The position numbers and the translations under genes were made by a program. The notes beneath the pieces were generated by a model. The model searched no databases, was not told the DNA's origin, and worked only from the letters and a program-made list of their open reading frames with translations. A DNA stretch of 64,000 nt from Heterotrichella gracilis (lineage: Eukaryota; Sar; Xanthophyceae; Tribonematales; Xanthonemataceae). Every line of letters starts with the position of its first letter. The first letter of the stretch is position 1. Shown here piece after piece: positions 1-64,000 of this stretch. The stretch covers positions 98,942 through 162,941 of the forward strand of contig JAULBX010032257.1 in assembly GCA_032358255.1 (NCBI GenBank), in the 5' to 3' direction.

Positions 1-2109
1 TTCTGCATCAGAAAACCCTCTTCCCACACCAATTCCAATAGGTTTTTCAGGCGCGAGTACCAGATGAACTACGCCATCTCCCAGCTGCGCACCCCCCGCG
101 TGGCCATCCTGCACGACATCACCATGGGGATCGGATGCGGCATATTCCAGCCTTGGAAAAACATTCCTTACCCCATCAACCCTATAATGTTTCCGCACCA
201 TAAAACCCCCTCCCAGACACAAATTCCAATAGGTTTTTCAGGCGCGAGTACCAGATGAACTACGCCATCTCCCAGCTGCGCACCCCCCATGTGGCCATCC
301 TGCACGGCATCACAACGGGGGGCCGAGTGCAGCATACTCCAGTTTTGAAACAATGGCCTTCCCCATTTAAACCCAAACAGGGCTGATTTACCGCACCATA
401 AAACTTCCTCCCACACCAATTCCCAATAGGTTTTTCAGGCGCGAGTACCAGATGAACTACGCCATCTCCCAGCTGCGCACCCCCCACGTGGCCATCCTGC
501 ACGGCATCACCATGGGGGGCGGCTGCGGCATCTCGGTGCACGGCAGGTTCAGGGTGGCCACAGAAAAGACGCTGTACGCCATGCCAGAGTGCGCGATCGG
601 GCTGTTTCCGGATGTCGGGGCGTCCTATTTCCTCCCCCGCCTGACCTTCCCCCAGCTTGGACTGTACCTTGGGCTCACAGGGACCAGGCTGAAAGGTGGG
701 GTGTGAAATCTTAGCCCTTCACTTGCTGTTTTGTGGGTGGTAAGGCAGATTTTCCACAGGGTTGCAAGCAGTGGGGGCGATGTGTGCCATGCCGGAGTGC
801 GCCATTGGGCTTTGATGGTTGCAGATTTCAGACATTTGATGAATGAATTTCCAACCCCAAAACCACGTTTCCCTGCTACAGGCATCGCAGTGAAGGAGGC
901 GGGCATCGCCACGCACTACATCCCCTCCTCCCGCCTCCAAACCCTGGAGCAGGGTTTACACGCCCTGGGCCCCTCCACAGCCCCCGACACCGCCATCGAA
1001 CACCTGCTGGGATCTCTAGAAGAGCATGCGGGGCCCAGCGAGTTTGCCGAATCATTTGAGCAAATAGACCGGCATTTCTCGGGTGCCAGCGTCGAGGCCA
1101 TTTACGCCTCCCTTGAGGCGGGGGTGGGGGATGATGACCCCTGGTGTGCGCATGCGCTGGATGGGCTGAGGAAGGGGTCGCCGCTGTCGCAAAAGGTGGG
1201 TAGGGAGTCGAAAAACCTTTGGCTGGACTTTCAGATAACCTCTTGACGAGGGTAGCGGTATATCCTATGCCTTGCACGCTATGCACCCTAAGCAGAATCA
1301 ATCGGCCTATCTCTAGGGGCCTTTTATGCCTCCTTTGAGGCCCTGCACCACTTGTGATCCCCCCACCCCACAACCACATGGCTCACAGCTGGAGGAGCTG
1401 CAGTGTGGTGTGGGGATCCCCACATCCGGACGGGCCTGGTGACGGTACTTAAAATTCCTGTGATACCCCCACCCCACCCCACCCAGCACCCCACCCCCAC
1501 CTCCTTTAACCCCCCCTGCGCAGGTCACATTTTTGGAGCTGCAGTGTGGTGTGGGGATCCCCACATCCGGATGGGCCTGGTGACGGTATTTAATAATCCA
1601 AAACCCTAATAATAATATTAAAAAACTGCGCAGGTCACATTTGAGGAGCTGCAGCGAGGCGCGGGCATGAGCCTGCGGGAGTGCCTTGTGATGGAGAACC
1701 GCATCGTGAATCACATGGTGCTGGGGCCATCGGACTTCTACGAGGGGGTGCGTGCGGCGCTCATTGACAAGGACGCAAGCCCAAGGTGGGTGGGTACTGA
1801 TGGTGGTGTGTGGAGTGAGTGGTGGTGGGTGGGGAAGGGCGGTGGGGTGTGGCGGTTGGTGGTGCCCTGTGATGGAGAACCGCATCGTGAACCACATCGA
1901 GCCTATTACCCTATTCCCAAGTTATGTAAACACAATGTACCTCCCGTTGCTCAACCTCCTCCTCCCCCCCCCTGTGCACCCGCAGGTGGTCCCATGGGTC
2001 TGTGGCGGAGGTACCTCCCCATGAGGTGGAACGGTTCTTCGCCCCCTTGCCCCCGCACGCTGAGCTGGCGCTGCCCCAGGCCCGCCAGCTGCCGCAGTCT
2101 CGCCTGTGA
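1..2109 (+). CDS. HIBCH: 3-hydroxyisobutyryl-CoA hydrolase, 3' part (5' end outside window)
   Basis: Hydrolyses 3-hydroxyisobutyryl-CoA in valine breakdown (mitochondrial or peroxisomal in relatives); crotonase superfamily. Supported exons are 439-695, 882-1195, 1634-1785 and 1986-2109, and their phases join cleanly. The first holds the oxyanion-hole glycine stretch MGGGCGIS and the catalytic-loop signature [18 protein letters not shown], which is specific for the hydrolase branch rather than plain enoyl-CoA hydratase. The second starts with an AGIATHY block typical of the family. The third carries NRIVNHM, and the last ends at TGA 2107-2109. Exons for the N-terminal part must lie upstream of the window. 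Two decayed copies of the start of the 439 exon precede it, and more exon copies lie in the later introns. A TGTAA at 2227-2231 may be the polyadenylation signal. Family assignment is firm; the exact 5' exon chain is not visible. Confidence 0.9.
26..340 (+). repeat. Two echo copies of an HIBCH exon start
   Basis: The intron end plus exon start seen at 412-530 occurs twice more, at about 26-150 and 211-340, in the same orientation and roughly 190-197 bases apart. Each copy keeps the polypyrimidine tract, the AG acceptor (exon edge at 51 and 242) and the first 80-90 coding bases, then diverges. Only the copy at 439 continues as an open, family-conserved exon, so the other two are read as pseudo-exons. 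Confidence 0.85.
783..1900 (+). repeat. Further echo fragments in HIBCH introns
   Basis: About 783-823 resembles the exon piece around 575-615 (the MPECAIGL region). About 1389-1448 and 1521-1595 resemble each other and the exon start at 1634, both continuing into a shared segment containing GGGGATCCCCACATCCGG. About 1861-1900 repeats the exon piece 1681-1720 (VMENRIVNH). All are direct orientation and no longer open as full exons. Confidence 0.75.
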
Positions 2110-2950
2110 CCTGGCAACACGTGTGGTGGTGGTGGTGGTGGTGGCGGTGGTGGTGGTGGCGGTGGTGGTGGTGGCGGTGGCGGTGTGGCGGTGGCGGTGG
2201 TGGTGGGTTTTTCACGTACTTACGGCTGTAATTACACCTGCCAGTCAGAACTGTTCATTTGTTCAACTATTCAACTGTTCAATTGAAAAGGAACAAGACA
2301 GGGGGTTTGGAAGCCTAGCAACCCAGAGTGTGTATCCTACTTGGAAGGAAAGCGTGGTGCTTTCCTGACCAGCCTATTTCCGCCCAGATGAACCCTAGAG
2401 CAATGATACGAGAACTGGGGTTTAAAAGTGCACTTCAGAACTGTTTGTGTGGTAAAAACCTGCAGTTTATATGACAGAACCCTATGGGCTGCACCTAAAA
2501 AAGCATGCAGTGGGGATCCACAGCATGCTTACTGTCATGCTTACAGGTCAACTTCACCGGTAAATGGTGCTGTAGGCCTCAGAAGTTATCTTGTTTATGG
2601 TGCTACAAAGGAAGGCTGAACCGAAAGTACGAAGTATTGAGTGCACATGTGCCTTGACCCAAGGCATTTGTCATTGGTTCTCCCCTGTTCGCTGTCCTCT
2701 ACATAACCAGCACATAACCCAGTGCAGATAAACATACAGCTAAGCTGCTCCATAAGGCGCTATCTCGCGCACATAAAACTGCTGACTGGCGCTAACCCAG
2801 CCAATTCCACGTCGCTTCTCTTGGAACCATGTCTTGTGGGTGATTCTTCTGGTGCACATGCATGCATGCGTGTGCTGAATGTCATACGCTACAGCCATCG
2901 GCAGATACACACCTGTCGCCGCGCGAAGCGGGAAGCGGCTCATCAGCGCT
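2110..2950. other. Spacer with GGT/GGC microsatellite
   Basis: 3' UTR of the hydrolase and upstream region of the next gene. Bases 2119-2206 are an imperfect GGT/GGC trinucleotide run starting ten bases after the stop codon. TGTAA lies at 2227-2231. No further gene is supported. Confidence 0.6.
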
Positions 2951-5166
2951 ATGGCGCCAAACGGCAGCAAAGTGGTGAAGATAGACGTTGTCAGTGACGC
3001 CGTGTGGTAAGTGACTGCTCTGAGTTTCAGCGGCATGCAACCGCTGCATACGATCATACACCTGTGCTCCAGTGCGTGCCTGTCGTCACCCGCCTAGGAC
3101 GTGTAACCTTGGGCAGGGTTTTACAAGAAATTTGTTAGTTCTCTAGCCAGTTGGACGCACCCCCTTGCCATCCAAGGTGGCATCCCCACCGCTTCGCATG
3201 CCTTTCTCCAGCCATCATCTCTTTTTCCCACACACCCGGTGCCCCACTAAGAGTGGTACCTCTCGCTGTAACTCTGCACTGACTGCATACACGCTCCACT
3301 TCCAGCTCTCTGGCAGCTGACACAAGACTAGATTCCCATCACTCCCAACGCCTGTTCCCTTGCTTTTGTCCGCGTTTCTGTGTGTTTCATACTCAAACAA
3401 ATATAAGCTGTCTTTTTATTTTTTCACCCCGCAGCCCCTGGTGCTATGTCGGTAAGAAGTGCTTGGGAGACCGCCATCAGCAAGTACACATTGCAAAAAA
3501 TACAAAAATAAAGTACTTTCTTTTCCCCACAGCCCCTGGTGCTACGTGGGCAAAAAGCGGCTGGAGACCGCCATCAGCAGGTACACAGGGGATGCCACCT
3601 TCCAAGTGGAGTGGCACCCCTACTTCCTAAACCCTAACGCACCCGCCGAGGGTGTCAACAAGCTGGACTACTACAAGCAGAAGTTCGGGGAAGCCCGAGT
3701 GCAGCAGATGCTACCAGCCATGACGGTGCGCATGCACCCCATACCCCCTTACACACAGATGGTACCGCATGAGACCGCTTATCACCTCCCACTGCAACAC
3801 ACATGGTAGTTTGTTCCTCCATGCCCCTTCACAGGCAGATGGTTTTTGCACAAGGTTTGCATGTTATAAGCGCCCACGTGCAGTGGCACTGCACCACCCT
3901 GCACTTTACGACCACATATCCACACCCGCAGGGTACCAAAACCCTAACCGCTGGCACCGTAAACCCTAACTTTTCTCCGCAAAACCCTAATTCCAGGAGA
4001 CGTTCCGCCAGGAGGGCTTGTCCTATACCATGGATGGCAAGACTGGCAGCACCCTCAACGCGCACCGACTGCTGTCCCTGGCTGGCAAACAAGGCCTGGA
4101 CAAGCAAAATGCGCTGGCTGAGCAGCTGTTCAGCGCCTACTTCACACAGGTGGGAAACCCTAGGGTAGGGTAAATGGGGATAAGGCTGCAGTGCCTACTT
4201 CGCACAGTTGGGAAACCCTAGCGTAGGGTATGTGGCGAATTGTGTGAAGCGCCTGGTTCGCACAGGTGGGAGGGTGGGAAACTTCAAGAAACCCTAGATT
4301 ATGGTATATGGGGATTGGGGTTCCGCGCCCTTCCACGTCCACTTCACATTGGTAGAAGGGTGGGAAACCCTAGGGTAGGGTATGTGGGGATTGGGCTAAG
4401 CGCCCACTTTACACAGGTGAAATGGAAACCTCGGGTGCATGGGTTCAGCGCCTATTTTACGCAGTTGTGAGGAAAGCCCTAGGGTAGTGTCCACGGACCT
4501 TGCGGTGTGCAGAGACGCCATGCATGTGTGGGTAATTCTGAGAAGTAGATTGACCCCTGCCCCCTCTCCATTCCAAGCTGTGTGGCTTTGACAATACCAT
4601 TTCCCCCTTAGTCCAAGCTGTGTGTTATTGACGCTGCCGTTTCCCCCCTGCAGGGCAAGTTCATCAACGACCCCCAGGTGCTGCTGGAGGCGGCACAGGC
4701 TGCGGGGGTGGAGGGTGCGGAGGAGGTGCTGAACAACCCCCAGCTGGAGAGGGAGGAGGTGGTGCAAAGCGCACGAGATGCATCCGCTCGCAGCATCAGT
4801 GGGGTGCCGCACTTCACAATCAACAGCAGGTAGGAGGGTTTTCTTGGTGTACACTCTTTTGTCTGACCTATGTCGCTTGGTAAACAATAACTTAATAAAA
4901 AATTGAATGATAAGGAATAAATAACTGAATGGGGGTAATCAATTTAGTAAATGAATATCCTTTTACTGCCTGGTCCTGACCTACGCACCTGGTAAGGAAC
5001 AGGGTGCGGGGATGCCCATTGTCACTGTCCCGCACCCTTCCCATGGGATCCCGGCAGTCCCAAGTTTCGTGTGTGGATGCTCATTCTTGCTTTTCGTGAT
5101 TGCAGGTACAGCCTGTCGGGGGCGCAGGACCCCAGCGCCTTCCTCAAGGTGTTTGAAAAGGTGTAG
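2951..5166 (+). CDS. DsbA/FrnE-family thiol oxidoreductase
   Basis: Thioredoxin-fold protein of the DsbA/FrnE (2-hydroxychromene-2-carboxylate isomerase-like) family. Exons: 2951-3006, 3533-3725, 3997-4149, 4654-4829 and 5106-5166. They sum to 639 bases, giving 212 residues, the normal family length. The redox motif CPWC lies near residue 19, split by the first intron and followed by YVGKK. A helical insertion follows, with HRLLSLAG typical of the family, and a cis-proline loop SGVPHFTI precedes the C-terminal strand. The start at 2951 puts the motif about 18 residues in, as in cytosolic FrnE homologues, and no targeting peptide is seen. The substrate is unknown; some relatives are polyketide-related isomerases or dithiol oxidases. 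Introns 1 and 3 carry exon echoes. The family call is strong and the reaction is not known. Confidence 0.9.
3431..3491 (+). repeat. Echo of DsbA exon 2 start
   Basis: Decayed copy of 3531-3590 (acceptor CAG plus the PWCYVGKK coding piece), about 100 bases upstream of the true exon. It keeps an AG acceptor and an open reading for about 18 codons but differs at several positions. Confidence 0.85.
4120..4490 (+). repeat. Serial echoes of DsbA exon 3 end and donor site
   Basis: The exon end AYFTQ with its donor (4130-4165, followed by GGGAAACCCTAGGGTAGGG) recurs at about 4188-4222, 4246-4302, 4328-4395, 4405-4440 and 4449-4490. Each copy has a GCGCCYACTTYRCACAG-like exon tail followed by a GTGGGAAACCCTAG-like intron head. 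Five partial copies sit in direct tandem after the true exon. Confidence 0.85.
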
Positions 5167-6495
5167 GAGCCTAAGGGGGGAGTCGGCGAAGGGTGGGAGG
5201 TGGACAGAGGAGGGGTCAGGGCCGTGGTGGGGGGGTAAAATGCTGCTGCTGGATGCCAGGAGGAGGAGAGATATGCCTGCAAAAGGAGGCGGGGTTTAGG
5301 GTTTAGGGTTTAGGGTGGCGGTGTGGCTGGGGATTACCTCCTCGTTGGCGCAGCTTGGAGAGTGATGTGAGTGACTTGCTAGGCATTTGGATATAAATAA
5401 AAGTTGCGGGTGTTGGAGTGCTGTTGGACATATTGTTTTACACGAATTCCAACATAAAAGTGCAAGGGGGGCTCGCCAGCACCATTGGCGGTGGTTCCAA
5501 CCCAAGGGTTGAGTGGATTGGGCTGTGGCTTTGCTTACATGATCCCTTTTCATTTGCTGTCTGGATTGTTTCTGTTATTACGTTGACGGCTGCTACTGGT
5601 CTGGAGGTACTACCTCCTCCTGAGTTGAAGGTGTGCGGTACCACCTGGCACGTTGGTTGTCATCACGTGACAAGCATCGCACTGTGCTGTTCAAACATAC
5701 AATCATCGCACTGTGCTGTTCAAACATACATGTAGGCTGTTGCCTTGACAGATGGCAAGTGCGCAGAGTGCATGGCGATCACGTTGCTTTGCATGGTCGC
5801 GGGCTTTGCTACCCAGGACAAAGCCCTTGTGCTGCCCTTGTGATACAAGTGTGGAAATTTCAACCTGAGGGTCACCCTAGGGTGTTTCACCCTACTAGGC
5901 TAGGCCCTAGTCTAGGGTGCCACTAGGGTTGCCACGTAAGCCTTAGTAAGGGCCTCCAAACTTTGGAGTCCGAAGTGTCGAGAAGCAGTGGCCGACTGCG
6001 ATATAAACAGTGAAGTTGCCACGCCAAATCAGTCGGATGAGATTGGTATTTGCCACTCAAGACGTTGTACAGGTCTGTAGAGGTTTGTACCGTAAGTGTT
6101 GAGTTGGCGAGTGGTCCAAGTTCGAGACTCCGCCATCACACAGCGATCAAGTGTAATATAGGCCACACTGGAATAGTTGGTTCACAGTTGGGCAAGCTCT
6201 ATTCAGTTTTAGCTGCGGCTGGAATACAGACCTGCCTTTGCGCACGATAGCCACGCACACAAGGTACGGTAAGGGGGGCACTAGGGTTGTGGGTTGTCTG
6301 TATGTCCGGGTTTGGTATCTTTCGAGGTGCAAGAACCGCGCTTTCTTGGGTGCCACACTTGCATGCTCTGCGTGGATCACGCTGTAGCTTTTGGAAGCTT
6401 ACATGACAACTGTGCGGGTGCTGTGCCTGGGTGCACGCATTGGTTCTCGCGTCCTACGCACCAGCTCATAAGGCGCTTTCCTGCGACAGGGCGTC
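5167..6495. other. Spacer with telomere-like repeat and short tandem duplication
   Basis: Three perfect TTTAGGG units lie at 5295-5315. A 28-base unit (CATCGCACTGTGCTG...) is duplicated at 5675-5702 and 5704-5731. A TATAAA at 6002-6007 might serve the next gene, but this is weak. No gene is supported. Confidence 0.5.
5295..5315. repeat. Telomere-like TTTAGGG repeats (representative of many)
   Basis: Three perfect units here. Similar short arrays occur at 15372-15390, 28198-28218, 35890-35903, 39179-39198 and, as CCCTAAA, near 60231-60246, with many single degenerate units (AAACCCTA) in introns of HIBCH, DsbA, IleRS, ASNS and SNRNP40. They are interstitial and do not mark a chromosome end. 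Confidence 0.9.
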
Positions 6496-7778
6496 ATGGG
6501 CTCTCGAGGGAAGTCAAGCCTGGCGTTTTGCCTGGTGCTCGCGCTGCTTTGCATGCTGTGCTTGAGGTAGGCCTTATCTGCACCCTGATTCCCTGCCCAT
6601 GTCGTACCATCATGGGAACCTTGTCCTGTGCGAAAGAAACAGAACGTTGTTTTGGCTAGTGCCCAGCGTTCACGCCTTGCTTTGGTAGTCCTGTCAACGT
6701 CCCTAACCGCTCTCTTTTGTGTTTGCCGCAGCTCGGTGGATGGGGCCAAGGCGAAAGGAAAGAAGGGTGGGCGTAAAGATGGGAAGATGGCGATCATGGA
6801 GAGCGCCATCAAGGAGGAGTTCCAGGGCGACGCCAAGGACATGAGCGGAATAACCACTGTCAAGAAGGCCCCTACTGGAGCCACTACCGATGTGGAGGCC
6901 ATCACGAAGCCCTACCGCAGGGAGTCGGACAAGTAAGTGGCATTTCTGCAGCTGCTGGCACCCACCACCATGCCCAACAGGCACCTGATGCATCCAGTTG
7001 CTGGTGCCATATCCGCTAAGTGGGCAGCTGTATAATACAGTTCCTGCCCTGGTGACACAAGCTTAATGCTTGGTAGAATACCAGCTTGAGGTGCACGCCC
7101 ACAAAGGCTGACCCTGGCTGGCGTATTGTCTACAAACTGGCTAGCTAGTCTGGATAGTTCTGTTGGGTGCTGCTGCAAAAGTTGCTGCAACTCTGGCCGC
7201 AGAGTTAGAGCGTTACCAGCGGGTCTCTGCCCTGTGCCCAGTGGTGTTGCAGCTCTGCTGTTTTCCTGGTGCCAGCCGCGTTGCACCTGTGTATTTCCCC
7301 CGGGGGCACCTGTCCCACTATGGTCTGCTGCTACTGTTCTGTTGTTTGCTCTTCGAGATACCTTGGTTCCCCACCGCCTTTTCCCCGCTGCCTTTTCCCC
7401 ACCGCCCTCCGCACTGTTTCCCACCAGCCTGTTAACCCGCGCCCTTTTCCCTTCCTTAGGAGCGTTGAGAAGACGTTAGAAGCGTCCGAGAGCGCCGCCC
7501 GCTCCAAGAAGAAGCGCAGCAAGGTGTCGGACCCCGAAAACCCCGCCGCCGGCCTGGTCCAGCCCAAAACCAAAAACGCAAAGTCGCTGATCCGGGACAA
7601 GCTGGCCACTGTGTCCAAGCAGCTAAAGCAGAAGCCAGGGGAGGGTGTTATTATAGGGCCTGAGGTCATGGCCATGAGCGACAAGGCAGGCAGGCAGGGC
7701 AAAAACAAGCTTGCGCACCGCCACGAGCACACCAATGTGGAGAAGCGGGCCCGCAAGCACCGGAAGGTGCTTGAGTAG
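6496..7778 (+). CDS. Lys-rich protein with signal peptide, function unknown
   Basis: Exons 6496-6566, 6732-6932 and 7460-7778 join in phase to 591 bases, 196 residues. The N-terminus is a classic secretory signal: a short basic start (MGSRGK), a hydrophobic core rich in Leu/Cys (about residues 8-22), then a likely cleavage site near SSVDGA. The mature part is very basic and low in complexity, with KAKGKKGGRKDGK at its start, SKKKRSK in the middle and a His/Arg/Lys C-terminus ending RKHRKVLE. It has no Cys and no recognised domain. I do not recognise the family. A nucleolar-looking composition combined with an ER signal is odd; it could be a wall or extracellular polycation, or exon 1 could be mis-joined. 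TGTAA lies at 8622-8626. Confidence 0.7.
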
Positions 7779-9373
7779 TGGGCCCGGGTTGCGCAGGAAG
7801 ACCCTAAGTTACCCTAGGGGAGGCACCAGGGGCATAAGAGTGTAGGGTATGTAGGGTACAGTACAGGCTCATACACCAGCACACCTCTGAGGGCGGCATA
7901 GGCTTAAGCCAAACCCTTGGGAAGGGCAGAGCAAGGCAGAGGAGGCGTGAGCTTGGCTTGCCTGCTGGTGAACCTTGGTCTGTGTCACACTCTGTGATTG
8001 ACTTGACTCTGTTGTCAAGGATGCCTTTGTTTAGGGTTTAGAGTGTAGGGTTTTGCCCCTGTGAATATTATGGTGGGGATAGCCACCCTCACCTGGTTAT
8101 AAAACCCAACAATACAACTATTTATCGTATTAGCACGTTTTTCTACAGAGTTGCGTGCACGGCCAGCTTGCCCTTGGCAGCAGGTCCTTGTTTTTTTCCT
8201 GCCGAGGTTGGCTGCAGGCTTTGTCCCAGACCTCTGGCAAACGTCTATGTGTGTCTGCGTTTTTGTGCCATGTGCGAGATACCCCCATGCATATCAGCAG
8301 GGGCAGCTTTGTGCCCGCTTGGTCTGTTGGAGTGACGGTGGTGTCCTCAGGCTATCCTGCGGGAAGGTTGTTGCTCACACAGACAACTGTGTGTTCCTGG
8401 CTACTCTGACCACCACCACCAGTGTTGTTCTCTCCGCCAGTCATGCATGGCGGTTGTGGCTTCTGCTTCTCTGTTGAGAGGCTGTTGCTGTGCAACCACA
8501 GCAGCCTGTCCACGTGTTGCCAGCTGCTTGGAGCAAAATCCACCTTACCACAACCTGTTGTCTTAATAATAAAGTGTGCTTCACGCTTCTTACCTCCGAT
8601 GTGAGGCTGCACCTGGTGAGCTGTAAGCAAAAAATGTTTTTGAGGAGGATGAGCTCGCCCACTGGACTGTTATATCGTTGAAATGCAGTGGCAAATATTC
8701 TCATTACACCCACGGCCTGTCTTGCCTGGGCATTTGACTCCTGGAGACTCTTTGAAGGAGGAGAATAAAGCAGAACATAACCCTGAACTGACTAGCATCA
8801 ACCACACAGGCGGCACATTTCCAGGCGGATATAAATAGTCAATTTACGCGTTATAAAGGTACAGGCCTTAAGAGAGGGCAAGCAGTGCTGGTGGGCTGGG
8901 CAACAGGCGCCACAACCTCTGCCTGTCCTCCTGTGCCTTACAGCTGCAGTATCATGGTAGTATGTGCTGCGCGGCTGGCGGCAAAACCCCTACACCCTAC
9001 TAGTGAGTGTTGGGCGGCTGTCTGCAACTCCCTGGACACTGGCTCACTGCAGATGTGGTGCAATCCCTAATGTCCCTGAATACATGAACAGGAGCATGTG
9101 TAGGCTAAAGTACTGTTACAAGGTGGTTTCGAGAAGGTTTCAAGAGCACAGGTTAATGCCGCCCATCCAAGCTTATGCCACCCATAGCATCATGACAACG
9201 CACCCAACACCACCACCCCCACTTGCAGGCACCACAAGGGTCCGCACCATAACATCACCACCACCCGCCACCCTACCGACCCCCTCCGGAAACCAACCAC
9301 ACACCGCCAGCTGTCCGACGCCCACCACCACCACGCCACCACCCGCACCACCACCCACCTCAGCCACGCCGCA
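7779..9373. other. Spacer / 3' UTR, no gene seen
   Basis: Contains the likely 3' UTR of the Lys-rich gene (TGTAA 8622-8626), a TATAAAT at 8830-8836 that could be a promoter element for the RING gene, and C-rich low-complexity sequence from 9200 to 9370. Confidence 0.4.
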
Positions 9374-12295
9374 ATGCGCAGCCTGGCGGGGGCGGTGCAT
9401 CGGGCGGGGGTGGGGAGGGGGGCGCACCTGGTGGGGAGTGGGGGCCGGGGGGCGGGTGGGGGGGGGGAGGCGGGGCACCACGCCATTGCCGCTCGGTTGG
9501 AGGGCAGCATGGGGTTGGCGCGGAGGCAGCAGGTGAGCCAGCGGGTGTGTGGTGTGGGGAAGGTGGGAGGTAGGGGGTGGGTAACCCCAGATGTAGGTGC
9601 AGGGGCTGTGTGGGGGGTGGGGGGTTGTAAATTGCTGCCGGGTTGAGCATGGCATGGGTGAGCAGGATGGGGTCTTGGCCGGGGTAGTATGGGTGGACCC
9701 TATAATAGGGTTTGTGGAATGGGTTGACCTGGGTGCACCTGGTGGTAAGGAGCTACGAGGATTTTTGCTGCAATGCTAGCCCAGCCAAACCCTATGTCAG
9801 GGTTGTCCATGTGGCAGCCAATCTGCATGCGCCAGCAGAAACCCCCCACCTCCCACACACCCCGGACACGGCGCCACCGCCCAGCAGGACCCTCCCACAT
9901 ACACCACCCACCTACGCCCACTTCATACCACACCTAAACCCACACCCCCGCCCCATGCACTCCCCATCCCCATCCCCACCCTCCAACCCGCCAACCCCGC
10001 AGGCCCGGCGCCTCCAGCAGCAGGACCGCATCTCTGACCAGACGGCTTCCCTGATGTACTGCGCGTGCAACGGCTCGGCGCTGGCCTTTGCGGTGCAGCA
10101 GGGGCAAGGGGTGCAGGTGGAGGGGTGCCAGTGCTGCGGGTCGAGGTGCGCCGCCACCCCTTAGGGTTTAGGGTTTTGCGTTGAGGCTCGGTTGAGGTTA
10201 GGCAGCAGGGGCAGGGGGTGCAGGTGGAGGGATGCCAGTGCTGCGGGTCGAGACGGGCGGACACTGTGTGGCCTGCGGGGGTGCTGTGGTGTGTGGGTTG
10301 GCAGCTACACGGACAGGTACTTGGGATGGCCCTTGCGTGCATGCCTTTCAGGTTCGCCCCGGCGTTTGCGATGCAATGAGGGCGGTGCTGGCGGGCTGCC
10401 AGTGCTGTGGGTCGAGCTGTGCGGAGGGCAAATACCCTACCTATAGGGGTTAGGGTCGAGTTTTAACCATTCCTTGCCTGTGGGTCGAGCTGTGCGGAAG
10501 GCAAATACCCTACCTATAGGGATTAGTGTAGCAGTCAGTGAAAAGGGCGGGTTGGATTGGGAATGCTCGTAACATATTACTGATATGTTACTTTTAGGGT
10601 TTGAGTTTTTGCCATCCCTTGCCCGTGCGGGCAGGGCTGCTTGGTAGGTACAGGATGACGTCACCCTAGTCGACTGGTGGTGAGGTATGTGACATAGTGG
10701 TTGCTGACTACCCCCTCCCCTTTTGCAGCCCCGATTCGTGCCCCCTCCCCACCCCACCAGCCGGGCCCCACGCCACGCTGGGAGAGGTGGGCATGGCCAC
10801 ATTCACGGGAGCAGGTGCGGCCCAAAACCCTAGCATACCCTCGCTGCTCACGGGAAGCTGCATGCGCACCAGCCACATGATGTGGTTTAATCAAATTAAT
10901 TAAATTTCAGTTATCGCATTCAGTATATTCTTTGCCCCCTCAGCCCCCTGCTCGCACTCTACAGCTGCATGCGACACAGGCACAGGCTATGGGTTTCATT
11001 CTCGCTCTTTGATACAGCATCCAACCTGTTGCAAGCATTTCTGGCAGCTAACATGTTGCAAATTATAAAATGGATGTTTTACCTCGATTTCCAATATGTT
11101 TTCCCTGTTGTCCCTCAGGCGCCGTCATGCTCCTGTTGCTGACCATGTACAGCTGCATGCGACTCATGCGCCACAGCAGGAGTGTGCGGAGAGGGATACC
11201 GCCCAGGGGCAGACCGCCGCCCACGGAGGCGCCGCCACTGCCAGGTGTGTGCTCTGTACCACACATGCATGCCATGTCTGTACCAAACATGCACGCCATA
11301 TGGTTGCCACGCATACTTTGTACCTATGGGTGCTCTCTAATCACACGTGGTCGTCATGTCCTGTGCTGGTGGTAGGTGCCTGTGGCTAATGCTTGCCTTA
11401 TGTGGTGCATGCAGCCTCTGGGGATTATTATGGGCTTATCATAGTACCCCGTTTGTGCGTTCCTTTTTCTGTCCCTCTATCCAACCCGTCTACCAATACC
11501 CGACGCAGATACCTGGCCGGGGACGATCGAAAGTTTTACTTCATTACGTATTCACAGATTATTTAGCGAGCAGGGTAACTTTTCATGCGCCCCCAACAGT
11601 CTTGTGGGCCTGGGTTGCCTCCCTGAATGTGACTGTCAAATAAATCTTGTAATCTTGTAATAATTCAACACTTTAATGCCCATGTGCCCGCCCCCCTGCT
11701 TCACCCCCCTCTCCTCCCCACCCACGCAGAGCTGCCCCCCTTGGATGTGCGCGGCCCCGGCCCAGGCGTGGAGGGGATGGCAGCAGAGTGCCCCATCTGC
11801 ATGGAGGAGGTCATGTGTGGCGATGCCACCTGGCGGGTGCTGCCATGTCAGCACGGCGTGTGCGCCACCTGCTACCCGCGCCTCATCACCACGCAGTACC
11901 AGCAGCAGTGGGGGGTGAGGAGGCACCAGCCGTGGGCGCAGGCAGGGACGCAGCCACAGGCGGAACCACCAGAGGAGCCACAGGCACAGGCGGGACCTCC
12001 GGCAGATTCGGAACCCCGGCCGCACGCTGAGGCGGAACCACATGCGGGACCACAGGCACAGATGGAGCCTCAGCCAGGGGTAGGAGCAGCCTCCCCCCCT
12101 CCCGCGCCCACAACCACCAGCGGTGGTTTGGAGATCATGGACCCGGAGGTGTGGTCGCCCCCATCCCCACCCGCACCCCAACCCGTGCCGCAGCCGGTGG
12201 GGGTGCAGGGGGAGTGGGTACCCCACGGTGGGTACCGGTACACCTGCCCGCTGTGCCGCAAGGAGATACCCTATTTATCTACCCAGTTGGTGTGA
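9374..12295 (+). CDS. Membrane-anchored RING-type E3 ubiquitin ligase candidate
   Basis: Exons 9374-9532, 10003-10145, 10729-10814, 11119-11244 and 11730-12295 join in phase (1080 bases, 359 residues if translation starts at 9374; an earlier start is possible, because an acceptor-like CAG sits at 9356-9358). The first two exons are unrecognised and contain a Cys cluster (GCQCCGS). The fourth encodes a short hydrophobic segment (VMLLLLTMYSC) followed by Arg-rich sequence, so a single-pass anchor with the C-terminus in the cytosol is likely. The last exon carries a C3HC4 RING: CPIC, then CQH, CATC and CPLC close to the C-terminus. About 124 Pro/Ala/Gln-rich residues separate CATC from CPLC, far more than in ordinary RINGs. 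The RING call is strong. The first exons are less certain because that region contains several near-duplicate copies. Confidence 0.75.
10203..10990 (+). repeat. Echo copies in RING-gene introns
   Basis: The end of the exon at 10003-10145 (GVQVEGCQCCGS coding piece) recurs at about 10203-10257, 10389-10425 and, as a tail only, 10478-10520. About 10940-10990 repeats the start of the TM exon (11117-11175, TMYSCMR region) including a CTCAG acceptor. All are direct orientation. Confidence 0.75.
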
Positions 12296-13436
12296 GGGGG
12301 TGCGGGTTTTGTACCCCTTGCGGATAGTTGCCACGGCTTTGAGGTCCTTGTACCCCATGGATTACACTATCTGTTGTGAGGAAGTATCCATTCCTTTTTT
12401 TGTTGATATGTGGCGTCGCAATGTGTTGCAGCACCGCAGCCGAACAGGCTGTCAGCGCCGCACAAGCGATGCCACCCAGTTTTGTCGTGACATGATGTGT
12501 ACAGTATTTATTTCTTTTCTTTTATTGAGTTGATGTTGCCAATCCGTGCTATTAGGTCAGGTCATCCGTTGTGGCCTGGAGCCTACCCGCATATGTTTTT
12601 GCTTGTACCATACCAAACGTTATGTTGTGCTATGCTTTCGTCCGGCTGACTTTCTACTAGGTGCCCCCCTTCGTCCTCCACAAGGTTTTCAGACCTTCCG
12701 TAGTGTTGCAACCAAAGTCAGTGAAGTTAGGGAATAATATGTAGTGACTGTTGGGTCTTTGAAAGTTAGGTTTGCAGTACAACTTGAGGACCACAACGGA
12801 CGGGACCCTCAGATTGCCTGGCGAGTGCACCTCCACGTGCTGAACAGGCCTGATTCGGTGGCTGAGCCAAGTGTGGTAAGAATTTTTTAAACACAAGTGC
12901 AAATCATCGCCGAGGTTCCCTCACCTGGCTAAAACCGTTATGACCAACAGCACCTAATGGCAATCTAACAGGGGCAGGAGGATTATAGGATATACAATTA
13001 TTATTATTCTGAATACTCGCCATGAACTACCCCACTGCTTTGTTAACCCAGTCCCTGCCTTCTAAACTACCTCAACTAGTGCACACTAAAGCTTTACTTT
13101 ACTTAACGCCATCCACCAGTGTCTTGAGGCGCACATTCAACAACGGATTGACTGGGTCAGGATGCATGCATGCATATATGCTACCCAGTGCCCCTTGAAA
13201 CCCACACTGCTCTCGCCTCTGCAACACAGTTGTTGATTTGCTTCCCAGCATATATGCCAGTTTTCAGCTAGGTGTGGAACAAACGTGGCGTGGGTCCTAT
13301 CCAATGGCAGAGCACCTCGCTTTTAGCCATCCAGCAGTTACTTCAGCAACGTCAGCCTAAGCATACAAACCACTGAGGGGTCCAACCCGGTCTTGCAAAG
13401 GTTTTGAAAGCTTTTTGTATCATTACCTTTACAGCT
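12296..13436. other. Spacer, no gene seen
   Basis: AT-richer spacer between the RING and F-box genes. A GCATGCATGCATAT-type palindromic run lies near 13163-13178. No coding support on either strand. Confidence 0.4.
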
Positions 13437-15015
13437 ATGGAGCAGCAGCATCCTGTCATGGACACGCTTCGCCCAATAAAGGGTCGGGAGGACACATTCA
13501 GGACCTGCCTGAAGACGCCCTGGCACAGGTACTGCAGGCATGGATTTTTGTGGCATAGTGCACTTTGCATAGCTTACTGTGCAGCATGCCACGGGTGTCA
13601 TGCCATGGGTCCACTGCCCTAGGTTGATGCTAGTCCTGGGTGGTCAAGCGCCAGGCACAGGTGCGCGTACCACACTGCAGGTGCTGCTGTGCCTGCCGCT
13701 ACGTGAGCGTGCGCAGGCCACCGCCGTGTGCCAACGCTGGCACAACCTGCTCAACCGCCAGGGCGTACTGTGGGAGAGGGTAGCGCTGCCATTTCACCAG
13801 GCACAACCCCCGAGCTTGTCACCCATCTGCAGCAAACAAGAGAGCTGACCCACCCCTGGGCTGACGAGCATGGCGTGGAGATGGTGCGTGCGATGGCGCC
13901 CGGGCGCGCACAGCGCCTGCGCATGTCGGTGGAAGACGCGTCAGACACGCCGCTGCTGCAGTCCTACCAGTTGCTGCTTGCGGCGTGTGGGCGCCTGCAG
14001 GGGCAGGAGGCCCTGCACCTGGCTGTGACTTCCTACCGGGATGAATCCGTCGTGCAAGGGGTGTATGCCACCATACATGAAGACATGGCAGCTGTCACCG
14101 CTCACCTCAGCCGCCTGACAGCGCTCACCAGCCTGTCGCTGAGAATCGAGCACCAAGATGAGGACGATGCAGACGGAAGCGCAGGCATCCCCTTCCCATT
14201 GCCCCTCCTGCCCTCCGTGGTTGATGCTGTGTTGTATGTGGAGCAGGCATATTGCTTTGTCCCCTTCCGAGCCCAGAGGCCCCTCCCTCTTGCCAGCCTG
14301 CCCCAGCTGCGCAGCTTGGAACTGACAGTAGATAGTGGTCAGCTGGTATTGGACCTGCGCCCTGCAGAGGTGCTGACCTCCCTTGTGCTCCACGTCGCAC
14401 AAGGCGTTGCCAACGTCGCCGCATGGGTCCACTTGGTGGCCCTCTAGCCTGCAGAGCTTCACTCTCAGCATCGGCTGCATGGCAGAGTGGGCTGATTGGA
14501 CACTCTTTCAAATGCCACCCGTGCGCAGCATGGCCAAGCTGCTGCCCCGCCTGCCAGCCACGCTCCAGGAGCTGACTGTGGGAGCAAAGTACAGCGCCTA
14601 CGCTTGTGATGCCAGCCTCCCCGCCTTGCCCAAGCTTACCTGCCTGTGTGTACGTGCCAGCATAACCACCTTGACCCTCACTGCTCCCCTGCACCCTGCC
14701 CTGCGGCTCCACGGCTCGCCCGACTTGCGAGTGGCTGGGCCCAGGTGGGAGATAGCGGTGGGGGCCACCAACATCCAGCTGGCGGAGAGGCAAGGGGGGC
14801 GCATCAGTGTGGAGGAGGTGGCAGGGCAGGCACTGGAGGCCAACACTGCTGAGCTGGCGGGTGACGGTGGCAGGCTAGCTGCCTTGCGCTGGGTGCGGGG
14901 CCATGTGGAGCAGGTGTTTGGTCGCGATTTCAAGGCTCACGATGAAGTCATGACCCGTGCCATGGCCAGGAGCATGCTTCCATACGGCATCGCGTCGTAC
15001 TCCACCCAACCATAA
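13437..15015 (+). pseudogene. F-box/LRR-like gene, disrupted copy
   Basis: Exon 1 (13437-13528) ends in the coding piece LPEDALAQ, and exon 2 (from 13681) begins VLLCLPLRERAQATAV, which together make a good F-box (substrate-receptor subunit of SCF ubiquitin ligases). After it come leucine-rich segments (LTALTSLSLRI, LPQLRSLEL, LPALPKLTCL) and a C-terminal block GGRLAALRWVRGHVEQ. Against the paralogue at 15953-17669 the reading frame is broken at least three times: in exon 1 between the ATG and the F-box, near the C run at 13807-13811, and near 14391-14405. Each part is well conserved, so either the gene decayed recently or the assembly has small indels. TGTAA at 15297-15301 follows. Confidence 0.8.
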
Positions 15016-15952
15016 TGTACTTTCAGCTTCAGTGTGGCTTGTGCAGAACGAATATCTTCGACGAGTACATGAAGTAGTGCGAACAGCCATTGCGGTTTTT
15101 GCCTTCTCCATATGCAAACTTTGGCCGAACCGTTTGTCACACAGCACAGTGCAGCAGGTGTGTTTGATGGCTGCGCTTCTCAGCGTGACATGGGCACTGA
15201 CTGTACAAACTATTTTATGGGCTAGGGAATTGTGAGCATACTGTGAGGTTTGTTTCTACGGAGCCATTACCGGCACCGCGCCTGGCAAGTACCTACTGTA
15301 AATGCCTGTGAGGCTTTTTCTTTCTTTTTTTCGGTCTTTACAGGCAGGGAATTGACCTTCAGAGTGTGCTGTTTAGGGTTTAGGGTTTAGACCATGCCAT
15401 CAGTCAGACGTGCTTGCCTTCCCATCAACCAGAGCCAGTGAGCACGTGCAAGGGGTTAAAATGAATTGTTAGTGCAGTTGAAACGATTCTTCAAGGACAC
15501 TACAGCCTAGCTGGTATGCTTTCAGACCCGCCAGTGAGAGTTCCCGCGCTTTTTAGTAGGCCCAACCACCCAGAACCCTGTCGCTGAGTGCTAAAGCCCC
15601 ATACTACAGCATGGTTTCACCTTTCACAGCTCGTCATTATTTTCACAGCACTTGTTGAGAAGGATATCGAGGCAACGGGTTGAACGCGGATGCATGCATG
15701 CATATGCCCGGTGGATAGTATAGTGCAATGTCTTCAACCCGCACCCGCTCCAAGTAAATACATTTTTATTCTATCTATCTTTGACATAGTTTCAAGTTGT
15801 GCGTGAAGTGTGGCACAAACAGGGCTTGGGTCCTTTCATTGGCAGCGCTACTCACTTCAGCCCAGCCTTAAACGTTTATACAACCCACAGAGGCCAACCC
15901 AGCCACGCAGACGTGAGGCATCCTTTGTTGCCCTACCTTCACGGTCACATAG
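15016..15952. other. Spacer between F-box paralogues
   Basis: Holds TGTAA (15297-15301), TTTAGGG units at 15372-15390 and a GCATGCATGCATATGC-like run near 15690-15705. The bases just before 15953 resemble those before 13437, as expected from tandem duplication of the gene with its leader. Confidence 0.5.
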
Positions 15953-17669
15953 ATGCAGCAGCAGCACCCTGGGATGGCCACTGCAAGCCATTTGGGGGGG
16001 GTGGGAGGACACATGGCGTCACACATCCACTGCCTGCCTGATGGCGCCCTGGCACAGGTACTCTCACTGCCTCTTCATGCCACAGTGCACTGCGCATGAT
16101 ATACTGTGCAACACCCCTGAGAAAACACGGGTGTGCTTGCTGTGACTTGATATTGGGTTGTTGGTGGTGAAGCTACAGCTGGCATTGCCAGTCCAACTGC
16201 AAAACGGTTGTCCATGCGCATATGAGTGGTACACCCACAGCAGCTATGCGCACGCTGCAGGTGCTGCTGTGCCTGCCGCTACGTGAGCGCGCGCAAGCCA
16301 CCACCGTGTGCCAGCGCTGGCACAACCTGCTCAACCGCCAAGGCGTGCTGTGGGAGCTGGTTGACTCAAGTGTCCACTCGTCTTTGACAAGCCTCACGAT
16401 GCCAGTGAGCAGGCTGTGCAGACACCTGCACCACACAAGGGAGGCGGACCTTGGAAACCATTGGACGTACAGCAACCTTGAGCATGGCTTACAGATGGTG
16501 ACTGCAATGGTGCCCGCACGTGCGCAAGTGTTGCGCCTGGGATTGGAAATCGAGACACCAGCGCTGCAGGCCTACGAATTGCTGTTTGCAGCGTGCGGGC
16601 GCCTGCACCGGCTGAAGGCCCTGCACTTGAGCGTGCTTTCAGACCGGCAGTTGCCTGATGGACAGGGGGAGTACGCCACAGCGTGTGAAAACATGGGGGC
16701 TGTGACCGCGCACCTGAGCCACCTCACCGCGCTCACCAGCCTTTCTTTGCGGATCAGACACTTTGAGATGGACATACATGGGATCAGCATCCCCTACCAA
16801 TTGCCCCTCCTCCCCACTGTGCTGGACGCCGCATTGGACGTGGAGTCTTTTTTTGGAACCCCATTCAGCTCGAGTGGCGCCTTCCTCTCACTAGCCTCCC
16901 CCAGCTGCGCAGCTTGAAGCTGAATGTGACAAACGGAATCTTTAGATTGGACCTGCGCCCTGCAACCTCGCTGACCGGCCTTGTGCTGAACGTGCAAGGG
17001 GCGATGCTGGGGCTGCCACAGGGGTCCAACACACCATGGTGGCCCAGTGCCCTGGAGAATTTCACCCTGGAAACAAGTCAGTACCACGAGGCAGAACGGA
17101 ACGACTGGGCGCTCTTCACGCTGCCGCCGGTGCGCAACATGATGCTTGCTGTTGGACCAGCCATCATGTATGAGCTATCGCCCACACTGCCCACCTCCCT
17201 CCGGGAGCTGCGCTTGGAGATGGTGCTTGATTATGATGAAGTCACCCTCCCCGCCTTGCCCAAGCTCACCTCTCTCTATGCAAATGAGAGCGTCTACATC
17301 TTGAACCTCTGCGCTCCCCTCAATCCTGGCCTGCTGCTCCGCAGCCCGCACCCCTTGCGGGTGGTTGGCCAGGGGTGGGAGATAGCGCTGGGGGCTGGCA
17401 GGGTGGATTGGCTGGTGAGGCATGCAATGGAGACGCTTCAGGCACTGCCAGTGATGATTACGGACAAGGGTGGTGGTGGTTGCAGTTTCTTAAAGCCGGC
17501 GGTGGTTGCAGATGAGGGTGGCAGGCTAGCTGCCTTGCGCTGGGTGCAGGGCCATGTGGATTACTTGCGTGCTTGCGAAAGCGAGCCGTATGCCGGTGTT
17601 ATGATGCGTGCCATGGCCAGGAACCCTATGCATCCATTTACCGTGATATACATTGCCACGGGATGGTAG
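15953..17669 (+). CDS. F-box/LRR-like protein with one apparent frameshift
   Basis: Tandem paralogue of the preceding gene. Exon 1 (15953-16057, 35 codons) runs in frame from ATG through LPDGALAQ. Exon 2 starts at 16261 with VLLCLPLRERAQATTV to complete the F-box; the intron is GT-AG. Leucine-rich segments and the GGRLAALRWVQGHVDY block follow, ending with TAG at 17667-17669. The frame changes at the seven-T run 16848-16854: upstream sequence stops at 16914-16916, while the downstream frame continues the family similarity from about 16860. One extra base in the run would make it continuous, so a sequencing or assembly indel is likely, but a real frameshift cannot be excluded. TGTAA at 17729-17733. 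The predicted role is an SCF substrate receptor; the target is unknown. Confidence 0.75.
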
Positions 17670-18179
17670 CGGACAAATACAGCAGGTGCAAGCGGCATTT
17701 TCTGTGCGTTCATGCTGCGTAGTGGCAGTGTAACCAGGCAATGCACAAGTCGTTGAACGCCGTTGACATCCGCACGTGTATGAAGTAGGAGTATCCCTGA
17801 ATATTATTGACAAGTCACCAATTGGTGTATGTATTCTTCTCTAGAGAGTCTATCATATGAATGCCTAAGTTGTCATTTGAAACGGCGCTACCCTGGAAAA
17901 TAGCTCCGGCATCATAATGTTACATTAATAGCGATCATTCTTCAACACGCAACTTACACGGGGCTGCATGTGCATGCCATATGCGCGTGGCTTTTGTCAG
18001 GATTCATTGCACCATTGATGACTCTTTAGCAATGACACGGCATGCGGAAATAAATTGGCCATGACATACCTGCAGAACATAGCACAGGAAAGGATCGAAA
18101 GGCTGCGTGTAGTGTACAAATACAATATATGATATATTCCGTCAAGTTGCACATGTAAGTGAAGCACATTGCCTGCAAA
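17670..18179. other. Convergent 3' spacer
   Basis: Between the 3' ends of the F-box gene (+) and the BTB gene (-). TGTAA on the plus strand lies at 17729-17733. TTACA, which reads TGTAA on the minus strand, lies at 17920-17924 and 17954-17958. No gene seen. Confidence 0.5.
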
Positions 18180-20785
18180 TCACTCGCCAGGCCCTGCCTC
18201 GGGCAGCCGCGGCAGGCTGCTATGGAAGGAGCCAGGTGGGCCCAAGCAGGGCACCTTGGCAGCCCGCTCAGCCACCTCCCCCACCACCGCCTCGAGCACA
18301 CGTTTCACCCCCGCTACCCCCGCCGCCCTGTGCGCCCCCGCCACCGCCTCAGCCCACAGCCGCCGCCCCTCTTGGCACTGCTCCCGCTGCCTGGCCATGA
18401 CCGCGCACAGCGCCACAGGGGACAGCGCCTTGGCCACCCGCGGGCTCAGGGGGCGCTCGGAAGCAAAGGGCACAAAGCCGTGCGCCCCGCTGCAGAACTG
18501 GCCCAGTCTGTCCGCCAGCAGCATGGCGTCCTCTGCAGCCGCCGGGGGGGCGGATGCCAGCGCCTGCGGGCTCCCAAACCGCTCCAAAAGCGCCTGTGCG
18601 CGCTCCTTGAGATCCTCTGCACAGGAATTTGAGGATTCACGCATTGCAATTAGTTAAACAACTGTAATACAATAGCAGAAAACCAAATGAAAATGATTTC
18701 GTTCTTTAGCGAAATATTGTGTAAAAGGTGTGTGCCGCAACAAAAGGTGTGCAACAAAGGGAAGCACACACGTCCAAAGGGTATTAGTTGCTTCACTACT
18801 CTTGGCCAGTTTAGGTTTTATACACAAATTTTAGGGTTTCACTCCTCACCTGCCAGCTGCGCATCAGTGGCGCGGGTCATCGCCACCACCAGGAAATCCA
18901 CTGGCATGTCATCCAGGTCCACACCTTCTGTCCCCAGCAGCCCCTCCACCAGGCACCACCGCATGTACTGCCGGCACACCTCGACTTGGTCAAGCAAGCC
19001 CCGCCGGGCCACCAGCAGGCACACCCGCTCCCTCGCCTGCTCTTCATGCAACGCCTCCCACACAGTGTCGTTGTCGTCTGGGTGTAACAGGCCAATGAGC
19101 CCCCCATCGGAAAGCGCCTCCAGGGTGGCTTGGCTGACATTCTCCAGGGATATGCGTAGCTGGTAGTGCAGATCTGGCTGCTCAACCCCCAGCTTATCGC
19201 ACCACAGGTAGAGCTGCTCGGCTAGTCCCAGCGTGCAGGACAGGATACGGTGCGAGTGCTCCAAGTTAAAGATGGTGCTGCCCAGCACATGCCTGCAGGG
19301 TCCCAGTGCGCGTGTCAAAAATGGTTCAAAGTTTAGGACTTAGGGTACACGATTAGGGTGTTTCTCAGCACATGCCTGCCCAGCCAGCATGTGTGTCAAA
19401 TATGGGTTAGGGTTTAGGGTGTTTCCCAGCACAAGCCTGCGCAGCCCCAGCGCGCGTGTCAAAGAGTGTGTAGGGTTTACGGTTAAGGGTATTTCCCAGC
19501 ACATGCCTGCCACCACAGCACGGGTGTCAAAGATGGGTAAGGATTTGGGGTCTGGGGTGTTTCCCTGCACATGCCTGCACATCTCCAGCACGCGCTGCAC
19601 CTGGTACTTGTCGCTCAACCGCAGCGCAGCCAGCAGGCGTGGAACCTATAGGTATGTGTCGGACAAGTCCCTGCCATTTGACCGCTCTCCTTCAACAACA
19701 CAACAAGTAGAAATGGATTATTCAATCAAAATGGAATTTTGTGTCCGGTTAGGAAAATAACGCTGGAATCATTGATGGAAAGGTCATGCAAGCAGCTAAT
19801 CATGAATACCAACAGGAAGTGGATCAGCACAACGGCTGCAGCTCAGAACTAAGGGAGATACCGACATTACCTTCAGACGTGGAAGGCTCCTCCCCCCAAT
19901 GTAGCACTTCATGGTACATGCAGTCCAATGCATGCAGCCAATAGTACTGCCAATAGTAGTGACATGAAGTAAGTCAGCATAAAGGCTTCAGGACAGGAGT
20001 GAAGGAGGGTTACCTTCAGACGTGGAAGGCCCTCCCCCCCCATGTAGCACCTCATGGTACATGCAGTCCAGCAGGATGCTCATGTCTGCCGACGTCTCAT
20101 CCAGCGCCAGCCGCCCGCCAGTTGGCAGCCCAGCGGTTGTGAGCAGGTCACGCAGCACATCCGAGCCATTGGGCGGAGCACACAGCATGAACCTGTGCAT
20201 GAAAATAGCAATGAATAAAATAAAATCAAGTGGTGAGCAGGTCTCGCAGCACATCCGAGCCATTGGGCGAAGCACACAGCATGAACCTGTGCACTAAATT
20301 GAAAAATTAATGTAATAAAAAAGAGGCGAGCAGGTCTCGCAGCACATGCGAGCCATTGGGCGGAGCACACAGCACACAGCATGAACCTGTGCACCAGAAA
20401 ACACCGATACATACATAAAGCGTGTTAGAACAGCCGCGTTGGTTGAAGAAGCGGCATCAGCAAAGTGATATGCATTGCCACCATATTGGAAACGAGAAAT
20501 TGGCATGCCCGAGTCAAAGTTGAGGTGGCACAAGTACAAGGCAAGGCAGCTACCAGTACCAGGCAACTCCAATTCACTTTACCTGTGTACCACGATTTCC
20601 ACCCCGTTGCTGCATCCCAGGGAGAGGTCAGCCAGGCCAGGGATTCGGTCATACTTGGTGGCAGGGTTTTCAGCCGTGTCCACAGGTGGGAGGAACCTGC
20701 GGCAGAGGTTTCTCCGAGAGGCTTCATCCCCCCACCGGCAAGGGTCGAGGCCGCAGTGGATACAACGACCGGTGGCACTTGCCAT
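18180..20785 (-). CDS. BTB/POZ domain protein
   Basis: Exons in gene order: 20785-20583, 20192-20014, 19645-19575, 19292-18850 and 18616-18180. Exons 1-3 form a BTB/POZ fold: VEIVVHRFMLCAPP, then SDVLRDLL, LLDCMYHEVL and LLAALRLSDKYQVQRV. This is the pattern of plant/algal BTB adaptors for CUL3 ubiquitin ligases. The rest (about 290 residues) is helical, Leu/Ala-rich and of no recognised family. Start ATG at 20783-20785. Two oddities: the summed exon length is one base over a whole number of codons, traceable to an eight-base C run at 20034-20041 (G run on the coding strand); and the third intron appears to use a GC donor, with the same CAGGCATGTGC sequence at both ends. The BTB call is good; start and exon 1 extent are less sure. 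Confidence 0.75.
19340..19545 (-). repeat. Echo series filling a BTB-gene intron
   Basis: The intron 19293-19574 is largely made of repeated units of about 65-75 bases, each with a CAGGCATGTGCTGGGAAA-like core (minus strand) plus AAACCCTAA-type sequence. Cores lie near 19370, 19430 and 19500, in addition to the two at the exon edges (19285-19300 and 19565-19582). Confidence 0.75.
19866..20397 (-). repeat. Echoes of BTB exon 2, both edges
   Basis: About 19866-19930 copies the 3' edge of exon 2 with its donor (20014-20075). About 20226-20297 and 20331-20397 copy its 5' edge with the acceptor (20140-20200), including the FMLCAPPNGSD coding piece. Direct orientation, on both sides of the true exon. 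Confidence 0.85.
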
Positions 20786-20922
20786 GGGGCCAATGAAGCT
20801 GGGCTAATCCAAGGTGTGGTTGAGTCACACCCTTACGTAGGGTTTATGCGTGGCACAATGAACCACTGGCCATGGCGCCGATGGAGCTGGGCTACTCCAA
20901 GGTGTGGTTGTGGGGGGAGTCA
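20782..20922. repeat. Tandem duplication around the BTB start
   Basis: A segment with CCATGG...GAGCTGGGCT...CCAAGGTGTGGTTG occurs at about 20782-20830 and 20868-20922. It covers the presumed start codon and leader of the BTB gene on the minus strand. Confidence 0.7.
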
Positions 20923-23412
20923 CACCCTGAGGTAGGGGTTAGGCGTGACCCACTGGAGCCACCTGCAGGTTCCAGGATGGTGTCATGTCAGCAGGCATAA
21001 TTTGACATGAGCTGCCATTAGTGCCTGGCGTTTGGCTACTGTCGGTGGATGCACGCATGTAATGTCACTATCAGTGCAGGTTTCTGTATTGTGCCAGAGG
21101 AGGTGTTGATACCCACTCCCCACTGTTAGTGAAACCAGCTCCAACACCTCTGGTACGCAGTGCTGTAAGCAGTGCATCGATGGGCAGAAACCCGCCACCA
21201 GTAACTCGACGAAGCCTTGGCTTTTGAACAAACGTGGTAGAATAGATTTGGCTGGTAGCAACCCTTGCGCCTGGTACTGCATGAGCGTGCATCGGGAAAC
21301 CTTGTGCAGCGGGTGAGTAACACGCGGTTGATGACATTGTAAAGTCCTCTAGGGCAATGCTTGGCAGCACCCGCGTAAAGAGACACCGGGGCAAAGCTAT
21401 CCAAGATGCATGCATGCATGTGTCACACAATGCTTCTTTCTAACCGACCTTGTAACAGGCTTCTGCACTGTGGGCGAGAGTGATGAAATGTTGCACTATG
21501 AAAACAAAACTCCCGGTTCTGTGCAGCTCTCTAGTCGCGCTAGGAGAAGCGATCAAACATGCATGCATTTATTCCATATGCATGCATGTGAAAAGACGCG
21601 AGCCATACGCACCGTTTGAAGAAGACGGGAGCACTATCAACACCCGTAACACTTGACTGCAGTCGTGGGAATTTGCCTTTACCTTCAGCACGCTGTGGAG
21701 TCTGATGCAAGGAAGCTCGAGAAATCCTGTATACTGAGTCAGCTGGTGAAATAACGCCCATAGTATAGAATGTAGCTAGTCATCTAAACAGGCCTGCCCA
21801 CGACTAATTGTGGGTACTTTTTGCTATTATTAACACGCGTTGTACCGGTGCTTAAGTCAACCTTGACATAACTGGTTGCGTCATGAGTGCATACAGTATA
21901 TGTACTTCAGGATTGAGATACAGTGGCAATATCAGTTATGGTGCCAAACCTCAGAAGTGTACTCAAACACCACTGCAGTCAGCGCATCAAAGGTGGCCAC
22001 AACTAGTGGCACTTGGTGGGTGTACATGGTGGCCAGGTAAATTCCTTTTATTAAAGACTCAACCATGTTTCCGGAACGGTCAAATATATATGGCCAGGTA
22101 CTTGCAAGTTATTAATAACTTACAACTGTCTTACAGCTCAGCAGCGCGGTGTCTCGTTGGACACACAAGTGAAAACAGTGGTTGCTATGGCGTGCTCAAA
22201 ACGCATTGCCGGCAGTGTACCAATTAGGTACTTGATCCAAGGACCTGCGCACAATATTGATACTGTCTTGAAGCTAAAACGGTTCACCTTGACGGCGTGG
22301 TGGCGACAGCCAAAAAGGGGGGCCACATCTGTGGTGGTATATAGCGTGCTATTATACACTCTTGCGTAGCCAATTGCAGGTGAAAAACGAGGATGATGGC
22401 AGAATAGCCAATGCTTAACATGCACAGCAGTTGGGCGTAAAAATACCAATGAAAAATTCAGGGTTGTCAATACTCTCTCCCTTCCAACCATTTATACTGC
22501 CCACAAATACTCCATTATTGCAGGAAATAAATAGCTCCCAATCCCTAATCACGTCACCTGGGACAATACACCTGTGACCAGTGCCGCATGCAATACCGAT
22601 CATGCGGAACAGCAGTGAAACAATGGATATGGTTAAATGCATGCTTGAAAATTGAAGCTGTGAGAAAATGCCAGAGTTTAATCATCCATATTGGATGCAA
22701 GCTTGAAGAAAGAAACAAAGACAGAAAGAGCCCCTACATGTCAGTGCTAAAATGTGCTACATATTAATTTGCAACGCTGCTGCTGCTTTCCTTGCTTGTC
22801 CCTGGCTGCTATATAACCCCTTGCTGAATACTCCCCCAGTACCCTGCGGTTGAGAATGCCCCAAGCGCCCATAGCCTAGTACTCGAAAAGTGCACCGCCA
22901 GTCTCCACCCGGCGGAGTCTGCGGCACGTCATGAGCCGGTGCTTGGCATGGAGGCTGCTCTCAGGAATGTCGTTGCACCTTCTTGATGATCATGAAGCAC
23001 CTCAGTCCAGTGGAGGATACTGACTGCTCAGCCGCACCTGTGGTCACGCCAGCCGCTTGTCCGCCTGTGTCACACCCCATGGGCGCCATGCTTTGAGCTA
23101 GGCGAACTATCCACAGCCTTGCCCTGCAGCGCACCAAATTAGTGTCAGTGCTGAACAGCGTTCGAGTGCATTATGGAGATAACACCGCCAGCCAAGCTTT
23201 TTGTGTCGCCTTCGCTTTGTGGAAGAATCATTGAGGGCCCCAGGCCAGCACACAGCAAAATCCCCAACCCCACCAAATCCCACTCGCAGTCCCCACAAAT
23301 GCCACTCCCCTGCTCGGATCCCACCCACTGCCCCAAACAACCCCTCGTCAAGGAAACACTTGCGCGCCTTGCAGCACCCGCAACCACCCGCTGCCACTGC
23401 ACGTCGATCCAG
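20923..23412. other. Long intergenic spacer, no gene seen
   Basis: About 2.5 kb with no exon chain I can support on either strand. It contains several GCATGC-rich palindromic runs (for example 21405-21420 and 21560-21590). Confidence 0.4.
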
Positions 23413-23440
23413 TCACCCACCAAGGCACAGGCCAGCACAG
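23375..23440 (-). repeat. Echo of the last FNT exon
   Basis: The minus strand reads a degraded copy of the DWLDAQWQRLVTACAK coding piece (true copy at about 23535-23595), about 160 bases further downstream. Confidence 0.65.
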
Positions 23441-25778
23441 AGCCACGATCCCAACCCCCTCAGATCCCCCCTTGCTGACCTAATGATCCCACAGACTACC
23501 CGCCGCCCCCCAAGGGATCTCAAAATAGTATAATTGCACACCTTTGCGCACGCAGTCACCAGGCGCTGCCACTGCGCATCGAGCCAGTCGTCCACTGCCG
23601 CCCCCGGGGAGCCATACGCCAGGCTGTAGGCGGCTGCGTGGAAGCCGGTGCCCCCCATGATGTTGCCGATGGTCACGGGGATGAGGTTGTGCCACAAAAA
23701 GGTCCCCACGGAAATGCCCGATCCCAGGACCATGCTCATGGGGATGAGGAACATGTTTGCCACGCAATGCTCAAACCCCATGGCCACAAAGGCCGAGATG
23801 GGCAGGAAGATGCCGATGAACTTGCCTGCGGGTGGTGATAGATACATCATTATGTATTTCCTTTATGTGTAGCCGTTTTCGTTTTCTTACTCATTTTTTC
23901 GTTTTATTTTTATCTCTCAATTTGCAGATAACTTGCGGGTACCAGTAACATGCTGGCGACAGATCAGCGGCGTGGCTCACGTGCATTCAAGCAGTACAGC
24001 AATCAAGGGCTTGTTTAAATATGTAGAAGTGAGAGCACCATGCACAAGAATGGTCAGTAAGGCTTAATACCGATATCATTTTATTATATTTGTAAGGCTG
24101 AAGACAACCACCCACCCGCCAAGTCATAGGCCCCATTTGCCTGCCACACCGCCAGGTTGACTAGCCAGTTGCACAGCAGGCCCTTCACCATGGCCACAGC
24201 CCAGGGGTAGTGCGTCTTCTTCAGCGCAAGGTGGACTAGAAAATCGCTCCTCCCCTTAAATACCTCTCCAGCTGTCATGAGGCCAACCAGCATGAGGGCG
24301 CCTGCAGCACCACGGCAAATGTTGGCTAAAGACAAGGTATCACCATGCGTCTTATGTGGGCGAGGCTTTACGCCCATGACCACGATCTCATCTTGCCCTT
24401 CACCCACCTAATGGGCAGTTAAGTTAGGAGTAAAAGTGAGTTCAACCTTCCGGCGCCAGATACCACACCATCACCACATATCACAATGGAAAAATGCACA
24501 TCTGCATATCCGCATGGCCCATCAGACATTGACAACTGCTTTGCTGAGGGGGGTCTGGGCGATGCCACTCTTGAGCAGTCAAAGAGCCACCTGGTGCACA
24601 GCCAGCACAGGCAACCCACTCACCCAGTAGATTAGTGAGGTAGGACAGCACCCATGAGGAGGCCCAGCCCCAGGAGCTGACCTTGCCCTCCACCCGCCCA
24701 ATCAGCATGTAGGAGCAGTTGGAGGTGAACAGGTCGGTGTACAATACAACACCGCCACCACACAATTGAACATCTGCAACCCCGCATGGACCTGCCTAAT
24801 CACCAGGAACCCCACTCACCCAGTAGATTAGTGAGGTAGGACAGCACCCATGACGAGGCCCAGCCCCAGGAGCTGACCTTGCCCTCCACCCGCCCAATCA
24901 GCATGTAGGAGCAGTTGGAGGTGAACAGGTCNNNNNNNNNNNNNNNNNNNNNNNNNNNNNNNNNNNNNNNNNNNNNNNNNNNNNNNNNNNNNNNNNNNNN
25001 NNNNNNNNNNNNNNNNNNNNNNNNNNNNNNNGGCGCCTGACACCACCACCAGCGTGAGGCCAAAGGGGAAGCCAAAGGAGGAGAAGAGCAGGTTGAACAC
25101 GCCGGGCTGGGAGGTGCGGAAGTCCTCGTTCAGCTGGCCACCTGTGGGCGGAGGGTTTAAGGTCAAGTTCTGGCCTGGTTGGGGTTTGGGTTTTGGAATG
25201 GGAACAGTGTAAAATGGTGCTTGTAGGGTTTGGGAACGTTCTGAAAGGAGGTAATGGCAGAATTTAGGGTATAGGTCTGGCCAACTGCATTCAACTAGGG
25301 TTTAGGGTATATTTAAGGGTTTATTGCCTTATATCTGCCCGGGCTGCGTGCGGTTACGGCTAGGGTTTCGCCTTAGCACAAACCCTACACATACCTGCCA
25401 GGCTTTGCCCATGTGTAGGGTTTAGGGTTTTCGTGCTTGGCCAAATTGGCATACCAACCAGGGTGCAACGGGAAAACCCTAAACCCTAGCCGTGTGGCCC
25501 ACCAGCTATGGTGCAGAGGGCCCCACCCTAAACCCAACAAGGGTGGCCGCACCAACCAAGCTTGCCCTCTGTAACCGTAAACCCTAGGTACACGACGTAC
25601 CGACTAGGTTGCAGAGCGCAAACCCTAGGCCTATGTAGGCGCCCGCCAGCACCCCCAGCACCACCTTGCTGGTGAACCTTGCGTGCACTTTGGTTGCTGA
25701 GATGTCCGCTGTGTGGGCGTATATGTCTGGCGGGCTGAGGAGGGAGTACACGTGGACGGGGCCTGGGTGGTCCTGGAC
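23413..25778 (-). CDS. NAR1: Formate/nitrite transporter family protein (NAR1-like)
   Basis: FNT-family channel protein; in green algae NAR1 members move nitrite or bicarbonate across plastid or plasma membranes. Exons in gene order: 25778-25601, 25141-25032 (running into the gap), about 24931-24820, 24301-24116 and 23825-23413. Recognisable parts in order: GVLAGAYIGLGFALCN (TM1), FPFGLTLVVVSGA then DLFTSN (first FNT signature), LLCNWLVNLAVW (second signature), and KFIGIFLPISAFVAMGFEHCVANM (split across the last exon). The last exon ends at TGA 23413, but its final 40 residues are not family-like and the true end may be spliced. The first 30-60 residues, where a plastid transit peptide would be, are not identified upstream of 25778. 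A 100-N gap interrupts the gene. Family certain; transported ion not determined. Confidence 0.88.
24614..24931 (-). repeat. Near-identical duplicate of an FNT exon beside the gap
   Basis: 24614-24738 and 24810-24931 are almost identical: exon coding for DLFTSNCSYMLIGRVEG... to TNLLG plus its donor. The downstream copy has no AG directly before the coding match, so it looks unusable as an exon, while the upstream copy abuts the N gap. Could be a real echo or an assembly artefact. Confidence 0.8.
24932..25031. other. Assembly gap (100 N)
   Basis: Exactly 100 undetermined bases, a conventional unknown-size scaffold gap, lying inside the FNT gene between the VVVSGA and DLFTSN coding parts. Confidence 0.99.
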
Positions 25779-27974
25779 CTGAAAAAAGTGTGGTTTTAAA
25801 CTTCAAAATGGGGTTGGTTGGGGTGTAGAGGTGCAGGTGTGTGGGCAAATATCAAGCTGCCAACAACGAGATACAGTCTGCCAAGCAAGCCTCATTTCGC
25901 AGACACATTGTGTGCCAGGGCACAGATGGCAAGCCAACCAGGTCTGATTAGGAGTAAGCACGGGGAGGGTACATGTGCGAGTTGGAGGTGGAGATCCACT
26001 TTGTCTGTTACTCTCCTTGGCCACCCAATACCCGTGAAAGATGCAAGAGGACAATATTTACACTACAGCACCGTCCCAGACTCTCCACCTCCTAGACGTA
26101 CGTGTGAATCAGCGTGGGGCTTGGAGGCGCTGGGAGGGGCGTGGTGGCGCCCTGTGGTGTTGCTTTGTATGTGCTTGCTGGTGGATACTACATGGGCAGG
26201 CTCTGTCCCTGTCTCCATGGCCTCCATAACCACGCTGTGCTCCACGGCGTCACGGCGATGGGAGTCGTAGCCGTTCATTGCGCTGTGGGGGTGGGTGGGT
26301 TTGCCCCCACGTGAACAGCAATGCGAGGTGACTACGGGTTACTGTGCATAGAACCGAACAATGTGCTTTGAGACCTCGCTCCGTTCAAAAAACGTGGTGC
26401 TCATTGAGTGTGCCAACGGAGAAGGGCGGTTAGAGTGAGCTACAACACATTATGCCTTGGTGTTACGTCTCTGGAAAGGCATGTGGGCAAGTGCAAATTG
26501 CATGGCACAGCAGGGAGCAGCCAACCCATAATATACAGCAAGCTTGACCCACGATGCCCTTTTCAGCGTGCTTTAGGGTGGCATCGTGGGACTCATAAGA
26601 AACGAAAGTTGCTGCTGCCCGCGATTAACGTAACTTACGGCCGGTGACGTTATTATGGGACATGGCCCACGTGATGACACGTGGCCGTAGAAACAGGCAG
26701 GCATGCATGCATTGCGGTCTCTACTGTGCAGGCAAGCCAACCGTGAACTTCCCAACACCACAACCTGGGGTTGTTGCTGCACAGTTGCATGGAACAACGT
26801 GTAACGCTTGGAGCGCAGGTTGGACAAGCAGAGTGTAGAGTTACAGCTTGAAGTTGTAGCTATGAAAAAGCCTCCCTTGAAGGCTTCAAGGCTGTATACA
26901 CGCTGTTTCAGGCTTCATATACTCAACTCCCTAGGAGTAGATGGAACGGCTTGCATTAGGGTGCAGGTGCCTTAAACAAGTGCACGGATAGAATATGAAA
27001 CAATTATTGACACGCGCTTGGCCAAAAGCCTAGCCCTACTCCACCCCGACGTTGCCCACTGGGCAAGACAGATAGACTTCCCCCACCCCAACCGCTCAAA
27101 AGGGTAAACGAGGGTCGGCGGGTTTCAAACACAAAATGGTACACGGGCTGCGTTTCCTTATTTATGCAGCAAGGCAATATCCGATCATGCGGCACTCAGG
27201 TGTACCGTATACTAGCCAAAGGGTACTGCACGGTTCTCCAAAAAGCAAAAGCTGTCTCAAGGCGGAATCCATACCTTGTGCAAGTATGGTTCCTGGTAAG
27301 TAGGCGCCCACACCCACAAGGAAACTCGAGCCTAACGCGAGCCAACAATAGATGACTTCTCACTGAGTGTGTATGTCGTGAGTTGCGACATTTCTACCAA
27401 GAGCCAGGTATATGACTACTGAATAAACAACTACATGCAATATATGCGTGTGTCATGACACAAGGATTGAAACGTAAGCTCGAACAAACACACCCCCCTC
27501 TCAAAAAACACATGTATAGTCTGAGATAAGCCCTGTTGCAACAGGTGCATTGCTAGGTAGTACAAGGAAACAAACCGCCACAGCAAACAAGTGCATGTTT
27601 TCCAAAGGCGGGGTACAGAGCACTGATAGTAAAATAATGTCTCTTGCCCCGCCATTTGCAAATGACAGTACACGCTGTGCACGGATAACTGGAAAATGCC
27701 ACTCATATGCCAAACTGCTGCCAGGACGCATGCAGCAATTGACCCCCCACCACACACAGGCGCAGTGCCTGGTACAAACAGCAGTCCATAAAGCTACGCA
27801 AACTAAATGTACCCACCCCACCAATGCCCCCCAACCCCACACACCACAAGGCGCCCGCAACTATGGGCGGGAAATCTCCTTGCTATTCACCCCACCCCAA
27901 CTCCCGCCCCAGCGCCACAACTGGGCCACCCCCTCAGCGCGCCACTCCTGCACACCTAGCCGCAAGGAAGGGCT
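25779..27974. other. Intergenic spacer, no gene seen
   Basis: Upstream of the FNT gene and downstream of SMN (both minus strand). It may contain the missing first FNT exon, but no candidate with a convincing donor and phase was found. GCATGCATGC-type runs lie near 26700-26712. Confidence 0.4.
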
Positions 27975-30672
27975 TCAGGTGGCCAGGCTGTTTGCCGCCT
28001 GCGGCCCCGCCCCGTCGCGCTTCTTGGCGCCAATCTTGGCGGCGTAGTACCCCGCGTAGTACCATGACATGAGCAGCTCCGCCATGTCATCGTCACCCAG
28101 CTCGGCAGCCTTCTCGCGCGCGGCTGCGCGCACAGCGCCCTGCACCACACCGTTTATGGCGTCGGCATATTGAAGGGTGTGCGACTTCTGGAGCAGTCTA
28201 GGGTTTAGGGTTTAGGGTTATGACCTAGGCACCATCAAACACTGCTGCAGTGGGGTCGCAGCATGTGCATGCACACGTACACTGTAGAGGCCGGCAGACT
28301 CATGCACAAATACACCTAATGCACTTGGTGCCTAGCACGCATGCCCTTATGAAGAATGCAGTGTGCAAGAAAGAAAACAGTACCTGATCCGAATCCTCTG
28401 CCTGGCCGAGGTCCAGCGGGTTAAAGTCCGCACCACCGCTGGCCAGTGGCAGGCCCGTCAGGCTGATGGGCCCTGCGCGCTTGGGGGCAGGGGCGCTGGG
28501 GGCAACCACCTGGCAAGGGGCGGAGGGGGGGGGGGGGCGGTCAGTAAATGCAGCGCAGCTGTAGCAGTGGGGAGAGGGTGCAGCATGGTGCAACAGCGGG
28601 GCGAGGTTAGCAGCTGACAAAGGTGGCAATTCTCACAACCCCTCTTTGTGAAGCAGCGCTGGATGTGACCAGTAATATAACATCCACAGCCCCTCTTTTA
28701 GCAGGTTTGAGGCGCCTGGTGCTCACCTGGAGCTTGCTGGTCTGGTCCGCAGCGGGTTGCTTCAGCGGCAGGTTGGCGGCCGACGCCGCCGCGGCGGGCT
28801 GGTTCTGCCAGTCAGGCATGGCCATCTGCGGGTAGGGGTAGCCGAACCCCGGATACCCCAACTGGGCGGCGTAGGGCATGAGGTAGGGCGGGAGGGGCGG
28901 CGGCGGGGGTGGGAAGCCAGCCCAGTCGTTGCCGGGCGCCGTCTCACCATACCCCGGCTGCTGCTGCTGCTGCCGCACGTGCAGGAACTGGGAGTAGGCT
29001 GCACGGGCAAGGGGTGGCACAGGGTCAGCAGTCAGCGGAAACCGGTAGTGAGCTATGCACACTTGCCTGGACAGACATTTGTCTCCTTGGGTTGCCGTGG
29101 TTGGATTGTACAGAGATCCAGCCAAACCGAGCGTAACACAGCTGCAGTTGCGCGTGAAGGCACACCGCATCCTCTATGCCTGCAGGTTGCTCGCAGGGAG
29201 GGACCCTCACGCGTACCTTGCTGGAACCCAGACTGCATCCACTCCTGGTTGGGCCACGTGGCGCCGCCGGGCGGGCCAATGTTGGGGGGCATGCCCGCGT
29301 GACAGTGCGCCGCAGGCTGCTGTGCAGGGGAGAAGGACTCTGCGCCCCCCGGGGCCAGGGTGTGTCGCCCAGCAGGCGCCTGTGGGTAGTAGTGGGCGCC
29401 GTTGGGGCGGGAGGTTGGGGGCTCGCCGCTGCACTGGCCTGAGCTGCCCTCGGACTGGCGGCAAGTGGCGGCCTGTGCTGCGTTGCTGAGGGACTTGGGG
29501 GAGCCTGTGGGGAGGGGAGGGGTGCAGGTGGGAAGGTGGTGGGCAGCTGTTGCGACATGTTGGTGGCAAGGTGAAAGTGCAGGGTTCACAGCACAAGCAA
29601 CCCAGCTTTGGCTTCTAAAGGCTCAAACCTAGCAAATGCATCCTTCTGCACAACACCGGGAGATGAAGCACCCAGATGCTGGTGCTTGCCATGTGGGAGT
29701 CCAGACTGAACATGCATGACATGCGCCTTGTGCCAAACATGCTTTCTTGGCGAGTTCAGGCAACTTTAGGAAAACCTACCTTGCTCCTGCAGCTTCCGGT
29801 CCTTCGCCCTTTGGTACGAGTGGTGCTGGAAGCTGCGGCTCTGGCTCTGGCCCTTGCTGGTGGCTTGCCTGCTGCTCAGTGCTGCTTCAGAGTCCTTCGA
29901 GTGCATGGGCCCAGCGATGCTACTGGCCTGAGTGGGCGCCTCCGTGTACGGCTGGGCTTCCTCTACTGCCTGAAACGGGTTTGAAACGCGTTTTGCTACT
30001 ACTCCATCGCGCCCAAGTGTTCTAGAAGGGAACCTGGTATCAGGTGTGGATCATGGTGACGAGAAGGGTGAGACGGGACAGTGGGTGCGAGCAAGAGTGG
30101 ATAAGAAACGCCAACACTAGCCTGGCCACATACATGCTTGTGTGCAACGTGTGGTGGCCCAACAATGCGCAGCCCGTTCCCTCCTAGAAAGGAAGCAGCT
30201 TTCAAATCGCACACGTGGGTCTGAACCTCGGGAGAAACAACAGGCGCTCACCTGTATCTCAGCTTTCGCAGGTCTTGCGGAAGGCTCAAAAGACGACCTG
30301 TAACCACACCGCGCAAGAGTTTAGGCCGGTTCAGCAACCTCAAAACGCAGTGGGGTGCAGCTACAAGGGAAGCGATAAGGCAAACGTACGTGACCATATC
30401 CTCGTCGTTGGCGTGCAGAAGCTTGTACTTTTCCATCGCCGAGTTGAACGACCTGCAAAGAGGGTTGAGACTTGTCAGACTGGCTCCCAGCGGCAGTGTG
30501 AAAGCAGTACGGTACCCATGCATGTACGCATTTGCCCCAGCTGCTTGAACGCCCCACCATCCAGGCCAAGTTTCACAGCAGATTCTCGGAGGCGCCCACA
30601 CCCTGTTTGCACCCACCTAGAAACAACATCGTCCTCGATCGTTGGCTTCCAGGACTGGCTGTTGGCCGCCAT
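27975..30672 (-). CDS. SMN: Survival motor neuron (SMN)-like protein without an evident Tudor domain
   Basis: SMN assembles Sm rings on spliceosomal snRNAs with Gemin2. Exons in gene order: 30672-30617, 30452-30390, 30297-30252, 29969-29780, 29504-29217, 28998-28727, 28509-28384 and 28184-27975; they sum to 1251 bases, 416 residues, all in phase. The N-terminus has a Gemin2-binding-like helix (SWKPTIEDDVV, then SFNSAMEKYKLLHAND). The C-terminus has the YG box (MSWYYAGYYAAKIG, about residues 386-399). Between them are Ser/Gln-rich sequence, a Gln run, a Pro run ([10 protein letters not shown]) followed by Gly/Tyr-rich sequence, and a Pro/Ala stretch. The Tudor domain found in animal SMN between the N-terminal helix and the Pro region is not visible. 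Fission yeast Smn1 also lacks it. No exon echoes were noticed in this gene. Confidence 0.88.
28198..28218. repeat. Telomere-like repeat in SMN intron
   Basis: Nearly three TTTAGGG units immediately beside the acceptor of the last SMN exon (minus strand reads CCCTAAA). Confidence 0.9.
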
Positions 30673-31706
30673 CGCATGCAAATCAGGTGTTTCCGAAAGG
30701 TGCGTGCTGTGGGTAGGCCCAGGCGATGGCTGGGCGTCCTTGCCTCCTACAGGGCTAGGGACATCCTTCCAGTACAGGTGGCTCACACTTTGGAAACGTA
30801 TAGCACACCTGTCGCCTGCCTGGTTGAGTTTAATGGGCATATGCGAGGGCACCATCACTGGAAGTAGGGCTCGATGGACCTTCCACGGGCTCGCTGACAA
30901 AAACGACTTGCCCGCTTCTCCTAGTCGTGCTCTACTTCCCTTGTTCATGCTCTGCATGCCAATGGCATTTTCAAACGGTGTTTCCAGCAAACCACCAGTG
31001 TCCGCACACCTCCATGTAGGTTCAGGCGAATTTTGTCATTTCTGGCTTTGTGATCAACTTTGGCCAATGGCAATGCGTTGCGGCATGCCAATGCCATGTG
31101 TCCCATCCCCACCCTGGCTTGAGCTCGGCACCTGGAGTGTTCTGTTACACTCGTATCTGTTCATGCCCTCGAAACTTTTCCTGAAATTTGTGTGTACCAT
31201 GTAGGCCATCTCTGTACATTTCCTTGCTCTCATCTGATATACCTATTCAGGTACGGGGACTCGCCATGGTGGCCTGTTGCATTCTCGCACCCCGCTAACT
31301 GCAGTTCTGTCCTCATTGCAATACACCGTTGCCTATTACATGCCAAAACTGTCCTCCAAAAATGCTGCAAAGCCAACCCCCCCCTCAGTGCCCCCAGCAC
31401 TCAAACTCTCAGCAAAACCCGACCGTAGCACAAACCTGAGCACATGTCCGAGCCGAGTTCATTTCCCCCCCATTCTTGTGCAACTGAGGCCTCCACCTTG
31501 ATTAACAGCTTCAGAAGTGCCAGACTGCGTTATAGTCTATTATAACGCCCAGCTGGTTTAGCAACCCGTTTTCCTCCCTGTCACTCCTGCTTTGTCCGGA
31601 ATAGTGCCCTCATCAACTCTGATCCAGAAAAGGAAAGGACCTGCCATTCTCCAGAGTCCAGTCCTAAACCAGTCTCCCGTGAACGGCAGCTCCTGCACCA
31701 TCTGCC
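30673..31706. other. Spacer, no gene seen
   Basis: Lies between the SMN start and the IleRS stop. A 329-codon plus-strand open frame (30215-31204) crosses it but overlaps SMN exons antisense and has no recognisable motif. Confidence 0.45.
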
Positions 31707-34700
31707 TCATGCCACTGTGGCCTCCACCTTGGCCGGCAGCTCAAAGCCCATCCCCCGGATGACTGGTGCACACCGCTCACACAGCTCAGGGTGGGAGGCA
31801 TCGACACCAACCTGCACACACAGGGGTAGAGATCAAACCCTGGATGCCGGCACAACGGACAGGCAGCGGAAACCCACAATGCCCCACTTTGATACTCCCT
31901 TGGGAATAACCTGGTTATGGTCCCTGGGCATTCCCTGGCAACAACGTCCCCACTTTTGTGGGGTCTCTCACTGCAAGCATTGATGCGGCGCACTGACACC
32001 CGGCCTTGCTAGGGCCGCTGCGCCATGTGTACGGTTGTCAGTGAAGCGCATCCCACCACACCACCATCCACCACCCACCTGTTTGCTGTCGTTCCAGCGC
32101 CGCATCCAATGCCCGCTCCCCCCCACCCCCTTACAACCCACCCGCCCGCTGGCATCCCACCACCACCACCGCCACCACCACTACCACCACCACCCACCTG
32201 CTCGCTGTAGTTCCAGCACCGGCTGCACTTGGTCCCCGAGGCGCGCGCCACCCCCACCACCACCTTGCCCACTCCCTCCAGCTCAGCAGTGGAGGTGTAG
32301 GCGCACAGCGAGGCAGCTGACGCAGAGTCAACCAGCGTGGCCTGTGGAGGGGGGTGGGAGGGGTGGGAGGGTGAGGGGGGCAGGGGCACAGTATAGGAAA
32401 TGATAGACATGCGGCGGGGTGCAGCGGGCTACGCAACATCAGCCTGTTAATATTTTGCTGTTCTGTAGGCATGGGGCGCAGCATTGTTAATATGTGATGC
32501 TGGTGCGTGCCGTTCCCGGGACTGGTGACCGTTCCGCCCGGCCACATGCACATGCATGGAGGCGTTGCACACGATGCGCACGCCCCGGGGGAGGGTGGGC
32601 TGTTTGCATTACCCACCTGCGAGGTGATGAGCAGGTACCTCAGCGGGTCGGCTGTGTTTGCTGCACCATTGAGCTCCTGCAGCTGTGACCGCAGCGCAGG
32701 GTCCTCCACATACAGCAGCACCTGGGAAAGTGAAGTAGAGCAAACGCTCAAAACAATATAAACCAAAACAAAGTAAATATAAATGAAGTAAACAAGTGCA
32801 GAGCAGCAAATATTGTTTGATATTTATGTAGTTCCATTTGTTCTAGCGGTACGGGCCCCTAGGAACTTGTCAATGTGCGCACATGCTCCATCACCCCGTT
32901 CACCTTGAACACCCTAAACCCTAATCACCCACCACCCAAACCCTCCTAGGGTCTCCCCATCGCACCCACCCACCTGCCCCTCCAGCGACGCCCCCAGGAA
33001 CTTCTCAATGCGCGCCTTCTCCATCACACCGTTAACCTCCGTCCGCAGCGCCAGCACAGCCCTGAACAGCGCCACCTGGCCCTCACCCAGCTCCCCCCAT
33101 TGGGGCTTGGGGGCTGCCCAGCCCGCGGCAAACACTGATCGAGTGGGTGCTGGGTAGGGCAGGTTCTGGTATGCGTCCTCGGCCATGTGGGGTAGGATGG
33201 GGGCGATGGCAGGGAGCAGGCCCTGTGGGATGGGATGGGAAGTTCAGCATTCGACATTCGCGTACAACATCGCCATGCATAATTACATCCTCACGCAAAA
33301 TGCAACTTTACTGTATCCGCCCCAAGGTAATAATTCTGCATGTGGACATGGAACACCGAAATCCCAACGGGGAGGCCTTTGAGGTGCCGTTCACCTCATA
33401 CTGTGTGAAGGCTGGGTTGCATGGCGACGCCTTTTGAAGTGCTGCAAGGGTTCCTGCTAGGGTCTACACTGTGCATTAAGGTCCATTCCCACGCACCTTG
33501 ACCAGCGCCACAAGAACTGTCTGTTTAAGGTTTAGGGTATTGTAGCAGGGTCTGAACTAGGCCAGGGCCCCACCTTGACTAGCGCCGCCAGCACTGTTTG
33601 GCACGCCCTGCGGTCCGCGCCCCCTGTCCCGGCCACGTACAGCCTGTCCTTTGCCACATCCAGGTAGAAATTAGACAGGTCCACCACCACGAAGCGCTGC
33701 AGCGCCTGGTACACGCGGTAGAACTGGTAGGTGGAGTAGGCCGAGTCCATGTCAGCAAGCAGGGTGGAAAACCTGGGAGGGGATGGGGAGTGGAGTTTTA
33801 AGGGTGAACGGTTGGTGGGTGGTGGTGATGGGAGGTTGCGGAACGCATCGGCCGGGGCGACATGTCATGGGCACTTAGGAGGGACTGCACTCCCTACAGG
33901 ACCACCCCTCTCCCCTCCCACACACACATCCCACTGTTGAGCATGTTTCTCAGCACTGTGTCCGTTTGTGAGTTCGCACAGTGCCGTGCGTCTCCCACCC
34001 CACATGCACAACACCCTACTCAACAGACTTCCTCCATCCATCCCTAACCCCCCATTCACCCCTGCCGACACCTCCCACCCACCTGCTGAGCATGTACTTG
34101 TCGGCCTGCGGCAGCTGCTCATAGGGCACCGCATCTGTGGCTGGGTCAAAGTCGTGCAGGTTGCCCAGCAGGAACCGCAGCGTGAAGCGAACCTTGCGGT
34201 AGGTGTCGGCGATCTGCGCAGTGGGGTTGTGGCGGTAAGGTTTGGAAGTTACTGGGCCTTAGGGTTTTGTGTGCGAAGCCAACCTTACAGAAGCACCCTA
34301 AGGGGTCGGCGATCTACCAAACGTGCAGGAGGTAGGCATTAGGGTTTTGGATTGAGGGTTGTGAACATGAACTGGAGGATACTCGCCACCAGCAACAGGG
34401 GTTGGCAAGCGCAGTCACCCCACCCCACCCTACACCACACCCCAACGGTCCTAGCCCCTCTCCACACCACCACCACTACCCACCTGGCTCAAGATGCGCC
34501 CCCCGATCATGACATCCGCGCTGTAATCCACGCTGGACACCCACAGCCGCAGCACATCGGCCCCCAGTGCAGGCTCCTTCTTCTGGTCCTTGCCCCCCTC
34601 AATCACCGACTTGGGGTCCACCACATTCCCCAGGGATTTGCTCATTTTGTACCCCCGCTCGTCCAGCACGAAGCCGTGGGTGAGTACTGTTTTGTATGGC

Positions 34701-37700
34701 GCGTGCCCCTGGGCAGCCACCGAGGTGAGGAGGGAGCTCTGGAACCACCCGCGGTGCTGGTCCGAACCCTGCGCAAGGGTTACTTGCGGGTTAGGTTTTG
34801 AGGAACCGGATCATGATTAGGGTTTGTTGACAATGTTCAAGTTTGATGAGTACAATAAACAGTTCACCTGTAGGGTTTACAGGACCTGCAGTCGGAAACT
34901 TGGAGGCTTTCATTAGGGTTTTCAAGGGATTATCAAGTAGGGTTTTGGGTAGCGGTTTGCTTACCTCTAGGTACAGGTCGGCAGGGTAGTTAAGCCCCTC
35001 CCTGGCCTGAAGCACACCCGCCCATGAGCTGCCGCTGTCAAACCACACGTCCATGGTGTCCTCGCCCTGCGCATGGCACAAAACCCTAGTGAAAACCTAT
35101 CCCAAATGCCTAGGAGAAATGCCCTAATGGCTGACAATCTTGTCTGTAACTCACTAAAAGCACACCAATAATTGCATCCGCAACCCCACCTTGGCAGCCA
35201 CCACCGTCGCCACCACCCGTTCAACCCCCCACCTCATCGCCGCCACCTCCACCACACCACCACCACCCACCTTTCTCAACTTGGCCGCCTCCCCCTTGAG
35301 CCCCTCTGGCAGCAAATCCTCCACCTCCATCTGGAACCATGCATCGCTCCCCTTGGCACTAACCACCTCCGTGATGTGAGCCAGGCTCTCGGGGGTCATC
35401 AGGGGCTCGCCTGCAAGGAAGAGTGTAGGGTTTACGGTCTAGTTCAGGGTTTAGGTTAAGTTTTGCCATCCGCCACCTAGGTGTTGTGGGGCCAGGCTGT
35501 CGGGGGCTTGCCTGCGGTGGGATTGTTGGGGGTTGATGAGAGGGGTGTGTGATGGGGACATCAGGAGCTCTATAACAGTCTTGACAAAGAAAGTAAATCA
35601 CTATTTGCAATTGAGGAGGAGATCAGGTTTTAGCGCCCTGGGTGCAGAAGGCAACAGGGTAAGTTGGGTTTAGGGGTTAGGGTTTACCAGTCTCGATGCA
35701 GTAAAACACCGGTATGGCCCCGCCGCACTGTTTGAGGTTCCATTGCTTACGTTTAGGCTTCATGGATCGGAGTTTAAGGTTTTTAGGGCTTACCTGTCTC
35801 GATGTAATATAACACCGGGATGAGCACCCCCCACTTGCGCTGCCTGGAGATGCACCAATGAGACACCGATTTTAGGGTTTCATTCCGGGTTTAGGGTTTA
35901 GGGCTTCACCTGTCTCAATGTAGTAGAACACCGGGATGGGCACGCCCCACTTGCGCTGCCGGGAGATGCACCAGTCCGACCTTGACTCAGTCATTGCGGT
36001 GATGCGGTTCTCCCCCGTTGCTGGGATCCACTCCACCCCCCTGATGGCCTCAAGGGCGGAGCTGCGGAAACCCTCCACCGACGCAAACCACTGCGTAGGG
36101 TATTTCGGGAGGGTGAGAACGCCAGTGGGGAGGATGGAGACATATGCAGTTAGAAACCATGACAGATGACCAAACATCTGAGCTAACCCTCTACAATTAG
36201 GCAGGAAAATACCGGCATATAGAGAGGTAATTGCCCCCACCAGGTCCCAAAAATGACATTTTCGCTTCAAGGCAATTCCCGGAAATTACATGAAATATTC
36301 ACGAAACAGGGAAGGTAAGGTAGGTAGATAAAAGCTGACGATACAACACTGCCCCACCTGGTCCGTAGCTCTGAAGATGGTTGGCTGCTTTGTGCGCCAG
36401 TCGTAGGGGTACTTGTGCGCGTAGCTCTCCTCGAGCAGCAGGGAACCCTGGCCCCCAAGCGCCTCAATCACAGCGGCATTGCCCTCGCCTTGGACCTGCA
36501 GAAATGTAGGGGTTCAGCCGGAATCCTTTTGGGTAAGTAACTTCATGTTTTCAGCGCCGGTCGCATGGTGACTCCAACGCGGTGTAGGGTCCGCTACAAA
36601 GGTGTAGGGTCCTGCACAGCGCTGGCGAGTGCGGGCCAGGCTGGTTTGATACATGCCACATTGCCACCCACTTGGTGCACCACAAATGGCCCTGCCTCTG
36701 ATGTGAACAGGAACAAGAATTACAATGAGTGCATGTAAATGGAATAGTCTTCACCATTTGAGGTCCTTTCCTTATTTTATTTTCCATACATAAATCTGGC
36801 TTCAAGGCTGAAACGCAGATGTACTTTTTCCATGTATTGCCACCCACCTGCAGCCCCTCAAATGGCCCCGCCTCCGATGTGAACACCCCCGCATCATCCA
36901 CTGGAGACAGAAGCTCCAGACCGTAGCGCTGGCCAACCTGCACAAGGGTAGTGGTGCGTCAGGGAGGAACCCTAGCAGGGGGTATCTAAGCAGGGCTGCA
37001 ACTGAGCCGGGCAGGATTTATATGTTGCTGCCCCTAAGTATGCAGCCTGCGTCCTAAACGATTTCAAGACTTGCGTCAAGTAGGACATAAAGAAAGAAAT
37101 TGGATGAATTTGTGGGAGCTATGTGTAGTGATTATCACCATCTATACGCCGTAGACGTCGGTTGTTTTCATTTCTTTCCTGTTCCCACCTGGTAATCCTC
37201 CTGCCCATGCCCCGGCGCGGTGTGCACCAGGCCGGTACCCGATTCCGTGGTGATGTAATCGCCTCCAATCACCACAGGGCTGGTGCGATCAAACAGCGGG
37301 TGGCGGTAGGTCACCCCCTCCAGCTGGGCCCCCGTGAATGTGGCCAATTTGGCAAATGTCACCCCAAATTTCTCGCCCAGGGGCTCCAGCAGGTCCTCAG
37401 CGATGACCAGCTTTTTGGACCCCCAGGCCCCGGCGCCATCACCCTGCAGGAATGAAACATTTCAGACTTTGCACAATTCTGGAATTTAGAGACTTGCATC
37501 TAGAGAGCTACAGCACATTAAAAATGGGAGACAATCATGGATGATTGTTATTGTGTCAACAATCAACATCCAGATCATGTGACACAGGCATTGAGGGTAT
37601 GGGTTGAAAAAGGAACCCTATACCTAGGGTTTAGGGTTTCACCTGCGCCTCCACCAGCGCGTATGCCAGCCTGTCGTTGACCGCCACTGCCAGGTTGGCG

Positions 37701-40139
37701 GGGATGGTCCAGGGGGTGGTGGTCCAGATGGCAAGGCTGGAACCCTCGAGAAGGGTTTCCGAGCCGGGGGGCAGGTGCGGGCCTGCAACCAGGGGGGAGT
37801 GGGAAGATGGGCGGGGGATGTGAAGGTAATATACAACAACCATGTCCACTCCCTCATTCTACAAATTGTTTGCCATGCACTTGCTCCTCAATGTGTACCC
37901 CTCCGTATATTCTAGCTCAGTCTCCTACCAAAACACTGCCAAAACACTACCGAAACCCTACCAAAACCCTGCCCAAACCCTTACCTGCGCCCACGATGGG
38001 CATGGCCACGTAGATGCTCCTCGAAGTGTGCCCCTCAGGGTATTCAAGCTCTGCCTCAGCCAGAGCGGTGCGGGAGGAGGGGCTCCAATGCACTGGCTTG
38101 CGCCCTCGGTAGATGTGGCCATTAAGGAACATCTGGCCAAACACACGCAGCTGCGCAGCCTCGTAGGCTGGGTCTAGGGTTTGGTAGGGCGCGTCCCACT
38201 CGCCCCAGATGCCCCACCTATGGGGGGGACAAGAGGATGGTCAATTATTGATGCAGTGATATCTCCTTCATCGCACACCATGATGCCATGTGACGCGGGT
38301 GGTTTGGATGAGGTTGCTGGGGGAGCTTGACCACTACAGGTGTGTTTATGATGTACTTTAAGGACACGCATGACTGGCCACCCCCTTCATCCATGCACAA
38401 TCCCTGGCCCTCCTTCTCAGCTTGGTTGCTGCCAATTTCTACCTTGCCTTGCTATCCATGCCCTGGACCACCTTCAGCCTCCATGGGAGTCGCGGACACT
38501 ACGAGAGGGCTCATTTTAGGGGGTTTTGGGGGTTTACCCTCCACGCACCGCATGAACTGCTTCTTCTGGCTGGCGACAGTCTTCAGCGCAAAGTCCCTTG
38601 CCTTCCTCCTCAGCTTAATCGCAGTCAGACCCTTGCGAGCCTCATCCTCCATCCCCTGAAGCACCTTGAGCTCAATGGGGAGGCCGTGGCAATCCCAGCC
38701 GGGCACGAATTTTGCCCTCCTCCCTTGCAGCAGCTGGTACTTGTTGATGAAATCTTTGAGCAGCTTGTTGAGCGCGTGGCCGATGTGGAGGTCGCCGTTG
38801 GCGTAGGGGGGCCCGTCGTGGAGGGTGTAGGGGGCCTAAGGGTGGAAGTTTAGGTTATAATTTAAATTCGCGAATTGAAGTTGGAACCGCAATGGACCTC
38901 CAAATTCATTTCCATCCATTTGAATGTCATTTCAACATCCTTCACCCTGTTTGCTGTGGGGGGTGGAGGGTGGGTGCCGGCTGACGGATGGGGATTGTAT
39001 GGTGCAGGGAGTGGAATTTTTGCACTACTAGTTGCATCATTGCCATACTAGGTAATGGGGCTGGAACCCATCCTGCCCACCCACCCCCTCTCTCCCTGCA
39101 AAAAGCCCTCCCTCCTCTGCCCCCTCACCCCACCCAAACCCATTCCAACTGCTGTCAAGGAGCATTCCAGGGGCGAGGTTTAGGGTTTAGGGTTTAGGCT
39201 GTAGGGTTTTTTCCACTCACCCCTGGGTTGCTCCCCGACAGCGTCTCATACACCTTCTCCTGCTGCCAGAAGCTGTGCAGCTGAGGCTCCCTCACCAGGC
39301 TGTTGGCGCGCATGTCAAACTTGGTTTGGGGCAAGTTGACGGTCCCGCGGTAGGGGCTGGCGTCTGCAATGTGGGTGGGGCGGAGCAGGTAAGAATGGAG
39401 GGTGGTGGTGCGTGATGAGAATGATGGGGGTGTGTGTGTTGTGGTGTTGCCTCGGTAGGTGTTGTGTGTGTGAGTGGTGGTGGGCCAATGGGTGGGTGGG
39501 ACTTGGTACGGACGGTGGTGCGGGGGGTGGGTTGATGGTGCCATGGTAGGGGTTGGCACCTGCGGGGGGTGACCCCCCAAACTCTACATGCCCTAAATCT
39601 GGTGGTGTGTGAGTGTCAGTGCGATGGCGATGCATGGACACTTGGGGCGTTGGTGGTGGCGTGGGTGGTGGCGAACGCGACTGCCTGGCATTGGTGCATA
39701 GCGTGGTGCATGCCTAGTGGGCCCCGAGCGCCATGGCACCAGGTGAAACAGTGATGAAAACATGCAAGGGCACACCATACCCAGGCCAAGTATGGGAGAC
39801 CTAATGGTCTGTGCGATGTCCTGGTGTCACCTGTACCCACGCCATATGCATGCATAATGCAAGCCTTTTGTAAGTGCACGCGTATCCTCTCTGCCATTAG
39901 TCCCCTTCCCTACCTTCATCCTTTTTCTTGGCTTGCACAGGCACCGCGCGGGAGAACAACCGCCATTGTGTGGGCCCCTGTGGGTGTGGGGGTGGGCACA
40001 GCCGTGCCCCGCCGCTGCCCGCCAAACGAATAGTGCGCCCCAGAGCCCGCAGGCCCGTCTGTGGAACAATCAAATGAAGCCTGAAACTCACTCCACCAGG
40101 TAGCAAGGTCGGGTATGCACAAAGAGTTGGTGGTGGCAT
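31707..40139 (-). CDS. Isoleucyl-tRNA synthetase, organellar (bacterial-type)
   Basis: Charges tRNA-Ile in plastid and/or mitochondrion. Eighteen exons, in gene order: 40139-39914, 39363-39221, 38835-38549, 38217-37985, 37782-37643, 37443-37189, 36937-36848, 36495-36358, 36090-35910, 35410-35271, 35066-34965, 34768-34484, 34213-34083, 33772-33574, 33222-32974, 32721-32617, 32341-32198 and 31811-31707. All phases agree: 3153 bases, 1050 residues. Class I motifs: HIGH at residues 140-143 and KMSKS at 686-690. Others present are [10 protein letters not shown], the editing-domain [17 protein letters not shown], and a C-terminal zinc site (CSRC at 1007-1010, CERC at 1027-1030) typical of bacterial IleRS. 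The first exon is Arg/Ser/Pro-rich and ends near [10 protein letters not shown], a plausible transit peptide. A separate cytosolic IleRS is expected elsewhere. Introns carry at least eight exon echoes. Confidence 0.95.
32078..39562 (-). repeat. Eight exon-edge echoes in IleRS introns
   Basis: Decayed direct copies of adjacent exon edges lie at about 32078-32112 (copy of 32190-32225), 32858-32910 (of 32993-33040), 33490-33528 (of 33570-33605), 35480-35515 (of 35375-35415), 35690-35730 and 35790-35852 (both of 35908-35970), 36663-36710 (of 36842-36888) and 39536-39562 (of 39342-39370). Most keep the GT donor or AG acceptor. The pair at 35.7-35.9 kb forms a three-copy series with the true exon at about 100-120 base spacing, with TTTAGGG units between copies. 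Confidence 0.85.
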
Positions 40140-41690
40140 GTATAGTCGGCAGCTAGATAAGCACCCTAGCCCATTTCAGCAAACGACACGAATGCCACAG
40201 TGCGTTAGATAGAGACGACGCACTGGGCTTTTCTTTGCAAGGAATGGGTGCAAATCCAGTGGGCTTGGTACGGTGACAGTACTAGTGCACTCGTACCGAC
40301 TGTGAGAGGGCCACCCTACCAACCATGGTTGCTGGCCGAACGGTGGTGCTAGGCCGCACAGGGGCCACCCCAGGCGGCATAGCTGGGACTAGGGAGCACT
40401 AGAAGACGGTGTGGTGTCAATGCGCCAGCGTAACGCCTTGCATTGCTTCTCGAAGACACACGGCTAGGCACTGCAGTAGACTCCCACAGACGCTAGTGGC
40501 GTCGAGCCCAGTTCCCACAAACAGGCGTCAATGCAGTGTGCAAACCAACACGTCGGGTGATCGGTTAGCCTGTTACAACACCTGTCACCCTTGTGGCATG
40601 GCTTGTGCATTTGCAAGGAGAAGTGCCACGCTATTGCCAGTCTTTTTCGTGTGGTGGGGAAATTGGGTGGGATTTCGGAAATGTTTATATATTTCCCATT
40701 TGATTTTACTAAAATGATTTCGTTTTTGTTTTCGAGGTATTTTTGAATGACGAAGTTGAGACCATCAATGGGGGTTGTGGGACATAACAATGTCTCTCAA
40801 TTCACCATGCAATTACACCATGTGGCCCGGGGGCCAAACGTCTCGCCAGAAACCACACTAAAGCATATGCCATCCCCGTGAAAAAAAGACAGAAAAAACA
40901 CAACGGCCCCTAAGGCCTACACATGGCCGCATACCACCCTGCGTATGCAGAACAACCACATATAGTTTGCTGAACTTGCAAAACACCATAAACTGGACAA
41001 GAACATGCATGCGGGCAATAAACTACAAACTGGGGCCTTACATGCCCTGGAGGATATGGCATGAGCTGCAAAGCGTTGCGATGCAGGGAAAGCACAGCAA
41101 TCTATCCAACTGGCCCGGATGGACCCCCCACAACTCGCCCACCAACCAAATCTAACATGCCAGACAGGATTTCCCGTTAGTGCTGGAACTCTTCTCAGGG
41201 CCCTTTGAAGGCTAAACCCTCCACAGGTGAAACCCTACACAGTGCAAATGCCAGTGCTGCTGCACCCTAGGTGTTTAAATCCTGGCGTTTGCGTGCCCGC
41301 GCGCATAAAGTGCACACTGCGAGCAGCTGCATGTGGAAACAACAGGCACACTATACGCGTGGTGTAAGTCATGTGCCAAGACTGCTGCGCTACATGCCCC
41401 CAACTGCAATGCATGAAGCCGGCGCTTGTTGGCGCCAGGTGCATGATACAATTATAATGATTGCAAAAAAGCACGCTCAGATGCGCTGGGGGTACCCACC
41501 ACTGGTTCTAGTTGCTGATCATGTCGGAGCAACAGCGTGTCATCACAACCCCTCCACAATCTCATGTCCACAGTCGGTCCCATACAGCAAACATAGGAGC
41601 ATCTCGGCCCTCCCCTTGTCTAGGGTGCTGGTGTACGATTTGGAGCAGGTAGTGAACGCAAATATCCCAAACCTATCCCATCTTTCTCTG
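40140..41690. other. Intergenic spacer, no gene seen
   Basis: Upstream of IleRS and beyond the ASNS 3' end. Contains an AT-rich patch at 40670-40760. No exon chain found. Confidence 0.4.
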
Positions 41691-41692
41691 CT

Positions 41693-42150
41693 GCCAAACT
41701 AGTGCACCACCCCAGTACCCAACTTGGCCCAGCCCCTCCCCACTCTTGTCCCCAACCGCATCCCAGACTTTATCCCCGGTCTCCTTCAATGCCAGCTATT
41801 GCACGCCGTTATCCGCCAGCTCTGCCCAAGTTATCCTCAGATCGCCCCAGCTCCCCCCGTTACCAGCTAGTTTACCACCCCATTTGGCCACCAATTCTGC
41901 CAAATCCCCAACTGCATCCCCAACCTGCCTGATCCCCTGTCACCTCCCCACCCACACCCTTGGCCTCCTCCGCTGCCCGCTGCTAGTGCGCCACCCCACT
42001 GGCCATCATCGCCCACCATGTCCCCAATCTTATCCAGCACAAAGCTGCTCCCTGATTCATGGCCTGTGCATGCCAAGGGCCGCGGCTGCCAGCTGCCCAG
42101 CTTAACCCCAAACATGCTCCCCTCCAGATAGCGCACCAATTGGCCGCCAA
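41693..42150 (-). repeat. Copies of the ASNS stop-codon region
   Basis: The end of the ASNS gene (42180-42270, around the stop and the FVLDKIGDE coding piece) is copied at 41967-42072 with few changes. Shorter copies of the CTAGTGCGCCACCCCA-like stop region lie near 41693-41720, 41857-41885 and 42115-42140. All are direct orientation, so the 3' UTR contains about four remnants of the terminal exon. Confidence 0.8.
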
Positions 42151-42191
42151 GCCCTACCCCAATCCCTAAAAAGAAACTCCGCTGCCCGCCG

Positions 42192-45100
42192 CTAGTGCGC
42201 CACCCCATTAGCCATCAGCGCGGCCTCATCCCCGATCTTATCCAGCACAAAGCTGCTCCCGGATTCGTGCACGTTGGTCATGGCGCGCCCCGAAATTTCG
42301 TGCACATTGGCCCACTCCTTATCCCAGGAGATGGCGTGCTCGGTGGAGCAGGCGATGCTGAGCCCCTTGGGGATGGTGTCGTAGGCGCACTGGGACGGGA
42401 ATTTCGACTCGAAGATGGAGCGCAGCAGGTAGTACTCCTGGGTGCGGGGCGTGTGGTCGGGGAAGCGCTCCGCGCGCGCAGCCCACTGCTCCTCCGTCAC
42501 CATGGCCTGGAGGAAACGGTAGGACTTAGGGTTTGGGGTTCAGGGTATAGGGTTTCAGGGAAGGGTTTCGCAAGCGCAGCCCACTGCTCCTCCGTCACCA
42601 TGGCCTGGAGGAAAAGGGAAAGGGAAGGGTTTATGGTTTAGAGTTTAGGGTTTCAGGGAAGCGCTCTGCGCGCGCCGCCCACTGCTCTTCCGTCACCATG
42701 GCCTGGAGGGAAGGGGAAAGGGTAGGCTTAAGGGTTTAGGATTCAAAGTCTCAGGGAACCTAACTGCGTGATGCTGCCCAGCTGGTCCCTCACAACCCCT
42801 CCTGCAAACCAGTTCGACGCCCTAGACCTATTGCAAGAAGCCCAGCCCCTCACCCATGCATAGGCCTTGAGCCCTTCCACCCACGCATGAACTGAAATGC
42901 TCCTGCCTGAACCCTTCAAATCCCCAAACCCTCCTTTCACACCCTGGTCCCTTCAGCCCGTCCACCCATGAGTATCCCACCCTGTCCCTAATCTGCTCCT
43001 GCACAAACCCTCCCCCAACCCCACATCAACCCTAGACCCTTTCTCCAAACCCCAGCCCTCTCACCCGTGCGTAGTCCTTGAGCCCATCCACCCACGAGTA
43101 GCCCACCCCGTCGCTAAACTGCTCCTTCTGCCGCCACAGGATGTCCTCAGGCAAGTAGGGCTGCTCGGTGTCGTGGAAGGCCTTGCGCAGGATGTACTTC
43201 TCGAGCTTTGGGTGCTCGCCATCCGGCCGGGCGGCAAGGTCGATCTGCAAGGGGGGGATTTATGGGTGAGGGGAGTACAGGGTCCCCACAGGGTTGTGTG
43301 TTTAATAATGTCTTTGGGGAGGGTTTGGCGTGTGTTTGGTGTGTATTTAAGCAGGGTACGTTTGGCAATCTGATGTACTTCTCGAGCTTAAGGTGCTCTC
43401 CATCGGGCCGGGCAGCAAGGTCAATCTGGTGGGGGGGAGAAGGGGAGATGCGGATTAGTTAAGAAGTCAAGGGCAGCGTGTGGGTGGGTGGTGTGGTGAA
43501 GCATGCGGGTGAGGGTGTGGTGTGGTGTGACATGCAGATACGGATGGTCTGGGTTGTGGGAGGCCTTGCGCAAATTGTGCATCTCAAGCTTAGGGGTGCT
43601 TGCCATCCGGCCGGGCGACAAGGTCGATCTGGTATGCAGGAAGTTGTGGATCAGAGGGAATTGCAGGGTTTGGTGTGTTTGGCATGTCTTTGAGGAGGGT
43701 TTGGCGAGTGACTTTTAAGCAATTTGGCAGAATAGGAGAGGCAATCTGATGTACTTCCCAAGCTTGACAAAACCGATGGTCTGTACTCCTCATGGCCTGT
43801 GTTCTCATGACCGGTGTGCAGGAGCTCTTTATCAACAAGGTTCTAGGGTTTTAGGGTTTCCTGCTTACCATCTTGTCTGCCGGGTCGATGTTCATGACTG
43901 TGTGCAGGAACTCCTTGTCCAGGAAGGGCACGCGCGTCTCCAGGCCAAAGGCAAAGGGCGCCTTGTTGGCGCGCATGACATCCCACTGGTGCAGCCGGGC
44001 AACCAGGCGGACGGTCTCTCTGCAGGTGGCGGGGAGGGGTGTTACTACTGGGGGATTGGGATGGCGGGGGCTAAAGCTGTACAACTGGGTGGGTGGGGCG
44101 GTGGGGGGTGCGTCACGCCCAACTGGTGCAGCCGAGCGATCATGCGAGGCGAGTGGGGTGGGTGCAGACTAGTACAGGCACCGCCACACACCGTCAGAGA
44201 AGCTGTTTGAGACATGATCACCGCCACATCCCGCAAACACCAAACACCCCGGTGCGCTCCCTTTTTTATACAATTTCTTTCTAGTTGTTTTGTTACTCTC
44301 ATGATAAAGCCCCGCCCCACCCCATCCCCTTCCCTCCCCACCTCTGGAGCCCATCCCTGAACATAATTGCATCCCCGTTCTCCCCTCCCCCTCACCTGTG
44401 GTACTCCTCCCTTGATGGCGCCTTGTGGAAGTACAGGTACCCCCCCAGCGCCTCGTCAGCGCCCTCCCCTGACAGCACCACCTTGATGCCAAGCGCCTTG
44501 ATGCGCCGCGACAGAAGGAACATGGGCACGGAGGCGCGCACCTGGGGGGGACACAGGGTTTCAGCAAGGGTAATGGCCAGGGTTCAGCAAGGGTTGCAAA
44601 AGGAACATGTACACGGAGGAGCGCACGTGGGGGGAGACAACAGGGACTGAGCAAGGGCATTGGCCAGGGTTTCAATCCATGTGCCAGATCCCTATATCCA
44701 GCGCCTCCAGCCCCTCCTCCACAAACAACGTGGACCCGCCAATTCAAAACCCTGATTGACAGCCAATACCCTAAATGATACCCTACCCTCACACCTGCTC
44801 CCACGACTCTATGTGCCAGATCAAGCTCTCCAGTGCATCCAGTCCCTCCTCCACAGTGGCCGTGCACCCACAAGTCAAAACCCTAACTGATACCCAAGAC
44901 CCTACATGATACCCTAACCCCGCACCTGCTCCCACGACTCTATGTGCCATATCAAGCTCTCCAGTGCATCCAGCCCCTCCTCCACAGTGAACGTGAACTC
45001 GTGGTGCTCCGTGCCAAGGAAGTTAGCCACCTTGCGGGCCGCAACCAGGTCGGGGGATCCGGGCAGCCCGATGCTGAAGGTGTGGATCTTGTGCTTGGTG

Positions 45101-47440
45101 TCAAAGGCGTTCTTGGACTCCTTGAGATGCCTGGGGTGAGTGCAGTGAGGGTGGTTTTCTTGTTGGTCTAACTTTGGGTGAGGGGGAGTGTTCTTTGGTA
45201 TCTTTTGGTGCATAGGTTGGGAGGTGCAACGGGTTTTTGGATATGACATACGCCCATATGTGTGCCCGATGCAGATAGTGTGAATCGTGTTCGTGGTGTC
45301 AAATGCATTCTTGGACTCCTTGAGATGCCTGGGAAGATGGGGTATGCGGCAATGGGTGGCGCATATTGGCGCAGCTCCTGCCATGTGCATGCTTCCCCAC
45401 TCCACGCATCAGATGAGCATTTGTGCGCGCCGCCATGTACAGCGCCAACAAACGCCACAATGACAATATTTCAAGCTTTACTGCCATTTTCAGACTCTGG
45501 CGCAACTTCTTCCTAATCCCCACCTGACGGCTACGCTGGCCACCAGGGATGAGTCCAGTCCCCCAGACAGCAGGATCCCCAGGGGCACGTCAGACATCAG
45601 TCGCTTGACGGTGGCGTCGATGAAGGATTGCTGCAAGGTAAGGGATAGGCGTGGGGGTGGGCGGTTGCACAAAGCTGGTGGGCACAGCACTGGTTGAGCT
45701 CATGCAATCCAATCCAGTGCATAAGGGTTTAAGCTTTAGGGTATAGGGTTTAGGTGCTTCACGGTGGCGTCAATGAATGCTGCAGGGAAGGAGGCATCTC
45801 AGTGCAATGGCATCAGCAAGGTGCAACATTCAATGTGATCCAGTGGAACGGGATGCCCACCAACTTCAAGCAACTGAGCACATGCAACCCTCATGCTTGT
45901 GGCATCACCAGCGCGACGTTGAGCTGTTGTGCTCGACAGCGTGCAGTACAACCAGAGCCGCAAGGGGGGTGGTGCAACTTACCCTGAGGTGTGGGAAGTC
46001 CACCGGCGTGTTTGGAATGACGTCGATGTCGATCCACGAGGGCTTGAACCACCGCTCAACCTTGCCGGTGCTGCTGCGGTACACGTGGCCCTGCGATGTA
46101 AAGCCGGGGGTAAGGGCATTGGTCAAGGTCAATGGTTATGGGGCATGGCCAAAATTATGGGGTACTGAGGTCCACATCCTTTACTTCTATGGCGCAACTG
46201 CATGCATTCAACGGTGGCGGTGCGGCTTGCAGGCACAAGCGGTACCCCGCGGCCCTGATGGGGGGTTGGGGGTAGGGCGGGAGTTGGGGCGGAAGGCGGT
46301 CAGGCCATGCAGTGCGCTTTTCAAAAACCGAATAGGGTGCCAGCAGCATGCGGCGGCACATATGGCCATGCGGCAGGGGTTGATGGGGGTGCGGGGTCGG
46401 TGCATGGCATGCACCCTATCATGCAGCAGACACAATGGGGGACAATGAGGTCCAGTGTCCATTCGCATACATCGCAACTGCATCTATCTGGTTTTTGCTG
46501 TGTGTCATGACGGTACCTGCCTGTTGCAATGGCCTGCGCCACCCCAGTCATGGCATGCATGTGCACCCCCCAGTTGCATGCATGTGCTTTCATCTGTGCA
46601 TGCACCCTGCTGGCATTTGGGCAAGGGGTGTGGTGCTGGTGCAAGTGAATCACCGGGGGGAACAGGTCGAACGACACGCAGTTGTCCTGCAGGGCCTTCA
46701 TCTCCGATGCAAACCACATTGAGCCATCAGCGCCCTTGCCCCAGTACAGCGAGCAGATGCCGATGGGGTCCCTGGCTGCAAAGAACTCGCCCGTCCTCTC
46801 GTCCACCACCACGCACGCGAAGATGCCATCCAGGTGGTTCCACAGGTCGTTGGTGTGGCCGTACTTGTCGTACAGGTAACCCACAATGGAGGAGTCAGAG
46901 TGGGATGGGATGTCCACTCCAGCCAGGAGGGTGTCCCGGACTTCCTGGTGGTTGTAGATCTCGCTGTTCCTGTGGTTGGGTTACGCAAAAGGGTGATAGT
47001 GGGCGTGGTTGGAAGGCAATGCATGGGAGGAAGCCAGCATTTGACGAAGGACACCGTGACCACTGTGAAGGCACGTGGTGGTCATGAGCTTGGATGGTGC
47101 GTTCAAAACTTACAATGCCCACGCAATGTTGCCGTCGGGCTTCTCGATGACGAAGGGTTGCCTGCACATTGAAGCGTAGGTTAGTTCCCAGCCATACAGG
47201 GCTCGCTTCTGAGGTTCTTTCGTAGCTAGGTGCCCAAGAAAGGTGCACGTACTTCCCGGAATCGGACGGGTCCACAATCTGGAGCCGTTCGAAAGCCAGG
47301 AACGACTTCCCATCGGTGCTCTCCCACACAGCGCTTGAGTCTGGCCCTCTGTGCCTAAGGAGCGTGCTGGCCCTCACAACCTTGCGCCTGTTGGTCAGTG
47401 GATCGCCCACTAGGCCAAGGGCGGCGAGGATGCCACACAT
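42192..47440 (-). CDS. ASNS: Asparagine synthetase (glutamine-hydrolysing)
   Basis: Makes asparagine from aspartate, glutamine and ATP. Ten exons in gene order: 47440-47253, 47161-47114, 46969-46654, 46090-45983, 45630-45524, 45130-44926, 44541-44396, 44019-43869, 43244-43065 and 42506-42192. They give 1764 bases in phase, 587 residues, the normal length. The protein starts MCGILA, so the catalytic Cys2 of the glutaminase domain is present, followed by RHRGPDSS and LNSEIYNH. LNGEIYNH is usual; here the Gly is Ser. The synthetase domain has the PP-loop SGGLDSS (residues 242-248), [21 protein letters not shown] and [11 protein letters not shown]. The C-terminus ends ANGVAH. It lies near a nitrite-type transporter gene, but the distance (about 17 kb, with other genes between) gives no evidence of a nitrogen cluster. 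This gene has the densest set of exon echoes in the window. Confidence 0.96.
42566..45790 (-). repeat. About twelve exon-edge echoes in ASNS introns
   Basis: Copies at about 42566-42612 and 42657-42711 (start of the last exon); 42835-42892 and 42953-43003 (end of exon 9 with donor); 43374-43430, 43578-43633 and 43750-43775 (start of exon 9); 44115-44160 (start of exon 8); 44600-44635 (start of exon 7); 44684-44735 and 44802-44862 (end of exon 6 with donor); 45282-45345 (start of exon 6); 45757-45790 (start of exon 5). In the intron 42507-43064 acceptor-side echoes sit next to the downstream exon and donor-side echoes next to the upstream exon, as serial tandem duplication across each boundary predicts. 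Confidence 0.85.
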
Positions 47441-48367
47441 GCCTGCGAACTCTCACCCAAACGCACGCCAAAACAGGGGTCAGGTCACCATACAAAGCGG
47501 CTGTAGCCAGGAAAGAGGTGTTGAATATGTTAACAAGCGCAGCGTGCAGGGCTAATTGCTGTGCTTTGACAGCGTTTTCAGCTAGGATAAACATAAACAG
47601 TGTCGGATACGTGCAGTGGCCAGGTGCAGGGCACTGTGGAAGTGGCCAGCTGATCCAAGGATTTGGATCATCCAAGCTAGACTGATTACATTCTTGGTGC
47701 CCTGCCACAAGGTTGAACCCCCTATCACAGGGTGATAGCAAGGCTGATGTCTGGAGGCCGTGCGTCCCTACTTTGTCAAGCTTTGCACTTCAGAGTCTGC
47801 AATGGTTATGAGAGCAACCAGCTGGCGGATTGGGTTCCCAGGAGGAGGATGATCTACCCACACTCACAACAGCAGATTCAAAGGGACAACTGCCAGTGGC
47901 AGGTTGCACAGCACAGGCTGATGGCACGATGAGCAGCGATACGCCCTCAATCAGGAGTATCACAGTGATAGAATGTCAGTGACATAAATTGCCTTTTTAC
48001 AAAAAATAAATTGATACTTGTTGTACAATGTTTGTAAGCAGCTGGCTGATGACGCTGCAAAAAAGAGGGAGGCGACACCAGATTCACTTGCTAGTGCTGA
48101 ACGTTTGACATAGGCGTCAACTGGTGTGTTAGAACGGCAACAATAGCTGGCCCTTTTGCCAGTGCTATCAATACAGGTCAAAAAGGTGCCCTCTACAATT
48201 AATAGTGGATGTTAATCAGTCACTCCAGACAGCATTGTACTTTTGGTGTGTTCTATGACTAAGGTTGAAAGCTTTTTGCTGGAAGCGCCGCACTGTAACA
48301 TCCAGTGCGCCTCCACGGCCCCGCAAACTAATTTTATTCTCCTCAGATGTAGCTGTGGCTGGGATTG
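47441..48367. other. Spacer upstream of ASNS
   Basis: Promoter/leader region of ASNS and sequence beyond the ZC3H11-like 3' UTR. No gene supported. Confidence 0.4.
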
Positions 48368-48383
48368 CAAGTAGCGCATTCAG

Positions 48384-48568
48384 CCGTACTCCTCCCCCCG
48401 GGTGTGTTGGCCCTACAAACCTCCCCCGGTGAGTTGGCCCTTAAACCTTCCCCCCAACTGTGCTGGCCCACCTTCCCCCCGGCTGCGTTGGCCCCACTCC
48501 TTCCCCCCGGTATGTGTAGGTCCCATTCCTCCCCCCGGGGTGTGTTGGCCCTACTCCTGTCCCTCAGG
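48384..48568. repeat. GC-rich minisatellite, about six units of 26-29 bases
   Basis: Imperfect tandem units with the core TCCCCCCGG..TGTGTTGGCCC recur from 48384 to 48568, ending 14 bases before the stop codon of the ZC3H11-like gene, so they lie in its 3' UTR. Confidence 0.85.
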
Positions 48569-48581
48569 GGAGGGTTGTGTA

Positions 48582-51500
48582 CTACCCCTCCTCCTCCTCC
48601 AGGTCCTCTAGATCCTCCAGCTCCTCGTCATCCAGCACCTCGTCATCCTCCAGCTCAACCTCCTCATCATCAAACAGCTCCTCATCATCAAACACCACGT
48701 CGCCGCCCACCTCGTCGTCATCCAACAACTCCTCCTCGTCCAGCAGCTCATCATCATCAAACTCCTCGTCCACAAGGCCCGCCTGGTCGTCTCCAGCTTC
48801 CACCGCGTCGCCACCCGCCTCCCCTGCCGGTTCGGTGGCATGGGTGCCATTGGTGGCTTCGCTGGGCTTGGGTGTCTGCTGTGTGGGCGCACTCTTGGCC
48901 TGTGGGAGCAATAACAGCGATTGTCAGCAGCATGCCAAGGAGGTGAAAGTAAAATGCATATATGTCATGAACCACAACCATGCATTTTCGCCCTTCTCCC
49001 CTGGCAAGTTGAGGAGAAATGTGCAGCTTGCAGTGTGGGGTTTTCAACACACACGAGGGAAAACAATGACAGCTGGCCACCCCCCTGATGACGCATGCCC
49101 TGCATGCAGCAACCAGCCTTAGCTCACCTCTGCAGCCGCTTGTTGTTTGGTGTCTCCTGTTGCAGAGATTTGCGTGCTGGGTGTGCCGGCCGCCGCAGCT
49201 GCCTTAACTGGCCTGGCGGCGGGAGCCGCTGTTGCAACCACCACACGCTGCCGCTTCACCGCAGGCTCCGCATCTGGCTCAAGAGCATCGGGCTGGCTCT
49301 CGGAACCAGACTGCTGCGATGCGCGCTTGGCTGCCTTCTCCTGCAAGTAGCACAGAACTGGCGTCAGCCACTCGCCGCAGGAGTCATCATGACCAGGCTA
49401 TGCCTATGTGTGGATTACAAGCGTGCCCGGTAGGATGCAGGCGCCAACCAATGGTAACACACCATGCACTCTGTCCTTCATGGGCCGCTGCCGCGCCTGT
49501 GCACGATGTTGGCGCACCACGCAGAGCAAGGTCTGCATACCGATACAGCGGTGCGCATGCATGCATGGTGATCTGCCAGGCAAGCAGCACAGGCATTGGC
49601 GGACACATGCAGGAGCCTGCATGCGTCTTGACGGCGCAAGCCCCCAAGGCACACTCCCACAACAGGGTGGCATTTGGTAGCACAGGTCTTCAAAGCAGGG
49701 ATGCTATGCATGCCCATGCGCACCTTGCGGATCTCCTCCAAGGACTTGGGTGCCTTGGGCGGCGATGATGCCTGCGCAGGGGTGGGGGCTACACGCTTCC
49801 TGCTCCCACCCTCCAGCGCCCTGTCAAGGTTGGGCCCAGGTTGACTGCCTGCCAGCGCCCTATCCAACCCAGGCACCTGCCTGCTACCTCCCATCCCCCT
49901 GTCAAAGCTGGCCGCTGATTGACCACTAGACAGCGCCTTATCCAGCCCCGCAGGGGGCCTGCTGCCCCCCAGCGGCCAGTCGAGAACCGGCACAGGCTGT
50001 ACGGTTGGCGGCGCCCTGTCTGGCCCTGGGGGCGGCCTGCTGCCCCCCAGCGGCCTGTCCCACGCCCCGCTGTGCCTCGCGTCCGCCTGCAGCGGCCTGT
50101 CCAAGCCTGGGTGCTGGGCCCTGCCGCCGGCGTGCAGCGGCCTCTCCAATGCCAAGTTACGCCGGTCGTAAGGCTGCTGCTGCTGCGCCCTCTCAGGGTA
50201 GGGCTGGTGCCTGCTGCCCTGCTGCGGTTGTCGCTCCATCTCAGAGCTGGGGCGGGGCACCGCCACTGATTGGACCTGCGGGCCTGGGCGAATGTGCGGC
50301 GCTTGGGCGGGCCTGGTGGCCACCCGCCGCCCCGGCTTCTGTGCATCGCGTGGCGCCCGTGGTGAGTCGGAGGGTACTGACCCTGACCGCGCGGCCACCA
50401 CAGCAGCGCCCGGTGCCCTGGCGAGCGCTCCTTGGTGGCTGGCGTGTGCTGAATGTGGGCGTGACTCCTGTGGGTTTCAACAGAAAGTGTGTATCAGGAT
50501 GGGTCCATGGTGGCAAGGCGAGTTGCAAGCCCTGCTGCAGAAATTGATGCAACTTTACCCAAACTAGGTATAAAAAAAGCAAGTTTTTTAGTTGTTTGCC
50601 CAGCCCCTCACCTCTACAGCTCCCCAAGTCGACTGTTCCCGTGAAACAGTTTCAACCAGGGCCCTCAAGAAAGTGCCTCGGCCGCCCAGCCCCCGAGGGG
50701 CGCGCACAGCCTCCGCACTGCCCTCAGACGCGTCTGGTTGTGAAGTCCTTGCACCCTGCACCACGCGGCCCAAGTGAGACACGTTCACCATGCCGCCACA
50801 ACACTAGGATAACCCATTATTTCCAGTAGCCTTAAGCAACCAGCATAGACCAGGGTGTCCCTGTGGTGTGCCAACATTTACCTGCTTGTTCCCTAGCCGT
50901 TCAAGCACAGACTTGCGGACAGCCACCTCCTCCAGAACCGCGGGCTCCCTGCCCCTCACCGCCGGACGCGCCGCTTGATCTGTGCTGCTGGGAGCACCGC
51001 GCCTGGCACCCGCCCTCACAGGGCTGACCGCGCGTGCGCCCACCTCCCTCGCCTGCTGCTGAGGCGCCCTGGCCCTGGTGGGCGCAGCTGGCTGTGTGCG
51101 GAGGTGTTGCTGCGCAGGGGCTGGCTCCTGCTGGCGGAGAGGTTGTTGGAGCTCTTGCCGTGGCGCTGGTGGCCGGGGTTGCTGGGCTGCTTGTGGCACT
51201 GCCTGTTGGAAGAACGCAGCTGGCGGTTGTGATGCAGCCACCCCGGCTGGTTGCCCCGGTGCGTCTCCGAAGTTGACCAGTAGTGCATCACGGGCCGCGC
51301 TCTGCAGCAAAGCAGTTACCCTCGTAAAATAACTAGCGGCAAACGTTATCAGCGTGTGAAGGCGCACTCACATGGAAACTTTACCAGGGTGTCAACAAGG
51401 GGGTGGAATGACTGACAACCTGTTTTGTTGTTGCTCAGCTACTTACCGGCAGCGAGTGTGAGAACATGCACTGGTCTCCAAACTTGCAGGTGCCCGTCGG

Positions 51501-51817
51501 GCCAAACAAGTACTTGCAGGGCACAGTATTGTGCATTGGCTGTCGGAATGCTGGCCACGCTGCACTCCCCTGCTTTGCCTGCAAGGGAAAGTGGAATGTG
51601 GGCTTTAGAACAAGAAAGAGGACGCCTCTTTCCCACAAGGTGGCATAACAAAAGGTTGGATAGGGTCTCAGCGTGTCTCAACAGAAGCTGAGCAACCACA
51701 CAAGAGCAAGCTCAAGGCACTTACTGGGTCGTGCTTGAAGGGACAGTGCTCCCCATTGAAGCATCTTCCTTGCAGGAAATACGTACAGTCGACACTCTTC
51801 CGCAGATCCACGTCCAT
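48582..51817 (-). CDS. CCCH zinc-finger protein, ZC3H11-like
   Basis: Likely nuclear mRNA metabolism/export protein (ZC3H11A works with TREX in animals; plants have homologues). Exons in gene order: 51817-51725, 51578-51447, 51301-50882, 50755-50612, 50467-49724, 49340-49128 and 48899-48582, giving 2064 bases in phase, about 687 residues; exon 4 may start slightly earlier, at 50803. Two CCCH fingers lie at the N-terminus: CTYFLQGRCFNGEHCPFKH and CKYLFGPTGTCKFGDQC followed by MFSH. A Gln/Pro/Ala/Arg-rich middle follows. Exon 5 holds about ten degenerate repeats built on LDRPLGGSRPPPG. Then comes PKSLEEIRK joined to EKAAKRA, matching the ZC3H11 'SLEEI..EKA' motif. The C-terminus is almost wholly acidic (about 60 Asp/Glu-rich residues). 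No exon echoes noticed. Confidence 0.85.
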
Positions 51818-53093
51818 CGTTGCAAGCTGAAGTGAGGTTGTCTGCAGCTGGTGCAGTTGAAAGCTTTCTTGTGTTAGGGGAGGTATACAATCAGCCTGTG
51901 GTTGCACCAAAGCTGCAAACAGGAGGCCAAGAAAACCTACCTCTGTCACTCCATAAGCAAGCCAACACTCTGCGGGATGGCAACTCACGTAAAGCCTCTG
52001 TCACGTTCCAGGTGCATGGGCTTGTGGCCCACGCTAGAGGTGTCGAAACATGTTGCAGGAGCCCACAAGCAAAGGGGCACTGCTAGGGCGGTTTCAACGA
52101 ATGGGGCAACAGAGAAAGAGTGGAACTGTGTACGCTGGTGCGGACACAGCGCTGATAAAAAGAGGAATAGTGTGAACGTTCACAACGACGGCTCTGCACA
52201 AAACAAACCTCAGCAAACCCGGAAGAAGCAAACGAAAGTATCGGCACAGGAAAACTGACCCCCCGCCTAAACGCATGCAAATTGGGTGCGGTATAAACAA
52301 GCGGAAGACAGCAACGACTACAACCCCGTGTGATCCTAGAAACCGAGTGATATGCAACCATCGTGAACGCAATACAAAACACTGCAAACAGTGCCCAACA
52401 CAAATGCAACGCTGATGACCCCCTACACTGCTATCGCGCCGGGTGCAACATTAACCAGTAAATGCAAGAAAAAAGGAGCAGCGGCCTTTGTTTCCTTGGC
52501 TTAACTCATCAAGAACGCATACACACGCCGGCAAGTGCCAACCACACGCATGACCGTCCAACGACACAAAGGGTGCTACCTCGTTCCGCGCGATGAATGC
52601 ATGAGGAAAAGTAGAAGACGTGAGTGCTACATCCCTACCATAAATTCTGCAACGTCTTCAAGGGACGTTCACGTGAGTTTTGAATGGCAAAGAGAGCCTG
52701 ATCCCTTGCCCCTTTATCCATCGTGGGCAAAAGGCTACGAGCAGCCCCGCCTTTGGTCCCACCTGGTGGACGGCGGGCTGCGGAGTGGCCCGGCCACATC
52801 AAGGCTGCAGTTAAAGGCTGCTGAAGCGAGCTGTGTAGGAGAGACTCCGCAGGACTAGAGACTAGCAATTGCATGCACCTACTACTGCTGTGATAGCCAG
52901 CGCTGACAGCGCCCAATGCTTCTTTCACCATATGATGCATGCATGGCTGCCCACCCATCACTGCCTGACACTTCTTTCTGAGCGAAACTCCTATACCAAC
53001 GGACTTGCAACCCGTTCTCAAGTATATTATAAAGGTGCTTCGGGGCTCTAGACCCCTTGCACGCCGTTGGCCTCAGCAAGTGCCTCAGCAAGG
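51818..53093. other. Divergent intergenic region
   Basis: About 1.3 kb shared by the divergent starts of the ZC3H11-like gene (-) and uL3m (+), so probably both promoters. No coding support, and no clear TATA box close to either start. Confidence 0.5.
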
Positions 53094-54717
53094 ATGGCTA
53101 GGCCAGGCATGAAGTTGCCTGTCTTGCTCACCTCCTTTGTGCGTACAATCGGCCAAGTTCAGACGCAAGCCACCCTCAGCACGTCGTCTGGTTGCATGTG
53201 GAACGCCTCCAGAGGCATTGCAGATGCTGCTTTCGCTGAAGAGGACAGCAGCTTTGGGACCCAGCCTGAGCAGAGCTTGCTGGCTCGAGGCAAGTGGCGC
53301 ACGGGTGCCATAGCAGTCAAGGCGGGGATGACACAAGACTGGGACCAGTGGGGTGTCAGAGTGCCCGTGACGGTTCTGTGGATCGACAACTGCCAGGTAC
53401 ACTCCAGGTGCCGTACCAGCTCATGCCAACCACTGAACAGCTCACCTATGGAAACTGACAGGAGTGGAAGTGGTGGGCTTCTCTCTAGGCCGCTACCTTG
53501 TCTTTCGTTATCAACTGTGCAGCCATCCAGGTTACTAGGAAACTGCGACCCGTGCAAAACACGGAGGATTCCCGTTCTTTGGCGCTATAATTCTGAATGA
53601 CGTCCAGTAGGTGACCAACACTCACTGTTGCCCACCCGTGAGCAGGTGGTGCAAGTGAAGACGGAGGACAACGAGGGCTACACCGCCCTCCAGCTGGGTT
53701 GCGGGGCCAAGCGGGAAAAGAACGTGAACGGCAGCCTGGTGGGCCACTTCCATGCGGCTGGAGTGGACGTGAAGCGGAAGGTGGCTGAGTTCCGCGTGAG
53801 CGAGGACGCCACTCTGCCGGTTGGGACACCTATTACTGCTGCACACTTTGTGGCGGGGCAGTATGTGGACATCGCTGGTACCACTATCGGTAGGTGCCAG
53901 GGAGTGCCCTGCCTTGTGCTTCAATGAACAGCTGGATCTCATTAACCCTGACTTCCAACACACACCTTACACGTCACTGGCCAGCTGGATGCACCACCGT
54001 TTTTCTCCCCTGTATTGCACCCCTGCAGCTGCGTCACACCACCCACCTTACCCCACTTGCAGGCAAGGGCTTCCAAGGGGTGATGAAGCGGTGGGGGTTC
54101 AAGGGAGGAAACGCCTCCCATGGTGCCTCCCTGTCCCATCGAGCGGCCGGGTCCACCGGGGCCTGCCAGGACCCAGGCAAGGTTTGGCCTGGCAAGAAAA
54201 TGGCGGGGCGCATGGGCGGCGTGCGACGAACAGTGATGAGCGTCTTGGTGCACAAGGTGAGGCTGGAAGCAGTGGGTGGCTTAGGGTTGGGCCTAACCCT
54301 GAACACTAGTTACCAAGGATGAGTAAGGGTCCATGAAACTTTTCATGTTTTTAAAATGGTGTAACGCCTTCCAGGCAGAGCCGGTTGGTGCTGCCGCTCT
54401 CCGCTGCAAATTGCACACACAGCACCATTGGGCGCACGCAGTGCACCCCTGACACACCACCACTCAGGGCACCTCCTCAAGCCCCACACCAACCCCCACC
54501 TCCCCACCAACCTCAGGTCGACCCGGAGCGCAACCTGGTGTGGGTGCGCGGCCAGGTGCCGGGCCACAAGGGCAACTTTGTGTATGTGCGGGACGCGGTG
54601 CTTAAGCCCTTTGACAAGCAGCCGCCGCGGCCCTACCCCACGTGGATCGGGGAGCAGCCCACAGAGATCACGGTGGCGCCCCCCGGCGGCGCAGATCCCT
54701 TTGAGTACAAGGAGTGA
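53094..54717 (+). CDS. Ribosomal protein uL3, organellar (probably mitochondrial)
   Basis: Core protein of the large subunit near the peptidyl-transferase centre. Exons 53094-53396, 53646-53889, 54063-54256 and 54517-54717 join in phase to 942 bases, 313 residues. The N-terminus ([20 protein letters not shown]) is basic, hydroxylated and lacks acidic residues, as in mitochondrial presequences. The mature part starts with [14 protein letters not shown] and has the bacterial-type uL3 loop [16 protein letters not shown], then [13 protein letters not shown] and KKMAGRMGG. The C-terminal strand contains [18 protein letters not shown]. The bacterial-type sequence excludes cytosolic RPL3. A plastid location is possible but the presequence favours mitochondria. 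A TGTAA at 55236-55240 is the nearest candidate polyadenylation signal. No exon echoes noticed. Confidence 0.93.
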
Positions 54718-55770
54718 TGGTTGTGACGATCGCTGGGGGTGCAACCTGATGTATGCGCAAAGGGCATGAAACGGCTGTGTTGATGAGGGGCAAGGGTTGC
54801 CATACTGCCTGTTTAAACACATTTGTATGCAACGTTGGTGTATGAGAGGTTCTTGGGCTTGGCCAAAGGGTGAGTTTGGTTTTGGGTTGTGTGCATGAGG
54901 GGAAGGTGCATGGCCCTGCCATGTGGAGCATGAGGGAGGGACATGTCCAGCTGAAGATGATAGGGAGGAGGGTGTGGGTAATTGGGCCGGGCGGGCAGTT
55001 TGGCCAGGTGGTTCTTTGGTGGTGTGTGACTGGGGCAACATGGGGCAGGCAGCGTTGGTATGTTGGTGGTATCAGGATTGGTGGTGGCTGCAGCTGGCAT
55101 ATTTGGTTAAACTTCCGTCCGCAAATGGTTTGTTGTACTGTTTGTGGTATGCAATTAGTGCCTGATGTAGCTTGAAAGGCTGGATTTTAGTTGAGGGACA
55201 GGGCTAGTTGCTGCAGTCAAGAAAGCTTTGTACACTGTAACATCAACTTCCAATTGAAGTGCTTTCTGAAGTGCTTTCTGAATGCCGGCATGCCACCCTA
55301 TTGATAGTCCGATTCGGACCTCTGAGTCAGGCTGTGCACATGTATATTCATGCTGCCAGCTGGTGTGCACTGCCAGAACCTGATCAGGCCATGGCGGCCA
55401 CGCGTTGCAGCAAGTCTTGGGTCTTTGCTCAGCGTTGAGCATTGTTTTTGCTGCACAATCTGATTGTACACTTGCCAACGTGGTCGATCACCCATCGCCA
55501 TGCCATGCGCATAATTGAAAAGGCATGATTAAAAAAGTACTGCGCAATATGCAATACTGTATATTAAAGAATCAAGAGCCTCCTCAAATGTGAATGCAAT
55601 TTGCTTAAGCACAATTGTGGTGTCTGGAGGTCCAGGACCTGGAGAGTATTTATTCCATTGCGCATATCCTTTGACCTCAAATCCCTTCATTTCTTACCCG
55701 GTTGTGAGAAATGGAGGGACTAATATGTCTGCCAAGCTGCTGTCACTGAGCCCCAGCCTGCGCTTGCAAA
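54718..55770. other. Convergent 3' spacer
   Basis: Lies between the stops of uL3m (+) and the membrane protein (-). TGTAA at 55236-55240. No gene supported. Confidence 0.5.
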
Positions 55771-58379
55771 TCACAACGACGTCATCCCCACCGCCAGGCC
55801 CGTCCCCACCCCAATCCCCGCCACGCACAGCATCACCAGCCCCTGGCGCGCCGCCCCCGCCATCTCCCCAAACAGGGCCCATCCCGCCAGCGCCACCGGC
55901 ACCAGGCACAGCTCCAGCATGACCAGGCCCAGGGGGGGCGAGAAGCCCGCCTTGTTTGTGCCCAACACGTAGCACACGGCGCCTGTGGGACAGCACATGC
56001 ACGCACCATTTTGGGGACTCTCCGAGACTTTTATGTTTTCCTACAACAAGTGATGATAACATCCAAGGTTGCTTCATTTTATAAACAAAAGTAGGACCCT
56101 CCATGGGAGGGAAACGTTCGCCACGTTCATGCGCGAGTGCAAGTGTAAAATGGGTGCATTGGTGTTTTCCCCCAAATCCCCCCCATAATCAATTTGGGAA
56201 TAATTCACATTGAATTTTTTGTACTGCAAACAGCGGTACCCACCCGCAGTGCAGACCGCACCCGCCGCCACACTCGGCACAGCCCCAGCCCGCATCTGCC
56301 CCACCGCCACCTCCTGTGTCGGCCGGTGGATGGCGGCGTAACCCCCCACCAGCAGCAGCGCCCACAGCAGGTAGGCAGCTGCCAGGCTGGGTATGAATGA
56401 CAGGCCCCTGGCGCTGTGGGAGCCACTGCCCAGGGGGATGAGGAGGAAGCCTGGGGAAGTAAACAGGAATGCATATAATTAATTTGTTTGAATATTGGCA
56501 ATACAGTTACAATGGTAATATAGCCATTTTGCTTGAGTACAAGGCCAGTACTCGTGACAAGTACGCCCTCCGCTGAGAGGGCTGCATTTCTGGTTTTCTG
56601 CACCGAACCTTTATTGCTGGACCCCTAAAACCTAACCAGTCGCACCCGACAGCATTCCCGCCACGCCCGCCGTGAGCACCCCCTCCGCCAGGGGGTTGCG
56701 ACACGTGAACGTGGGGAGGAAGCGCCAGGTGGCGGCGCCTTGTGGAGCGGGGGTCAGCAGGGGCTCCTCCTCGTCGCCTGCGGCACCTGCGTAGGGTTCA
56801 CCGATTAGGGTACCGTCTAGGGTTTGCAGCAGGGATTAGGGTCTCGTGTATCCCAGACCCCATTCACGGTAGGGACTAGGGTATAGGTTTAAACTTTGTG
56901 GCCAAGACTATGGTCCATGTCTAGGATAATTTGCTCAACTACAACAATGTGGTGTGTTGGTGAGGTAGAGTGATGGTGGGTGCCTGTGGTGGACGTTGGG
57001 CTGACCTACCCACCTTGTGATGCCGCCTCCCCTGCACCCTGATCCCTCTCCACCACCAGGAGCCCCGCCACACCTGCCGCCACAGCCGCCACCCCCACAC
57101 CAGATGCCAACATGGTGCCTGGGGAGGGGAAACACACACGTTTATAAATTTACTTTTTAGAACGTGCAAATAGAAGGTAATATATGTCATTTCATTATTC
57201 TGTAGAATTGTTATTTCTGCAATAATGATGTTTAGGCAAGTGCAATAAGGAGCAACATATTCAAATGGGAAACTGCCTACCTATTGAGGCTGTTTTGCCT
57301 GTGGCCAGGTGGTGCACCAACCACGTGAGCATGTTGCCGCTCAACCACACCCCTGTGGTGGTGGCTAGGGACAAATAGGGTCCCACCGCCAGCAGGTTGA
57401 CCAGGGAGGCGCACAGGATGAGGCCAAAGAGGAGGTCAAGGGGGCCCAGGCGCTGCGGGGAGGGAAAGGGGGCGGCTGAAGGAGGGGGCGTTGGAAAGGA
57501 AAGGGGGTGCACCCTCATGGGGGGTGTGGGGGGGATGGGTTACAGAAGAGCCCTTGCGAGCCCTTTGCTGGTAATTGTGCGGTCAGACTGTGCCAAGCGC
57601 ATAGCGATTGGCAACAAGGGACAAGGCGGGGGCGTTGCAATGGCATGCTATCAACATCCTGCTGCATGCGCCGGCACTTGATGGGCGTGGTTGCGGGTTG
57701 CCGCTAGGCTCGACTTGTGCAGCAAGCGATAACAACAGTGCAGGTGACGCAGTTCTGCGTGCGGCCAGGCAGTGCAGCCTAGCAAATTCACAGAAGTTCA
57801 CACCAGTTATCCTGTGGCCACTTGCTTCGGCTAGCCATTAAGCTGCAGGGGGCCAATTGCAGGTTGTTGCAAAGTAGGCTGTGGTTAGGTTGTGAGCAAG
57901 GCAGGGCTTTGGCTAGTATGTGTGGGTATGTGTAGCTAGGCCTGCGGTTAGGGATGTGGCTAGGGTTGTGGCCAAGCGTGCGGCGCTGCCCAGTGTGCAC
58001 TCACCAGCGTTCCAGTGAAAAGCAGTGGCAAAGCAGCCACAAACGCCCCCAGTGCCACCCACAGGTTGACAGCCACGGCAGGCACCTGTGGACACTGGCA
58101 CAACCTAATCAGCGTCAGCAATTGCCTGTCGTGCAGCACACAACATACCTAAGCAAAATTGAGGTAATCTCAAAACCCAAGTGGCCTTGCAATCCTGTCA
58201 ACCGCAGCTGCGTGTTGAAGTTGCGTTATTACACGAGTTTTACACTGGCAATGATGCCGTTGTTTCCGAGAGTAGCCCCTTACCGTCTTGTCGGTCCATA
58301 CGTACAGCCTTGACAGAACCAGGAACAGAGAGATGCATGCAGCTGAAAGCAGGGTCAGCACCACACCAACAGCCGTCAT
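55771..58379 (-). CDS. Multi-pass membrane protein, possible transporter, family not recognised
   Basis: Exons in gene order: 58379-58284, 58085-58005, 57452-57281, 57118-57014, 56786-56646, 56450-56244 and 55982-55771. They join in phase to 1014 bases, 337 residues. It begins MTAVGVVLTLLSAACISLFLV and has about eight to ten hydrophobic segments, including LWVALGAFVAALPLLF, LLFGLILCASLVNLLAVG, GVGVAAVAAGVAGLLVV, FIPSLAAAYLLWALLLVGG and LVMLELCLVPVALAGWALFG. One acidic loop (GDEEEPLLTP) lies in the middle, perhaps separating two halves of four to five segments. Size and two-half layout resemble drug/metabolite-transporter superfamily carriers, but no diagnostic motif was found. A start further upstream is possible. 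Function unknown. Confidence 0.75.
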
Positions 58380-59883
58380 CGTGCTGTTTGCGTTGGTGCT
58401 GGCAAGACAACGGGAAGGGTTGGATGTCACGGAGATGCCACCATCGCGGCCAAACTGCTACTGTGTCTGGATGAGCGCTTTAATGGTTCTGGAATGTCCA
58501 AGATACGGCAGGAATGTGCGTTATGGTGCATAGTGTACCGGAAGTACACAAGGTATACGTTTCTCTTGCGAGTGCATGCATCTTCAAGGTCTGCCCTCGC
58601 TGAAATTTGAGTCCTACACAACCTGTGGCCAACCCAAAACTTGGCTGCAGCAAGACTTGCTGAGCAAGTGCAACAGAAGCCTGTTAAGGTGGGAGGTGAA
58701 GGATATTAGACCTGCAGTGGTACTGGCAGACCCGTTTGTCTCAGTGTGCGCGTTGGTGAGAGTTACGGCCAATTAAGTTTGCAGAGCTCCACGCTGATGC
58801 GGCCTATGCATGCATGCCAACTCTTCAAGTTCATCCTACGCAATCTGCGCCTGCTTCCCTCCAACTGACCCAGCTTTCAAACAGATAAAGTTCCCTGCTC
58901 ATAGCAAGATCATTTGATGCTGCTAGGGTGTATATGTAGAGGCGGTGCAGCCTTGGCTTAGCAGCAAAGGGCTTGGCCCCAGCACTGGAAGGGTTGGCTT
59001 CAGCACTTGAAACACTGCGAAACCGCTGTCTAGCAGCCCATCAGAGAGCAGGAAGGGCTTTCACGAGTGATGACGGACGTCAAACGGCCGCACTCTCCCG
59101 ATGGGGGGGCGCTAGTGGTCAAGAAGCAACGGACGGATGCTGATGTTGCCGCACTCAGCCTGGGCAGAAAACCCATCCCGAATGTGAGCTGCTGCAATAG
59201 ATGATTTGTGGTTTCAATCCGTTGCCACCGACTCACGATGCACGTGCAGCCAGACAATCTAATTTGTGCATATGCATGCATACCCCATCAGTCCAACCAT
59301 TAAGGGGTACGAAGCTTATTAACGCCCCACTTCTTGAACAGCAAGCAAAGGCATGAAAGGGCACCAGCCTTCACAACTGCTTGTCTGGTAGTGGCTGTCG
59401 TTCAGCCCCGGGTCGCTGGCAACCATTTCTTGCATGCCTTTACTGCCCTACCCATTGAGTGTAGAGCGTGTGTTCCACTACACCGGGATGCACTTGGATC
59501 TTTTGGTAGCGGTGCTCCCCGTATTTCATAGGGCTCCTGCTTCCTATTCCACTGCCCAACCACGCACCCTGCCATCCATACACTGACTGCTACAGTGTAC
59601 CTACTCAATTTTCAGCCACCTCGAGTGTGTTTGCATCACAGGGCCTGCCCCGCTTTACATGGTTAATAACACCAAACGTGCTGCTGGTTGCCCACGATGG
59701 GCAGAGACACACATTTTATAACCCGCCTCACTCGTACTGTATGGTACTAAGAATGCATACGCCACCAGTGGTCCATCACCAGTGGCCCACCAGGGCCCAC
59801 CACCAATAACAACTTCACCCCACCACTGAGCCCTCAAAGCACGTTGACCCTGACCACCACTCACAACCTCCACCCCACCGCAG
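58380..59883. other. Divergent intergenic region
   Basis: Lies between the divergent membrane-protein and SNRNP40 genes; it should contain the missing first SNRNP40 exon (about 40 residues), which I could not place. About 59830-59857 is a weak echo of the exon start at 59881-59910. Confidence 0.45.
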
Positions 59884-62185
59884 GGCCCCCAACGGACGTC
59901 GGCCCTGATGGCGCCCATCATGCTGCTCACGGGCCACGCAGGGGAGATATACACACTCAAATTCAACCCGCAGGGGGACGTGTGCGCCTCCGGGTCCTAT
60001 GACAAGCACCTCTTCCTGTGGAGGGTGTATGGCGAATGCGAGAACTACATGATGATCAAAGGTGAGGCGCGCGATTGCGACTCTGAGAGCGGCTTTAAAA
60101 GCCAGACACCAGTGTAGCCTGGGCAGGAACGCCTATCAAAGCCGAGCACTGGTTGCCGTAGCGCTTTGGCAGCGACTGCAGTAGACTAACAGCAGTGCAC
60201 AGAGGCTGAACAATACCTTTTGGGCCCTCCTAAACCCTAAACCCTGATTTCTTCCACACTCAGGCCATAAAAACGCCGTGCTGGAGCTGCACTGGACCCC
60301 CGATGGCGAGAAATTGCTGTCCTGCTCACCCGACAAGTCTGTGCGCGCGTGGGACGCAGCCACTGGCACGCAGCTCAAGAAGATGTCGGAGCACTCGGAG
60401 TTTGTGAACAGCGTGTGCCCGCTCAAGCGCGGGCCGCCTCTCCTGGTCAGCGGGTCAGATGATTGCACTGCAAAGGTGCGGGGATGTAGGGTTTCAGTTA
60501 GGGTTTAAGGATGTAGGGTTTTAGGATCGTGCGGGGGTTGGGTCAGGCCCAATTCTTTGGTGAAGGGGCAGCTGAGTCCTGCGGGGTTGCGCCTCGTTCA
60601 TGCATGCATATCGGTGTATGAATTGAGAACCGGAGGCCCAAAAATCCTAAGCCCTGCATGTGCTGCCCGCAGCTGTGGGACCTTCGCTCCAAGCGCTCCA
60701 TCAAGACCTTCAACGACAAGTACCAGGTCACATCGGTGGCGTTTGCGGAGGCTGGGGACCAGGTGCGCGCGCTGGGGGCTGGGAAAGGGAGGGAGCAGCA
60801 GTATGAAAGGAAGCTCTTCGTGTTTGCAGCGGGACACTGGGCTTGGTGGTGGGAGTTGTCTGTTGCGCAACTCGGGGATGTAGTACTTGCTGATTGCAGT
60901 GTGCAAGTGCAAGTGAAGGAGGAAGGCAAACAGCCAAGACAGGTTCTATGAGACACACATCATTGCCTGACTGCATAGCCCTCCCTCATACCTCTACCCA
61001 CCCACCCCCTTTACAATCTCCACCCCCACACCCCCCACCCCCAGGTGTACACCGGCGGCATCGAGAATGTGATCAAGGTGTGGGACATCCGCAAGGGCGA
61101 GGTGGCGATGACCCTCAAGGGCCACACAGACACCATCACGGGCATGCGGGTCAGCCCAGACGGCAACCACCTGCTGAGCAATGCCATGGACAACACACTA
61201 AGGTGCTGCTCGACCTGCGAACCCTAAACCCTAGCATATAATCCCTAGACCCTAAATCGTCATCACACCACCAACTGCTGAGCAACACCATGGACAACAC
61301 ACTAAGGTGCCGCCACATGTGCATAAATGTCCAACCCTAGCATTCAACCCTAGACCCTAACGCGTCCTCACACCACACCACAACTGTTGAGCAACGCCAT
61401 GGGCACTTGCAAAGGTGCTGCTCATCCCCGCACCGCCTGAAACCTACACCTACACCTGCCTTGCTGGGTCCTTTTATCATCTTGGGGCGTCCTGCTGACA
61501 CCCTGTTGTTTCTTTTCTTGTTTCAGGGTGTGGGACATGCGGCCCTACGCGCCCGCCAACCGCTGCCTCAAGGTGCTCACCGGCCACATGCACAGCTTTG
61601 AGAAGAACCTGCTCAAGTGCGACTGGTCACCGGACGGCACGCAGGTGGGTGGGGGGGGGTGTCAAGGTGGTGGCAGCGATGAATGTGGTGGTGATGGCGA
61701 TTGAGTGCGTGGTGGTGGTTCAATGGGCTTGCGCTTTGGGTGTGGGGCACTTGTACCGCAATGTGTGCATGTGACATCTGTACAACCCTAAATCCCTTAA
61801 CATCCCCCCCTGCAGGTCGCTGCGGGCAGCGCTGACCGTAACGTGTACATCTGGCATCCATAAATCCCAAAAACCCTAAAAACCCTCTTCCTCCTTGCAG
61901 GTCACTGCGGGCAGCGCTGACCGCAACATTTACACCTGCCGTTCCTAAACCCTAAAGGCCTAAACCTTAATTACCCTAAAACCTTCTCCCCCCTTGCAGG
62001 TCACTGCGGGCAGCGCTGACCGCAACGTGTACATCTGGGACGTGGCCTCGCGGCGCCTGATGTACAAGCTGCCGGGCCACACGGGCAGCGTGACTGAGAG
62101 CGTGTTCCACCCATTGGAGCCAATTGTGGGGTCTGCGGGGTCGGACAAACAGATCTACCTGGGCGAGCTGGCGCCGAGTGTGTGA
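59884..62185 (+). CDS. SNRNP40: U5 snRNP 40 kDa WD40-repeat protein
   Basis: Component of the U5 snRNP that contacts PRP8 in the spliceosome. Exons 59884-60061, 60264-60475, 60673-60762, 61045-61202, 61527-61644 and 62000-62185 join in phase (942 bases, 313 residues to TGA 62183-62185). Seven WD40 blades are recognisable, with LTGHAGEIYTLKFNP, KGHKNAVLELHW, LWDLRSKRSIKTF, GGIENVIKVWDIRKGE and LLSNAMDNTLRVWDMRPYAP. FEKNLLKCDWSPDGT, AGSADRNVYIWD and KLPGHTGSV follow. The NAMDNTxRVWDxRP and FEKNLLxCxWSPDG blocks are specific to this protein. Human SNRNP40 has about 40 more N-terminal residues. Here the first exon opens in phase 0 after an acceptor, so a 5' exon is missing, although ATG 59908 could also start translation. 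Candidate TGTAA at 62674-62678. Confidence 0.93.
61262..61940 (+). repeat. Exon-edge echoes in SNRNP40 introns
   Basis: The end of exon 4 with its donor (61165-61212, LLSNAMDNTLR) recurs at about 61262-61306 and 61379-61420. The start of exon 6 with its acceptor (61990-62040, AGSADRNVYIW) recurs at about 61813-61856 and 61896-61940, spaced roughly 85-100 bases with CCCTAAA tracts between copies. All are direct orientation and several retain usable-looking splice sites. Confidence 0.88.
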
Positions 62186-63423
62186 TCGTGCATGTGCCTC
62201 GGGGAGGGGGTGCGGTCAGCTGCAGGGCAGCAGTGGGGTGTGGGTACAGCCGCGCTGTAGCACAGGGCATATGGGTGCACTGTGGCGCCAGGCGTGTGGG
62301 GGCGAGAATGAACAAAAGTATGTTCCCAGTCTGTGGAGCCCAATGGGGGTGTGGCCAGGGGGACTGGCGTAAGCATGTGAGGCGCAGCACAAGCGGGGGA
62401 CGCTTACCGGCACACTTGGGTGGATGGTTGGTGGTGGCGCAAACACCAGGGGCAATCAGCAGGGGGGATGCGCGCTGGACTGCTGGCACTTGCCCGTTGT
62501 CCTCGCACACTGGCAGTGTGCGACGTTGTCTGGTGTCGCAGTGGGCATTGACCTTTGAAGGAATTTCGACTTACATTATTGGCTTCTGAGGCGCTGTCGT
62601 GCCGGCACATGCAGGGTTGGCACGTTGACAATGTGGGCATGGTCATTAATGCTGTTGTATTGATCAATATTGTTGTAATGATTGCGATGATATCGATTAA
62701 TTATCGTGCCTTTCAAATTGACCATGATGGTATTCATTTGGCTTTCCGGAAGTCAGTGTGCACTGGTACCATCATGCACGAGTTGCAACACATCAACGGT
62801 GATCATTGACAGGTTCTGAACCCCGACCGAGTATTTCAATGCGCGTGTCGAGCGGGTAGTACTCCGAGTACTGAGTCAGTAGCTAACAGTTGTCTTCAAG
62901 CTACTTCAAGCCTAAATCGACCCAGAAACATGGCGCTGTCTCAAGACAGGCTGTTTGCTGAGCGCCAAATTTGCATAGGAAATCTTAGTGCGCTAGATTG
63001 GCACGTATGCAATATCAGGGATGAAGATGCCAGTGCATAAATTATCCTTTAAAAGACAGTGTCATTTTGAAAGGAAAGTTTAAACCAGCGAACTGATACG
63101 GAGCAAGTTGAAGCAATTTTATTTCAGTGACTAGTTTGTCAATATCAGACAGATGTTTACCAAATTCCTTCCATTTGGAATTCCTTGAGGAAACATTGAA
63201 TCCCTGACTCAGTGCGCTCCCACTGTCTTGGCATAACCGGGTCCCCATGCATTTGAAAGTATACTGCATTGACATTGCAATTGCATTGAACGACAAGATG
63301 ATCACCCATGTCAATCCCTACGAGCGTAAAAAAACAGCAACATTATCAACACAAAAAAATTCCAAGTACCCCCCCACACACCGACCACCCACCCCGGCAT
63401 TCTGGATAGAGTACCAACCCTAT
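62186..63423. other. Convergent 3' spacer
   Basis: SNRNP40 3' UTR (TGTAA 62674-62678) and the sequence downstream of the MFS gene on the other strand. No gene supported. Confidence 0.45.
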
Positions 63424-63688
63424 TCATTTGTCCTCAACAGCCACCCACGCGTAGATGAACTGCGTGGCCAACCCCGCCACCGCCATGAGCGAAAACACCA
63501 GAAACTGCTGCCCCGCAATCCCCGTCTGCAACCCCAGGGACCACAGGTATCCCCCCAGTGCTGGCGCAGCTGCCCGCACAAACGCCGCCAGTTGTTGGCC
63601 GCACCCATTCACCTTGCCTAAATCGCTGGTGGGTGCCGCTTGATTGACCAGGATCATGGATCCTGTGAAGGAGCTGGTGCCTGCAATG
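63424..63688 (-). CDS. Major facilitator superfamily transporter, C-terminal exon
   Basis: Last exon of a gene whose remaining exons lie beyond 63.7 kb or outside the window. The minus strand from about 63688 reads FTGSMILVNQAAP, then GKVNGCGQQLAAFVRAAAPALGG and YLWS, ending VAVEDK with TGA at 63424-63426. The N..AP...G.VNG..Q......R...P..GG..WS pattern is typical of the region around TM10-11 in eukaryotic MFS carriers, including ZIFL-type and related plant proteins. Two hydrophobic segments flank it. The acceptor is either at 63688 or eight bases further in. Substrate unknown. Confidence 0.8.
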
Positions 63689-64000
63689 CTGCAGGCATAT
63701 AGAAAAGTAAAAATCAACGGTAAAATGTCTTAATGGGCTGGGAAGGAATGAGTATGTACGCGCCGTGTGTAGGACTGTGCTTGTATTTGTTGAAAAAAGA
63801 TGGCCATGCACTTCCTCCAATCTCCACACCAATGGGGGTTGTGACAAGTTTCACTAATATTAATCAGCAATGTATTCTGTGCAGGATGAAGTGCCCCATG
63901 CGCTAGACGCTGCCCCAGGCATGCACAAAGCACCCAATGATTGGGCCTTCACCCCACCCCCCTCCCCCCCCACCCTTGCTTCCCGCCCTCCCCTCTACCC
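63689..64000. other. Upstream intron of the MFS gene, no exon seen
   Basis: No further MFS exon could be recognised on the minus strand. The last 60 bases are C-rich low complexity. Confidence 0.4.

Follow-up and report, generated by a model that had tools for sequence, protein, structure and literature searches.

Why do introns of Heterotrichella gracilis contain partial copies of the exon edges that adjoin them, and which process put them there? The window studied here, i.e. the whole analysed stretch of 64,000 nt, was compared with itself, and wider samples of 254 kb or 304 kb of the same genome were used for counts. The copies, or echoes, and the weaker repeats of the window are listed in Table 1.

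The reality of the echoes was assessed by scoring 120 nt of each exon edge against its own adjoining intron, with the inverted edge and the introns of other genes as controls. At a score of at least 30 in 254 kb, 67/608 edges matched their own intron in direct orientation, 2/608 in inverted orientation, and 2/1824 comparisons matched introns of other genes. The corresponding values in 304 kb, at a score of at least 32, are 64/794, 2/794 and 0/2382. The echoes are therefore real, beyond chance, and they also occur elsewhere in the genome, outside the window. Their distribution among genes is that given by the initial annotation: introns with an echo (score of at least 40) number 4/17 in HIBCH and DsbA together, 1/10 in RING, 2/6 in BTB, 1/6 in FNT, 4/17 in IleRS, 5/12 in ASNS and 2/7 in SNRNP40, while the four genes described as free of echoes (SMN, ZC3H11, uL3m and a membrane protein) have 0/7, 0/5, 0/3 and 0/6. 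Genes were matched to these counts by their order along the window, the gene models having fused HIBCH with DsbA; the gene labelled SMN gave no Pfam match.

Table 1. Echo arrays and weaker direct repeats in the window (identity/length compared, where both are given).
Gene	Positions	Strand	Copies	Sequence in joins
HIBCH	1..531	+	three copies of intron end and exon start: 5-143, 196-334, 393-531; spacing 191 and 197; 78 and 87% identical to the first copy ungapped, 85 and 92% gapped; third copy runs on into exon 439-695 of the exon model, presumably the real exon start	
HIBCH	1394..1668	+	acceptor-side echoes of exon 1634-1785; by self-comparison 1516-1558 copies 1626-1668 and 1394-1458 copies 1535-1599	
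HIBCH	1681..1897	+	echo 1862-1897 of exon-internal stretch 1681-1716, off the very edge; 94%/36 nt	
DsbA-like gene	3419..3587	+	echo 3419-3490 of intron end/exon start 3517-3587; 82%/72 nt	
DsbA-like gene	4128..4490	+	array on the donor side of exon 3997-4149; period 58 (4132-4271), more copies	telomere-like AAACCCTAGGGTAGGG within array
RING gene	10083..10529	+	donor-side echoes 10202-10252 (96%) and 10361-10422 of exon end at 10145	TTAGGGTTTAGGGTTT between exon and first echo
BTB gene	19274..20955	-	arrays 19274-19594, 19812-20070, 20136-20394, 20776-20955, the fourth intron-only	
FNT transporter	24608..24931	-	two copies, 97.7% identity; second stops at assembly gap 24932-25031	
IleRS	32855..33038	-	donor-side echo 32855-32905 of exon stretch 32990-33038; 82%/51 nt	TTTAGGG type (sense) between exon stretch and echo
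IleRS	35666..35973	-	exon end and two donor-side echoes	CCCTAAA repeats (sense) after each
IleRS	36660..36885	-	donor-side echo of exon 36848-36937; 86%/50 nt	
ASNS	41968..42269	-	coding-end copy downstream of gene; 86%/94 nt	
ASNS	42457..42793	-	three acceptor-side copies, period 98	CCCTAAA type (sense) in joins
ASNS	42782..43126	-	donor-side echoes of exon 43065-43244	
ASNS	43148..43765	-	acceptor-side echoes of the start (at 43244) of exon 43065-43244	
ASNS	44512..44671	-	start of exon 44396-44541 echoed on the acceptor side at 44597-44671; 84%/75 nt	
ASNS	44676..45001	-	array on the donor side of exon 44926-45130; 2.4 copies with period 131	degenerate TTAGGG (sense)
ASNS	45066..45333	-	acceptor-side echo 45264-45333 of exon start 45066-45135; 87%/70 nt	
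SNRNP40	61166..61423	+	end of exon 61045-61202, then two donor-side echoes	CCCTAAA type after exon and first echo, not after second echo
SNRNP40	61755..62038	+	three acceptor-side copies; the third is the exon itself, with its start near 62000	AAACCCTAAA in both joins
Weaker pairs (examples)	570-811, 37882-38057, 38371-38679, 45603-45791		found by self-comparison	

The repeats are local and direct. Self-comparison of the window (E<=1, self-palindromes excluded) gave 64 direct and no inverted pairs at distances below 1 kb; at E<=0.01, palindromes included, there were 42 direct pairs less than 500 bases apart and again no inverted one. A distance above 5 kb separates only 2/46 repeat pairs of the window. 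Of the 64 pairs, 51 have one or both copies sharing at least 12 bases with a predicted exon (five of these are protein repeats contained entirely in exons), and the remaining 13 include 0 or 1 exon base. In 304 kb the pairs within 600 bases are 120 direct and 2 inverted (24 self-palindromes excluded), i.e. the adjacent direct copies expected from tandem duplication. A separate count at 19 loci gave 57 direct and 13 inverted pairs within 500 bases, with self-palindromes entered as inverted; two other counts that set self-palindromes apart gave 0 and 2 inverted pairs (the latter in 304 kb). The offset between copies is 76-344 bases for most pairs, the identity quartiles are 78 and 88%, in keeping with the range of decay stages described earlier, and the spans of direct pairs touch 82/435 introns. 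HIBCH has an additional decayed copy upstream of the window (locus L009, 81% identity). Searches for RNA families in the window gave no match at the gathering score.

The side on which the echoes lie is that expected for a duplication crossing the exon boundary: for exons of at least 240 nt (304 kb, score of at least 32), an edge is echoed in the near-side intron in 12/180 cases and in the far-side intron in 0/180. The echo ends exactly at the splice site in 24/48 donor and 16/30 acceptor cases, and within 2 nt of it in 30/48 and 19/30. Echoes are found (score of at least 40) in 26/116 introns of at least 350 nt and in 10/206 shorter introns, which agrees with the suggestion that they accompany intron growth. 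Up to six echoes being allowed and the exon counted, the highest number of copies among telomere-filled joins is 3 in the window and 5 elsewhere; the initial annotation had put the copies per intron at 1 to more than 10. The echoes are tandem duplications across the splice site, and the codon positions described below show that they decay neutrally. Such a duplication would be neutral because the outer splice site still yields the correct message.

The decay itself was read from codon positions. Exon and copy diverge by 9.4, 9.8 and 19.8% at positions 1, 2 and 3, and intron copies diverge from each other by 17.9%, close to the value at position 3; as a group, then, the echoes evolve as if without function. 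Could they nevertheless serve as alternative exons or splice sites? Among the echoes ending within 2 nt of a boundary, GT is retained in 20/30 (donor) and AG in 12/19 (acceptor), and some echoes were accepted as exons by the gene finder. But positions 1 and 2 diverge half as much as position 3, as one free and one constrained copy would; two constrained copies would diverge far less at positions 1 and 2. These rates rule out functional alternative exons as the rule, and we consider a functional role very improbable. An assembly artefact deserves still less credence: two near-identical pairs do lie at N gaps (the FNT pair of Table 1 and one in a C13 intron), but misassembly yields neither the 78-88% identity of the middle half of the pairs nor the codon-position structure, and for the decayed copies it is ruled out.

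The initial annotation implied a mechanism aimed at exon edges. In its favour, 49 duplication clusters cross a boundary (39 exon/intron, and 10 that join different predicted exons), compared with 11 confined to introns and 4 in intergenic DNA. Placement was simulated with uniform duplications, present intron lengths and clusters treated as independent. Crossing clusters are in excess when detection is left uncorrected (p = 2.7e-5), but if coding constraint doubles the time for which an exon copy can be recognised, the ratio of 49 crossing to 11 intron-only clusters is close to that expected (p = 0.057). Exon-edge targeting is thus unnecessary, since the message is unaffected by duplications that cross a boundary, and constraint on the exon lets its copy be recognised for longer; we judge targeting improbable. 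Intergenic duplications are rarer than a uniform process predicts even after correction for detection (p = 8.5e-4), a shortfall that counts in favour of targeting and that the break-repair reading set out below does not explain.

Telomeric filler at the joins between copies had been overlooked in the initial annotation. The gap test was restricted to gaps of 8 to 200 bases free of N, which kept 86 of the 120 direct pairs. A telomere-like stretch (score of at least 12) is present in 19/86 gaps, against 3/86 upstream and 2/86 downstream flanks of equal length (Wilcoxon p = 2.5e-6). Clusters made of a single pair behave likewise (7/37 gaps; 1/37 and 0/37 flanks), and a laxer score of at least 10 gives a smaller excess (26/86 gaps; 7/86 and 11/86 flanks). 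The gap score is 9.0 for TTTAGGG and 5.2 for scrambled repeat units. Per cluster the figure is 16/62 versus 2/62, which leans toward the gap because the best pair was picked by its gap score; we therefore rely on the pair counts. In introns without duplications, 70/1920 splice-side windows and 27/960 random windows (drawn three times per intron) are telomere-like. The motif at the joins is the organism's own telomere repeat: TTTAGGG arrays stand in the correct orientation at the start of at least seven contigs (C70, C140, C526, C609, C717, C770 and C824). Inspection of the joins by eye for microhomology showed AGG or TAG common to the repeat and some of the joins. The genome also encodes a telomerase RNA-binding domain (C626), and within the 3.2 kb around it are four direct repeats; in one of these, telomere-like sequence separates the copies.

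Telomeric filler at the joins suggests that it was made in break repair rather than in plain slippage. A break in or near an intron would be repaired by duplicating a stretch in place; at some joins TTTAGGG would be inserted, most likely by telomerase extending the broken end, or telomeric DNA would be captured. The extended end would then re-anneal a short way back and so give the second copy. Where the duplicated piece crosses a splice site it would leave an exon-edge echo, the intron would lengthen and the echo decay. We give even credit to this duplication-type repair, with telomeric filler at some joins most likely made via telomerase, as the source of the echoes and of intron growth. Telomerase is probably the maker of the filler; that breaks are the trigger, and re-annealing the origin of the second copy, we infer.

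Two other accounts of the filler have to be weighed. In one, duplication is plain and local (slippage or template switching) and the motif is there merely since introns are rich in it. They are indeed rich (1003 telomere-like heptamers observed, 86 expected), and in 41/60 of the exon-edge joins scored, telomeric filler is not clearly present; most joins must then be explained by another route or by decay, which counts against the break-repair reading. Yet 22% of gaps are telomere-like against 2-4% in length-matched flanks and duplication-free introns, and the paired test favours the join: in 15 cases the join alone carries the repeat, in 3 only the stretch behind the last echo, and in 3 both (p = 0.0075). 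We hold plain duplication to be unlikely. In the other account telomere repeats came first, as fragile sites that trigger duplications next to them. Introns with duplications are richer in telomere repeats in each of four length classes (10/31 versus 15/81 without duplications at 350-600 nt), as this would have it, but a pre-existing repeat should adjoin the last copy too, where the downstream flanks are nearly devoid of it, as are the upstream ones. Of 18 joins judged filled, 15 lack the repeat next to the last copy by score and 3 have it; by eye, at least a degenerate repeat follows the last echo in about 6/19. In these cases, which speak for fragile sites, the repeat may predate a duplication or may have been copied along with a later one. 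For this reason our confidence in the break-repair reading, formerly a little better than even, was lowered to even. Fragile sites as the starting point seem to us rather unlikely.

The orientation of the filler leans as telomerase acting on an exon-bearing end would give (donor side, G 6 and C 4; acceptor side, C 9 and G 0; Fisher p = 0.011), a lean that splicing constraints may explain. It was set aside as proof of telomerase because echo-free introns share it (donor, G 11 and C 8; acceptor, C 12 and G 3). A bolder proposal makes telomerase a main engine of intron growth in this lineage: at breaks in introns it would cap the end that bears the exon, the capped end would re-enter the exon and recopy it, and introns would have built up in layers, one per healed break, with a scrap of telomere and an exon echo in each. 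We regard this as tentative, and doubtful as it stands. The interpretation given initially is thus partly supported: local tandem duplication stands, on the predicted side and in direct orientation, and the telomeric filler points to break repair rather than to plain slippage.

Local copying of exon sequence in direct orientation is familiar from tandem exon duplication; here it is mostly an exon edge with its splice site that is copied, and the copy decays neutrally. Insertion of telomeric repeats at double-strand breaks has been described for primate and rodent genomes (Nergadze et al. 2007, PMC2246262); in Table 1 of that paper, target duplication occurs at 4/25 primate and 6/130 rodent loci. 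On the break-repair reading our joins would resemble these insertions in that telomere repeats are set into a break, sometimes with a target duplication; they differ in that duplication is a minor class there, whereas here telomere-like sequence sits in the joins of tandem duplications, and many of these span a splice site. Intron gain by tandem duplication, as reviewed in PMC3443670, likewise has a duplication crossing the intron-exon boundary and copies bearing splice signals, but the case there is a new intron in one gene; here existing introns grow and some joins are telomere-filled. Introners, as presented in PMC9860276, also add intron sequence as repeated DNA, but they copy themselves into many genes, while echoes copy their own neighbouring exon; the lack of matches to other genes' introns bears on this comparison for exon edges only. 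Tandem duplication and telomeric break filling are each already known. Within titles and abstract openings, a scope with most subscription journals outside it, we found no report of the two combined.

Because both copies decay, intron growth and the scars of breaks are as a rule difficult to trace. In the present case coding constraint holds one of the copies fixed, and a single small genome may therefore offer many legible duplication joins that differ in age. Should telomerase be the maker of the filler, this genome would be a system in which to study the enzyme in ordinary break repair, and likewise the supply of spare splice sites.

The self-comparison of the window (E<=1, spacing below 1 kb) gives 64 direct pairs and no inverted pair, which agrees with the initial annotation, where the echoes (decayed copies of an exon edge and its splice site inside the adjoining intron) were always in direct orientation. 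In 51 of the 64 pairs, one or both copies share at least 12 bases with a predicted exon; five of these 51 are protein repeats inside exons. The arrays of ASNS (periods 131 and 98) and those of SNRNP40 (three donor-side and three acceptor-side copies) are readable by eye. Near-identical echoes adjoin N gaps at two places (Table), and such gaps may conceal longer arrays.

The genome comprises 68.5 Mb in 903 contigs, the window lying in contig C902. The gene models are predictions of a small gene finder trained on the window and on further stretches of the same genome; its acceptor profile is GCAG/G, and its splice-site profiles (donor and acceptor), together with the TTTAGGG arrays at contig starts, would suggest a green alga. 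A Pfam scan gave matches for 7 of 9 window protein sequences (ECH_2 for HIBCH, DSBA for the DsbA-like gene, and BTB, formate/nitrite transporter, asparagine synthase, WD40 and ribosomal L3 for the others), with none for the SMN-like protein or for the bare exon translation of HIBCH. The labels IleRS, RING, ZC3H and membrane protein are those of the initial annotation, made from sequence alone.

Repeats and related features in the window and at other loci (L) of the same genome
Feature	Sequence	Position	Remark
GTGGTGGCG-type minisatellite	window	2123-2206	many similar copies on other contigs
Two adjacent paralogous genes	window	13492-17669	identity 67% over 1.4 kb; presumably F-box-like start (by eye)
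Near-identical echoes beside N gap	window	24608-25031	
Near-identical echoes beside N gap	L018 (intron of contig C13)		
Telomeric runs alternating with a repeated piece of ~20 bases	L029	1440-1600	resembles the pattern in miniature
Direct repeat, telomerase-domain locus	L037	134-263	TTTAGGG-like sequence between copies
Direct repeat, telomerase-domain locus	L037	412-531	
Direct repeat, telomerase-domain locus	L037	591-825	
Direct repeat, telomerase-domain locus	L037	1395-1542	

At a match score of at least 30, the exon edge has a match in its own intron for 67 of 608 edges, against 2/608 for the reverse complement of that intron and 2/1824 for introns of other genes. With 50 kb added and the cut-off raised to at least 32, the values are 64/794 (own), 2/794 (inverted) and 0/2382 (other genes). 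For exons of at least 240 nt, matches fall in the near-side intron (12/180) and never in the far-side intron (0/180). Thus the copies are indeed those of the adjacent exon boundary, on the side predicted by tandem duplication across it, as had been proposed.

The preponderance of direct pairs also holds in 303.9 kb (the window and loci L009, L010-L027 and L032-L036; 69 predicted genes, 435 introns), where pairs within 600 bases are direct in 120 cases and inverted in 2, 24 self-palindromes being set aside. The direct pairs group into 71 clusters: exon/intron 39, different predicted exons 10 (some being echoes taken for exons by the gene finder), protein repeats 5, intron-only 11, intergenic 4 and exon/intergenic 2; the spans of the pairs touch 82 of the 435 introns. 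Echoes occur in 57/322 introns at a score of at least 32 and, at 40 or more, in 26/116 introns of at least 350 nt versus 10/206 shorter ones. Their clumping by gene exceeds this length effect (score of at least 32; observed value reached in 0 of 2000 permutations). Within G000, a 254 kb sample, some genes have echoes in 5 of 13 introns, others with as many introns in 0 of 13.

Divergence in exon/intron pairs is 9.4%, 9.8% and 19.8% at codon positions 1, 2 and 3, and 17.9% between intron copies away from splice sites. If one copy is free and the other constrained, constrained positions should show a single dose of change and all others a double dose, which is just what is observed. Therefore the echoes, taken as a group, are without constraint, and an exon edge can be recognised for a longer time than a pair lying wholly in introns. 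A uniform-placement model in which intron-only and intergenic pairs were weighted one half for detection bias predicts 56% crossing, 22% intron-only and 22% intergenic duplications (observed: 49, 11 and 4). On this model the ratio of crossing to intron-only duplications is close to the chance expectation (p = 0.057) and intergenic duplications are fewer than predicted (p = 8.5e-4), the unweighted model giving departures of p = 2.7e-5 and p = 3.1e-6 respectively; all these values are optimistic because the tests assume independent clusters and the clusters clump by gene.

Introns (107 kb) contain 1003 telomere-like heptamers, where dinucleotide composition predicts 86 (exons 43 versus 19, intergenic DNA 165 versus 52). 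Palindromic TGCATGCA heptamers are also among the commonest in G000 introns, TGCATGC occurring 93 times. Between copies, a telomere-like stretch scoring at least 12 is found in 19/86 gaps versus 3/86 and 2/86 equal-length flanks (at least 10: 26/86 versus 7/86 and 11/86); with intronic flanks only, 18/79 gaps versus 2/79. Introns without duplications have one in 70/1920 and 27/960 windows. Paired by exon edge (60 edges, 7 not judgeable), the repeat lies in the join and not after the last echo in 15 cases, the reverse in 3, both in 3 and neither in 32. In about 6 of the 19 filled joins, visual inspection shows a repeat, even if only a degenerate one, following the last echo; both introns of SNRNP40 and one of IleRS belong here. 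Clean filled joins are seen in the RING gene of the window and in introns of contigs C79, C277 and C814. Clear filler is absent from 41 of the 60 joins, which age or another route would explain. In echo-free introns of the 254 kb sample, telomere heptamers reach roughly double their mean intron cover at a distance of 20-40 bases from either splice site, perhaps as remains of older events.

Contig starts carry TTTAGGG arrays, and the genome has a telomerase domain, the surrounding 3.2 kb of which also show a clean telomere-filled join. No report combining tandem duplication with telomeric filler was found in the literature searched, which covers subscription journals thinly. Insertion of telomere repeats at mammalian breaks is on record, target duplication being a minor class there (PMC2246262); in potato a duplication that likewise crosses an intron-exon boundary gave a new intron (PMC4974935). 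The most likely route to filled echoes is that DNA would break near a splice site and the broken end would be lengthened with TTTAGGG and re-anneal slightly further back. Re-synthesis from there would then yield, in order, the exon edge, a small piece of intron, the telomeric filler and a second exon edge.
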